This document shows positions 1 to 64,000 of a stretch of DNA of 64,000 nucleotides, piece after piece. The number at the start of each line of letters is the position of its first letter. The stretch's first letter is position 1. The notes under the pieces are model-generated. The model was not told the DNA's origin, made no database searches, and saw only the letters and a list, made by a program, of their open reading frames with translations. Position numbers and translations under genes: made by a program. This stretch comes from Moniliella sp. 'wahieum' (Eukaryota > Basidiomycota > Moniliellomycetes > Moniliellales > Moniliellaceae): NCBI GenBank assembly GCA_003971905.1, contig RSEE01000089.1:186001-250000 (forward strand), in the 5' to 3' direction.

Positions 1-987
1 TCGCTCGTCTTCTTAATCTGGAGCAGACGCGAGCGAACAGGAGTTTCGTTCATCTGCTTCGAGACGCCTTGACAAATCGTGGGGGTTGGAAAACGTACCA
101 ACCAAATCCCCCTTTGTATTTTTGGGCCATATATTCCTGTGCACCACATGCGTCTTTCCGGACAATGGGCACCTTCTAAGCGCATTCGTTAGCATTTCAT
201 CCGTCACCCCATTACCCGAATCCCAATGAGTAGTCGCCTGGGTGCTGAAAGGAAGGACGCGGCGGAGTCTTCGTGGTCAGTAATGATGGGCTGCGCACAC
301 TCCAAAAAAGAGGGTGGGGAGAATACTAAGAGTCTCATTCGAGCAGCGCTTGGTGGCCGTCTCATAAGGATGTCCTCACCGCCTACAAAGCACCGTACTC
401 CTCGTAGGTTGACCCTTTTAAAGTGCCCAGTAATCGATTTCCTCTCGCCATCCTGTGGGATCTGTCCACCCTGGGACGAAACCGAGGACTCACTGATCTC
501 CATCGCAGCAGATTGATTGGCGTACTCTCAGTCCCCGTGCGAAACAGCAGACGGGCTCTCGTTGGTGGTGTAGTACATTCCGTACGTCTGATGGAAACCA
601 TCGTACTAGCTGAACGTCCAACTTCCGCGCGATCTGTCCCACCGGTAAAAGGTGTGTACACGACGTTCTCACTTGCCTCGGATCCAGCAAAGAGGGTGGG
701 GGCAGCCGTAAATGTTGAGGCTGTGTGATTGACCTTACCCTACGAACCATGGAACATGGTAGCAGTGGTGGTGTTGGTGTTGGCGGAGGCCCTTGTTTCC
801 CAGCCCAGCATCAGCGCCATCATGCATCAGCATCATGCGGCGGAAAGACAGAAACACGCGAGAGGACTGGTGTAGCGCCCGCACCCGAATTCCGCCCCAG
901 GTTTCCGCCCCCTGGCAAAAACGGGGGGCAGACAAAATCTTCTCTGCGCCGCTTTGCCGACGGCTACCTCCAACGTACTGGTGCACC
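1..987. other. No confident gene; 5' flank of eIF3d
   Basis: Short open frames occur on both strands, the longest about 100 codons, but none shows a recognisable domain, splice signals or a convincing start. On the minus strand 204-660, two overlapping frames read as mildly protein-like and could be a frame-broken 3' exon of a gene extending left of the window; I cannot support this further. The last 200 bases are the leader of the eIF3d gene. Confidence 0.4.
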
Positions 988-2857
988 ATGGCGTCCTTCA
1001 ACATGCCCCCCCTGCCCCCGGCAGGCACTCTCTTCGGCCCGCCGACGGAAGATCCTGCGTCGGATGTGCCGCAAGAACTCAAGGGCATCCCCTTTCCTTT
1101 CGCCATGGCTGATCCCGTGGGCCGTATCGCCGACTGGAACAACATCCTTGGCCAGGGCCAAGACGAGCGGACCCGGCGCCAGAACCAGCGCCCTGCTGCG
1201 CCCACTGCCTTGAACGTTTCCACGGTCGGCAGCACTTTCGGTTACACGCATGCCCAGGACGAGGCTACGTTCAGTGTGGTGAACAACGCCCAGCGCCCAG
1301 GCGAACGCTCCAAGGGATTCAGCACCCGCGGTGGGGCTCGGTCCAGCGCTCGTGGCGGCCGCGGTGGTACCAAGCTGGGTGGCGCTGCGCCCGTGTACAA
1401 CACCCGTGCTGGAACTGCTACCCGCGGCAACGCTCGCGGTGGTCGTGGTGGCCGGATGGGTGCGGTGGTGGTGGCCGCTGGCGCGATTGGGACCGGCCGC
1501 AGCGGACGCGTGAGCCGTCGGTTACCGTTCGGTCTGCTTGGAAGTCCGTGGAGGAGATTGAGTTTAGCCGGTTGGGCAAGCTGCGTCTGGACGTGCGTCC
1601 CGGTGCGACGCTCAAGCAGTATGGTGTGCTGGCCGAGTACAACCGGACCTACGATCGCACGGCGACGGTTCGTACGCCGCAGCCGCTCAAGCCGGTGGAT
1701 CGGACCAAGTTCCAGTTGACCACGTCGGAGGACGAGGTGCTGCGGAAGATTGCTGCTGCTCCGCCGCGGTCTTCCCTCCGCCGAGCGAGGATGTGCCCAT
1801 CTCGGCCGGATCGGGTGTCATGGCCTCCGAAGAGGGCCCCAAGCCGCATCGCATCTCTCCTCACCGACTCGATTCTGGCGCTGCTCATGTGCCTGCCCCG
1901 CTCGGTGTATCCTTGGGATCTGACCCTGACCGTCGAGGATGGCAATGTCTACTTTGACAAGCGCGACGGTGGTGCGTTGGACTATGTGACGGTGAACGAG
2001 AACGCGGCGGACCCTCCTCTGGAGCCGGCGGAGCTGAAGGACGAGAAGAACGAGGCGAACGCCACGATTGCAGCGGCCACTGCGGCGGCGGCGGCCAAGA
2101 GCGACCCCATCAACACGCCTTCTTCCTTGGCGCTGGAGGCGACGTACGTGTTGCACAACTTTGCCTTCCTCGCGGTCAACGAGAAGAAGGAGATCAAGCT
2201 CCCCGATGGGGCGTACCCTGCGCCCCAGTCGGCCGACGATGTGGACCCGCCGGCGGCCGTGGGCTACCGGTACCGGCAATTCGACCTTTCTTCCGAGGCT
2301 GAGGACCCGATTCAATTGGTGGTGCGGACGGAAGTGGATGCCTACCTGCCCTCTTCGGCCGGAGCAAGAAGCGCCAGCTGGTGAGTATCAAGACACTCAA
2401 CGAGTTTGACTCTAAGGCGCAAGGTGCTGGTGGAGCGCCGGATTGGCGCACTCGTCTGGACAGCCAACGTGGTGCGGTCGTTGCGACCGAGATCAAGAAC
2501 AATGCGTTCAAGTTGGCCCGGTTTGCTGCCCAAGCGATCCTGGCTGACTCGGATGTGCTCAAGCTGGGGTACATCTCGCGTACCAATCCCAAGGAAGCTG
2601 GCCGGCATGCCATTTTGGCGACGCAGACGTTCAAGCCGCGTGACTTGGCGATGCAAATGAACCTTTCGCTTGCGAACGGATGGGGGATTGTGCGCACGAT
2701 TGCCGACTTGGTGCGCAAGGAAGATGGCAAGTACGTGCTTGTCAAGAACCCCAACAAGCCTGTGGTCAACCTCTACAAGGTCCCCGACTCTTATCCTGAG
2801 GAGGAGGAGAGCGAGGAGGAGAGGAGGGAGGAGGAAGAGGAGGAGGACGACTACTGA
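988..2857 (+). CDS. Eukaryotic translation initiation factor 3 subunit d (eIF3d)
   Basis: Subunit d of the eIF3 complex, which in other eukaryotes binds the 40S ribosome and can contact the mRNA cap. The ATG lies in a good context (CACCATGG) and opens with the family N-terminus ([13 protein letters not shown]). An RGG-rich stretch follows at about 1320-1520, then the conserved core with [41 protein letters not shown] and the C-terminal block [13 protein letters not shown]. It ends in a run of Glu/Asp residues (2795-2854), as is usual for fungal eIF3d. The span gives about 620 residues, somewhat over the typical 550-580. The frame breaks near 1460 (one G missing from a GG in the Gly-rich part), near 1755-1850 and near 2350. 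No intron is needed. Because the protein family is essential or near-essential, the breaks are probably sequence errors. Confidence 0.93.
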
Positions 2858-3129
2858 TTGGGAGGCGGATGAAGAAGTTTTGATGCAGCAATCTACTCTT
2901 GCCCATTTGGTGACTCTATGCACATGTCCGCGTTTCTGGCCCAAGGCCCGCTTAGCTAGCTCTATAGATTGTAGAATTCCTCGTACAAGCTTGCATTTTG
3001 CAAGTGTGCAAAATGGGGCACAAGTGGCCCCTGCCATAGTCATCCCCTGATACCCCCAAAGCGAGCGCCATTGCGGTGAACACATGAGCGGAGAAAGTTG
3101 ATTATTATGAAAAGAGAACCCGACGAGAC

Positions 3130-4691
3130 TTAGATAACCGCGGCAACCAACCCAACCGCAAGCCCCGAGGCCAGGAGCAAGACGCAGGTGTGCGGAGCGA
3201 GCAAGGCCGAAGCCGGGCTTGACGAGCTGGTCGGTCCGGTGACAGCAGAGGAAGTACGGGAGGATGGGGAAGATCCTGCAACCGCCGATGAGGAGGAGGA
3301 GCGACGACGGAACTGCTCGTCACAGTCGACGAGGCAGAAGAGCTGGTGCTGGATGGAGCAAGGGACAGGGACGGCCTGGTGTTGTTCAAACCAAGACTAA
3401 ACAGGCGCATTTGGGTTTCGGGGTTGGAGTACACTTTAGTCTTGGTGCGCCGTGTAGGCAAGGGAGGCAAAGCTGTGGTTGGCGCCCGCTGGGTTGCCTG
3501 GGATGCCATCGATGGATTTTTGGAAGTTGAGGCACCGGTTCAAGTGTGAATCGCCTTCGCATTGAGCAGCTGGATGCGTGTCTCCGGCACCATAGTCCGA
3601 CAGGCCACAGACAGTGGTGACCTGCCGAGCGAAAAAAGTGGTAAGCGTAGCGTTTTTCGCGTTGGTGAGATTGGCAGAGTAAGTAGCGTTTTGGTACGAG
3701 GGGATGTTACCGTCCAGTCCATAGGGCCATTCGGTATAGTTCCCACCCGGTTGGCAAGTCGACAGGTTGGTCACCGCAGGTTGATCCGTCACTTCCACAT
3801 AGGCACCCGGGTTGCCACAAGAAAAGTCATGTAAGGATCTTGAACCGCGTTGGGCTTGCGCAGGACGGCGTACCGCTGGGTGAAGGAGCCTCCCAGACTA
3901 TGACCGGCCACGATGACTGAGTTCAAGTTGGGGAAATTGGTCTGATTGAAGAAGAAATCGACCAAGAGATCAAGGGCATCAAACGCACTTGCATTTGTCG
4001 CGCCGGGACCAGCGGCCATGCTGCCATCGGACCACGATTCGAAATAGACATCGTTCGGGCCAGCGGCGCCAGCGCTAGACTCGAGCGGGCTCATCCATGC
4101 CACCCCTCCCACAATCACATCTCCCATGTGCACCCCCATCGTTTCGTTGGTAGCGGCACAGATGAGGGAGTTGCGGACCAGACTCATGTAGCTCCACACA
4201 TCCCGGGCCAAACCTGGGTTGACAGCGATAGCCCGTTTTACCTTGCTCCAGTCCTTGCGCTCAATATAGTACGGAACCACGGCGCCGGTTGCCCGGTCCA
4301 GAACCAAGTCGCGGTGAAAGTCAAAGCCCGTGACGTTGGGAAGTTGTGTCCAGCCAGTGTTGACACTGCCCACTGCTTCGGCTGCGCCAATAAAGATGGT
4401 ATTGCACCAAGGGACCTGAGACGCACTGTCATTGCCCAGCTGCGGCGAGGGGCCCACCTGCACCGTCTGTCCCAGCGAGTCAATGGCCCAGGCCCCAGGG
4501 GCGAGGTTGCCGTTCTGGTAGCCCGTGGCATAGTACGATGCAATGACAGTGGGGTCGCGTGTATTGTTGCCAGGCGTATTGCCGGGGCCACCATCTTGGC
4601 GGTGAACAATGGCAGGGCGAAAGTTAACGGTAGAGCAGTGGACAGCGGTGGCCACGAAAAGCATAGTAGCCGCCAGACGAGAGATGAGCAT
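3130..4691 (-). CDS. Secreted, probably GPI-anchored alpha/beta hydrolase (lipase-like)
   Basis: Predicted extracellular serine hydrolase. The start chosen (4689-4691) begins a clear signal peptide, MLISRLAATMLFVATAVHCS; the open frame runs further upstream but without conserved sequence. The nucleophile elbow GHSLGG is encoded near 3910, and an Asp and a His that could complete the triad lie in the Cys-bracketed segment containing DYGAGDTHP and GDSHLNRC (about 3550-3600). Many N-x-S/T sites support secretion. Three frame breaks occur: in a T4 run near 3822, after ...AYTAHQ near 3440, and near 3300. After the last break the frame continues as a Ser/Thr linker and a hydrophobic C-terminus (LLLASGLAVGLVAAVI, stop at 3130), which looks like a GPI-anchor signal. 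If the first in-frame stop (3436) were real, the enzyme would lack this tail. The substrate cannot be told from sequence. Confidence 0.75.
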
Positions 4692-5502
4692 GGGCTGAGG
4701 GGCAGGATGATGACGGGAAGGAAGTGGGCGGAGAGGCGAAAAGTGGCTCTGTCGTCTTAGCCGCAGAGCAGTGCTACACGGACGAGAGAATGGAAATGTG
4801 GGTTTGGATTTGCGAGCAACTCGGGCAGGAGAAGGTGGGGCGGGATGATGGATAGATATGCTGTGCCGGCGGGTCAATCGACCAGCGCATGCTTCCGGCT
4901 TGGAGGCGGGCAGTCGGGGTCGTTCACATAGCCACTGCCCCATGGTCCATTTTACGGGTTTGGGGCCAGGCCCTGCCACGCAATGGAGGCCTGGCCACAT
5001 TCAAGCTTCAAGCTTTAAGCTTTAAGCGAGGACAGGCGAGGACTCTCGGAGTTTTGGTCTCAGTAACTCAGTACTCAGGTGCCTGAAGATCGGTCACGCG
5101 TCTGCATGGTGTGGAGACTGGGGCCCCAAGCAACACAGATTCTCGATCATCGATCACCAGCACCATGGTGCATGGGTGCCAGAGAGCTGCGCCTCAGGAC
5201 CCAGGCTGAGTATATTGAGTACCAGTCCTGCATCCGACGCCAGGAGAAACGAAAGGAACCCCCAGCGCGCTCGACCCGCTTATAGCCCAAGTATCCAACG
5301 AACTCATCAATCTTCCTCCCAACTATATGTGAGAGACGGAACACATATCCCGTTGGCCTACTATGCTCAGCCCCTCAACTCATTCTCTACACGCCAGGAC
5401 GTATTTCACCTCTTCGCGTGCTAGGTATTTGCCCTGGGAAGGGGACCCGGCGCTAGCTGAAGACCCTGCTGGAAAGTAGTACATTACGGATCGGCGGTAT
5501 GA
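4692..5502. other. Intergenic: hydrolase promoter and 3' flank of TRM6
   Basis: No gene recognised. The stretch contains a tandem heptamer island at 5001-5027 built on AAGCTT/AGCTTT, an AGTACT word near 5070, and ATCGAT words near 5145. All belong to the palindromic-hexamer word set described in the findings. Confidence 0.5.
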
Positions 5503-6885
5503 TCAAGGGAGCACACGAAGTGCATGAAGAAGGTAACCCCCCGTGGCTGAGGTACTCATCTCGGGGTGTGTTCGGCCTGGGAGGACCTGGTAGCGACGCA
5601 GCCACGGCTCATTGACTGTGACCGCAATGTAATCGTGACAGACACGCATGCGCGCATGGGTTTCGACCAACGGCTGCAGGAACGGAGCATGGACCACAAT
5701 GTTGGCCGAGCCGGCAAGGTAGGGCGTGAGCCGTTGGATGATCGGAAAGGGGTCGTACTCGGCCGAGGCAATGACCAGACCATCAAAGTTACCCGCAAAC
5801 AAGTCTTGCCTCGTCGTTTCCAGGTGGGCAAACATGGCACGCCGACGCTTGAACTTACGAATGTCCCGCGAGTTGACTCGGTCCCATGTGACGTAAGTGG
5901 GGCACGCGAATCGGTAGGGAGACCGCCCTCGGCTCAAGTGGAAGATCAGGCAAGGTCCAACTAGGATCAACTTGGGCCCAATTCAGAACCCTGAGGACTC
6001 CATCCGTCGCCTCGGTGGGTAGGTTCATGTCCTTCATGATTGGATGGGCTGGCGGCGAGTCGGCGTCATGGATCAGCAGCAAACACCCATCCACGCCCAT
6101 CCGCTCCAACATGCCGCCCGTCAGCAGTCCATTCGTCCCGTCCACAACAATATACCGCCCTCCCGATTGGATCTCGCCCAAAGTTAAGGTTTGGGCCAAA
6201 GAGTCGGCACGCAAGTTGCTCGCCGGTCGATCCGACGCAGGCGGACGCTTGTCAAATGTGGCCGATGCGAGCTGGTGGGCCGTAGGAGCACGCGGGACAA
6301 AAACTGTCGAGTGTTTCTCCGCCTTTTTGCGACGAAACTTTTCCTGGCTGTAGACGGTGCGTTTGGCGTACGAGGCACTGCGCTGAGCCACCAACTCGAC
6401 CAATTTGGCGCCAGCCATTCCGGCTGCCTTCAAGTCCGCAATTTCCAGACTCGTCAAAGCTTGTGAGTCATTGTCGTCGTAAATATGCTCGTTGGTAGCG
6501 TTCGTCTCGATCAACTGTTCAACGGGTGTGTCCATCAGAACGCTGAGCTTGCCAAAGCCGGCCTTTGCGCGCTGATGTTGCTTGGCCTTGTTGGTCTTTT
6601 TGCCCCGCGTCTCCTCCTCCGCAGTAGAGTCGGCACCCTCACCCTGCCCAGAAGCGGTAGGAACAATCTCGTACTTGAGGCCATACGGAAGACCAATGAG
6701 CTCATCGGCAGAAAAGCTGCCAAACTTGCCGAGTTCAATCGTCTTGCCTTGCTCGAGGACAACCGTTTTGGTGTTACCAGAAGGAAGTTCGAGAATGACA
6801 GGCTTTTGGGCAGGAATGAAGGTAAGCCTTTGGCGTATTTCCTCGCGCGACGTTTCTGGCCGACACGGGTATCGTCGTTGCTCAT
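5503..6885 (-). CDS. TRM6: tRNA (adenine-58-N1) methyltransferase non-catalytic subunit Trm6/Gcd10
   Basis: Non-catalytic partner of Trm61 in the nuclear enzyme that makes m1A58 in tRNA, including initiator tRNA. The N-terminal part carries the family blocks VILELPSGNTKTV and LGKFGSFSADELIGLPYGL (about 6690-6810); the middle carries YSQEKFRRKK (near 6350); the C-terminal half carries FDGLVIASAEYDP and WLRRYQVLPGRTHPEM and ends GGYLLHALRVLP. The start (6883-6885, MSNDDT) is the first ATG before the conserved region. Frame breaks fall near 6850, 6545 and 5960. No intron is needed. It is transcribed divergently from the mitochondrial uS15 gene, 233 bp away. The match over the whole length makes the call secure even though the frame is interrupted. 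Confidence 0.93.
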
Positions 6886-7118
6886 GGCGGTGGGGGGGTG
6901 GTGGTTAGGGTGGTGCGGAAGAACGGCAAGGGCGCGACAGGGGAGAGGACTCGCAGCAGCAGCTTTTCCAACGCCCAAGGCCACCAGAAAAATAAGAGCG
7001 GAATTGGGGTCGGGTGGGAGCCGTCGGAAAAAGGACGCTGGCTTAGGTCAGCACTGGATGAACATTCCCGTGCGACTTAGGCTGCTGCTTACCACCAGCT
7101 CCACTCGTCCTACTAGCC
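6886..7118. promoter_or_regulatory. Shared divergent promoter TRM6 / mitochondrial uS15
   Basis: These 233 bp separate two start codons that face away from each other, so both 5' regulatory regions must lie here or overlap the genes. I see no clear TATA box. This is inference from gene layout only. Confidence 0.5.
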
Positions 7119-8059
7119 ATGGCGGCCGCGTCCTCGTTGCTTGGCGGGCTTGCCCGTGCAGTGTCTACGGCCACCAGTATCTTCTCCGTTTGGTGCGCGC
7201 GCCTTCAGTGCGTCGGCCCCAGTGGCCATCCTTCCCCGTGTCCTCAAGGCCAAGGCCATCAAGCGCACCAACTTGGAGCGCCGCAAGGCGACTGAGCAAT
7301 TGCTCAAGCAGAGTGTCAAGCGCGACACTTGCCGTGGCCACACCCTCACCCCGAAGGGTTTGCTCTTTGGGAAAACTCGGATCTCAAGTCCCTCATCTCA
7401 TCCCTGAAGAGATTTGGAAAGGAAATGTGCCTGCCTTGCCCAAGTTGTTGGAGGGCGACCCCGAGTCAGAGACCTGGACCAGCGTGATGGGCCGGCCGCA
7501 GATGCTCAACTATGGCCTGACCAAGTCCGATTCGGAGTTCATATTTAAGCAGGTCCCCCAGCTTATGGCCGAGGACCGTCTGCAGGACTTCCCCGAGGCG
7601 GTGAATGACTTGGCTGACCAAGAGAGTCAAGCTAAGAGCGCTATGTTTACCGAGCTGCTCCAGACCGAGCAAGCAGGGGCAGAGACACTCTCGCGGATCT
7701 TGGATTTGCGCAACGCTTCAGGCCAGCAGATTGAACGGGAAAACTTGCGGCGAATTGTCAAGGTGTTTGGCGACGGTTGGAACGTGGGCTCGCCGAGTGC
7801 CAAGCCGCCGTGCTGACTTATCACATGCGCCGCCTCATGGACCACCTGAAGCAAAAACGCAAGGACACCATTGCTCGTGTCCGTTTGGGTCACTTGATCC
7901 ACAAGCGTGCCAAAATCCTCAAGTATCTCCGCCGCAAGAACTTGGCCCGGGTACTATGCCCTTCCCCGGTTGGGACTGGAGCCCCTGGGTGTCGAGGGCT
8001 CTCTCCCCATGCCTCCCATGGAAAAGATTGCCCCCAAGTACAAGATGACCAGGCGCTAA
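7119..8059 (+). CDS. Mitochondrial small-subunit ribosomal protein uS15 (Mrps28-like)
   Basis: Component of the mitochondrial 30S-type ribosomal subunit. The start chosen gives an Arg/Ala/Ser-rich presequence (MAAASSLLGGLARAVSTATS) suited to mitochondrial import. The S15 core is unmistakable at 7790-7945: GSAECQAAVLTYHMRRLMD is split by a frame break at about 7797, followed by LKQKRKDTIARVRLG and HKRAKILKYLRRKNLAR. The C-terminus ends MEKIAPKYKMTRR before TAA at 8057. Frame breaks lie near 7195, 7375, 7797 and 7955. A long N-terminal extension precedes the S15 domain, as in fungal Mrps28 proteins. The gene is divergent from TRM6, and its 3' end converges on the cyclophilin gene 228 bp away. 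Confidence 0.88.
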
Positions 8060-8287
8060 AATCACATTCTACATCGCATCATCGATTAATGTCATCGACC
8101 TTAACGCCATGCATTAGCTTCATATTTTGTCGTTGAAGCCAGCTTTACGTTATAGGAACGGCAGATGCATATGGTGAGGCTACGGCAACAGTGCAAAAAC
8201 ACAGCCAAATGATGTCCAAACTTAATGCCAAGATGACTTGCGACACAGTTTATGGCGCTACAAAGTAGCTAATAAGCTTGGATTGAC

Positions 8288-9023
8288 TTAAAGGTCAGCC
8301 TTCGCTCCCTCTGTCTTGGGAGTGTCGTCCACAAGCTGGCCCGACTTGACAATGGTGACGTCCTCCTTGGGGCGGTCCATGGGGCCCGTGGGAACCTTCT
8401 CGATGTACGACACAACGTCCATGCCATCAATCACGCGGCCAAACACGACGTGGCGGCCGTTCAACCAAGGGGTAGGGACAGTGCAAAGGAAGAACTAGAA
8501 CAACAAATTAGCATCAGGTGTGGCCGAAGTGCAGTCACGGAAACGTACCTGGGAGCCATTCGTGTCACGACCAGCGTTGGCCATCGAAAGAACACCAGGC
8601 TTGTCGTGACGGAACTTGAAGTTCTCATCGGGGAAACGGGCACCGTAGATGGACTTGCCACCACGGCCATCGCCCGAGGTGAAGTCACCACCCTGGATCA
8701 TAAAGCTGGGGATGACGCGGTGGAACTTGGAGCCCTCGTAGCCAAACCCGTGCTTTCCGGTGCTGAGTTCGAGGAAGTTGGTCGCCGTCTGTGCACGCAG
8801 TGTTAGTAGCTTGGCCTTGGGCAACTGTCGATCCGAACAGATCACCATACCTTGGGCACATCCTTGCCGTAAAGGCCGACGACGATGCGGCCGATGCTCT
8901 TGCCGCCGTGCTCCATGTCAAAAAAGACCTTGTCGGTAACTTCGGGCTCCGGATCCGCGTGGACTCCGCCAAAGAGGCCAAGAGCGAGCGCCAAAAGAGG
9001 ATGACAAGCACGAACAGACGCAT
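8288..9023 (-). CDS. Secretory-pathway peptidyl-prolyl cis-trans isomerase (cyclophilin B type)
   Basis: Proline isomerase of the cyclophilin family acting in the ER. There are three exons. Exon 1 (8851-9023) encodes a signal peptide starting MRLFVLVI and the opening strand ([20 protein letters not shown]). Intron 8789-8850 has GTATGG, GCTACTAAC and CAG. Exon 2 (8549-8788) carries the active-site motif [15 protein letters not shown], including the catalytic Arg. Intron 8496-8548 has GTACGT and TAG. Exon 3 carries [15 protein letters not shown] and ends GAKADL. One frame break lies inside the signal peptide (about 8995), where one C seems missing. There is no obvious HDEL-type retention signal. 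It shares a 391-bp divergent promoter with MOB2. Confidence 0.93.
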
Positions 9024-9414
9024 GGCGAGGGGGGAGGGGAAGCGGGTGTGGTGGTGGGGGGGAGGGATGCGGGATGGTCTTCCACGTGCCACGTGGGCGT
9101 TGCTTCGCTGCAGCGGGCTCGCACGGCCCCTCGCTGCGAGATTCCGCCGTGCGGCCAAAGTTGAACATTCAAATGTCCTAATTCAATCACAGCGCCACAA
9201 TGTTTGCGCCGAGACTGGCGCTGTGGCCGGGTGGCGCGGCTGCCTGCGTGGCACAGCAGCCATACCCAGTTTAAGCTCAGTACTCGTGGGTGGGTTCTGC
9301 CGGGGTTGCGGTCCTCCGTGCAACCACACCCCGGCCAAGTCGGAGGCTCAACACCACCCCGACGCTCGCTCGCCTCCTGCGTTCCCTTGATTCCTCTCGC
9401 TCGTCTTCCCAACC
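9024..9414. promoter_or_regulatory. Shared divergent promoter cyclophilin / MOB2
   Basis: 391 bp between two head-to-head start codons. The MOB2 side has a pyrimidine-rich stretch immediately before its ATG (9385-9410). No specific factor site is claimed. Confidence 0.5.
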
Positions 9415-10385
9415 ATGAGTTTTTTCAAGTCGATGGGCCGGTCTGTCCGCCCAAAGGGCGCTTCTCCCCAGCCCAACCGCGACGGCTTCCCTCCTGCCCC
9501 AGCCACTGACGGTGCCATGACGAGCGTGGCGGGCCAACCGGCCGGCAAGCCGCTGTACTTGTGCAACCCGTTTGTTCGATCCCTCATTAAAGGATCGTAC
9601 AAAACCATCGTTGTGCTTCCCAAGTATGTCGATCAGCGCGAATGGGTCGCGGTCAATCGTACGTTGTCTTGCTCCCTTTCCTAGCGACCCATCTAATCCC
9701 CCTCCGCCCCTCCATTGTCCCCCCTCTGCAGTGTTCGACTTTTTCAACAACCTCAATCAGTTCTATGGCGTCATTACCGAATTCTGCACTGTCCGTAACA
9801 ACCCCACCATGAGCGCTGGCGTCGGTCTGGACTACACTTGGGTCGACCAGAACCGCAAGCAGGTAAAACTCCCGGCGCCGCAGTACATTGACTACGTCAT
9901 GACCTGGGTGGGTGGTTTGCTTGGCGACGAGGCCACCTTCCCTACCAAGGCGGGGTAAGCCCCCCCCCCCCCTATCCCCGTTTGATTCTGCAGGGCAACG
10001 ACCCTTCCTCTACTTTTTGATTCACTTTCCAGCTCGGGACTTCCCCCCCACGTTTATGATCACGGCAAAGCATGTTTACAAGCAGCTTCTTCGCGTATTT
10101 GCTCACATTTACCACGCTCAATTCTCTTGGCTTTTGCATTTGTGCTGCGAGGGACACTTCAACAGTCTCTTCGCTCACTTCATCGCCTTTGGCAGCGAAT
10201 TTGACCTTTTTGACTTTGAAGAGTTCCGCACCTCGGGACGATCGACGGGGAACGCGTCGCAGGCCAACACCGTGTCCGGGAATGGATACCCAGGCGTATG
10301 CGATCTGATTGTCAAGTGGACCGAGATGGAGATCCTCCCCGAAAAAGTCTTGACCAAGTCGATCCCGCAGATTGCCGGGGCATGA
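9415..10385 (+). CDS. MOB2-type kinase activator (partner of NDR/Cbk1/Orb6 kinase)
   Basis: Mob2 proteins bind and activate NDR-family kinases that control cell polarity and separation. Exon 1 (9415-9658) encodes a short N-tail and PLYLCNPFV ... KTIVVLPKYVD. Intron 9659-9731 (GTACGT to GCAG). Exon 2 (9732-9954) carries FDFFNNLNQFYGVITEFC, MSAGVGLDYTW and KLPAPQYIDYVMTWV. Intron 2 starts with GTAAGC at 9955 and contains a C13 tract (9960-9972). Exon 3 has LLRVFAHIYHAQF and GHFNSLFAHFIAFGSEFDLFD. These blocks fit Mob2 better than Mob1. The exon 2/3 junction as written leaves the frame off by one at a GGGG run. The second zinc-ligand Cys of the usual CxxxxC is Asn here (FCTVRNNPTM); the His pair (HIYH) is kept. 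Confidence 0.9.
9960..9972. repeat. Poly-C tract (C13) inside an intron
   Basis: Thirteen C beginning five bases after the donor GT of the second MOB2 intron. Confidence 0.95.
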
Positions 10386-11037
10386 GCGTTGAGCGCTGAA
10401 TCTCAGCAGCATCCCTGTACTCAGCTCCCTTGCCCTCTTCAGGCCTCCGTCTGCTGCTGCTCTTGTATAAAATACCACCAACTTGACCATGCTTATCGTG
10501 ATCCATTTTCGCCCACTGGTTGTAGTGTTAGTAACCCATCGATGGATCGAAACCCCAGCCATCCGAGGGGGCAACGGTGCTGTAGGGTGCAGTTGGCTGG
10601 TTGTCTATGCTGAGCTAGCCTCTACCCTGTTCTCTACCCTTTGAGCAGCGTGAGGCACGGGATGCACTTCGCGGGAATCATGTAGATAAAGCATGTGGTG
10701 CAGGATGCTGATGGTCCAGTACCCAGGGGCTCGCAGTTTTCCCTGCCCCAGCCTTAACCTCTGTCAATGACATGGATGAAGAGTGGGGCAATGGGAAGAA
10801 GAAGAGAGAAGGGTTGACGTCATTGAAGTTTCACACTGCGGCTGGTGCGCTACTCTTACAGGATTTGGCTATGCGGGACGTTTGGCTCCGAGAGCTGATG
10901 ACGGCTCGCTCTCGCTCCGCTCCTCAGCTTCCTCAGCGCGTCAGCTCGATCCGCCACCACCGCTACAGACCAAGGTAACTTTGCCTGTTGGCTGCTCTTC
11001 TTGGTTGTCTACTATCACCTGCGTGATCTTTGAAGCC
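10386..11037. other. Intergenic, MOB2 3' flank and next promoter
   Basis: Only short unconvincing frames are present. A CT-rich stretch precedes the ATG of the downstream gene. No RNA gene or repeat was recognised. Confidence 0.45.
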
Positions 11038-11796
11038 ATGCTCTCCCGCCTCGTCCTTCCTCGCGCCGCCTCGCGCCCTCAGTTCTCTGCGTTGGCATCT
11101 TTCTCTCTTGGTGCCGTGCGCATCTCGGCATCTTCTCGCCTATTACACACCTCGTCTTTGGCGCCTGCTGCGGTGCGTGCCACGCTCCCTGTCAAGGCAG
11201 AGGTTGGCTCGCCTTCGGCGGCCTCCGACCCGGTGCCCCCGCAAAATGAACATCCGCACCCCCGCATTTGGCTAACACCGATGTGAAACCACTATGACTC
11301 TCTTGCTCTCCCAAGCCCCCAAAATAGAGACTCGATCCCGGCTGAGGTTCAAAAGGGATGGGACACGAAGCGCATCGAAACCAAGAACTCATTGATTACA
11401 TTCTACAGTGGTCAGTCAGAGGCGTACAAGAGCGACCTCCAGTTCTAGAGACCCTGGCGCGGGATGATGCGCTGGACACGTCGCTGATTACCATTGATGT
11501 GGACAAGACCCCCAAGATGGGCGAGGCATTTTCGGTGGTTTCGCTCCCTACTGTATTTGGAATGTACAATGGCATGGTCGTTCGGAAAAGTACGTACGAT
11601 GCTGAGGCGATGTCTTTTCCCAGTACTAACTTTCTGATGGTACTTAGTCCCAGGCGTCCCTGCCAAGGCTGAGGCCCTTCTGCGCCAGTTCATTCACGAC
11701 CTGGGCCCACTGGCAGAGCTTGACCAAAAGAAGGCTGAAGCCGAAGATGCCAGCGGCGCTGATAATGCCGATAACCCCAAAACCAACAAGGAGTGA
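11038..11796 (+). CDS. Thioredoxin-fold protein with mitochondrial-type N-terminus, active-site cysteines absent
   Basis: The N-terminus (MLSRLVLPRAASRPQ ... RLLHTSSL) is Arg/Ser-rich with no acidic residues, typical of a mitochondrial presequence. A probable intron lies near 11283-11329. The fold then reads NSLITFYSGQSEAYKSDL, LDTSLITIDVDKTP, FSVVSLPTVFGMYNG, which follows thioredoxin from the strand before the active site through the cis-Pro loop (SLPT). At the position of WCGPCK the sequence is QSEAYK, so neither redox Cys is present. A clear intron sits at 11590-11647 (GTACGTACG, GTACTAAC, CTTAG), and the last exon gives PGVPAKAEALLRQFIHDLG plus a charged tail to TGA 11794-11796. Frame breaks lie near 11235 and 11447. 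The protein is probably not an active reductase; a structural or chaperone-like role is inference. Confidence 0.7.
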
Positions 11797-12119
11797 AGAT
11801 TGATGTATATGTGTTGGTTTTTGACAACAACCCACGTATTATTTGCCTGCTGCCGCGGGTGCTATCGTCTTTTTCTCGTGTATGGGTGGGAGGACGAAAG
11901 CGCCATTTAGCGTTGCTCCATCTGAAGATTGGACGAACTTTAAAGAAGGGTTTGCTGTGGCGAGAGGCGAAAGCCGCCAATCAACATATACACTGCAGCG
12001 AGGTGGATCAATTCATCACATATTCACAACTAGCGGGTGCTCCGTCTGATGAAGCAGGAATATTTCATTTCTTCCTTCGCTACGCTCTTCTTCACCACCA
12101 CCATCTCTGCTGCTGCAAC

Positions 12120-12882
12120 ATGACGACACTAGCACCACTCGCGCGGGCCGAACTTCCCGGCAGTCCTGATGAAATTCGAGCGTACGAAGACCAAGGCCGG
12201 GTATCGAAGTGGGTGCATCATTCTCTCCAAACCGTGCGCGATGGGTTGCTGCAGGTTGGGCTGGATGGGTCCCAGCCATTGGCGGCGCGCATTTTGGGCT
12301 CGTGCTGTAAGTATGATCTGGGGATGAGAAGGGTTCTATTGTGCTGGATTTGTATTGACCAGTGCATGGGAAGTTTTGGTGGCCATTCCCGTCTCCATGA
12401 CCAATACTTACCGCCCCTACATGTCGTTTGAGGGGGAAATGGGAAACCACCACGACCGACAAACAAGGCCGGCCCTTATCCCCCACTCAACAAAAAGCGG
12501 CTCGGTTGCTGGTCTCCATGAAGCGGGCCCAACACGATGCCAAAATCAGACGACAGCGCTTACCTGCCTTTTGGCAGCTGTTGGGTATGGCCGGCATCTG
12601 CTTTTCGTCCGGCTATATCTTGATCCCAAGCAGGGCGGCGACGCCATCAATGGCGCAGGCATCCTCACATCTTGGTCGGCCATCTACCTCCTTTGCTTTG
12701 GTCGTCGAGTCACCCGCCCGCCACATTTGCCCTAACTCAGCAACGACCGTGTTTGGCTTGCTTACCTACGGCTCGTACTACTATGGCACTGCTAGCTGGC
12801 GCGATGCCCTGCCGGGCCTATCCGTCGCATCGAAGGCAAGCCATTGCCTCCGGGTGGCACAGGGGCGCTTCGACTAGAATAG
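12120..12882 (+). CDS. Small multi-pass membrane protein, function unknown
   Basis: I do not recognise the family. Exon 1 starts MTTLAPLARAELPGSPDE and continues GRVSKWVHHSLQTVRDGLL. An intron of about 55 nt follows from GTAAGTATG (12307) to GACCAG (12361). Downstream, with frame breaks near 12440, 12620 and 12735, the likely reading includes SPTQQKAARLLVSMKRAQ, a hydrophobic segment LLGMAGICFSSGYIL, then GGDAINGAGILTSWSAIYLL and FGLLTYGSYYYGTASW, about three membrane spans. The best C-terminus is EGKPLPPGGTGALRLE with TAG at 12880. Size and layout (short basic N-part, several spans) would suit a mitochondrial or ER membrane protein, but there is no motif to decide. Confidence 0.5.
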
Positions 12883-13128
12883 AAGCAATGCGAATTCAAC
12901 TATGTACTGGCATCGCTACTTGGACATGATGAACCGGACATAGGAGTATAGTCATTCGGGACAAATCAAAAAGGGCACGAAAGACTTCCGAATACGGGCC
13001 AAAGGAGGTTCACGATCGAAGAAGAAAAAATAAACGGGTATCAACGAATGGGAAAACCGAACGAAACGGGCTGGGCTCAATCACGAATCAAATGAGGCGA
13101 TATGGGCAATATGTTCCCAAGGAGACGC

Positions 13129-15738
13129 TTAGAGGGTTGCGAGCGAGGCCCGGGTGGGCTTCTTGGGGTCTGCTTCTTGGCCAACGCCACATCATGAGGC
13201 AGGGCCACCACAATGTTGCGCGAGTTGTACCATACTCATCTTGGACAACCGTATCGGCGTAACGGCGGATCTGGTAGTCGTGCGTCTTGCCTCGCTTAAC
13301 CGACTCAAACGACCCACGCAATAACAAACGGCCCTGACGAGGTCACAATCGAGGTCTCGTCGTCCTCTCCCACATCGAACCGAGCCGGGGTGAACTCGAC
13401 GCCCTGGCCCATGTACGCGACATGGTGGGCTTAAGCTGCAACCGGCGCGGAACAGGCTTCGAGTTGGCAGGGAATGATTTGTCAAAGCCCAAACTACCCG
13501 CCCAGCGACCATCGCCAATCAGAGTGTCGATAAGCAAGAGATAGGTCTTGCACGTCGCCAAAACGTACCGCCCGTCGGACGTGACGTCCACTCCAGTGAT
13601 CGGGTCACCAAGCGCAGGAAGCGCCGTCTTGGCATTCTTACCAATCTGTCAAACAAACGCAAGTCCCCTTGTTGGAAGCGACCACGAGTCGCCAGATGCA
13701 TCGGTGGCAGCCGAGGAAAAGTCAGCCTTGGTGGCATACTGCTTGAACTGACTGTCGACCAACTTTCTGGCCCGATACACGAGGGTCAATCCGGTAGACC
13801 GCGTTGTGGCTTGTACCAACCAGTGTCTGCTCGGATGTCATCTGAGCAAACTTGGCCGAGGGGATTCACGTTGGCCACTCGACGTCCTCATGAATCCCAC
13901 TCCCAACACCTTTCCATACTCCAAATCCATCTGAAGACCGAGTGTTGGTTGTTAGGATCCATCGCACCATAGCCGTATCCGAGTCGTGGAGCATGGCCTT
14001 GCGGGTTGAATGCGTTGCCCCCCGGGTAGAGACATTGTTGATCGTCGTCGAAAACTCTAGGCCAGGCTGGCCTCTGAGCCATTAGACGTCTTAAACACCC
14101 AATCCGGTTACCGCGCACGACGAATGCACGATCGTTCTTGTAGCCAATCGCCAGCTGGGAGTTCAGTTCCCTGCCAAGGCGTCCGTCTCGTTGGGCATCC
14201 CCTCCGGCGCATCTCCCTCATTACCCGCGTCGTCTTCTGGTTCCTCCTCCTCAGAAACCTCGTCTTCCTCCTCGATCGGGTTAATGGTCTCACCCATGCT
14301 TGGTCGATCGCCGCGTCGTCCTCCTCGTCCTGGTCTGCGTCGGGCATGTCGACATCTTCCTCATACGCGTCATAGAGGTACTTCTGCTCATCCGGCTTGA
14401 GCTTGGACAAGGAAGTTCATTCAGGGTTTGCCACAGGCAAGCGCTGAATCCGTGCTGGAACTGCTCGTACGCTGGGCGCTTGTAAAAGCGCAATAGCCAC
14501 GAGTAGTACAGCACCTTTCCTTCGTCATTGTGTGGTAAAGTAGTTCCATACTGCACTCAGATTGTCCGCAGCAAAGTTCATGTTCATGTCTGCCGACACA
14601 CGCTGAGAGAGCCAGAGCCGGCTCTGTCCATCTTCTTGGGGGAAGACTGAACAGTCATCCAGAACATGTACTGGCCGGCTTCCACGACCTTGGCAACAGC
14701 GTTCTTCTCCTGGCTCATAAACAAGCCCGAAGCCTCGTCATACAAGTACAGATCCGCGACCGCTTCCACTGCCACAGGGTTGCCTGTTTCTTCAGCCCCA
14801 GGCACAATGGGGGGCAGGTCTTCCTCGGTCGGAGCGGCGGGACCAATGGTTTGCTCTCTGACACAGACACCGCCGCAGTCGATACAACGCTTACATCCCC
14901 CGGCCGCCGCCTCCGTTGCCTCTGTATTCTTGGCTGGGGTAGCAGGGGCCGATGGGGCAGCCACTGACTTGGCTGCAGGTGTGCTGGCTGCTCTGTTGAG
15001 CACGCGGAGCGCGCTGGGGTAGCAGGAGTGCCAGGGACCGACGGGCTGCCACCGACTTTGCCGCTGGCGTGTTGAACTGAGTCGATGGGGTCGCACTGGG
15101 GCGCAGTGGGGTGGCCGGAGCGGCGGGATCGAGGGTAAAGACGGGGAGGTTGATACTTGAGAGCATCGAGATCCTCATCGGAGGCCTCCTGGTGAGGACG
15201 GTTGTACTTGCGCTCGTAGCAGCACTGGAGGTAGGTCACCTCGAAAATCGAGCGGGTTACGGCATTGACCTGCTGTCCATCCACGACAAACTGGTACAAG
15301 TCTTCGTCCGGTGTCAGTGGCAGGAGTGGTAGGCGAAATGAGGGCCGACGAGCTCATATCCAATTCTTCACCCAGATCGCGCCAACCAATGTCGGCTCGT
15401 CCGGCTCATCCGTATCGTGTGCACCGGGATCAGCGCGCAAAGTGGACAGGCGGAAGGCGAGCGAAGGGTCAATGAGGAACGATTTTTCGTCGTCTGACTC
15501 ATCGTCGTCGTCGAGAAGTGCCTTCACCCTCATCGTAAGCGCGGGTGATGACCAGCTGGTAGTTGAAGGGGATGCTGGTGCGGCGGATGGTGGCGACGGC
15601 GTCCTTGTAGATGCACTCACGGGCGCTCTTGATCGCCCCGGAGCGGACGAGGTAGAGCGCACCCGCAGGAATCTGGATCAGCTCAGCGTTGTTCTCGTCG
15701 CCCCAAATTTTGCCAAAGAGGGACTTGAGCATGAACAT
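13129..15738 (-). CDS. VID27: Vacuolar import and degradation protein Vid27
   Basis: Member of the Vid27 family, named in yeast from the vacuole import and degradation pathway of gluconeogenic enzymes; its molecular role is poorly known. The start is MFMLKSLFGKIWG at 15738. The N-terminal PH-like part follows: IPAGALYLVRSGA, ARECIYKDAVATIRRT and FNYQLVITRAYDEGE. The linker is Ala/Pro/Thr-rich (about 14880-15100), and another conserved block reads YQFVVDGQQVNAVTRSIF (near 15280). The C-terminal WD-like half includes FVVRGNRIGV, LATCKTYLLLIDTLIGDGRW, FPANSKPVPRRLQLKP and VKRGKTHDYQIRRYADTVV, ending at TAA 13129. At least ten frame breaks interrupt the span. The length, about 865 codons, fits the family. 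It is divergent from RPT1. Confidence 0.92.
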
Positions 15739-16002
15739 GCGGGCAAGGGTACCAGGAGATGGTGGCGTGAAAAAGAAAAGCTGTGGCGAGATGCGATGGC
15801 TTTGACGGGCGTTTGAACGTAGAATAGCCACCTACGCAAAGAAAACATTGAAGCCACGTCTCCCAATTCCGCCGGGGTCCGGGCGCCAGCGGAATTAGAT
15901 GTGGCGGACTGGCGACGCGTGGACATATTGGCGGTTGGTACTGTAGGTCCTGAGTTGCCCTCTCCACCCCGCCGCCGCCACCACCACCTCGCCTCCTCCA
16001 TC
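15739..16002. promoter_or_regulatory. Shared divergent promoter VID27 / RPT1
   Basis: 264 bp between two outward-facing start codons. I looked for a proteasome-associated element (GGTGGCAAA or its complement) and did not see one. Just before the RPT1 ATG is a CCGCCGCCACCACC run. Confidence 0.5.
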
Positions 16003-17409
<1,407 letters not shown>

Positions 17410-18159
17410 TCCCATGCATCTGATCACAATCGCTGTGCGAGTTGGGGCTGTGTGAACCCCCACCAGGTCCCAGGGGCTGATCGAGTTGATCAGGCTGAGG
17501 ACAGGGTCATATCTTCATCATAGCTGATGGCTAGTTCAGCCATATGAAGCGAGCACAAATGCCACAGTAAGGTAATTGAATGTCGGCCCTAACCCTTTGG
17601 CTGCCGCGCCTCCAAAATGTAGTCTCCTTGCGCCCTTTACCACCATCATCGCCACCGAGAGATGTTGGAGATAAAGATGCCCCAATGATCAACGTAAGCC
17701 ACGCGCCGCCTCACCTCTATCTCTGACCCTACACCCCTCTCTTCCGGCTTCTCAGTGGCACATGTAGGTGCAAAAATATTAAAGGAGAGTAGCGCAGAAC
17801 TGCCAACTGAATCGATGTGAACTACACTAGCTGCCAGGGACGCGCGTCTGCTATTGTTACTACACAGAGGATCTCAAGGTGGCCGCTATACGCCTTCCTA
17901 ATCACCTACAGGCCCCGGGCCGCTTTAATTGGTGGCAGGCACACGCATGTCCATTGAAGGACGGGCAGAGAGGCAAAGTGTTCACAAACCGCATATTCAG
18001 AAAGAGGGGATGGGGATCGACAGAAAACGACACGACCGCGGGTGGGAGAGCGAACGAGAAAGACAAGCAGTATAATGAGACGGATCAGAGGCGGTACACC
18101 AAGCAGCGTCCGCAGGGCCCACATTCCTAGTCCGAACCACGCCAGCCGATTCTACTAGA
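17410..18159. other. Intergenic between convergent RPT1 and TRP-like gene
   Basis: 3' flanks of two convergent genes. No open frame above about 80 codons, no recognisable RNA gene and no repeat island. Confidence 0.5.
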
Positions 18160-21100
18160 CAGATTCTAACAAGCTGGATATCAAACACAGATCAGAGCGC
18201 ATCAAGTGTGGCCATGTCCGTCGCCTCGTTCGACACGGAGGCGGAACTGGTACTGGACATGCAGGAAAAGGGTAGGTCCGATCCCTCTTGTCTCGCCTGC
18301 TCCCCTTCTTGTGCATCCGGCTCCGTATGGCCTCTCCGGGAAGAAGGAAATGAAGACGGCGCTGTCTCGCGGGGGAGCGGGGCGTGTACGCATCGGCAGC
18401 TGAGAAGGGTCGGTGAGGGGTGATTTCCAGCCCAGGAGACGGTGGGGCCTGGGAGAGGGTGCGGTCCCGGGCCGTTCCGGTCATCTCAGAGGCAGGGAGG
18501 GGTGGCAAGCTGTCGCAACCTGGGGCGGGAGGAGGTCTTGGGACAGTCTGTCCCCGCCTCGCCTGCTCGGACGAAGAAGTCAAGGCCGAGGAAGGGGAGG
18601 AAGCAGAGGAGGTGGAACGGAGACTGCTCATATTGAGGGCCTTACCAGCCAGGGGAGACTTACGCATAGGTACATGCTGCGTTCCTGCTCCCACTACCAC
18701 CCGGCCCAGCGCAAAACCAGGAACCTGCGTCATCTTGCTCGTCGACCCCTGCTGGTGAGGTCGGTCCACCTTCCACCGATGGAAGCGGGAGAGAGGGAAG
18801 AGGATAGAGAAGGGGAAGAGCGTAGAGGTGGAGGCAGCAGCACTAGAATGCGCCAGGCATTTGGAGTGTTCTCCTCCTGAAGAGTTCGGGCTTGGCCAGT
18901 TGTGCCCCCCTTCAGGGGTAGATGGAAGTAGGATTTTGGAATGCTGCGGTAAAGTCGCCAAGGGCTCCCAAGATGGTGAAGAGATACGTGGTCACCTAGA
19001 TCACAGGGCCAGCGCACCAGGCTCGTTCGGAGCCAATGCCGTTTCCCGCTGCCCTGCTGACCATACAGGGCTCTGGGAAAGTGAACCGTCCTCTTCATCG
19101 TTAGAAGGACCCGGGGTATCCGATGGAAAATGTGGGATAAACGGTTGGACCAGCGACGGCGCTCCTTGGTTGATTTCCTTTCTGAAGATGGATCTGCAAG
19201 CACGGGCAAGGAACGAGGACGAAAGAGTGACGTGGTGTGCGTCCGGGCAGGTCCTTCTTTTTCCCGGATATTGGAACGACGACGGCATCCTGGGTTCCAA
19301 TGGGGCAGACGAAGACGTATAAAATGGGACGATGGGTACCCTGACCCGCCCATCGGATTGGGGGGCGGTGCAGCTGGGGGCTCGGCTTGGCTCCTACTTG
19401 CCTGGTCCAGGGCAAGGTAGGCGGCTGCGCTCGATCCAATAGTTTTCGTCGGAGATCTGAACCCGTGTTGCTCCACGTTCAGGAATGGGGGCGGTGGGGA
19501 GACGGAGACAATGGAGGAGGCAGATGTGGAGGGTCCGGGAGATGGGCACAGGCCATAGGGGTCGGATTGGGTCACTTTGCGTCCGGCCACGCGGACAAAC
19601 GCCGAAGGCATGGGTGATGGTACCGCGGAATGACGAGGGGGGGATGGAGGAGGCGGAGGAGGAGGAGGAGAGGAGAAAGAGGAGCAGAGCGAGGGGAGGA
19701 CGAAGCGGCGTGGGTAGTTTGGGGTTGGGTGGTTGAACCAGAGTCATAGGGTACTGTGACAACCCCTGGCGGGGCAAAACTCTCCTCGACAACCGAAACA
19801 GAAGAGACATGTACCGGGTACTGAGCGCTCTGAGATGCGCCTCCCTCTACCGCGTCTGGGTGAGCCAAAGAGGATGGCGTGAGGGCTGAGAAACCCATCA
19901 AGTGATACATCGAGGACGCGCTCAAAGGCCGAGGAAAGAAGGACGATGTACTACGGGGACGGGCGGTAGTAGAGCAAAGGTCGGTTGACCCAAGGATCCC
20001 GTTTGAATTGTCCCATCCTCGGCAATTTGTTCACCATCGAGGGTAGAACGGAACGAGTGACGCAGCAGCTTCGCCTTTTCCGTCCAAGAGGATTCGGGGC
20101 GGGGCGGGGCTGAGGGTGTCTGTGGGGGGCAGGAAGATTGGAGTAGGAAGAGGAAAGAGGGTACGGTTCAGTACCCAGCGAGCCTTCATTGGGTGAGAAT
20201 CGTACCCCACCCCGTTAGGGCTGAGTTCTCCACAACCACCTCGTACGGGTGTGGGTGTTGAGAATCAAATGAGAGCCAGGTGAGAATGCGAAGGAGACCT
20301 TGGCCAATTTTGGAGAGGATGAGGAGCACGAGGACAAGAAGCATTACGGCCAGCATGACAAGGAGAAAGTACGCTACCCAGTCAGCTGTGGTGGGGGCAA
20401 GGGAGATGGCAGACAAAGCAGCAGGACCAAGAGCCCTCCGATGGGTCGAATGAGGGTATAACGAACAGCGTAAATCCGTTGGTGAACGTAGGACTTGTCG
20501 AGGAGGAAAACAATTTGGATGCACGCTTCGAGGCCAAGAAGGAAAAGATACATACGGCGGCACGTAGGAGGTCAAAAACGAACAGGATGATTGCCTGGGC
20601 CGTCCCGGATCGTTGCCCTGCACCGATAACAATGCCAGTACAGAGCGATCCAAGAAAGTGCATCTGGCCCATGCGCAGACCTTTCTGCGGGGAAGACCAG
20701 GAATGGTATAGGGGCCCCAGGGCCAATAGCACGGCCCGATCCCACGCCACATCCGAGTCGATAGAGTGTAGGTGCCAGAGGGCTCCCATGGGAGCCAAGA
20801 GGGAGAAGAAGATGAAGGTGACGATGGCCATGGCCCGCGTGTGGTCTTGGTAGGTACTAAACTGGTATGTGCTCATCACCGTCAGGGGAAAGTGAAAGAG
20901 AATCAAGAGGCGAATGAGGTTGCCCTGCATGGCGGCCAAGTGCTCATCCACAACGTCTTGCATACGAAGCTTGTGAGCCGCATGCCCAGGTTGGTGTGAA
21001 CGCGGTGGCAGCGTTTCCCCTCCTCTTCGGGCAGAGTGGTCGAAACAGGGGTATGCTCACCCCGTTTTCTCCTGGAAGTGGTACAGGCGATCCAACTCAT

Positions 21101-22579
21101 GTGCCCCACCCCGACCACACAGCTGACGACAACCAAGGCTGCGACAACAATGAGGAAAAGGCTAGTGCACGTCCCGAATCCGTCTTGAGGATGCAGCCGG
21201 GCCATGCGAAGCAGGGCGGGCAACCCTTGATGCGAACCTGACAGGTTGAGGATATTTGGTCGTGCGGCGGGAACCAACGCGCTCGTCGGACGTGGAGGAA
21301 GGTGGAATGCCCAAGTAAAGCGGGCTGGAGGTATTGCTCATCATCTGGTCTTGGGCCCATGCATATTCCCCCTCTGGCAGGGGCGAAGCGACCAACAGAG
21401 GATCGTACCGGATCCCCCGGGTTGGTGGAGGTGCTGTACCAGCTTCACATCCCCCAGCAGGAACGTCCACAGTACTTGTTTCAGCACTGGGTACACAAAC
21501 TCGGGCCAATCCACCGCCACCATGGCTAAAGCGGCGGCCCACTGGAAGAAAAGCCATACATCTGTCAGATTCGGGGTGACAAAGCGGTGTAGGGAAGGAG
21601 AGGTAAGAAGATGATGGCCGCGCGAAAGCAGTAGACGCGATCGACGCTATGCCTTCTTCCGACGCTCGCTTTTCCGCATGGAGGGAACTGCTGCCGCCCA
21701 GGGACGAGCCAAAACGGAAAGAAGAAAGAAGCTGCCGGCCAGGCAGATGGGTAGGGCAAAGAGCAGATGCCAGTACCAGGTTGAGGGTAAGTACTGAGCC
21801 AGCGCTATCTCGATACAGCCCATCGTCTGTGTTGGACTGCCGGACATTAATTCCATTGGTATGGATCGTGCCCAGAGGATAGCGGTGGTGGAGAGGAATT
21901 TGAACCCCAATCCCGATTGTGCCCGGGCCATAGGAACAGGACTGGAAATCACCTGCGAGCGGGTGGGACGGGTCCGGTCTCACGGGCACCATGGACTGGC
22001 ACAAGCTGGTGACATGGTCTGAGATGGGAAAGGTAGCAAAATGGGTGTGGGTAGAAACCGAGCCTGAGAAGAGAATGTGAGTTAGCCAACAAGTGTTTCC
22101 ATTTCCTCTCGTCGGCTGTGACTCGAATCGCTCTATACGCACTGACAATGCTTGACCCATTCTGCACGGCACTGGCCGGGGAGGGGGTAGTGCCAAGGGC
22201 CACCAGCTTGAGCACGTACGGGGGAGATGCGTCTGGGGCATTGCTGAATTCTGAGGGAGCCAGGAGAGTAAGGTAGACAGCGTCAAAGTGGAACTGCTGT
22301 ACCAGTGGAGCCTGGTGGCGGACAGGTACGGAGCATGAGGTGAACCATTGGTCTGGCACGACGGAGTGGATGCGTGCCGGGTGGCCACTAGTCCGTTAGG
22401 TAGGGCGCGATACGGACGCAAAAGCGTCCAAGGCACGGTCGCAACAGGCGCTTGGGGGGCTGCCTCCACGGGGCTTACGACGGCCAGCGGTAGCAGGAGC
22501 AGCAAGCACAGGCCCAGACGGGCCAGGCAGCTGCTGGCTTCCCAGACCGTCGCCACCGCTGGATGGAGCGGGCGGCCAT
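18160..22579 (-). CDS. Fungal TRP-like (FLC/Pkd2-family) polytopic membrane protein with long C-terminal tail
   Basis: Related to yeast Flc1-3 and fission yeast Pkd2, proteins of the secretory pathway or plasma membrane linked to calcium and cell-wall homeostasis. The start at 22577-22579 leads into a signal peptide (LARLGLCLLLLLPLAVVSP). The lumenal ML-like part includes GPGTIGIGVQIPLHHRYPLG. First span: YLPSTWYWHLLFALPICLAG (near 21770). Then come MVAVDWPEFVYPVLKQVLW (21470-21530), a span at about 21100-21190, and the TRP core LIRLLILFHFPLTVMSTYQF, followed by LGSLCTGIVIGAGQRSGTAQ. The final span, LLVMLAVMLLVLVLLILSKI, is near 20340. The last 2 kb (18160-20190) encodes a Ser/Pro-rich cytoplasmic tail of roughly 650 residues; its exact stop is uncertain (18155 or 18202). 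Frame breaks are numerous, and introns within 22060-22360 are possible. Confidence 0.82.
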
Positions 22580-23545
22580 ACTAATGGCGGGGTGGTGGGG
22601 CCCTCCTGATGGCCGACGGAGGCGGAGGGAGGCGGTGGGTTGCTCAGCGCCAGTGGGTGTGGGGGCGGGGGGTTGCTGAGCAGTGAATGGCAGAGCGCCG
22701 ATGCGGCTGCTTGTGGTTGGTACTACTGCTACTAGGGACGGCGTGCTAGGATCGGATGGCTGTGTACACCAAGCACCGTACTCCGGCTGCGGAGAGGCGT
22801 CTGGGAGGGGCGGGAGATAGTCGCTAGATATACAATCCCACCCGGCGGCTCCAAACCAGCCCAAGTGGGTGGTGGTGGTGGGATGAGCGATCGATGAGCT
22901 CCATGCGATGAGCACTGCGCGAGTGATGCGCCTCAGTGCCAGTGACTAGTGACTGGTGATTTGCCTGCCGCTGTCTCTCCGATGCCAGGCGCCAGCAGTC
23001 CAGCTGCCCTAGTGCCCCAGTCGGGGGGCATGACCATCATGCATCATGCATCATGCATCATCATTCATCGATCATCAACCATCGCATCAGTCCCGCCACA
23101 CGCTCATCCATCCCGCTCCCCCCATCTTGACGCGACCACGCTGGGGCGGCCTAAGCATGCAGATGTTCGTCGCAGCGCCAGGCGTGCGGGTGGCACACGT
23201 GGGCCTGCTTCACTAGCTCTCGACAGTTCCGAGACTCCCAGCTGGCACAGGACACTCTCACTACAGGATACCATCAACCCACCACCTCCAGCGCCGAGCC
23301 GATGCCAACGGGAAAGGGTATGTCGTCGTGACGAGGGGAGAAGAGGTAGGACAGGGCAGAACAGGGGGTAGGAGGGCAGGACAGTAGGGCCAAGAACAGC
23401 GGGGCAGGCAGGGGCTGGGCAGGTGGCAAGATACCACCCACGCCCAAGTGCACGGGTGGACCGTACCATGTTGCTCGCTTGACACACGTCTCGCCCCCCA
23501 GCCCAAGAGCGAGGTAGCAAGAGCTGGGTCGGGGTCGGGGTCGAG
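22580..23545. other. Intergenic with palindromic-heptamer repeats
   Basis: No gene recognised. It holds the tandem ATGCATC island at 23035-23080 and a GTGACTAGTGACTGGTGAT word string near 22945. Confidence 0.55.
23035..23080. repeat. Tandem (ATGCATC)n heptamer island
   Basis: Three to four consecutive copies of a 7-nt unit, read as GATGCAT on the minus strand, run into TCATTCATCGATCATCAACC, where the related hexamer ATCGAT appears. Intergenic between the TRP-like and kelch-BTB genes. Confidence 0.85.
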
Positions 23546-26294
23546 CTACGTCGACTGGCCGTTCTGGCTAGCTGGCTGACTGCGCATCGACGAATGCAGC
23601 CCATTCCGATGCTTGTCCCGCCACTTGCCCGCCAGCAGCGCGGTGCGCAGCGCACGCAGTTGCAGCGGTCGCAGTCCTGCCAGCGCGGCCGTCTCGTAGA
23701 ACGGGTCGCGAGCCGCTGCCGCTCGTCGAGAGGCAGCGTCTGCAGGTCGGGCACGGCGTTGCTTCCCGGTACGGGCAAGACCAAATCGACGGTGAGGCAG
23801 GTGTGCATGGCATGGGCAGCCCATTGGGTTAGGTCCGGCAGGCCGTACAAGCCACCCAGAAGCAGCAAGGTGCAAAAGACGGCCGGGTGGTGTGGGTGCG
23901 GGTGCAGAGACTGCGCGCATACAGAAACTCAACCAGCGCCAGCCCGACCACCCCGGGCTCGGGCAGGTAGAGCTTGCGCGGCGTGATCCGCACATCCGCC
24001 GTATCCTCTCTGCTGCCCCTTCTTCCCCCACGCACCCGATGACCCCCCAGCCTGCATGGGGGGCATCGGCATGCCCTCTCCTGCCCACGCAACTGCGCCA
24101 CCACACTCACCGCGCGCTCACGGTACCCCACCAGCGCTGCGGCGAACCAGGGCCACCGGCGCTCCAGCACCGCACGGTTCACCCCAATCCGCACCCCATC
24201 CGAACACACAATCTCAAAGTCGCCTCGCCCGCCCAGGGTGTTGGACAGGTAAGGCAACGCGGATCCGGGGTGGTACGCGTCAGCGGACGTGTCACTGGAA
24301 GTAAGGTCCGCCAGCGTCGCCCGGTTGGAGCGAAGTTGCGTCGGTTGTGCCGGTGGCTGCCTCGCTAGTGGCAGCACTCCGTGGGGGACAAGACGGAACT
24401 AGGGGGTTGGGACGAGGAAGAGGAGGTGCCGACGGCTTGAATCAGCGTAGCCACCGCACTGGTCGAATCGCCCGAGGTGTCTACCATACTGGCCGCCAAC
24501 TTCTCGAGTCCCAGTTGGGCCACCAATTTGGCCCTCGGTCCACTGCGCGGGGGCTCGTAGACGCCCAATGCTTCCAGCTCCACAGACACCACATGGGTCC
24601 AATTGTTTTGGCGACGGTTGTAGTCGGTCACCAGGTCGCGACTGCGGTCCCAAACACCAGCAGACGGTTCGCGCCCCGGTGCAACAGCGCTCGGTTCCAG
24701 GACCCATGACCTAAAATGGTCCCGTATCCAGCCGGGACCACGTAAGGGTGGGCAAGTGCAAGACCCACAGGCTGAACGTTTGGGTTGTGTTGGCCAAGTA
24801 GGTACCACTGATAATCATGTGGCTGCCGCAAATGAAGCCAGAGGGGAAACGAAGACCGGGCGGGAGAGGAGGATGTCCGTGTCCCATCCGTTCGAGTAGT
24901 CGGTCGTTTCGAGCGTCATGCTCGCTTCGGCGTCGGGAGTGGGTTTGGTGAGGACATACTGCATCGACTCGAGCTCCCGCTTGACATCAGCAAAATTGTA
25001 ATTGGAGTAGACCATGATCGGAGCCAAGGGCAGCTTGGTCTCGGGAGACGTTTCCTTGTTCTCCTCCTTTTCGCCCATCGAAGTAACAGGGGCAAACTGG
25101 CGCGGTCGAGGCCTGCTGTGGGGAGTTGGTGCAACTCCATTTTGGATGACTTGGGGAGTTCAAGCGTGGCGCGCGAGGCGCTGTTCAAGGATAAATTGGC
25201 CAACATGGTGCTCAATCGTTTTTGCCTCCGCCTGGCATGGAGTCAGTCCGAACAGAATGGCTGCTACCCATACTTGGTGTGGTTGCATGGCTCGGATGGC
25301 CATTTTTGTTGGGTAAAGGGTTGCGGCGATCCAGTGCCGGGCCAGAAGACGAGTGGGATCGAGTACGAGGCTGGAGCTGCTGCCGGATCGACTGTTGGTC
25401 GTGCCCCGCAAGCGCGCAGAAGAGGCAGTGTCTTTGTCGGGCAACCAGATGGGTCGAGAGGATGGAGTACCTTGTGCACAGCCTGCTTTCTGCACCGTCC
25501 CATCCGGCTCATACACCAGTAGCGGGCTCGAGACGGCGAGACTGCGGTAGCTGCCGCATTGGTTGGTAAGCGGGTCGTTGCGGACCCATTGCCGACGCTG
25601 TAGGTCCAAGACGGACATTTCCTGTACATAGTTGTTTTCATTGTCCTGGCCACCGAGAATGACAAGATAGTCGGTTGCGACACTGCTGAGGTGAGCATAG
25701 CGGGGGGCCGGCACGGCTGGCGCGGGATGGTCGCTGCTGGCAGGAAGGACAAAGTCCAAGTCCCAGGTCATGGTGGCAAGGTCGAGTACGACCACCTCAT
25801 CCAGGACAACCAGACCATCGGTCTTGCTGGACTTGGAATGATGTGAGCTGGTGCGATCGCGCGGCAAGCCCATGCCGCCACAGATAACGATCTTGTCTGC
25901 CACAAGTCGGCAGAGTGGAAGTAGCGCGCATGGGGCAGAACGGGGGGCGAAGTGGAGGGAGGCGGGACGACCTTGCGCCAAACCATCGTGTCGAGGTCAA
26001 GCTGGTAGAGATCGTTGGTCATGACGCGGGTTGAAACAAGGCGGCCACCAAAGACATAGACGCATGCACCGCCGTGGGGACCGGTGCCGGGCCCGGAATC
26101 GACGAGCACGGCAGAGGCGCCCTGGAGGGAAGCAGGCAGGCCAGGTCAGTCACTCCCGCACACACAAGCCACGAGTGGGAAGGGAAGGGAGACAGCGGCA
26201 GGGCACGCACCACAACAGGCGGGGGCAGGTCACCAGAGCAAGCGTCGAAGGCGGCGACGACATCCTGGAGGGACGTGAGGCTGAGGGAATCCAT
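23546..26294 (-). CDS. Kelch-repeat plus BTB-domain protein, Ral2-like
   Basis: The architecture resembles fission yeast Ral2, which acts upstream of Ras in morphology and mating. Exon 1 (26211-26294) encodes MDSLSLTSLQDVVAAFDACS; intron 26122-26210 (GTGCGTGCC to TCCAG). Kelch repeats follow: GACVYVFGGRLVSTRVM with NDLYQLDLDTMVWRKV, KIVICGGMGLPRD with VVVLDLATMTWDLDF, and YLVILGGQDNENNYVQEM with LDLQRRQW. Near 24200 the BTB part starts DFEIVCSDGVRIGVNRAVLE, later ADVRITPRKLYLPEPG and LVEFLYARSL. The C-terminus is LAGLRPLQLRALRTALLAGK, stop at 23546. At least six frame breaks occur. A partner or Ras link is family knowledge, not visible here. Confidence 0.8.
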
Positions 26295-28033
26295 GGGGGG
26301 CTCAGGCGGGCTGGTGGTGGGAAGGAAGCTATCTGGACACTTGGGACGCTCTAGGGCACGCGCTTCAGATGGCCATCAGCGACGCGGGCGGGGAGCAGGG
26401 GGGGTGTGGGGAGCCAGACGGCGGCGGAGTGGAGCACGAGAGGGCGAGGGCGAGGCGGTGGGAACAGGGTGGACGCCTGGGCGTGCCTTGGGCGTGCGTT
26501 GGCCCAGCCCTGGCGTTTGAAGATTGAATGTTCAACTCGCCGTTCGACGTGCAATGTTCAATGTTCAATGTGCTCAATCAGGGACCCAGATCACGTGCAG
26601 GCCAGCCTCGTAGTTGCTTGGTGCGGATGCGTGAGCATGTGGTGATGCATGATAGCTCTTGGCCAGGAGCAGAGGCGCGATCATCGACCAGCGATCAGCG
26701 CTCAGCGCCGCCGCTGTGCAGGCGCTGTGCAGGCGCAGCCACCTCCTGCAGCCAATATCCACCGGCCCCACCCCTGTTCCCGCACGCACCCCGGCTGCCT
26801 TTTGCACCGCCCGCCCTACCGCCAACGCCCACCGCCCAGCGCCCACCCGCGCACGCCGCATCATGCATCATGCATCATACATCACCCGCCTCACCCACCG
26901 TGCAGATGATCGACCGTCGCTCACCTCCGGCCTGCACAGCGCGTCTCCGTCTGGCTGCCGCCGCGCCACAGCCGCCTTTTCTGCAATTCTGTCCGCTTCT
27001 GGCGCGCGCCAGCGGCCCTGCAGCAAGGGGCTGTCGTCGTGGAGTAGCGAGCCACTGGTACCTGCATCCCGCAGCCGGCCCCACTGGCCCCACCACGCCC
27101 CGCCTCTTGGCCCCTCCCGCAGCCGTCCGCATGTCCCAGGGATGCCGTGCGTCATGGACAGCACTCCCCCGTCTGTGACATGTGATGGCCACAACGACAT
27201 AATAAGGCCTTAGCTAAGGCTTACCGTCTACCCCTCGTCGCGCTCTCCACGTCTGCTCCCAGAATAACACCCCCCGCGGAGAGTCCAAAATCACACGGGA
27301 CAGCCAATCAGTCCGAGACCACCCCCCACCACAGGGGAGACAAACAGAGGGAAAAGACCAAACGACAGAGGAAACCATCGTGGTGGCCGCGCCAAACCTT
27401 CCATGAGATGGTATACCAGACATGGGAAACCCGCTTCAGATGTTCCTCGAGTAATCTACCACCGCCGACGGTGTCACGGGCAAGAAAGCGCGGGCGAGTC
27501 CCCGTGCGCTCACAGGCGGCATGGTGTGGGTATGACAGGCATGGAGAGGTGAGAGCAGGGGCAACAGGTCAAGAACTACCAACCGTGGTGCTCTCCTCCC
27601 GTCGGATGCGACCAGTGTCGGGGAAACCGTAGTACTAGTGTCCATCCTCCGTCGATGTGATACATGGGAAGCGGCAAACGATTCGCCAGCCCGATGCTCA
27701 GGGTTAGATGTTTCCCGAAACAAGGGAACTCCTAGGCCGGCCTGAGGAGGGACTGAAGCGTTGGCCAAAACACAGCTACCCGCTGTGGCTCAGCAGGTCA
27801 TTTGAGAAGGGAGGTAGGATGGGCGATAACATGCCACCAACGCGAGAACAATCAGCTTAATCACAGGATTATATAGGTGTGCTCTTCTCACACTCCCAGT
27901 CCTTCGCCCAACCGCCCAATGCCATGGAAGCTACGACACAAAGTCTACCGAGGTGTCAACACGTTTGTCAGTCTAATGGTATGCAATGGAAGATCATAAC
28001 GGGATCACCACCTCCGCGGCGCGCGACAAGCGC
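26295..28033. other. Gene-free stretch with repeats
   Basis: About 1.7 kb between the kelch-BTB start and the enolase stop. It contains ATTGAAC/AATGTTC words at 26515-26580, an ATGCATC island at 26859-26884 and a GTGACATGTGATGG word near 27176. Open frames of 100-200 codons at 26530-27210 are GC-rich, overlap on both strands and lack any motif, so no gene is called. Confidence 0.5.
26859..26884. repeat. Tandem (ATGCATC)n heptamer island
   Basis: Three copies of the same 7-nt unit as at 23035, ending in a degenerate copy (ATACATC). Confidence 0.8.
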
Positions 28034-29428
<1,395 letters not shown>

Positions 29429-32400
29429 GGCGAAGCGACGTGAGAAGAACACGGTTGGTGGGGAGGGCCCAAGCAAGGGGAGACACGCAAGGGATTTTAT
29501 AGGGCAGCGACCGTCGGGGCGGTTATGCGCCTGTGGCACCAGCCCAGCCCCCCGGTGGTCGAGGTGGCTCCTGGGCGCAATCGGAAGCTAAGGGAAGCTG
29601 GGAGGGGGGCGTAGCGAGCTCAGGCCGCAGGCCTCAGGTTAACACACTGGCCCCGTGCTGCGCCGGGCCGGCGCTCCCCTGGCCCGTGCGGCCCCGCGCC
29701 CCTACCGGCCCGGTGCCAGGCCGCCCCGGGAAGGAGAGTGGCACTGGCGTTGTGCCGGGTCCCAGGCGGATAGTTTCAAACTCCTGGGGGCGAAAACCCG
29801 CACCACCTTGCTCGTCGCGTTCGGTCGGCACAGACGCAATCAAATCAACCAACATGCAATGTTCACTTCAAAGTGAACGCTCAACCCTCGGCATCAACGA
29901 ATGATTCCATCCGCCAGTGGTGCACCGACATCTGCCCTGCCTCCCCCCGTCTTGCCCACCAGGCCAGACGCAGGGCCCACATTTGTCGTCCCCTTAGGTA
30001 GGTCTTACCCTGCAACAGGACCAGGGTAAGGATTGGACGTCCAGCATTCAGAACCCGACCCAAATTCCCACACAACTTAGGGAAACAGGGCACGGCGAAA
30101 TATGCCCTCTCACCGATGTGGTTTGCATCTCGAAATATTGTTGTTGATGGTCAAGTGACTTACTATGACTTCCAATAGTTCGGACCCATCTGGCGCAGAT
30201 CGACCACAACTCACACAGTCCTCACACACCCAACTGCGAACTGCAATATACAATCCTCTGCGATCTCAAATCTCAGCACGCATCACGCCCTCATAATCAT
30301 TGAGGCCCACCACTGGGCCCCAGCCTGGCAATTGCTGGGGTTGCCATCCTTTCCTCCCTTTCCTCCGCTAGGATCAGCCTCAGCAGCCCTGCATTTCTCA
30401 ACGCTCAGCGAGTCCTAAAGCAATTAATGACGCATGGCACCATGCCAATCTTCGGACACCCTTTGTCGCGCAACTTGAAGGAATGGTGAAAAGGCTTCGT
30501 GATCCGCATGATCTTCTCTTCCAGGACGGCACCCGCGTAAACAAGCGCCGTGAGAAGTTGAAGTTTGAACGGTTCCTTTTGTCCCTCCTAGCATAGTAAG
30601 CAAGGGACATTGCCTGGATTTTTCTCTATAGATATTGAATCATAAGCCTCTGTAATGCGTGTCTGATCCGAGGGTGCCGCACGGTCCCCCTATTATATAC
30701 CAGTGCACTTCATCTATCCCAGCTGTCAACCGTCAGAGCGTCGCCTCTGAATTCATAGCATTTTGTGGTATAAGCATTTACTAGCGACTCCACTCGCGTC
30801 TTGATTTGTCGACACTCGAACTAGCAGCCACATGGATGAGCGATCCTGCGTTTGGTACAGGCGCAGCACGTTTCTTTGCCCCTGCCTTGAGATCGCGACA
30901 TTCACAAAACTTATGACAAGAACAAAGACTCGCTGCGTCTGCCGGGGTCCTTCATTCGGTATGTGTTACTCTTTTTAAAACACACAAGCCAATGCATTCC
31001 TTTTCTTCTTGTGCTTCATATATGCGCGTGCTGTCCCCGGCATAGGCATTGCAGTGGAATAGTGCGCAATTATCAAAAAACGGGATTCGTCCTTGTTGGA
31101 CCCGTGGTCCCGTACTTAGGCCAAGGTGCCTCATCACCCTTCACCCTGATTTGTCCTCCGAAGCCTCCAGTGTATACTCAGGCTTGTTTGAACCCCTGTC
31201 TCTAGGTGTGGCACAAGGCTTAGACCGAAACCAGCACCATCGCGATTGCATTGTTCTACACTTCCAGAGGTTCTTCACCCAACCCCTTGGGTTCCTCCGG
31301 TCTTACAGTCCTCTGTTGGGAGTATCTCTTTCTCCTTTATTGGGGGCTTCCTACCCGCAAAAAAGCCCCGACCTTTCCAACCCACACAATAAAGGGCAGT
31401 GCTGCCTATAAATCCTCCGTCCGTTGTCCTTCACAACTGCTTCATTTTTGTGGCTACTTCGAAGTGACGTACGAAACAACACTTGCAATATTGCATTCCA
31501 TGTTGTTCGAATCACGTGCCGGTAGGTTCTTGGCTGCATGTTGCTGGGCGAATGGTCGACAGGGTTACTCGCCCGCTTCGGTCCGCCCGGGGAGGGAGGG
31601 TTGACGATGCCGCCGAGTCGAGAGGTACCGGCACTGCCGGGACGTTCCGGGAAAAGGTCGGAGTGCCTGTGTCTGTGGTGCGTGAGGAGGGGAGGGAAAG
31701 GAAGCACGCAGAGCGTCTCATCGCCCGTGTATGGCCGGTACAATTAATAGCAGAGAGGGAGCGAACTACCAGCCTGGTGGGGGCCGGGGAGAGAGGGCCT
31801 GTGGGGGAGCCAATCCCGGAAAGGGCAGAGCGGGGCAGAGCGGGGCCCCGCGCTTGTGCCGACCCGTCCGACAGGACACGCGGCCCATCCCATCACTTCG
31901 GACTGCGAGAGCTTCCACTCATTCACGGCTTCATCATCGATTCATCATCCATCATCGATCATCCTCGGTCCCGCACCGGCCGCCGCGCCCCCCATCTTCT
32001 CACTCTCTTTCATTCCGGTACGGCCGCGCGCGTGAATACTGTTGCCACCGGAGGCCGGACCAGCGACGCTCAAGGGCACTTTGGTGCCAGTGGAGGCCTC
32101 TATTTTCGGCCCGACCCACCCGTCAGGCAGTTCAACGTTCAGACATTCGGAGCGGATTATGTGGGACACACGCGTGGCATGCGACGCATTCAAGTGATTC
32201 TCCATCAATAGTTATAACACTACTCAAAGGAGGCACACCAAAAAGGGGTTATAAAAGTCAACAGGGAACATGGATGGCGATGACCAAAACAACCTCAAAA
32301 GAAGCAAGATCCTGAATGGTCTGAACCCGAGAGAAGGCACCGTTGTGAGAGGCGGGCTACAGTGGGAGTGGTAAGAGGGGTTTCTGCTGGTTTTTGTCTT

Positions 32401-32652
32401 TGAGATGAGCAGGATCAAGGGGCGGACACTGAATGAGACTGAAGGGAACAGGATTGACAGCAAACCGAGCAGACAGAACAAAGCGTGAAAAGATGGGAAA
32501 GAAAGAAAGGCAAGAGGAAGATGCTGCCCACCCTATTGTGTGGGAATGATCGAGGAGGAAATGAGCAGAACAAACGCCAAAAATGGGAAAAATGATTCTG
32601 TGGGGGAAGCGGACCCAACAAAAGAGCGTGAAGAGCCAAAATATGATGTACT
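29429..32652. other. Large gene-free stretch
   Basis: 3.2 kb with no recognisable gene. The first 400 bases are the enolase promoter and leader. 29900-31500 is visibly less GC-rich than the genes. A minus-strand reading around 30415-30545 looks mildly protein-like (EEKIMRITKPFHHSFKL) but is too short to call. A 242-codon plus-strand frame at 31483-32211 has repetitive Arg/Gly composition and a minus-strand rival, so it is treated as chance. ATCGAT/ATGATC words lie near 31930-31965, and an AACGTT word near 32130. 32240-32650 is purine-rich on the plus strand. Confidence 0.45.
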
Positions 32653-35000
32653 TTACTTGTTTTCCTCGCTCGAGGATGAGTGGGCAAGCTCATCATCTGA
32701 TCTAGCAAGTGCTGGGTGCGATGCAGGTACATGGGGGACATGGGCGCTAGAGGTTGTCCCGATCGAGAAAGCCGCTCGAGGGACCCATCTCCATGGGCTT
32801 GCCAGCCAAAATGTCACGGCACTCCTTTTTGGCCAAATCAATCTGGCCCATGCGGAAGTGGAGGCGAGCGAGTTCAAAATGACTAAAGCTAGGGAAAGGA
32901 TGGTGTCAGCTCTCGGCCAATAAGTGGTGTAGGGGGGATAGCAACAACTCAGTAAGGAGAGAGGGGGTGGCAAGTACTACACTATATCAGAGATCGGTCT
33001 TGGCCCTCGAGGTAGGGCGCATATTCAAAGACGGAGATGAGGGAGCGGCACCCTTCGTTTGCCATCTCTTCCCGAGTACCCATCTTCATGTTGGGTGGGA
33101 GACGAGCAATGGTGCCCTCGCGAGGGTAGGCAACGTAGCTCAATGCTACCTGTGGGAAAGATGAGGGTCAGATCAACTATGTCAAGCAGGTAACGACCAT
33201 GAAACTCACTCCTTTGAGAACGAGGGTGGTGCAAAGTCCCCCATAGTAGTCGGCCGTGGTGCCATGTTCCTCGGCGAGGCAGATTAGTCAAGTAGGTGTG
33301 CATGTTCTCCAAAATGGGCAAGTAGTCTTGTACTATAGTGAACACGGCATGTACTGGTGCAGGTGGAACAAGTACATGTGCTCCCAATCAGTAACGTCGT
33401 CTTGCGGCCCGGAGTGAAGAACTTTCGGCCGAAGAACTTCATACCCTTCCATTGCCATTGCCCCACCGCCCGAACGAACAAGCATGGGCACCGTACGCAT
33501 AATTGTCGTCACCCCGATCTACCTGCGAAGGGTCCAACTCGTACAAAACAGCTCCCTTGAGGTACTGGAACATAGCCTTGCTCCAGTTGGATTCCTTACT
33601 GAGCGTATCGTAACAATCGTATGCTCCTTGCCAATCGCCAATGATAATGTAGCACGCAGCCAAGTCCCAGAGGCACAAGTGGATCATGTTGGAGGACGCC
33701 CCGGTTATTTTTCCAGGCGTTTTATGGTGATGTGCAACACCTCGATGGCTCGCTCGGGCAGGGCTTGGTTGAAAAGAGGCGAGCTTGGGCATGAAGGAAT
33801 AACGGTCCGTTGGGATACCGATCCAAGTTCCAGGTAGTAATGGCGTCACACAGCTCAAAGTCCAGGCTGGGAACGGGTGAGATCCAGAGACAATCAGTTG
33901 GAGGACGAGCGCTGCCAGTCAGCAAGGGCCGCTGCAACCCCTCACGCTCGATCGACATTTTGGGAGTAAAACGATTCTTGCTCCAACCCCCGGGGGCGAG
34001 TATATTTCATCCCCCGCATAGTGTCTTCTCGGTGTTGAGGAAGACCCAGGATGGAAGACACTCCAGAAGGAGCATGGTTTATCAGGTACAGCCCAACCCC
34101 TCTGGTCAACAGAACGGCACTGCGAAAGTCTTCGTCCAACACCCGAGCAGCCTTTTTGCCCCGGACCAACGCTTCTCAGCTTCATCATCAGTCACTTGGA
34201 TGTAATCGGTGAGCCCCAAAATGATCTTGCGTGCCGTTCTGAGCATGAGGACCAACCGCGCCATGGTTGTCGTGTTGCCAGTTTGAGCTGAGGTCATGAG
34301 ACCCAAAAGGATGCGCATCTCAGCAGCCAATACTTCCGCATGAAGTTGAACGTCTGACATGGAAGCGTAGACGGCATTGGATGCCGAGAAATTGAACAGC
34401 GCCTATCTTCGAGCGATGCTTACGGAGAAGCTCAGCAATACTGAGGGCATGGGCGCAACAGTGCATGGCAACCACCATGTCATCCTGATCGAACGAGGCG
34501 AGAGCACGGACACAGTTGACCAGCGCCATAGCGGCCGCGCTGTACGGCCGCGTCCCGGCATACTTTTTGATCGAGTCCCCAATGCCACCAATTTCGCCCG
34601 ATAGCGCCAAGTCCCGTACCACCCGTACCCGGTCGAGGTCATCCTTGAGCTCGGTGTAAGTCAGAGCCACATCCTCACGGGATAAAGTCTTGGAAGGGAT
34701 GTAGCGCGGGACAATCTTACTGGGCGGGATCCAATTGATTGATCCCTCACTCTCCGAACTAGGGGTTTTACCGGTATCAATAGTGCCGGGTGACTCGAGG
34801 CTGGACGTTTGAGTTGTGGGGCGGGTGTGGTATTGGGGTTGGGAGATGCTGCGGATATCTTGGGGAGGGAACTTGATGTCGAACTCTTATCCGTCTGGTA
34901 AGATGTAGGGCTTCCGTGGGGGACGTCATTTTGGGGCGATGGCCATGGTGATACTGGCACTCCCAATGTGGTGTTGGCGCCAACGGTAGTTTTGGGTGCA
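32653..35000 (-). CDS. IML2/TTC39-like TPR protein
   Basis: Resembles the Iml2 family (yeast Iml2 binds lipid droplets and helps clear protein inclusions). Conserved readings on the minus strand are TELKDDLDRVRVVRDLALSG, then ALVNCVRALASFDQDDMVVA with CAHALSIAELLRKH, VQLHAEVLAAEMRILLGLM, RSAVLLTRGVGLYLINHAPS with GVSSILGLPQ, LCLWDLAACYIIIGDWQGAY, SKAMFQYLKGAVLYEL and, near the end, HFELARLHFRMGQIDLAKKE. The order matches the family's helical repeats. Frame breaks are frequent and introns are likely around 32900-33230. The 5' end is not resolved: a Ser/Thr-rich segment at 34700-35180 could be its N-terminus or the tail of the neighbouring CRAL-TRIO gene. The start coordinate is approximate. 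Confidence 0.7.
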
Positions 35001-35207
35001 CTAGAAATGCGTTGGCGAGGCGAATGAACGTGGGTGTTGCACCAACCCCTAGTGCGCCAACACCTGACCGCTCCGAATCTTCCAACGCAGTAGTGTTGCC
35101 CGTAGAAGCGAGCTGAGAAGACAGCCCTGAAACGCTACTTCCCAGCGAGGATGCCACAGGAGTGTAGGTGTGGGTAACGTACAACGGGATAAGTTCAGGA
35201 GAACGGG

Positions 35208-36883
35208 CTATACCACACGCACCGTACCTCCGCCAAAAGAGTCTTGCATCGTGTCTTGATCGTGTTGTGCAAGCCCACCAGGCTGGAATACTGTACTCCT
35301 GAATAGAGTCACCACCTCAGACCCGTTTGATCCAGACTTGGTGAACGTCCAAGTAACAGAGCCGTTCTCATTGAGAATGCCCGCACGATTGTAAACATTG
35401 GTAGCGTAGACAAACGGGCGGAGCTGTAGTTGCTTGAGCCGGACCTGAACTTGCAGCACGGTTCGGCGAAAATCAATGTCTTTCTCGCGGATCCCCTTCC
35501 GGAAGGCCAGCCCATTCCACAGAGAGTTGGTCGAGAGACTTCATGAGCTCTTGTAGTTCCAGCTCAATCATCTCGCCAATGTCGATATTACCCTGCACCT
35601 TGTCTTCCTCGGGATTGGGGTCGATATACCGCCATTGCCATTGTGCAGTGCCCCCAGGTGAACTGGGAGGGATTCTAACGGTACATAATGCTCCAAATCC
35701 TGGGCCTTGTTCGAAAAGTGAATCTTGCTTCGTACGGTTGAGTCAAGGATGGGCAGAATGGTTTGCCACACCCCACGAAAGGCCCAGGGCATCCGATGGA
35801 GAAAAGTTACCTCCATGCGCTCCAACATGACGAGCTGAAGGTACTTGATGGCAAACAGTACTGCTTGCCAGTCCATCGAATTCCCTTTAAAACCGTACAG
35901 ATCAACGATGAAGACAGCTTTTCCATACTGGCTTACTGTGAGCTGGTGGAGGTACTGAGTCACCAACACGATAAACCCCTGAAGCGCTTCTGTTGAGTGC
36001 CCCCCCGCAAGCATGCGTGCTGGATTCACAAACAAGGGCATGCTGATCCCATTCACCTCGGTAAAGCCTTGAATGTAGGCGGGTCCACGGTGAAAGAGGG
36101 AGGTATGTTCTGCTTCGCCGTGCTTGAGAATCCCGGGAACATCCAAGTCGTACCATGCACTGAGGACTTGCAGGGCACTGGTTGTACACATGTCAGTATT
36201 CAATCCGGCCCTCCATCAATAATCTCGGTAAGGGTTGTGTGCTCAGCCGCTAACTCACAGTGTCAAGGCATTCTCCACGTCGAAATCTCGCGCGCGCGCA
36301 GGAACCGTAGAAATAGGTCGTCCGCAAAGTCACCCTGACAAAGTTAAAGTAACGTATTTCATGTTAGTAAAGAAATCGCGTTGGCCAGGGGTACCCATGC
36401 ACAGCACAGAGCATTGCACTTGAGAGTAATACACATACCATTGTTCCTTGCCAGAATGCTTCGCGCAAAGCGGGCCGCCATAGACGTTGGTTAAGGCTTG
36501 CACAGGGGTGTTGCGGTCTTGAAAGTTGCGGGAAGTGGCCTCCTGGTCACCGAACACGAGGTTGGGAGAGCTGGTGAGGTCATGGTTAAGAAACTCAAGC
36601 GGCAGCTTGGGTACGGCCGATGGTCCTCCCACCATGCGGACCCGGTTGGACACATCCTGATGAAAATCACACGCCTCCAACGTGCGCACCCACATTTTTT
36701 TGAGCTGCGCCTTCTGGAAGGGCGAGAGGTTGCCTAGATGAAAAGGACGAGATTATCAAACCCAAGACGGGCGGTGCTCAGTGGTCAGGTACGACACTGC
36801 CTATAGGGAAAGAAGGATATGGACTTACCATTAAAGCCCGGCGGAACCGAGGGCGCATTGGGCGCAATGGGCACCGTGTTCAT
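35208..36883 (-). CDS. CRAL-TRIO (Sec14-like) lipid-transfer protein, Csr1-like
   Basis: Probable phosphatidylinositol/phosphatidylcholine transfer protein acting at membrane interfaces. Exon 1 (36829-36883) encodes MNTVPIAPNAPSVPPGFNG; intron 36734-36828 (GTAAGT to CTAG). Exon 2 opens NLSPFQKAQLKKMWVRTLEA, the usual helical lead of fungal Csr1-type proteins. A second intron probably lies at about 36340-36440. The lipid-binding domain reads GISMPLFVNPARML, FIVDLYGFKGNSMDW, FLHRMPWAFRGVWQTILPIL and IHFSNKAQDLEHYVPLESLP. The C-terminal part (RTVLQVQVRLKQLQLRPFVY) ends at a stop at 35208, although coding-like Ser-rich sequence continues beyond it. Several frame breaks are present. The substrate is not deducible. 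Confidence 0.8.
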
Positions 36884-37181
36884 CGCACGTCGCCAAACGT
36901 AATGCGGGTGGGTGAAGGGTGAAGGTGGTAGAGGGTAGATGCAGGGGTGGTGGTGGTGGTGTGGTGTTTCGAAAGGAGGGAGACAGCCGACATATGCTTC
37001 CATCCACGCAGAGGATGGATGAAATGATTGGCAAGCGGTGTCGTTGTACATATGTTCGGAGTTGATCAGGGGGTGTGGTGTCGTAGTGACCATAGTAACC
37101 ACCCCTAGTGGCCTGGCCAGTGACGCTAATACTAGTGCCGTCTCACCGCGGCTGTCTTGGAGACAAGCGTATCTTGACGTG

Positions 37182-37252
37182 TGAAGCTTGAAGCCTGAGC
37201 TTGTAGCCTATGGCTTGCGGCCTAGCTTGAGACCGAGGCCTGAAGCCTGAAG
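37182..37252. repeat. Degenerate AAGCTT / AGGCCT heptamer string
   Basis: Reads GAAGCTTGAAGCCTGAGCTT and continues as variants (AGCCTATGGCTTGCGGCCTA, then GAGGCCTGAAGCCTGAAGG). Spacing is close to 7 nt. The units are the palindromes AAGCTT and AGGCCT joined by G or GA, with mutated copies between. Confidence 0.65.
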
Positions 37253-37405
37253 GAGGGGGGGAGATGACATACACCATTCGGGTCATGCAAATAGTGGGGT
37301 GCCCAGCGCTCATCAACACGCCACGGGATCCTTCTCACGAATAAGGCGAGAGAGCGGCATGATGCATGATGCATGACCAACAAAAGTGGAGCCGATCATA
37401 TCAAT

Positions 37406-37649
37406 ATGGCTCCTGTGTTGACCTGTGCTGCGTTCATTATTGCTCCGGGTCTGTTGGTTGCTCTCGCTCAGCCTCTGGGGCCTCAATGTGCCGGCCGCAA
37501 CGTTCAACCCCGGCGGCCATGTTAATCCCCGGACCAGCACCTACCCTGACTTCAAGGAGGGCGGTGGCGTCCAGAGCATAGCGGACGCTCTGCCAAGCAC
37601 ACAGAAGGTCCAAAAAGGTGTTGTGCTAGCTTTTGGCCACCGCAAGTAA
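37406..37649 (+). CDS. Possible small secreted protein (partial model)
   Basis: The ATG opens a convincing signal peptide (MAPVLTCAAFIIAPGLLVAL). That frame stops after 40 codons, but a +1 frame continues as LNVPAATFNPGGHVNPRTST and PSTQKVQKGVVLAFGHRK, ending where a GTAAGA donor could start an intron. No family is recognised. The case rests on one signal peptide and one assumed frame shift, in a window where such shifts are common. Confidence 0.3.
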
Positions 37650-38066
37650 GACAGCCCCATACGCGGAGACTTAATATATCCCGTCCCCACCCGCTCCCAA
37701 TATCCCAATGTCCAAACCCCATTGGGCGGCGACGGGCACGAGTCATCACCGGCACGGAGCCTACAGGCCCTCTCTGCCGTGCCCATCCCAGGCCCCTAAC
37801 GGGCGTAAGGCGTCGGGGCGCTTACGCTCAGCCCGCCCCAAGCGCATCGTGCGTCAGCACGCCAGCGCGCGTCAGCCCCACGCCCCCAATTCTTCAGCCA
37901 ACAGCCACACCTTCAGGGGTACTTTTGATGTATGTTGCACAACACCTGTGACATGTGATCGAGGATCTTAGTTCAGAATATATAGTTGGCTCGCAAAAAG
38001 AGCCACAAAACAAGAGGGTCTCCTTCTGGGCCCGATGCCCAACAGAAGCGAAGTGGTTAGCGCTGT

Positions 38067-38080
38067 GGGGGGGGGGGGGG
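38067..38080. repeat. Poly-G tract (G14)
   Basis: Fourteen consecutive G in intergenic DNA, followed eight bases later by a tandem ACTAGTT heptamer island (38089-38115). Confidence 0.95.
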
Positions 38081-38088
38081 AGGTGGGG

Positions 38089-38115
38089 TTACTAGTTACT
38101 AGTTACTAGCTACTC
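38089..38115. repeat. Tandem (ACTAGTT)n heptamer island
   Basis: GTTACTAGTTACTAGTTACT followed by AGCTACT: three copies with a 7-nt period built on the palindrome ACTAGT, here with a T spacer instead of G. Confidence 0.85.
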
Positions 38116-38340
38116 CCCGGGAGAGTGTGTGAGGGGAACTGTGTAAATGTAGGGCGGGTGGAATGGCCCCTCTTCCCCAGGAGTAAATTATCTCCACAGA
38201 GACAGGCCCAGCGCTGATGCCACATGGTGCGCGTTGGACGTTGGGCGTTGGGCTCCGATACATTGAACGTACATTGGCTTGTGCTAGCGACTAGTAGCTA
38301 AGGACGTGTGATGTGTGACGCGTGACGTGAGGCATACGAA

Positions 38341-38390
38341 GCATGGTGTATGATGCATGGTATCGGATGCATGATGCATGATGCGCGATT
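38341..38390. repeat. GATGCAT heptamer island
   Basis: Contains GGATGCATGATGCATGATGC plus degenerate copies (GGTGTATGATGCATGG). Immediately upstream (38303-38335) is a string with GTGATGTGTGACGCGTGACG, using the palindrome ACGCGT. Confidence 0.8.
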
Positions 38391-38528
38391 GGCCGATCGA
38401 TTGTCGACGATACAGACGCGATGCCGGAAGGGTTACGAGTACTGACCCTGTGCCTTGTGGAGCTGCGAGCGCGAGCCGGCAACTGGCACAGAGTGGTCAA
38501 ATGATCATCGGTCAAGCTTCAAGTGATG

Positions 38529-38574
38529 TGTGACCGGTGATGGATGATGCATGATGATCGATGACATGTGACAG
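38529..38574. repeat. Mixed palindromic-heptamer string
   Basis: A continuous run in which four different palindromic hexamers are joined by G or GA spacers: GTGACCGGTGATGG, GATGATGCATGATGATCGAT, GACATGTGACAGG (ACCGGT, ATGCAT, ATCGAT, ACATGT). It is the clearest single example of the word grammar described in the findings. Confidence 0.8.
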
Positions 38575-39024
38575 GTCCATCGATGATACGGCAGGGCGGA
38601 GACAGCAGCAGAGCGCTTTGTCGTGAAGTTTTTTAAGTGCTACTATATACTAGCCTCAAGCTTCACGCTTTTTAAGAGCAGGGATGGGGGGGGAATGACT
38701 TGTACTACACGTGTATATATTCACTGGTGGGCGCAGCTGCCAGGAGCACACCATCAGTTGCTGGCTGGCCCGTGGGGCCAAGAGGGGCGCTAGAGCGCGC
38801 TGCGCACGCTCAGCCCTGCTGCACAGTGCCCCTTGTTTTTGGCAGCAGCATGTGGGGCAGACACTCTTTCTCCCATTTGGTATTCCCGTCAGACTGCCAT
38901 TACAGACGAAAGAGAGGTGCCGAGAGTCCTGGCCTCTGTCACGTATCCCGGATTACTAGTTCCTTCCATCCCCCTCCTCCGACAGCGCTCGCTCACACCC
39001 GCACCCCCCACCCCCTCTTCCGAT

Positions 39025-40860
39025 ATGGCCCTCCCCTCCACTCTGGCCCACGAGTTTATGGGGAGCTCAACCCCTTCCACACGTCTGGGGAAGAGGGCGG
39101 CGAGGAGCATAGCACCTGGGCACACGCCAACTCCATTGGTGGCGGTGGTCTTCGCTTTGGCCCGCAGCATCAACGTGATCTGGAGGTATCACACCAAGCC
39201 GATCCCACCGCACCATTGCCTAAGCGTCTCCTCCCGTCAGCTACGCCCTGCGCCAGTACCTCTCTGCCGACCTGGGCCTGATCTCTGCGGCCGATGTTGG
39301 CTCGGAGGGAGACTGCACATCTCCTTCTGCCAAGGTCTCCGGTCTCTGGCCCGGCCAGAGGTCGAGGTGCCGACGGCCGCTGTGGTCGACCCAAGTCATC
39401 CGATCTCGTCCTACTTTATCTCCAGCAGCCACAATACCTACTTACTCGGTCAGCAGCTCGTAGGCAAAAGCAGCGACTCGGCCTACGTGCATGTGCTGCG
39501 AGCGGGTGCACGCTGTATCGAGATTGATGCGTGGGACAATGAGGAAGACGCAGAGGAGCCCAAGGTGACCCATGGACTGACCCTCGTCTCTCATATTCCT
39601 TACCGCTCCGTACTGCAAACCATCCGTCAAGAACTGGATTTGGTTGCATCCCAACTGGGACCCGGGGAGCAGCAGCCACCGCTATTTGTCAGCCTCGAGT
39701 GCCACTGTTCCCCCCAAGGACAGAGAGCGACTGGTATCCATCGCCAAAGAGGAGCTCGGCCCCCGCCTGGCTTCGTTACCCGAAGACGATCCTGCAAAGA
39801 AAACGTTGGCGGACTTGGCTGGACGGGTGATTTACCTTGTGGAGTGGTATGAGCAGGATGAGGTGCTCGAGCAGGAGCAGGAGCAGAGCAGAAGCAGGAG
39901 CAGGAGGAGATGGGAGGAGGGGAAGGTAAAAATGAGGAAGAGATGGATCCGCGCCCCCCAGTCAAAGTCAAGATCATTCCTGAGCTGCAAGCGCTGGGAT
40001 TGTACGCCAACTCAATCAAGCCCAAGGGTGACGCTTGGCTCAAGGGAGAGCTTTCCGAACCCAAAAACTGTTTGATCAACATTGGCGAAAGCGCCATAGG
40101 CGCCATCATCAACAAGGACGATTCGGACTTGAAAATCCACAGTAAGTTATGTTCTCTTCATCATCAATGGATTGTGAAACCAAAATGGTGCACACTGAAC
40201 TGTCCGGGTTGAATAGATTCCCGGAATTTGGTCCGTGTATACCCAGCCGGTACGCGGATCACGTCCAACAACTTGTACCCCCTCGACATTTGGGACTCGG
40301 GGGCGCACATGGCTTCGCTCAACTGGCAGAGGTTTGACGCAAATTTGCAAATGAACGATGCTCTGTTTGCAGGGTCGAACGGGGTGGTGCTCAAGCCAGC
40401 GCACCTGCGTCCTGACAACACGGGCCAGTTGCCGCTCCAGGTCCGGAAGACGGGCAAAGTAAAGTTGCAGATCCATGTGGTCGGGGCAAGCAACCTCCCT
40501 CTGCCTCGCGACCGCACCGACAATTCCATTCGTCCGTATGTGATGGCCTCGCTGTACCACCCGCACTGCCGTTCTGGTAAACCCATAAGCTGCCAAACTT
40601 CCGCCTACGACCAACACCATGACCTCGGCACCTTGCTCGGAGTCCAGCACCACCCGCCTGTCCACGAGCCTATCTGGAACCAAACGCTAGGGTGGATCTA
40701 TGATGCGGAGGGGGCGGATCTGGTGATGGTCCGTTTGCTGCTCAAGTCGGAAGACCGCTTGGCTCCAAACACTCTGTTTGCCGTGACTTCGATTCGGGTG
40801 GCATATGCACCCAAGGGTGCGTTGGGCTCTCCACTGCACGATCTTGCTCTGATCGGATAG
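39025..40860 (+). CDS. Phosphoinositide-specific phospholipase C, compact form
   Basis: Cleaves phosphatidylinositol bisphosphate to diacylglycerol and inositol trisphosphate. X box: ISSYFISSSHNTYLLGQQL (first catalytic His) with GARCIEIDAWDN and VTHGLTLVSHIPYRSVLQTI (second catalytic His). An E/Q-rich linker ((GAGCAG)-type repeats near 39870-39910) leads to the Y box: NEPKNCLINIG-like segment, NLVRVYPAGTRITSNN, YPLDIWDSGAHMASLNWQ and GVVLKPAHLRP. A C2-like end reads LQIHVVGASNLPLPRD and PIWNQTLGWIYD. Intron 40142-40216 (GTAAGT to AATAG). Frame breaks lie near 39240, 39695 and 39895. At about 585 residues it is much shorter than yeast Plc1 (869), and I see no PH or EF-hand region. The ATG at 39025 is the best candidate start. 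Confidence 0.88.
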
Positions 40861-41412
40861 TTTTGGTTTTCCAGATTACGTCTTCCTACGTCTTCTCGAT
40901 CTCTCTGGCATGGAGACCAATGCTCCCTTTTTGTTCGCTTTCAAGTTGAAGAGGTCTAGCAAAGAAAAAGCAAGGTACCAACGTGTTCGTGGTAGACCGG
41001 AAATATAAGAGTTTGTTTTCGGACCGCGCTTTTTGCGTCTCTATACCCCTGTATCATACCGATTTTAAGATTTACTTCATCTCCCCTCTCCGTCGCACAT
41101 TTCATGTGCGTCTCACACAAATGGAATGTAGGCAAGATCGAGTAGCAAGGCGTTCCCGTGTAGGAAGCGTATGGTCGTCGGGATCGGATAGATGGCACAG
41201 GGATATCAAAAAGGGAGAGAAATGCGGGAAGTATGCCGCGGGGCCAACGAAATCGAGAGAGGCAAAAGGGGTCCAGCCCCATGTTCAACGTTCAGCACTC
41301 CCAACATTCCAGAGAAAGGGGAGTGAAATGGAGCGGGCGTCCAGCGCTCCCCCAATGTAAAAAAAAACAGCACTCGAGGCGAAGGAGGAAAGTGATACCG
41401 AACTCAGCATCC
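40861..41412. other. Intergenic between convergent PLC and GH128-like genes
   Basis: 3' flanks. It includes an AACGTT word near 41285. No gene is supported; the plus-strand frames here end without conserved sequence. Confidence 0.5.
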
Positions 41413-42415
41413 CTAATTTCCACCGCCGGTGTTCTTGACCCAAAAGTCAAATAATCCCGTCGGTTCGCCACTGCTGCTGGCCAGGCGGTTGACAGAGGCG
41501 ATGTTGAGGTTCTTCATGACACCGTAAAAGGCAATGCCCTTGACCCAGTTGGTTTGTTGGGCAAACTGGTTGACCTCCTTGATATAGTTGTAGGCGTCCC
41601 CCTCGTTTGGCTCAGGCCCTCCCGAGAAGCTCTGCACGACGTCTCAGTAATGTAGATCGGTTTGCCAAAGGTCTGATGCCACTGTTGGAAGTATTGGATG
41701 GACTTTTGCGGATCCGACTGGTAGCTGTGCAACGAGTCATACGAGATGGCGTTCCACACGTCGCTGCACTCGGACTTGAACTGTGCATCCACTTGATTCC
41801 GTCGGGTGCACCATTGGTTGAGGGACCAATCAGCGTCCAGCCATCCTCGTTTTTGAGCGGTAAGAGGTACTGCCGGAAGAGCTGCATGCTTGGCCTGGGT
41901 TCATCTGGCCCTGACCTTGCTGGTTGACCTCGTTGGGACCCATGGCAACCTTGGCCTGATTTTGACGCGCGTTACGGTCGTTCAACACATACTTTTTCCA
42001 GTCGGAAATGCGCGAGCCCGAGTTGGACCACAGCATGGGGTAGAATTCAATTCCCTCGGGAATAAACCATTCAGCTGCCAGCGAACCAAGCGATCATATC
42101 TGTGGTCAGTCCAACCCGCAGACGAGGATCAGAGACGACGTACCGAGGGGACTGCCGGTGGCAGGTGTAGCGTCCCATGAGTAGAGCCATCCCATGCTCT
42201 TTTGGTAATGCGACGTCCATCGACCCTCCATTGGGCCACCCCAGTCCGTTCTTGGACTGCGAAGGCCCCGACGACGAGTTGCCGCGAGGCTTGTGGTGGT
42301 GGACAAAGCCGCTGTGACGACGCATCTGCGTTCGGTCGCCACCCATTGCCAAGCTTGGCACGTAGCCAAGGAAGCGCTGGCCAAGCCAGCTGCTCATAAG
42401 GGTGAAGAGCTTCAT
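41413..42415 (-). CDS. GH128-like (Asl1-type catalytic core) secreted beta-1,3-glucanase
   Basis: Glycoside hydrolase of the Glyco_hydro_cc/GH128 type; family members cut beta-1,3-glucan in the fungal wall. The start is MKLFTLMSSWLGQRFLGYVP (weak signal peptide). A His/Gly/Ser-rich stretch precedes the conserved KNGLGWPNGGSMDV and GWLYSWDATPAT. Intron 42075-42143 (GTACGT to GCAG). Then come GIEFYPMLWSNSGS, VAMGPNEVNQQGQGQMNP (likely acid/base Glu), NAISYDSLHSYQSDPQ and GKPIYITE (likely nucleophile Glu), NWVKGIAFYGVMKNL and a C-terminus near KNTGGGN. Frame breaks lie near 41640, 41790 and 41880. The length, about 310 residues, is usual. Catalytic Glu assignments follow family knowledge. Confidence 0.85.
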
Positions 42416-43058
42416 GCCGGATACTTCAAGTAGGGCGTGGAAACGAAGGTGTACCAATACCGTGTATCGGGGTGAGGAGAGGCGTGACAACAACAAAAAG
42501 CAAACTGAAGGGATGGGACACAGGTAGTGGTGGTGGTGGTGGTGGTGGTAGAGAATGTGGCAAGCCGCGTCCCGCTCCCGCGCGCACTACTGCTGTATAA
42601 GTTCTCAGCGACGGATGGGGGATCCTGGATCTGTTGAGGCCATTGAGGGCGCAGCACGATTGATGCATGATGGCTGTAGCTGCTCTCTGGCGGTACGTGG
42701 TGGGGTCGCTTCGCTCTGAGCTATGCTGGCTTCGGCCGCGCGCGGGTAGAAAAGTGCCGTGAGATCCAAGTCTAGAAATCCGTGTGGAGGTGGATTGTCG
42801 ATGGAAGCGCCGTCTTCGGTGGGAGCGAGACCAAGAGCAAGAGCGAGGCGTAGGTTTTTGCAATGCCCAATGGCGCCTGTGACATGTGAAGCATGATGCA
42901 TGAACAGCGCGAGCGAGCTCTATAGGTGGCTGCAGTAGCGCAGCACTGATGCATGGTGTCGATGACTTGAACGGTGACTGCAGGGCAGGGCCTTCCTATA
43001 ATATAGTAGCTTCCGTACCGCACGGTGTCTTCCAACCCCGCGCCTCTATCAAGTCAGA

Positions 43059-43700
43059 ATGTCAGCCTGGCGTGAAGACCCACCATCTTCTCTCCCACCC
43101 CGCCGCTCTGAGGGCCAAACAGTGAACCCAACCCAAGCTGGGCCGTCCGACGCGCGGGCAATTGATTCGGTCGACTATATGAGTAAGCACCTCCCCCCGA
43201 GAGTGGAATTGAAATATCAAATAATCGTGAGTCGTTGGGGGGGGGGGGGGGGGGGGGGGGGGGCAATCTGCCAGCCCCGGTTCCTCCATGGACTCCGCAG
43301 AGAATGGAAGGTGCGAGAGTCCAACGGTCGATGGCCACAGCGCGTTTGAACTGCTCGCCCCACCTACCCGCCGGCTCGTTGCCGCCAAGCCCCACTTGAC
43401 GCGCATTCTGGTCCGTATCTTTTCAGCCGTGGTGAGCGGGTGGGCATCGCAGCATGTGTGTTTCCTTTCCTTTCCTTAAGCGCTGGCTTATTCCGGTTGT
43501 TTTCCTGGCCAGCCCCACGTGGACAGATGTGTGGTTTCTATCATGCACCTCTCTGTCCTCCGTTCAGTACTCAGTGTGCACCATCGAAAAATAGATCGTC
43601 GATCGCCGTTGGTTGTTGAGGATCGCGGCTGTGCAGCCCTATTGTGTAGCGGTGACGTGGACGTGCCGCGTCATCTTGCGCTTCAAGCTTCACAGTGGTT
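43059..43700 (+). CDS. Possible small intron-containing gene, function unknown
   Basis: Tentative. An ATG opens MSAWREDPPSSLPPRRSEGQ and reaches a GTAAGC donor near 43182. The putative intron contains a G27 tract and ends at CTGCCAG (43274). A downstream frame reads FELLAPPTRRLVAAKPHLTR then ILVRIFSAV, and a GTGAGC to GGCCAG intron is possible at about 43432-43513. The frames of exon 1 and exon 2 do not join without a one-base shift. No family is recognised. Confidence 0.3.
43237..43263. repeat. Poly-G tract (G27)
   Basis: Twenty-seven consecutive G, the longest homopolymer seen in the window, positioned 11 bases before a good splice acceptor (CAATCTGCCAG). Confidence 0.95.
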
Positions 43701-43879
43701 CCAATAGTGGCAGCCCAATCAAAGCCCATTCATCAGGTAAGACAAGACGACATTCATCATGATTCGTGAGCTGAGCGAGGGAATGCCCTCAATACCTACG
43801 TATTTTTATGGTGCTGTAGAACCCTGCCAACTGCCGAGGCTCGGAGCGCCAAGAAGCGGAGAGTAGGACGGGGACCATG

Positions 43880-44290
43880 CATCCATCTAGGTGCGAAAGA
43901 AGGTGGGGGGTAGAGGGGGGGGGGGGGAGTCAAACGAGGCCAGCAGCAGAACTAGAGCAAAGAAAGATCGACAATACCAGACTGCAAGAGAGAGGTGGGG
44001 GCAGGACGGACTTGACAAACCAAAGATACACGACAGCACAGGAGAAACAAAAGGACATAGGACAAGGACAAATGGCAAAGGGAAGAGGAGAAAGGAGAAA
44101 GGAGAAAGGTCAAAAACAAAGGGAAGAATTGAAACGAGGGGCACAGAAGGAGCGCATTGTGGACTGGAAAAGGGAACACGGACGAGACGGGAAAGCTAGA
44201 ACGGATGTGGGGCCAGGGATGGGGGGGGAAGGACAGTCAGCGACAAAGCGGATCAAACGAGCGAGGAGGGACGCGGGGGTTGGGGGTTGG
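43880..44290. other. Purine-rich (plus) / pyrimidine-rich (minus) asymmetric segment
   Basis: About 400 bp in which the plus strand is overwhelmingly A and G, with runs such as AGGAGAAAGGAGAAAGGAG and a G13 tract at 43915-43927. It lies directly downstream of the minus-strand TEA-domain gene, so its transcript would carry a CU-rich 3' end. The plus-strand frame of 139 codons here is a composition artefact. Confidence 0.75.
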
Positions 44291-44303
44291 GGTTGAAGTT
44301 GGT

Positions 44304-47300
44304 TCAGAAAGCAGGCATGTAGTTCGAGTGCTCCATCCCGTCATTTGCAGCCCCATCCCTGGGCCGGTGGAGAGACCGGTGAATGTGTCGAAAAAAGGGG
44401 AGGCGTCGGTGGAAGAAGCAGGCTCGTCCAGCGTCACGGCCGGCACGCCAAGGAGCGAACTGGAGCCAGGTTCTTGTCCTAGGTTGGGAAACTGCGAAAG
44501 AGGGGCCATATGAGCCGAGAGCGAGCCGGGGTTGGTCATAGAGGCTCGACGTTGAGGCGTAGCGTGTTTTTCCACATCGGGCAACGGAACGGTGGGCATA
44601 GGAGTGCTGCGGAAGGTAAAGTCCCGGAAACTGTTGGTCAGCATCGAAGGACTTTTGGGCAGGGGGAACAAGGGGCCGGAGAGCATGCTGGGAGAACACT
44701 GTAGCTCGTTCCCGGCAGAGCCTGGAGGACCGAGGAAAAGTGGGGGGGCCCAGGGGTGTGGTGTTGGCCAGCGGAGAGGCGCCCACACCAAGGTGGTAGT
44801 CCGACATGGACCGTGCCATCCGCATCCGTGAATCTTTCCCTGACAGATGGTTTGTCGGCGTTTGGAGCAGAGGAATGGGGGTGGAGGGGAGACTGCCTTC
44901 GAGCGGCGAAGCGATGGGCGCTTCGGAGCGCATTGACCAAATCCCAGCGTCCATATCGGACCCCGGTCCCGAGCCCGGCAGGCTCAACGTTGACGATTGC
45001 GGTGTGCCATTCACGATACTCAAGCCAGTTGGGTAATGAGCGACGGACGGAGGCGTGGGTGAGATAGACAGCTGGGTTGGGTACGAAGTCCCCGTCTGGT
45101 CCCGTGCTGACAAAGTGCGTTTGCGCAGCAGAGTGGGCGTAGTCTGGGGCTGCGGGGAGACCGAGCCGACACTTCGACGCAAAGGAAGTGGTGACAAAGA
45201 GGCCATGCCAGCATGGAGCCCTTGGACAGAGAGCGAGTGTGTAAAGCTTGTGGTGCCATGGGTTCAAATGGAGCCCTTCCAACCGCAATAGACGACTGCA
45301 GGTGCTCAGGGGCACTGAGCGAAGATGCCATAGAGGGCGCGCCAAACGCAGGCATACCAGGATTCGACGGCATATGGAGCGGGGCTTGCGCAGGAGTGAC
45401 TGGACCTGTTCCAGGCAAGCCAGGGACAAACATGGTGGGTGAGGTCCCCAAAAAGGAGGGATACTGCATTGGGTACGGTGGGTGAGGAGCGCCAGTCATG
45501 ATTTGACCGTTGTTGACAGGGTCCATGGATGGGCGCCTCATACCCGTGGGAGGGGTCAACAACGAAACTCGCGGAGTAGGGTGGCCGCTTGTGTGGTCTT
45601 TTCCACACATTCAATGTCCCACACCAAGACAAGCTTGACTGTGCCCACTTTCTGTCCAGGGGAGCTCAAGCCATCAAGCCCCTCTGCCATGATTTGCTTG
45701 ATTGAGGCAGCACACGCTCATCTGCCACCACAAACTCTTGGATCAGAGCAATGCCCGCCACGGCCATACCCAGGGCAGCACGTTCACTCGGTTCTTTCCC
45801 AAACGTGGGAGAGTCATTGCCCGAGGCAAAGTTAACAGGGTGGCTGCGGCTCAGCAGGTCAGCCCAGAAGTCGGTGGCAAACGGTGCAAAGTGACTAAAG
45901 CAATGCGAGGGGGTGGAGCCTGCATTGGAGGTGGCCGGGGAAGAGATACGGCGGGGTGGCTCCAACGGCTCGACGAGAGTGAGAATGCGTTTTCCGTGGG
46001 AAAAGACCGTGGTGACCGAAGTTAGCCGGTGCGCCTCTGTGCTTGTGAGGGTGAGTTGGGTGCTGAATTGGTCAAAGTCCGGCAGGAACACATCGGCGTG
46101 AGGGATGCTCAGGGGAGCATAAAGGTGCAAAAACGGCAGGACAGCTGCTCAAACATGTGAGCCAAATGAGGGAAGCGGACCTGCCCCAGATGGACCGTGC
46201 TGATGGGCTTACTAGCCCCAACCACGCTTGTGCTGGACTCTGCCCTCTTGCCCATCTCGACATAGACGTGCCGCTCGTCCGTGTCGCTGCAGTGAACCCA
46301 CATAGAAAAGTTGGTGGGAATGACCGAAGGCATGTTGGAAGGTGAAGGGGGGCAGTCAAGCTGGGGTCCTTGATGCGGTGAACATTGCCTTGCAACGCGT
46401 CATTGACCGCTTCCCACCCAGGCAGGCCATACGGCCCACTTAATCCGCCATAGCCGAACTAGCTAGGGTGAGTGCATACATCATTCCACCAGCGGGGACA
46501 TAAAAGTCCTCCTCAGAGCGCGGCTCTGCAATCAGGTTCAAAAATTCGGCATCATCCTTGCGCACATTTTTGAGAACTTGAATGTGACTGGAGACTTGCT
46601 TGCGTGAGCGTTGCTTTCCCGTCTTGCGGTTGATGTAATCCGCGATCATTCGTTCCGACCACACGCTTTTCCATGGACGAGCACTTTGCGACGCCCAAGC
46701 TTGGGAATAAACCGAAGAGCTGTGAATACAAAAAAAGTTCGTTAGTCTGCCCTCCTTCCAAAACTGAACTCCGGCCCACGTACCTTCCCAAAATGCCACC
46801 TCCACATCATCTGGCCATACGTCTGTATTTTTCGCTGCCGCCGCTGCCCTGGCCGAGGCGGAGGTGGAAGTCGGGGTTCGATTTGCGGCCGCTTTGGCGG
46901 GGGGCTGGTAGCAGCTAAGCCGTCAGGCCCTTCGTGGTAGGGGCGAACTGTTGGAGCCCAGGGATGCACCGCTGGGGGGACGAGCTGGAGTCTTGGTGGA
47001 GGAGCCAGTCTCGGTTGTAGGCGCTTGTTCTAGGGGTGTGGACGCAGCAGCGTCTGATGGGTGGTGGGCACGATCCGGGGTGGCCGGGATAGCAGACGGG
47101 CTGCCGGGGAGCAAGGTCTGGGCGGGGTCAGAAGCAGGCGACGGCAACTCCCCAGGCAGGTCGTCGTCCGAGCCGACATCAACGTGATCGGCACCAGTGG
47201 GAGAGAAGGTGGCAAGACCAGGCGGAGGCACAATGTCGTGGGTGCGGCGGCGCTTGGAGTGGTGGCGTCGGGTGAGAGGAAGGCGGCGGAAAGAGCGTGG

Positions 47301-47501
47301 GAGGAGTGGAGGGCAGAGTGGGGAGAGGCGATGCGAGCGGTCAAGCGGGGGCGAGAGAACGAAGTCGGGGGTGCGCAGAAAGGCAGTGAAGGCATCGTCA
47401 TCTCGGGGCGGCGCCGCCAGCAGCGCGCGAGCGCGGAGGAGGGGTGGAGGGGGTCCGCGGCGGGGGGAGGGTGGGGGCGGGGTGCCGCGGGCAGCAAGCA
47501 T
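44304..47501 (-). CDS. TEA/ATTS-domain transcription factor (Tec1/AbaA-like)
   Basis: Nuclear DNA-binding regulator; Tec1 and AbaA relatives control filamentation or conidiation in other fungi. The Pro/Ser-rich N-terminus starts MLAARGTPPPPSPRRGPPPP at 47501. The TEA domain is split by an intron at about 46741-46784 (GTACGTGG to TTCACAG): DVWPDDVEVAFWE | ALRFIPKLGRRKVLVHGKAC, GRNE, MIADYINRKTGKQ and RSRKQVSSHIQVLKNVRK. One A is missing near 46646. A C-terminal activation/ligand-binding-like part includes FSMWVHCSDTDERHVYVEMG and FLPDFDQFSTQLTLTSTEAH, followed by a Ser/Pro-rich tail. The stop at 44304 is one of two candidates. Further frame breaks occur near 46900, 46440, 46130 and in the tail. 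Confidence 0.86.
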
Positions 47502-47777
47502 GGCGGGGGGAAGGGGGGGGAGGGTGGGGGGGGGGGCGGAGAGGAGAGGAGAGGAGGGAGAGGAGCGGGTGGGGGCGGAGGGGAGAAGGAGCCAGAAAAA
47601 ATGCGCTGACGGGCTGGGGAGGGGGGCTGAGCCTCAGCAGCAGACGGGGGCTGAATGATTTCAGTTCTGGCCCGTCGCGTCGATTAACGATTGCTGCTGG
47701 ACGCGGCTGGGCAGTGAGCGGTTGAGGCTGATCGATCGCTGATCTGAATACGTGTCCTCACCACAGGCACCGGTGAT

Positions 47778-47840
47778 AGTGACTAGTGACTAGTGACCGC
47801 CGTCGCCTGCCGCAAGGAGCAACTAGTAACTAGTAACTAC
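47778..47840. repeat. ACTAGT heptamer islands (two)
   Basis: AGTGACTAGTGACTAGTGAC (47778-47797) with G spacers and AACTAGTAACTAGTAACTAC (47821-47840) with A spacers. Both have a 7-nt period on the palindrome ACTAGT. Confidence 0.85.
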
Positions 47841-48523
47841 CGCCCAGCATCCGACATCCTCCCCAGGCAGGAGCCACTACGCCCCCGTGCGGACGCACCC
47901 ACGCCCAACCCTGCTGCTCGCACCTCCCCGCGGGAGCAGGGTGCGCTTGAGCAGCCGCTGCGCCCGGCGCTACACTGCCCTCCCCCCCGCCCTCCCTCGC
48001 CTGCCCTGCCCTGCCCTACTTGGCCAGCCAACCCTCCCACCCCCACAGGGGCAGTGTGGCCCGTACTCGAACTGGCCAGTCCCTTACTGTACCATTTAAT
48101 ACTTATCATGCATCGCCGTCATCGGTCATCGCTATCGGCGCCAATCCCTAGTCCTGCATCCTGGTCAGTGATTTATGGTTCACCCGATGAACGTGATTAA
48201 CGTTACACCGTCCAACCCTTCCATTGAAGCGAGTGAATATTGAGTTCGCAGCACCTGGTCAGTACGTACACCCATGCGACGTGCCATCGATGCGGGGCGG
48301 GGATGGAGCCGGGCACTGGAGCACTGGGTACTGGGGGGGAGGGCACCACGGCCATCGACCACCAGCATATTGGCGCACTGGGGGTGCCTACTACTGCCCC
48401 CTCCTCGATCCTGGCCAATGCTAATGCGCTAATGCATAATGGGATAGGGGAATCGAGGCCCGAGGACAAATGACGCGGTGACGCGGAACCTCACTCAGTC
48501 AGTAACTAGTAAGTAACTCGTAA

Positions 48524-48570
48524 CATGTGATGTATGATGCATGATGCATGATGATCAACGGTTGATGATC
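48524..48570. repeat. GATGCAT island with ACATGT
   Basis: Starts ACATGTGATGTATGATGCAT, continues GATGCATGATGATC and runs into AACGGTTGATGATC. Same word set as 38529-38574. Confidence 0.85.
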
Positions 48571-48660
48571 TGCAGAGGGTGCGGCGGCACTGTGGCCCAG
48601 CACGACCAGCACGGCCCAGCCAAGACGCTTTTTGTTCGCGTGACTACATTTCCCCCAAAG

Positions 48661-48702
48661 TTGAACGTTGAACGTTGAAAGTACTTGAACGTTGAATATT
48701 GA
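48661..48702. repeat. Tandem (GAACGTT)n island
   Basis: TTGAACGTTGAACGTTGAAA, then GTACTTGAACGTTGAATATT and GAAAGG: three copies of GAACGTT plus one GAATATT, with the palindromes AACGTT and AATATT. Confidence 0.85.
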
Positions 48703-49151
48703 AAGGTCCATGCACGGGGGAAGAAGAGACCACCAACCGCCGCCTTATCGAAGTGACTAGTCGCTAGCCCACGGAGTAACTGAGTACTGAGTGACACACG
48801 ATTACTGAATACTGGTGCCGAACGGGCCACACTATGGGCGTATCGCCTGCCCCAGTGTGCTCGTTCTTTTGTCATCGTTTCTGGTGATAGTGAGCGCTAG
48901 CGCATGGCGGCATGCCTGCGCACAATGATTAATGGCCAAAGACGCCGACAGCCCCCCAAGCAATTGGGCTCATGTATTGGCCAATGCCTCAACCCCTATC
49001 GGTCCAATGAATCCGTCCTGTGTTCTGGATGAAAACTGAGCTGAATAGTGAATCTCACCGCCATCCGAGGAACGTGTGGGCCATGCAATTTACAAAGAAA
49101 AGGTTTAAAGAACAGTAAGAATGGCAAGGTGCCAGTGGGTTCGGACTGGCC

Positions 49152-49176
49152 TGATGCATGATGCACGATGCATGGT
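49152..49176. repeat. GATGCAT island
   Basis: TGATGCATGATGCACGATGC followed by ATGG: three units with one substituted base. Confidence 0.8.
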
Positions 49177-49609
49177 GGCGATTCCACTGTCTTCGTGAGT
49201 AGGTTGGCACGACAGCTCAGCCTGACCGCGCCCACATGCACCCGATGAGCGGGGGCCTGTGATATAGAGGCAGTGTGTCTTTGTCCCAGCCTTATTAAGC
49301 TCCACCCTTACTATTAATGTCATAGTTTGGTTGATCGATGATCTTGCTCCCATTTCCAATTTCTTCGTCTCGAGCGTCGCGCTCCTTTCCTGTTTTCTTC
49401 CACTTCGCACCATGCCCTCTGTTCTTGCTTCTTCCCCACGAACGATTGCTACACCCCTTGGCCTAGTCCGATTCTGGTCTCCCTCGCCTTAGCCCCGACT
49501 GTGACAATTAAGCTCTGTAAATATGAAACGGTAATGTGAATATTGAATGCAGAGAATGTAGAACCAAAGGAGAAAAGAACCTCATTAATCATTTTATTGT
49601 TTCGGTCTG

Positions 49610-49706
49610 TCACTAGTGTCACTAGTCACTTCCATCAGCATCACTAGCTTCACTAGCCACTAGCCACTAGTCACTAGTCACTAGTCACTCAATCATTAAT
49701 CACTCC
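49610..49706. repeat. Long ACTAGT heptamer array
   Basis: Almost 100 bp of GTCACTAGTGTCACTAGTCA, degenerate copies (CACTAGCTTCACTAGCCACT), then CACTAGTCACTAGTCACTAG and a final ATTAATC. The longest such array in the window, with both perfect and decayed 7-nt units. Confidence 0.88.
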
Positions 49707-49730
49707 GGCGCCACAGAAGGGTCAAAAGGA

Positions 49731-49822
49731 AGGCCTAAACTCCAAGGCCTAATCGACCTAAGGCCTAAGGCTTAGGCCTAATCGATAATCGGCGCGTAAG
49801 GCGTAATCGACGTAATCGACCA
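49731..49822. repeat. AGGCCT / ATCGAT heptamer array
   Basis: Alternating AGGCCTAA, AATCGACCTAAGGCCTAAGG, CTTAGGCCTAATCGATAATC, then degenerating into GCGTAATCGACGTAATCGAC. The units are palindromic hexamers with A or AA spacers. Confidence 0.75.
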
Positions 49823-50021
49823 ATCCACATTCAGCACGTTCAACGTTCAAAACGTACAAGGTAAGGTGCACAGGGCAAAATTCCGACGGCGACCGGTGAG
49901 GTGGCCGGTGATGTTTGACCCACAAAAAATATAAATGGTGCCTTCCGCTTTATGCGACGGGTCGATTGCCTCACAATGAGCTTACCCACACCTCCAGACC
50001 CTTAATCTTCTTAGCTTCGGG

Positions 50022-50054
50022 ACGTTCAACGTTCAACGTTCACGACGTTCACGC
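50022..50054. repeat. AACGTT heptamer array
   Basis: ACGTTCAACGTTCAACGTTC followed by ACGACGTTCACG: copies of AACGTTC, the complement of GAACGTT at 48661. Confidence 0.85.
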
Positions 50055-50279
50055 TCCCCATAGTGCATCCGTCCATTCTTCTGATCCAACACTTCCAGAC
50101 ACCCGCGTGCGCGTGACCCTCCTCCACACTTACACCCACCAAATGTGTTCGGGATCTCAGATCCCATTTGACATGCTGACCGGCGACCGACGATGACCCC
50201 GCACGTTTCTCTGTTTCCTTCTGTTCATTTGCCCCACTCCTACCCTTGTTTGATTCGCCCGGGTTCGTTGGCTCCACAA

Positions 50280-50320
50280 CTCAGTACTGAGTACTGAGTA
50301 CTGAACTCATATACTCAGTT
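50280..50320. repeat. Tandem (AGTACTG)n array
   Basis: CTCAGTACTGAGTACTGAGT then ACTGAACTCATATACTCAGT: three perfect GAGTACT units and decayed copies. Confidence 0.88.
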
Positions 50321-50377
50321 GAGACTTCACAGATCGCCATGCTTCTCCCCTCCCCACAACCATAATCTAAAGCGCTT

Positions 50378-50966
50378 TTAAGCTTTTATTGATTCGGCGC
50401 GACGCTGATCGCGCTGATCAAAATGGTTATGATTCTCTCCCATAGTTTTCCAGATCTTCTCCGTTTGTAACTCCAAGTCTCGACAGAGCGGCACACCCCT
50501 CTGGTTTGCCCTGTGCAGGAGAGAGACCGCGAAAAGGCTATTGCCGTTAACCACACAACAGGCCTCATGGACCTCATCTGATGGATGTGCTGGGTCAGCT
50601 GAACCTGGTACTTTTTCCCTCAGTCTCTCTACTACCATAAGCGGTCCATTTCGAAAAGGGATGACAACGTTCCCCATATCAGATCGGTGGCACTGTCGTG
50701 CTGACGTCTTCGTGCTAGCATCGTGCTCGCAGTCCTGGGCAATGCCACCAGGTAGATACTGCTTCGTCGTCGATCCTCCGGTGGGAAAGAGCAAGACTGG
50801 GACTCTGCTCCGGACCCATCTCGCTCCGGACCCATATCGTGACAAAACGGAGCGGCGCTGCCACAGCTGTCACAGTCGGGGCCAAGGTGAGAGAAACCAG
50901 AGTCGAGACTAGGTCAAGGGATATAGCAATCGTGCGTGCCAGGGAAGAAGCAAGAGCATATAGCAC
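50378..50966 (-). CDS. Orphan coding candidate with N-terminal hydrophobic segment
   Basis: Two overlapping minus-strand frames join with one shift near 50770 to give about 190 residues. The N-terminal part is hydrophobic (LARTIAISLDLVSTLVSLTL then APTVTAVAAPLRFV), like a signal anchor. The remainder has normal protein composition: GGIAQDCEHDASTKTSARQC, VVERLREKVPGSADPAHPSD and LELQTEKIWKTMGENHNHFD. The first open codon at 50966 is GTG and no in-frame ATG is clear, so the 5' end is unresolved. No family is recognised. A rival 123-codon plus-strand frame exists at 50541-50912 but looks less protein-like. Confidence 0.35.
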
Positions 50967-53833
50967 ATGATGCGAAGTGGAAGAAACAGAGAAAGAGCGA
51001 AGAGACGCTCGGGACAGAAATTGGAAATGGGAGCGAGATCAGCCAAATTATATGACACCAGCCCAAGGGGTAGATAAACACAACCTCTTGTCCACTCGGA
51101 CCACGGTTGTACTGAGTTTGCCCTCTTTACATTATATGCTTCTTCGCTTTAGTACTTCCAAACGAGGGGTGCGAAACGGTAGTGGCAGCAATCACAAGGT
51201 GCAGTCTTCCAGCCGAAGTCACGACAGCACGTTCCCTCCTACAAGATCAAAGCATGGCGACAGCGCATTTCCTATCATGCAGATCGGGTAACTCGGAATG
51301 GCCGTCCCAATCCTGCCACCTGTTATCTTTTGAGGAGCTAACCGTTGCGGCAGGCTATCCCATCGCTTTAGTGCAGCACAGTGGCATACACTCTAGTCAA
51401 CGAAGACGATAAGGAACTTCTTGTCGCCCCAGGCTTCTCCTCTGCGCCTATTTGGGTATATGATATGAGACGAAGGAAATGGCTATTAGAGTGGGCGAAC
51501 AGCAAGGGTCGCAGTGACGGCTCACCGGGGTGCAGGGTACGCTGAGATGGGGGAGGACGGTAGAAACCACTACCTTTGCGCTCGAAGACCCGAGCCGTCA
51601 ACTGATTTTGCTTCGGCCGCGATCGCGGAGCCGAGGCCGCACGTGCCTAGTCCTGCCGTGTTGGAGCTTAAGAGAGGCATGAGAACAGGGACGATACAAC
51701 TGGCTTGCGGAACCGGTCGTTTTGGTGCAATAAACGTGCGAACTCTATGGGGGCAACAGGGCAAGGGACGAAACCGTCAGCAATATCACCTGCCACGCCA
51801 TCCCACTGCCGCTGCTGATGCGACCGCCGTGGGAATAGTGAGGGCAATGTCGGGATGTTCCCCTCCGGGGGCGGACCCGCCACAAGGAGTATGAAGCGCA
51901 ACGATGCGAGCGAGTGGAAGCAATAAGCGTTCCACAAGATGAGATGAAGAACTTTGTCGGAGGACCGTGACCAGAACGGGATGGGCTTCAGGCATATATA
52001 TATGGAGACACTATGACGGTGGATGGACAGAAGGGCGAAATGGGTCCCACAAACTTCGTGTAACTATAGCAATTTACCGGAGAAGGTTAACTGTTCTTTT
52101 TACCGGATATCTCTCTTTCTATAAAAAGAGAGTAGTAGGAGATTGGTCGGAACGATGTACTACCATAGCTGGATGTGGAATAGTACTACGAAGTCCATAC
52201 CACCAATCTCACGGAGGATGGGATGAACGAGCTACTAACATCGCGATCCACGGATGGGCCAAGAACCGAGAATGTCGATGAGTCTGCAAACCAGCAGGCT
52301 GTTGTAATGAGCATAGTCTTCGCCGTCCTGTATCAAAGCAGGTGTACCGGCCGCGGCACTTCGACTCTGTCCAGACCTCGCTCTGCCCCGGCCCAAACTC
52401 TTGGGCGGCATTGCATTGGGCCGCAGGGATGACGCAGCGCCCACGTACAACCCATGCGTCCCTTTTCCCTTTTTTTGTCTTGACCTGGACCACTTCAGAG
52501 GCACTACTCTTCCGTTCGCTTTCCGACGCTGGCCCGGCTGACTGGCTCACTCCCATACGCTCACCGTCACCCCGATGACCAATAATCAAAACGGCGTTTT
52601 GTTTCCCGTGAAGCCCCGCCTATAACCCAATCCTCACAGTCGGCCACATATTGGGCAAGCAGGCTCAGGCGCTCAGTAGAACGTGGGCACCCCCCCGGTC
52701 ACCCGCATTTCCCGTCTTGTCGCACCAATCTACTGGTTTCCAGACAAGGGCAACTTTTCTTCTGCTGGGGCGCAAGCCACACACACCACGTTCCGGTGCT
52801 CCACAACTTCCACTGTTTTTTGCATTATAGTCTCCTGTCGCCAGTTGTGCCTTTTGAATCTCTGCTCCTGTAATCCATCCACAAGGTCCACAGTCCCTGC
52901 CCCTGCAGTTTTAATACGAGACCAATTCGCGGCAGTGCTCCACCCCCCCTGCCTTTCCTAAAGAGAGACTCAGAGGTGCCCGATGAGCAGCAGCTCGGAG
53001 TTACCCGACATGTTTTTGCGAACAGTAAGACCTCGGCCATGTGTATATCCATCATGATGTGCCTAATATACAGATGGGGCAGAGATTGATGCGTCTCGCG
53101 TTGCCGGGTCACATACATACACCCAAACTCTCGGCTGTGCACATATACGGCTCTGTTCTACATATTCTCCTTGACCCTTTATTGTCTCTCTCTCTTCAAG
53201 CGTTTTGTTTATCGCATGATTAATGATTGATGATTGCTTCTCCTCTGTTCCATGCAGTCTGAACTTGAATACCATCGTCATACAAAACAACTCTCCTTCA
53301 CTCGTCCTCCCATGCGGGCCTGGGGCCCAAAAGGACGACAGAGGATGATACTACTAGAGCTCGAGCTAGGACTATCACAGAGACTACTAGCACCCCCTCC
53401 TCTACGGTACTACTGATATAGCCAAGTAACAGGGTGGATTCGGGCAAGCATACGCACCGTCAAGCTTCAAATGTCGAACTATAGCGAAACCCACGAAAGA
53501 ACCAGGCTTTGCGTCCTTCGTCGATCGTCGCCAGTCGAGCGCGACTGGCTAAGTGTCTGTGTGGCGTGGCGTGCGGCGGGATCCCAAGGCCCTCCCCATA
53601 ACCCTTTTCCTCTCCCCGCCGCCCGCCCACGCAATCCACCCGGCAGGTCTGCTAAACACACAAAACACACACAACGGGGCAGGTGAGCACAAACAAGCTC
53701 ACGTGCCAAGGCATAACTTTGGGTGCATGGGCAGCTGACAGCCGACAAGGCTTCTCAGATCTCAACCCCTGCTGACATGAACCAAAACAACAACTGATTG
53801 CCTAGTGCGACCTAGGCCTCTCAACTCCGGTAC

Positions 53834-54718
53834 TCAGGCACAAGCGTACGACTCGAGCTCCTGGGGCGTGCTCTCGTCGTCCGAGGCACAATCGGGGGCA
53901 GGAACGGTGGTCAAGTCCTGTTGTTGCTCTACTAGCTGCCTCGCGCACTTGGCGCTGGAGCGCATTGGCATCCGTGTCGGACAAAAACTGAATGGTGATC
54001 GGGCGGTGGGTCGAGACGGGGCAGGCACGCGGTACCGAGGCCGGCGTCGGTGGCACGAGACTCAGCCCATCCAACTCGGTCATCAGAGCACGCTCGTCGC
54101 GCGCTGCGGGATCGAGCGAGGCATGCTGCAAGTTGGCTTCCAATTCGGCCAATGCCAAGCGGTCCGACAAGACCTGCTGCATCGACTCGATCGTCGTCTC
54201 GAGTTGGCGACGGCACTCGGGCGGATAGGCAGCGCTGTTGGGTGCGTGCAGCGACGCTTGGCGTTGCTTGATTGTCGCTTGCAATTCAGCAATCGACATG
54301 CGCCGGGGCGACTTGGATGCACCCGTGTGCGGCGCGGCACAAACGCACTCGCCCGCGCGCGCATACGCGGTTGCAGCGCGTCCAACTCCGCCTGCGCCCG
54401 GGCCACCTCCGACGGAGGCGACGTGCCAAACACACTGGTCGCTACCGTACTCGCGCTGGTGGGCGACGAGGAGAGCGACGCAGACTCGTCGGTACACCGA
54501 GAGGGAGAACGGTGGGTGCGCGTCGCAGCGCGGGCGCGGCTAAAAATGGGCGAGCGCTCGCCAGGAGGCGACAGGCCATAGGGGGCCGTGCTGGAGCGGA
54601 CACCGCCTGTGCCCGGGAGGGCAAGAGGGATGGAAGACGTGCCCGAGGCGGGGACGTTGTTCAAAGTAGGGCTGCGGCGAACAGCTAGATCGGCTTGCGT
54701 CGTACGGATGGGAGCCAT
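53834..54718 (-). CDS. Coiled-coil protein, function unknown
   Basis: The start at 54716-54718 (MAPIRTTQADLAVRRSP) is the first ATG after a possible GTG. A Ser/Pro/Thr-rich N-terminal half (about 100 residues) is followed by helical, heptad-like sequence: SEVARAQAELDALQPRM, MSIAELQATIKQRQASLH, CRRQLETTIESMQQVLSDRL and ALAELEANLQHA. Then come LMTELDGLSLVPPTP, TIQFLSDTDANALQRQVREA and an acidic end DDESTPQELESYACA. Frame breaks lie near 54320 and 53930. It is consistent with a cytosolic scaffold or trafficking coiled-coil protein, but I do not recognise the family. Confidence 0.6.
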
Positions 54719-56145
54719 GATGGACGCACTGCTGGCCACATAGACAAAGCCGGGATGATACGGGGGTTGGAGGCGTAGCGACGACCGGGTGGGGGTCGGA
54801 TCGAACGAAGCAGACGGGCGGCGGAAGAGAGGGGTGGCGTGGGTGCTTGGGGGAGGGGAGAGAGGGAGGTGGGCACGAGGAGCAGAAGCGGGAAAGGGCG
54901 ATGGGAGGCAGCAGCAGCTGGGCTGGCGGCAGCTGGGCTTTTATAGGGCGAGAGGGCCCGGCGTCAGCCACGCTGCCAGCTGGGGGGGCGGCGGGCTGGA
55001 GGGCAGTGTGGCGCGGGAGTGGGGGAGTGTGCGAGTGCGGGAGTGCGGAGTGGGGAGCGCAGGAGCAGGCTGCAGCGCTGCAGGCACCGGGTGGGGGCCA
55101 GGGTTCCGTGCGCCGGCGCTGCTCTGGTGCGGGGGGCGGACGCAACCCTAGGGATGCGGCCGGGGTGCCGCCGTGCCAGCGCCGGGTGGCCGTGTGCCAT
55201 GGTGCGCTCCTCGGGCGCTCGCAACAGCGGCCCCCTGCTGGCATCCACGCTCACGTTGTCATTGCGGGCGGGTGGGTGTGGAGCGGAATGGAGCGGATAG
55301 GGCCTAGGGGGTGGCATGTGGCATGCGACATGTGACGTCGAATGGATGATGCATGATGCATGGTGTCGATGACGCGATGACTCGATGATGACGCCGGATG
55401 CCGATGCAGGATGCCGATGCAGGAGGCCGATGCAGGAGGCAGGTGCAGGATGCAGGGGTGCAGCGGATGGGTGGATTGACTGACTGGTGACGCGGACGGG
55501 ACATGGAATTCGGCGCTGGCTGCGCGTGAAGCGGATGGGGCGGGGCAGCGGGGCAGTGGGGGTGGATGGGGTGCATGGCATGTGGCCGGTGGGCGTGGGC
55601 GCGTGGGATTGCAATCAAGCAATCCATCAGTGCCGCCGATTCCCCGTGGCTGGGGCGCTGGGGGGCAGAGGGCCGGGTGGCTAATCATCCCTGGGGGGCA
55701 CGGGGCAGGCGTGTGCGCAATGCTGAGTCTGAAATCGTGCTGACTAGGATGCGCCGATGCACCGAGGACTGCGGCCTCAGCCTGGTGAGATCGATAGGTA
55801 CGAGTCCAGTCCGTGGCGAGTACAGAGTGCTGACGCACGGACGGCGTGCACTTGTACTTGTCAAGCATGTCACGTGTTATCCAGTAGGCAGTATGCGGCA
55901 GTGTGAAGAGACTGTGACATGCATGTGACAGGCGGTGCCGCAACCCTGTACTGGCCTGGCCAGGCTTGGCTTTCAATTTCCAGTTGAATCGTTTGGCTGC
56001 CGAGTGCAGGCTACATGCGCCAACACCCTCGTCGGCTCCACCCGGCTGCCCCAGACTCCACCTGCGCTGACCCTCGCTGAGCGTCGCCCTGCCTTCGCAC
56101 AAGCTGCCCGCGCCCTCGCCTGACGTTGCGGGCGCCCGTGCGACC
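54719..56145. other. Intergenic with degenerate repeat cluster
   Basis: 1.4 kb between the coiled-coil gene and the BSD2-like gene, which are transcribed away from each other. It contains the long GATGCAT/GATGCAGG cluster at 55311-55470 and a GTGACATGCATGTGACAGG word near 55914. Long GC-rich frames on both strands have low-complexity His/Pro content and are not called. Confidence 0.5.
55311..55470. repeat. GATGCAT / GATGCAGG repeat cluster
   Basis: Begins GTGGCATGTGGCATGCGACA, then TGTGACGTCGAATGGATGAT and GCATGATGCATGGTGTCGAT, and shifts into a second tandem unit of about 12 nt (GGATGCCGATGCA, GGAGGCCGATGCA) near 55395-55450. It shows the heptamer set passing into a longer derived repeat. 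Confidence 0.8.
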
Positions 56146-57534
56146 ATGTCCCCGCCGTCCCGCTTGCCTCGCACGAGCCAGGCGACGCACCTGCTGCCGA
56201 TCCCCTGCAATCCCCTCCGCTCCTCCACCCGCTCCTGCCTTCCGCCGCCGCCTCGCCACCCTCCGCCTCTCCGCCCGCCTTGTTTGACGCTGGTCTGTCC
56301 CTTCCCCCGCCCGATCGTCCGTACGATGGCCGTGTGCTGGCCTCGGCCGATGCCTCCACCTCGGCCGCCGTCCACAGCCTCTCTCCGCCCGCCCCCGCCC
56401 GAACCCGGCTGGACTCGGTCCGCCTGGCCCTTGGCCGCTTTGGCCGCCTGGTGGGCATGCGTGTGCCTGGTGCGGTCTATACCTCGCTGTCCCAGTCGGA
56501 CGACGATCCTGGGGTGCATCCACGCCGTCGCGTCGTTGGTTCGGGCCTGGGCCAGGACGGTGTGTTCTCCAATATGAATGCCAAGCCCGAACCGCGCCGG
56601 CGCCGTCACCCCAACGCCGGGATGGAGGGAGATCGTGGCGAAGACGACGACTTGGTTCGTTGCCCCCCCCCCCCCCCCCCTAACCCTTCCTCTATCTTTT
56701 CCCGGTAACAAGGCTGACCATTTCTTCCAGGCTGACGAGGACGAAGTGCCCCCCTCGTATGCGCAGGCTGCTGCCGATGCCGTACCGCCCTATTGGGAGA
56801 CCGCCGTGGGGGCGGTCTTCCCCACCCTCTTGCCCCGGGGGGCAGCGGCTGGACTCCTGGCTCGACGTCTGTGGGCTCAGTGCAAGATTTGATTGTGGAT
56901 GGATTACCGGTGGGCAACCTATTTGGCTTGGTCTGGAACCTGGTGGTATCGGTGTGCTTCCAGTTTGTCGGGTTTCTGCTCACCTATCTGTTGCACACGA
57001 CGCATGCCGCCAGAGCTGGTTCGAGGGTGGGGTTGGGAATCACCTTGGTTCAGTACGGATTCTCGCTGCGTGCGTCGGCAGAGAAGTTGCGCTCCGAAGT
57101 GCCCAACGCCAGTTCTGGACAGGAAGATGCGGGGGCCAAGACAGCCCAAGCTATGGAAATGTCATCGGCTGATTGGCTTTCCTTTTCTCGTCCTTCTGGG
57201 CGCACTCATCATCCTGGCCAGCTCCTCGTCGTACATCAAGCTCGTGCGCTTTGGCCACCGTCTCGTCAAAGAAGCCCGTCGTGATCAGGAGGATACCGAG
57301 GCGACGCTGGAAACGGATGCGGTTACGTTGCCATCCAACCCGGCGACGCCTGCGTCCACCGTTCATGCCTCTGCCTCGCACCACGCTCTCTCCGTTCTTC
57401 AAGCCATGCTGCAGCGTCCACATATTCCACGTATAGCCTCGGCCGCCGCGCAGGAGGACAGGGAACGGCGGACGGCGCTGGCACCGGTCTTTGAGCTGGA
57501 AGATGTGGAGGGTCCGCCGGCACGATCCACCTAG
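56146..57534 (+). CDS. BSD2/NDFIP-type membrane adaptor of the Rsp5 ubiquitin ligase
   Basis: Members sit in Golgi/endosome membranes and recruit Rsp5/NEDD4 ligases through PPxY motifs; yeast Bsd2 directs metal transporters to the vacuole. The N-terminal part includes VRLALGRFGRLVGMRVPG and DGVFSNMNAKPE. Intron 56655-56730 (GTTCGTTG to TTCCAG) contains a C18 tract. Exon 2 carries PPSYAQAAADAVPPYWE, with PPSY and PPYW motifs, then VDGLPVGNLFGLVWNLVVSV, CFQFVGFLLTYLLHTTHAAR, GLGITLVQYGFSLR and LIGFPFLVLLGALIILASSS: three membrane segments as in the family. The C-tail is Thr/Ala-rich, ending EDVEGPPARST. Frame breaks lie near 56230, 56840, 56900 and 57165. The ATG at 56146 is the most likely start. 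Confidence 0.87.
56663..56680. repeat. Poly-C tract (C18) inside an intron
   Basis: Eighteen C beginning eight bases after the splice donor of the BSD2-like gene intron. Confidence 0.95.
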
Positions 57535-58576
57535 GCCAAAGGGATGCTGGCTCCCTTTCGTTTTGCCTCTTGTCTTTTTCACATGATTGTACTCATACCT
57601 TCCTTTCCCCGTTGTTGCTTTCACACTGGACATTACATCTTGCGCTTATTTGTCACGGATCTACGACTCATTGGGCCGAGTGGCTGGAGCAAAGTGAACC
57701 ATATCATTCACACATGATCGAGTATCAACCGAATGTCAGGATGAGACGTTAGAGTCAAGTAAACTATTGGTAGATTGCACTGTGCAGCCCACCGCAAAGA
57801 GTCAGTCCTCCAAGCGTACCAACAACTCCCCTGAGGTGGGATGGGGAAGATCATGGTTAGTGTATTATACTGGAGGGAGACGTTAGGAAAAAAGATGAAT
57901 ACGAAGGGGTCGAAGCAGATATCGCACGTGCAGAGTGAATAACGGCAAGTCTTTCGGGTAAACAGATGGCAAAGGGACAGGTGAGCCACCGTTGAGAGAG
58001 GAGACGTTTACAAACCGTGGCTCAACGGAATCATTTGTCCAGACACCACTAACCCCACCAATCTTTTTCGCTTTATATTCTCCGTAGAAATGTACATCAC
58101 GCCGATACAACGACGCCGTATCCACACTCCCGCGGGACTCTTCTCCGTGGCAGTGGCCCCGTTTATCCTGAAAATCATCATATGTGAGCCCAGTGTCCTA
58201 CTTGAGGCCCGACTGGTTAGACACTCTCTGTCTAACCATTGTCTGTTATTTTTCTCCCACGCAGCCTCCCAAGCGGACCACAACAACGCGAACTAGCATA
58301 CGGGGTGAATACATTTTGAGCCGAAACGTAACAAGGGTGGGGCAAGAAAACGAAAAGTCAGGAGAGCGAAATACGTGCGGTTGGGTAGCGAGGAGCGACG
58401 TGCACATATGAATACAATGACTGGGAAGTTGGTATCAGGAACTAAGACGATCCGAGGAGAATGTGGCCAACGAGGGTCCGCTTCTCGACGACGTTGATCG
58501 CAGTCGAGCAAGTACTGCCCGTGTACGAGAACTCTTGAGTGCACACTGGGTGCATTCCGGCATCAGGCCTCAGGCC
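57535..58576. other. Intergenic between convergent BSD2-like and kinase genes
   Basis: A minus-strand reading at 57883-58190 looks somewhat protein-like (SVDTASLYRRDVHFYGEYKA, GGVSGVWTNDSVEPRFVNVS) and could be an exon of a small gene, but no start, domain or complete splice pair supports it. A plus-strand CAGGCCTCAGGCCTCAGG word lies at 58565-58581. Confidence 0.4.
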
Positions 58577-61500
58577 TCAGGGCGACAGCTCCTTGGCCCA
58601 CTGTGCTGCGGTGAGGTGCACGCCTTTGAGCCGTTGCCGCAGATCGGCCAAGAGGCCTTGGGAGCGCAACTCGTGGGCCGTGCGCGCATACAGCGCAGTG
58701 ATGGTGTTGTCCCCATCCCTCCATCTCCTCTCCGACACGGGGGGGGGCGTGCCGGGGCCGAGGGAGCGGAAGCAAGTGGCGCTGCCGCGCGCTGCTGGCA
58801 CGTTGGCCCGCTCGCCGGCACCAAGGGCAGCGCGGGCGCTTCCTCAGTCGCATACGTAAAGGAGAACCGGGGCAGGGGGGCAGGTTGCTGTTCTGCGCGC
58901 TTGCTCGCTGCCCAGGCGGCGGTGATGAAACTCTCTTCGGCGTGGAGCCGCCTTCCTGTAGCGGCTGGGGCGCGAAGGAGTGGGTACGGCGGCCAGCGGT
59001 GCGGGGCGAATGGGTCGCTGGTCGTTTGCCCATCCGCGCCGTACGCAGGGGCAGGCGCGCGTCCGACTGAGGCGGCGCAGGCCAGACCAACAAACGGCAT
59101 GGGAGGACTGGGTTCGCGTTCCCGTTGCCGTTCCTGGTCCGTACCAGCTGCGGCACCACGGGCATGCTTGCCGTTGGTGAACAGTCTTCTAGGAAGCGGC
59201 AGTCCGGCACCTCGTTCCCGCTCCCGTCTACGCGGGAAGGGCGAGTCGGCTTCCTGGACGACAAGCGGCCGAGACAAGGGAGAAGTGCGACGGGTACGAA
59301 TCGGACCCACCCTGGGCTCCCTCCTCTTCGCCACTAGAGAGGCGGGCAAGTGCACTGACAGAACGGGAAGCGCGGCGCGCGACGAAGGCGAAGCTGATAC
59401 CCAATCTTCCGCCTCGGACGCCGAGTCGGGCGAGCTTTCGAGCGAGGCAGTGGCGCGGCGAACGCGTCAACGTCCATCGCTTTGGGCGGGAGGTGGTAGG
59501 CCCAGTACTGTGCGTGGACACGGACTCGGGCTCGGACGGAAGCGAAGGTGATGGCGATGGCGAGGCGGAGGGCGATGGCGATCCGACGCCCAGCCCGTGG
59601 GGAAGGACTGGTGGGAGGCGCAAGTGGGTGGGTGTTGGAACCGGGTACAGGCGAGCGGCCGTTGGCCGGTCGAGGTAGCGGGATGTTCGTTGGGGGTCCA
59701 AATTTGACCCTCGCGGCGTTGCGAGCACTTTGTTGCACTGCGCATCATTTTCTCCAGGCCTCAGACTCGGATACTTGGCGCTTGGCTTGCTCCCGCCCGA
59801 GCAGCGTGTGTCGCTGCCAACGCTTCTGTCCATCGGACGCAAACTGGGAGGTGGGTGGCGCATCCGGCCGGGGGTAGGCAAGACCGGTGCCGCCTGAGGG
59901 AAAGGGTAGGGAGAAGGGGGAACACCACTGGGGGGAACCGAAGTTGGTTGTTCCGCCCCTGCCATTCCTCGTGCCGGGGTGGAGAAGCGAGCAGCACGAG
60001 GGGCAAGGAAGGAGGATTCGAGAGGCATGTGGCCTCTGCCCGAGGCCATGGCAAAGGCCGGGGTCGAGGCGGGGAAGGCCACCAGGCCGGCAAAGGGGGT
60101 GGAGAGCAGGGACCCGGCACCGCCGTGTGCACCGAGGCAACCATGGGAAGACAGTTTGGCTCATCGAGGCCTGGCGTGGCGTGTTCGGGGATCGGAGGGA
60201 AGCAGGGGGAGGATGGTCAAAGCAGTGGCGGTCGGGACGGGGGTAAATCGATCCAGGTGAAGTCCACCTCGAGGTCGGGCTGCTTATCATGTTCGTCGTC
60301 CGCCTCCCCCTCCGAAAGGGAAGGGGTAGAGAGCGAGGCATCCATGGCCTCCGCTCGGTCATCTCAGTGTCCCCCGTGCGGGGGGGAGGAGAGAGATGCT
60401 GAGACACGCACTGCGGAACGATCAAACGAGTCGGAAGAGGGGTACGTCTTGCGCTGGCATGAGGTAGCTCTCATCCGGAACAGCACGACTCGTCCACCAT
60501 CGGGACAAAGGGGGGTGGCGCCGTCGTCCATGAGGCTGGGTCAGATCCGGGCAAAGAAGGCATGGTTCAAACTTGGTCGGAACCTTGCCGCCCGAGGCGC
60601 TGCGCCGGCGCCGAAAGAAGCCCGAGAGGAGCGAGCGCAATTCTTTGCTGATCGGCACCGACTCGTCCAGACGCAGGAACTGGTCATGATGCGGATGCGG
60701 TAATAAGCCTCAGACGGCTTGGGGGACCAAAAGGGGAGTGAACCATACGTCATCTCATACAGCACCACGCCCACCGACCACCAGTCGACTTCGGGTCCAT
60801 AAGCCCCGGGACCATCCGCAGGGAGGTGCACGGACTCCTCCCCGTCCTGAGAGAGACCTGCCAATCTGCTCTCCTCGTGCAAGAGGATCTCAGGCGCAAT
60901 GTAGTCGCACGTACCTGCTGGTTTTTTGGCAATACATGTGGTTGTACCAGGCGTTGCTTCCATTCCCTGTTGGGGTGATCGGGTCGAACCAACCAAAGGG
61001 AGCGGCCGTGCCAAAATCACAGATCTTCAAGTGGCCCGTCGAGTGCAAGAGAAAGTTGGCTGGCTTGATATCGCTGAATCAAAGGGTGAGCAAAGATGGA
61101 CCAGCGGGGGAGGTTACGGGGTAGATGCATGCGTACCGTGCGCAAACCCAATGCCATGCAACCAGGCCACAGCCGCACAAATGTCTTTAGCATAGGCAAG
61201 AGTCCAATTTTCCGTCAGAGAGCGCCTGGAACCTTGCTCTGACCCGGGTACGAGGCATCTGCAGCGCCGGCAGAGGACAACAGGGCCTCGAGGTCGCCCG
61301 CAGGGCATTATTCCATGACCAAGTGGGCTGCCTCGTGGGACTGGAAGGCGGTGGGGAGGAGCGGTGTGGGCATGCTGCCCCAAAATTCCCCCGGGACAAC
61401 CGACAGAGCATCTTCGTTCGTCTCGGTGGTATCTCTCGTGTGGCCGAGGGAGGCAGACAGATCCGTAGTGCGGCCCGAGGCAAGCGCTTTGAGGAAGATT

Positions 61501-61929
61501 CGCTTTTCCAGCAACGGGTTAATCCTGTACCGTTCCCTCTCGGCGGCGCCCTTGAGGGTAGACTTGAGCACGTATACCTTGCCATCGTGCCGGCAGCGCA
61601 CGAGATCGACCATGCCGGGCCCACCGCGCTGCAGGTTTCTGACCAAGGTGTAGTCGGCGGCATGGAGCATGAGCTCGGGCACGCGCGCCAGCTGGGCGTG
61701 CTCGCTGCTGGGCAGGGATCGCGGGGGCACCCAGAGGAGGGCCAGGGCCGTATCAATGTCGGCCGAGTGGACGCTGGAGGAGGAGGAGAGGGGCGGGGGT
61801 GGCCGAGCTGGTCTGCACGCGTCCTGGCGGCTTGGAGACGGCGGCGATGGCGGGCCGTTGAAGGAGGGTGTCGAGCTGGGTGCTGCGCTCTCGCCACAGG
61901 CGGAGTTCGCCGGCGGGGGCGGAGGGCAT
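58577..61929 (-). CDS. AGC-family serine/threonine kinase, DMPK/GEK-like, with long Pro/Ser-rich tail
   Basis: The start [20 protein letters not shown] at 61929 fits the N-terminus of fungal DMPK-like kinases. The catalytic domain reads [18 protein letters not shown] (degenerate glycine loop), KVYVLKST (Lys), LLEKRIF (Glu), [12 protein letters not shown] then an intron of about 66 nt (GTACGC to ATTCAG, about 61072-61137), [20 protein letters not shown] with [15 protein letters not shown], a second intron or break near 60950, and [15 protein letters not shown], followed by [20 protein letters not shown]. The HRD motif is restored only if one C is added at the exon junction. After the kinase domain (about 60480) a Ser/Pro-rich tail of roughly 600 residues contains [15 protein letters not shown] and ends in the helical [20 protein letters not shown]. 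Many frame breaks occur. Confidence 0.82.
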
Positions 61930-62847
61930 GCTGGAAAGAGGGTGGGAGGCGAGGAGGTGGGGGGAGGAGGGAAGGCGGGCGAGGCGGGCGGTGGGGCGAG
62001 GTGGGTGGCTGGATGCTCTGTGGGTCGGCCCCTACACCGCGGGGGTAGAACATGGAGGGACCGAGGGCTGTGTCCAGGGCATCGGTGCAACGGCTGCGGG
62101 CACGGCGCCAGTGGGTGCGCCACTTGCCGTGCCAGGCAGGGGGCGCTATAGATGTTAGACTAACGACCAAGCAACCAGCCAGGCGAAACAGTGCTGGAAG
62201 TCGCAATTCGCAGCCACGCGGCCGGTGAGGCGACCGTGACCGGTGAGCGATGCCAGCCGCACATCTCAGGTGGCCCAAGCACACGCTCCCCCCTCAGCGC
62301 CCTCCAGCCTCAGCCTCCAAGCCTCGCCCACAGCCTCCATCCCCAGGCACTGGGCCGTGTTTCGCTACTGGCTGCTGGGGTCTGCGCGTGTGCTCGGGTG
62401 CGGGAGCTTCTCCTTTAGGAGAGTCTCTCGGGTGCTTTTCAAACTCTACCATTCTCAACACGCCCCCCATCTCCATATCCCATCGACCACATCTCCATCA
62501 TCGACGTCATCCCCGTACTACCAAAACATGTGGTCAAGGCATTCCATCTCCCCATGCTGCCCGCCATTTCACGCCACAGTGCTCCGTTGCCCTACCCAGT
62601 CCCCACCCCCGTCCTGCACCTCTCCCTCTTCAAGTTTCCCTGGATCCGTTGCGCAAAGCAACGCACCTGCAAGCGTGGCGCAACACATGGGCACTACGAT
62701 AGATAGGGGGGGCAACTTTTTGGATTTGACCTCGCTACTTAACGAACACTGTTTTGCAGTTTGCACCATCGGTGCCGAACCCACCCGCCATCATGAACAT
62801 CATGCCAACAATCTCACAGAACACTCGTCCCCTAGGCGGTCGCAGCG
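61930..62847. other. Intergenic upstream of the kinase, with weak plus-strand signal
   Basis: It contains a GTGACCGGTGAGCG word near 62238. A good intron 3' end (ACTTAAC ... TTTTGCAG at 62759) is followed by a plus-strand frame FAPSVPNPPAIMNIMPTISQ that reaches TAA at 62874, overlapping the SMP-30 gene tail. No matching donor or upstream exon could be fixed, so no gene is called. Confidence 0.35.
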
Positions 62848-64000
62848 TCAAATCAGGGCCTGAAGCTGCGCCGTAAAGCCCTCCACCAGGTAGACGCTGG
62901 TCTCATCCATGACAACCAGCCGACCTTGCCCAGCATGGGCAAAGTCGTTGGTCAAGGACGGGAAGAAGATCTTGACCACTGGCACCCCTCGGGCGTGGAC
63001 ACCATGACGCCATCTGCATAGTCGGCATAGACTTGCCCTGCTGGTCCAGCTTGAGGCCATCCGGGACGCGGGTAAAGGCCCAAGAGTGCATCTTTTTATT
63101 GGCCAGTTGGTGCGTCGTCACACCGTCCCGTGTGCTGGTGAGAACATCAAACTCGTATACCGCCGACGTTTCAGTCACCTCCACCACAGCCGCTTCGGTT
63201 GCGGTCGAGGTCACGTACACTTTGGTCCCGTCGGGCGAGATTTGAATACCGTTGGGAACGGAATGCTGTCGTCAAGGGCGCGGACGAGACCGGTACGCGG
63301 GTCAAGACACCAGGTCATCAAGCGCATGGTCTGGGCGGACGGAACGTTTGGGTTTGCGCGTACCACTGCCAGAGATAGGGGTTAGTAGTGCACACAATCA
63401 GAGGATTAATCGCCCTCCGCCGTCGACCGATGCAGTAGGCCAACATACCGAGTCTGTAAAGAAGATCTGTCCGGTCGTCGGGTGGACCGAAACGTCGTTA
63501 GTCCGTTCCATTGACGGCCATACGCATTTTGCAAGCACCTGAGGTGGGGCAGAGGCGTTCGTCCGGTCTACCAACACCACCGATGGGTTCAGCTCGCCCC
63601 GACCTTCGGTCACGAACAGTAGATGGTCAGCGCCATAGGCCGTGCCGCCATTAATCATCTGTACATTGGTCGAGTTGACCCCAAACAACTTGACCGCCGA
63701 CGTATCGTTCCATGCCAGAGCATGACCCTGTGCCTTGGCTCGTACCGCGACACTGGTGAGGTGTTGACCTCAAAGATGACGTTGGTGCGGTTGATAACCC
63801 GAGTGGCCATTAGGCGAACCGGCGTTAGAGACAAAGTAAAGGGACTAGGGTTGGGAAGAATGCGTCAGTGCTGCTTTGGAAAATAGGCAGTCCAGAAAGA
63901 TATAGAAACCATAAGAACAAAACGTACATCAGTTTGCGGGTAGTAGACTGGGGCCTCGTGGGCCCAGTAGTAGTCGTCGTCGTTCTTCAAAATCTCAGTG
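62848..64000 (-). CDS. SMP-30/gluconolactonase-like beta-propeller protein, 5' end outside window
   Basis: Six-bladed propeller family including lactonases; fungal members are often secreted. The first visible exon (63928-64000) encodes WAHEAPVYYPQTD, the typical fungal opening (the HEAPVY Glu is a metal ligand in the family). Intron 63845-63927 (GTACGT to CCCTAG). Next: SLYFVSNAGS, QMINGGTAYGADHLLFVTEG, MERTNDVSVHPTTGQIFFTD (Asn-Asp metal site), a probable intron around 63370-63450, then FTRVPDGLKLDQQGKVY (conserved Asp) and a C-terminus LVEGFTAQLQALI with TGA at 62848. Frame breaks lie near 63730, 63270, 63030 and 62990. The substrate is unknown. The start codon and any signal peptide lie beyond position 64000. 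Confidence 0.82.

Follow-up and report, generated by a model that had tools for sequence, protein, structure and literature searches.

Palindromic heptamers in the Moniliella sp. 'wahieum' genome follow a TNA-centred flank rule and are probably scars of a cut-and-paste recombinase

The palindromic heptamers in the non-coding DNA of Moniliella sp. 'wahieum' are confirmed as a real, genome-wide feature, and a stricter rule replaces the vocabulary of words by which they had been described. It is near certain that the unit is a TNA trinucleotide plus a palindromic tetramer, with the word read from its flanks: a seed xxTNAyy is found as xxTNAyy·rc(yy)·TNAyy (downstream extension, class D) or as xxTNA·rc(xx)·xxTNAyy (upstream extension, class U), in either case longer by 7 bp. 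We infer an excision mechanism, which is likely, and on balance we favour the reading that the words are scars left when breaks made by a cut-and-paste recombinase were repaired. These results come from the window, the whole stretch of 64,000 nucleotides whose sites are collected in Table 1, and from a 264-kb sample made up of the window and bases 100001-110000 of contigs C1 to C20, a non-random selection covering 0.4% of the genome. Pfam matches show a fungal gene content, and the solved enolases closest to its own are from yeast.

Table 1. Heptamer words, arrays and related sites in the window.
Feature	Position	Strand	Remark
Single TGCA site, one-sided flank extension	820..829	-	
AAGCTT array, TCA and TTA spacers	5001..5024	-	
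CTAG word with both flanks, symmetric seed AGTGACT	22943..22952	+	
One array: TGCA x3 block and TCGA word	23037..23074	-	
TGCA x2 array	26861..26877	-	
Single CATG word, left-flank type	27176..27185	+	
TGCA x2 array	37360..37376	+	
CTAG x2 array, TTA spacers	38089..38105	+	
Mixed array CCGG / TGCA / TCGA / CATG	38531..38571	+	TCGA-CATG part: both flanks as predicted (left GA, right CA)
Mixed array CATG ... TGCA	42880..42903	+	
CTAG x2 array	47780..47796	+	
TAACTAGTAA word, then TGCA array	48503..48551	+	
ACGT array and ACGT/ATAT mixed array	48662..48702	+	
Scar TGATC.GA.TGATC within solo LTR	49332..49343	+	7 bp absent in 17/18 aligned copies
TTAA and CTAG words clustered, TCA spacers	49582..49702	-	
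GGCC and TCGA words, TAA-spaced	49759..49788	+	
+9 class CGTAATC.ga.CGTAATC	49802..49817	+	
ACGT x2 array	50026..50042	-	
+9 class CGTGAAC.gt.CGTGAAC, adjoining ACGT array	50038..50053	-	
GTAC x2 array	50288..50304	+	
+9 class GATCAGC.gc.GATCAGC	50404..50419	-	
TGCA word, right-flank type	55347..55356	+	
GGCC x2 array	58563..58579	-	

The earlier note on this DNA had described tandem or mixed runs of seven-letter words, each a spacer base plus a palindromic hexamer beginning with A and ending with T, and at the places we looked at its words are present at, or a few bases from, the positions it gave. The string of four words that it saw near 38529-38574 reads CCGG, TGCA, TCGA and CATG at 38531-38571, and the wide choice of palindromes that it noted, with most of the 16 in use, extends to all 16 tetramers among single words. 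The palindromic excess over shuffled and Markov backgrounds, the period of 7 and the A....T rule all hold. Exact period-7 arrays of at least 16 bp in the window are self-complementary in 16 of 21 cases, compared with 0/5 at period 5, 0/9 at period 6 and 1/5 at period 3, and across the 264-kb sample 41 of 57 period-7 arrays of at least 18 bp are self-complementary (13.8 with each word's letters shuffled). Identical palindromic hexamers spaced 7 bp apart number 59 against a Markov-3 mean of 1.2, and different A..T palindromes at this spacing number 19 against 1.5 expected; for pairs of different C..G, G..C or T..A palindromes, distance 7 did not rise above other distances. A scan of the whole genome extends the pattern, with 424 exact overlapping matches to (GATGCAT)3 and 0 to the backwards-read word, and with 6,448 matches to TGAN4TGAN4TGAN4TGA against 1,198 to the reversed pattern, which ACTAGT arrays also match by construction.

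The original description needed correcting. The constant part is T-N-A rather than G + A....T, with spacers facing the same way: TGA-N4-TGA occurs 371 times against 96 expected, and N4 is palindromic in 210 of these 371, compared with 14 of 80 for TGA-N4-TCA. No tandem or mixed run is needed, a single word being sufficient: 96 of 203 unchained TGA-N4-TGA are already palindromic. Broader sources of the pattern were considered and dropped. Perfect inverted stems of at least 7 lie near the Markov background at most of 25 spacers, with mild rises at spacer 1 (36 vs 23.2) and spacer 16 (31 vs 17.0), and a general enrichment of inverted repeats was set aside on these figures; compensatory drift of one word into another was discarded because neighbouring palindromes often differ at both pairs; and an origin in tRNAs or known RNA families was rejected, none being reported in the window.

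The dependence of the word on its flanks is visible at the simplest sites. Among 202 two-TGA sites, D, U and both-sided extensions number 36, 28 and 13, against 1.1, 0.9 and 0.07 when the four dinucleotides are shuffled, and 36 TAA sites give 7, 5 and 4 against 0.29, 0.34 and 0.07 with dinucleotides shuffled. Counted by full 2-nt extension, the 96 single palindromic TGA sites divide into 28 extended upstream only, 36 downstream only, 13 on both sides and 19 on neither. Under a stricter null, in which the word was kept and the flanks alone were shuffled, 239 TNA pairs still yield 43 D (vs 8.2), 33 U (vs 7.4) and 17 symmetric cases (vs 0.6). D and U products together amount to 0/159 at ANT cores, 4/420 at CNG (null 3.7) and 6/496 at GNC (null 3.7); TNG and CNA cores show a weaker +7 excess, and the controls are not wholly clean. 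A second set of 32 kb, unused in finding the rule but chosen partly by GATGCAT arrays, contains 10 D, 7 U and 4 both-sided cases among 47, in contexts that are all distinct. The 1-nt class is near its null (D1 2 and U1 1 of the 202 two-TGA sites), and duplications of 7 bp without added bases show no preference for TNA (11/239, with ANT 10/159, CNG 8/420 and GNC 16/496). No class fits 113 of the 202 two-TGA sites, about 96 TGA pairs at that spacing being expected by chance. In the run-length count at single sites the shortest run counted was 12 bp, and therefore only the rise at 19 is informative. Mixed arrays are what results when a single seed is hit from both of its sides: eight TGA arrays combine two different palindromic words, and of these four have the predicted bases on both flanks, three on one flank and one on neither. 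Sites one mismatch away from the D template number 359 vs 35, exact ones 270 vs 1 (both strands), and these near-misses suggest decay, with a rough value of ~9% divergence per base.

It is very improbable that the words are functional sites under selection, whether arrays for DNA-binding proteins or structured spacers. None of the 53 window loci falls in Pfam-matched coding stretches (5,886 bp; 4.9 expected), which agrees with the note's placing of arrays outside conserved coding parts, and 18 of the 53 cluster within 48001-52000, both of which selected sites might show; a protein, however, would not demand complementarity irrespective of the base, every tetramer is used, the flanks dictate the word, and the near-misses suggest decay. 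A vocabulary acting as a binding platform or hairpin spacer becomes superfluous, because the word follows from the two bases beside one TNA.

Slippage during replication, acting on heptamers that form hairpins much as CNG triplet repeats do at a shorter length, is improbable as the source of the words, if somewhat less so than selection. Arrays built from one base plus a palindromic hexamer are able to self-pair, and homogeneous many-copy arrays exist (AGCT x6 in L014), but the excess is limited to period 7 and A..T outer pairs and does not extend to other hairpin-forming words, general inverted repeats are near background, single words already obey the rule, and adjacent words can differ at all four bases. 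Slippage, which the earlier note had listed as a possible generator of arrays, may well lengthen existing ones; alone, it accounts neither for mixed arrays, nor for a 2-nt extension on one side, nor for the +9 class described below. Heptanucleotide minisatellites and short tandem repeats of the STRR type are non-coding, have a period of 7 and vary in copy number, traits shared by the arrays here. In the latter, however, each word is dictated by a TNA seed together with its flanking bases, a rule that also holds where a word stands alone or in a mixed array. The TNA dependence, the +9 class and the two-block arrays separate them from a slippage-born minisatellite.

A rarer +9 class, xxTNAyy·rc(yy)·xxTNAyy, has two mirrored bases with a complete 7-mer to either side and accounts for 19 of 210 pairs (7 + 7 + 5) against 0.33 expected. 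At control cores it was found in 3/146 ANT (vs 0.14), 2/541 CNG and 0/639 GNC pairs, and when TNA was not required, T stood at position 3 in 32/57 and A at position 5 in 30/57. A +8 class comprises 11/150 vs 0.64, with a GNC control of 3/509 vs 0.8. The two-sided +11 product was absent from 144 pairs and appeared once under looser counting, which kept arrays, so that its distance-7 rows are inflated and the array-free count is the clean version. The junctions hold both a direct duplication of fixed length (7-bp NNTNANN, in the +9 class) and self-templated (P) nucleotides, a 2-nt reverse complement of the adjacent end, two features that excision footprints of hairpin-forming (hAT-like) transposons would show.

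Polymerase template switching, in which a strand stops after xxTNAyy, copies two or three bases back from the complementary strand and then recopies TNAyy, is an unlikely alternative. It yields D and U products of the correct +7 length without calling for an element, and none was found in the 264-kb sample, but it leaves T..A unexplained, with +7 products at ANT, CNG and GNC at their null; the +9 class would need another return point, yet has the same TNA centre; and a zero-distance template jump is sterically odd. Transib and RAG duplicate 5 bp and leave hairpins on the flanks, and the +7 products can equally be written as TNAyy.rc(yy).TNAyy, a TNANN duplication of 5 bp to which two P nucleotides were added with nothing lost. 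We nevertheless hold such a Transib/RAG-like recombinase to be improbable, if marginally less so than slippage: the +9 class has seven identical bases on each side; over 99 sites the 5-bp consensus, TNANN, has P bases drawn from its NN side and no sign of any from the TN side; and a target with symmetry around N has to be 7 bp long.

Two dispersed repeat families, read as solo LTRs with TG...CA ends, provide before/after evidence (family A: 15 of the 41 matches listed, picked mostly for divergence; family C: 20 of 40). The window copy at 49331 has 7 bp that 17/18 aligned solo-LTR copies lack, one clean case of a scar missing from related copies, and the L015 copy of family C is a further case. 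As a cause of the words solo LTRs were dropped; they served as hosts of scars. The L021 repeat pair was rejected as a clean double event around one seed, its copies differing by 12 bp, not 14; with a further 2-base change it is consistent with a double event, though not a clean one.

In the excision reading that we favour, an element would insert at NNTNANN and generate a 7-bp target-site duplication with its dyad axis at the middle N, and its departure would leave hairpin ends on both flanks. Each hairpin would be opened two (or three) nucleotides past its tip, the two being indistinguishable because T pairs with A, and this would give two self-templated P nucleotides, rc(yy) or rc(xx). For the main product, the 3' tip of each strand would join the recessed 5' end of the other side, with a top strand reading xxTNAyy.rc(yy).TNAyy and a bottom strand corresponding to xxTNA.rc(xx).xxTNAyy; the 4-nt mismatch would then be resolved to either version, net +7. 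The minor product would retain the full 7-mer on both sides (+9), or +8 after loss of one base. The product would keep and multiply TNA sites, and therefore repeated hits, perhaps with slippage, could give homogeneous arrays, while hits on either side of one seed would give two-block mixed arrays. The observations themselves show the +7 and +9 rules, the TNA core and one clean before/after pair, while the parts of this scheme that we infer are the element that left, its hairpin intermediate, the heteroduplex and the enzyme. Loci with at least three TGA make up 73 of 275; such arrays are too numerous for independent hits, and the products are more uniform than known footprints, both of which count against the excision model.

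Several known systems share parts of this pattern. Footprints of hAT elements (Ac/Ds, Tam3, Hermes) consist of flank duplications split by short self-templated palindromic additions with small losses, which are attributed to hairpin formation at the flanks (PMC5873905, PMC3878927); those of Ac/Ds in Candida are marked by P nucleotides and short deletions (PMC5873905), and a review calls hAT footprints random (PMC3878927). However, hAT elements duplicate 8 bp (NTNNNNAN) and their footprints vary, whereas here the duplication is 7 bp (NNTNANN) with one dominant offset, at an estimated tens of thousands of loci, with tandem arrays and without a hAT match (controls silent). The two-base inverted end copies also resemble the P nucleotides of V(D)J coding joints made by RAG/Artemis, with opening about 2 nt past the tip, as Artemis mainly does (PMC3528771). 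Unlike V(D)J joints, the scars are not at antigen-receptor loci and include a 7-bp duplication, RAG and Transib duplicating 5 bp. Galileo of the P superfamily has a 7-bp target duplication symmetric about its middle base, GTAGTAC (PMC2775673), but here the core is TNA with free arms, PF21787 has no match (controls silent) and no Galileo-like long TIR was seen in the 264-kb sample.

A TIR-plus-TSD scan of the 264 kb returned five weak candidates and no recognisable intact element, and for identical NNTNANN pairs the best TIR-like ends were mostly the arrays themselves. One candidate intact element (L009 4635-7157, GCTAAAG with a 7-bp inverted end) was at the level of control 7-mers and chance on inspection. 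The words were also rejected as leftover ends of a transposon that duplicates a 3-bp TNA; they match their flanks and so are not fixed element ends. Nothing in the genome matched the hAT, P, MULE, KDZ or Harbinger families; these are weak negatives, the control genomes for hAT, P and KDZ giving no match either. Among them, the hAT dimerisation domain PF05699 and the P-type transposase PF21787 were without a match in the genome and in the controls. The 7.4 kb around a Transposase_21 gene match (G000:C17), a family associated with CACTA/Plavaka, contained no convincing TIR and no 7-bp duplication; a further Transposase_21 copy is on C34. A partial DRMBL match in the genome (27.7 bits) is presumably of the Pso2/Artemis type. 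A literature search, with subscription journals mostly outside its scope, brought up no account of arrays like these, nor of 7-bp scars spread genome-wide in a fungus.

Scaling from 126 TNA-palindrome-TNA loci in 200 kb (the 20 contig stretches), the 69.5-Mb genome would hold ~44,000 loci, a figure that takes in chance sites and sites without a flank match; tens of thousands of scars may therefore be spread across it. Because so many joints are estimated and no intact element was seen, the activity is possibly domesticated or programmed. We tentatively consider a second reading along these lines, in which an unrecognised, hairpin-making recombinase cuts NNTNANN across non-coding DNA, the ends are rejoined in a near-fixed, V(D)J-like manner, and the arrays are the recurrent record.

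An apparently arbitrary palindromic vocabulary becomes a readable mutational signature, in which each scar records its own target, duplication length and hairpin-opening point. This raises the sharp question of what made the scars and why intact copies are unseen. If the excision reading is right, a large share of the period-7 repeats of this genome would be breaks that one enzyme made and that were then rejoined, and a fungus would offer natural junctions by the tens of thousands for work on hairpin opening and end joining.

The 7-nt words described in the earlier note, a spacer base plus an A....T palindromic hexamer in intergenic DNA, are real and exceed background. Self-complementary words account for 16 of the 21 exact period-7 arrays in the window, none of five at period 5 and none of nine at period 6, and for 41 of 57 period-7 arrays (13.8 expected) in our 264 kb sample, which comprises the window plus a 10-kb stretch (100001-110000) from each of contigs C1 to C20 of the same assembly (G+C 0.587). 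The A..T outer pair is special: differing A..T palindromes lie 7 bp apart 19 times against 1.5 and 14 bp apart 14 times against 1.1, and pairs with other outer bases showed no such peak at these distances in the 264 kb. The choice of palindromes is as wide as proposed, with all 16 palindromic tetramers present among single words, and none of the 53 window loci falls inside the 5,886 bp of Pfam-matched coding sequence, where 4.9 were expected. Genome-wide, 424 matches to (GATGCAT)3 contrast with zero for its mirror image.

The words themselves stand, but their form required correction: T-N-A stays constant, and what varies is a palindromic tetramer. TGA-N4-TGA occurs at 3.9 times its expected frequency, with N4 palindromic in 210 of 371 cases (264 kb), and both triplets share one orientation (TGA-pal-TGA 210, TGA-pal-TCA 14). 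Chaining is unnecessary, N4 being palindromic in 96 of 203 unchained sites. Decisively, the flanks dictate the word: its second half recurs in the dinucleotide preceding the first TGA, or its first half in the dinucleotide following the second TGA. Of 96 single sites with a palindromic word, 28 match fully in the upstream flank only, 36 in the downstream flank only, 13 in both and 19 in neither; one flank matches in full with no matching base opposite at 22 and 19 sites. A seed xxTNAyy thus gives one of two products, xxTNAyy.rc(yy).TNAyy (D) or xxTNA.rc(xx).xxTNAyy (U), where rc is the reverse complement. Among exact A-palindrome runs of 12 bp or more, counts go up a second time, past the shortest lengths, at 19 bp (2 runs at 17 bp, 3 at 18 and 12 at 19), a length of the form 7k-2 instead of a multiple of 7. 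The core tolerates almost any base at its centre (G/C 154 of 14,201 and A/T 32 of 4,728 TNA positions, both strands counted), and symmetric seeds are favoured, the inner pair being complementary at 0.455 versus 0.279.

With the four dinucleotides shuffled, 202 two-TGA sites gave D 36, U 28 and both 13 against 1.1, 0.9 and 0.07; no class fits 113 of them, and about 96 TGA pairs at such spacing are expected by chance. At 36 TAA sites, 7, 5 and 4 fit D, U and both. When the word was held constant and the flanks alone were shuffled, a stricter null, 239 TNA pairs gave D 43 (8.2 expected), U 33 (7.4) and symmetric 17 (0.6). Taken together, D and U make up none of 159 pairs with AGT/AAT cores, 4 of 420 with CNG (null 3.7) and 6 of 496 with GNC (null 3.7). 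TNG and CNA cores, which are one-base variants of TNA, show a weaker +7 excess (for each core, 27 of 665 where about 9.4 were expected); for TNG in the 264 kb these are 11 D and 16 U products among 665 pairs, with 4.4 and 5.0 expected. A second set of 32 kb, chosen partly for the GATGCAT arrays it contains, gave D 10, U 7 and both 4 of 47 sites, in contexts that are all distinct (16 from the fetched stretches L001-L008, 5 from LTR loci). We regard this sequence rule as close to certain. Our literature search found no description in print of such arrays or of genome-wide 7-bp fungal scars.

When core and arm lengths were scanned without requiring TNA, a second product emerged: a five-base core with two-base arms at period 9 (50 against 2.3). 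The core reads NNTNA, with T in 32 and A in 30 of 57, and the product is xxTNAyy.rc(yy).xxTNAyy or its mirror, so that a full 7-mer flanks two mirrored bases, as in GTTGAAC.gt.GTTGAAC and CATAACC.gg.CATAACC. Flank-tested +9 products were found at 19 of 210 TNA pairs against 0.33, compared with 3 of 146 at ANT (0.14), 2 of 541 at CNG (0.36) and 0 of 639 at GNC (0.46); for +8 the counts were 11 of 150 against 0.64 at TNA, 1 of 98 at ANT, 2 of 421 at CNG and 3 of 509 at GNC. The +9 form is not what tandem slippage or a 5-bp duplication would give. None of 144 pairs showed the two-sided +11 form, and plain 7-bp duplications were not TNA-specific (11 of 239 versus 10 of 159 at ANT). A 7-mer symmetric about N is what a dimeric transposase would prefer, and Galileo GTAGTAC is a precedent (PMC2775673).

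We consider it likely that these arrays are scars of excision in which hairpins on a 7-bp NNTNANN duplication were opened. The hAT elements leave hairpins on flanking DNA (PMC3878927), Candida Ac/Ds footprints are short deletions or palindromic P insertions with the Artemis-related Pso2 implicated in yeast (PMC5873905), and hairpin opening by Artemis falls mainly 2 nt beyond the tip (PMC3528771). Were both hairpins opened at an offset of 2 nt and the 3' tips each joined to the recessed 5' end across, one strand would spell D and the other U, with a 4-nt mismatch between them; the product would be +7 every time, and D and U would be about equally frequent (43 and 33 observed). An offset of 3 nt would spell the product identically, since T pairs with A. 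The genome contains a partial match to DRMBL, a domain we take to be of Pso2/Artemis type.

Several observations weigh against this excision reading. No convincing TIR with a target-site duplication was found in the 264 kb; the best inverted ends lying behind two identical NNTNANN copies were mostly the arrays themselves, and another pair, in stretch L009, was at chance level. Domains of hAT, P, MULE, KDZ and Harbinger gave no match, a weak negative for hAT, P and KDZ, for which no positive control registered. A Transposase_21 match, presumably CACTA/Plavaka-type, could not be linked to a 7-bp duplication in the 7.4 kb around it. The products are also more uniform than published footprints, and the missing +11 form, the lack of TNA preference among plain 7-bp duplications and the frequent arrays of three or more TGA count against the reading as well.

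Before-and-after comparisons come from two dispersed repeats that look like solo LTRs with TG...CA ends. Apart from small variations, 17 of 18 aligned family A copies have TTTGG-CTGATC-TCGCTCC; the window copy is exactly +7, type D (table). In family C the L015 copy, alone among 22, has GATC words inserted at TTC-TGAGGAG. A repeat pair in L021, CTCTCTCCTGG versus CTCTCAGATCTCATGCATCACG, is consistent with one event per side of a seed, and is not clean because it differs by 12 bp and not 14. The ~185-bp family has at least 41 genome matches from 391 first-look candidates; 26 of the 41 matches listed score identically against the query, a possible sign of a recent burst. The ~145-bp family has at least 40 matches, with 5-bp duplications around several copies by eye. 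The short tandem duplications tabulated resemble what staggered breaks would leave when joined after fill-in.

Coordinates of repeats and related features in the window and in fetched stretches (L) of the assembly
Feature	Sequence	Coordinates	Remark
Family A copy	window	49331	TTTGGT-TGATC-GA-TGATC-TTGCTCC
~185-bp solo-LTR family	window	49339-49506; 50868-51041	TG...CA
~185-bp solo-LTR family	L015	3045-3151	TG...CA
~145-bp second family	L013	5320-5465	solo LTR by reading
~145-bp second family	L029-L048		solo LTR by reading
Tandem duplications, 2-9 bp	L021	131-403	no evident TNA rule (by eye)
Tandem duplications, 2-9 bp	L044, L051, L055, L056, L060, L063		LTR copies; no evident TNA rule (by eye)
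Dispersed repeat, at least 850 bp	L020	3189-4017	
Dispersed repeat, at least 850 bp	L023	6256-7087	
Dispersed repeat, at least 850 bp	L009, L013, L014		
Two direct copies, ~212 bp	L021	7669-7879; 8332-8543	99.5% identical
Unbroken run of 27 G	window	43237-43263	
Transposase_21 match	L064	G000:C17:557095-557541	within 351-codon open frame
Scars	C17	555533-555850 (several)	

Mixed arrays follow if a seed is hit on both sides: the left would then hold words of the form rc(xx)xx, the right words of the form yy.rc(yy), and the seed's own flanks would still close the array at either end. Examples are AG-TGA-CTAG-TGA-TCGA-TGA-TC and GG-TGA-CCGG-TGA-ATAT-TGA-AT in the first set, and AT-TAA-ATAT-TAA-GCGC-TAA-GC and CA-TGA-TGCA-TGA-TGCA-TGA-AGCT-TGA-AG in the second. 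Among eight two-word TGA arrays with different palindromes, both flanks are as predicted in four, one in three and none in one. At least three TGA occur at 73 of 275 loci, so either hits recur or slippage follows; symmetric seeds would help recurrence.

The window (bases 186001-250000 of C89) carries fungal genes, including eIF3d, Gcd10, Mob1, VID27, a TRP-family channel, Iml2, CRAL-TRIO, PI-PLC, TEA and Bsd2, and the top-scoring solved enolases are, judging the organism by entry codes, presumably yeast enolase 1. Across the assembly of 69,493,810 bases in 223 contigs, 126 loci per 200 kb scale to about 44,000 genome-wide, chance sites counted in. Near-misses to the template point to about 9% divergence per base, which suggests that many of the scars are old.
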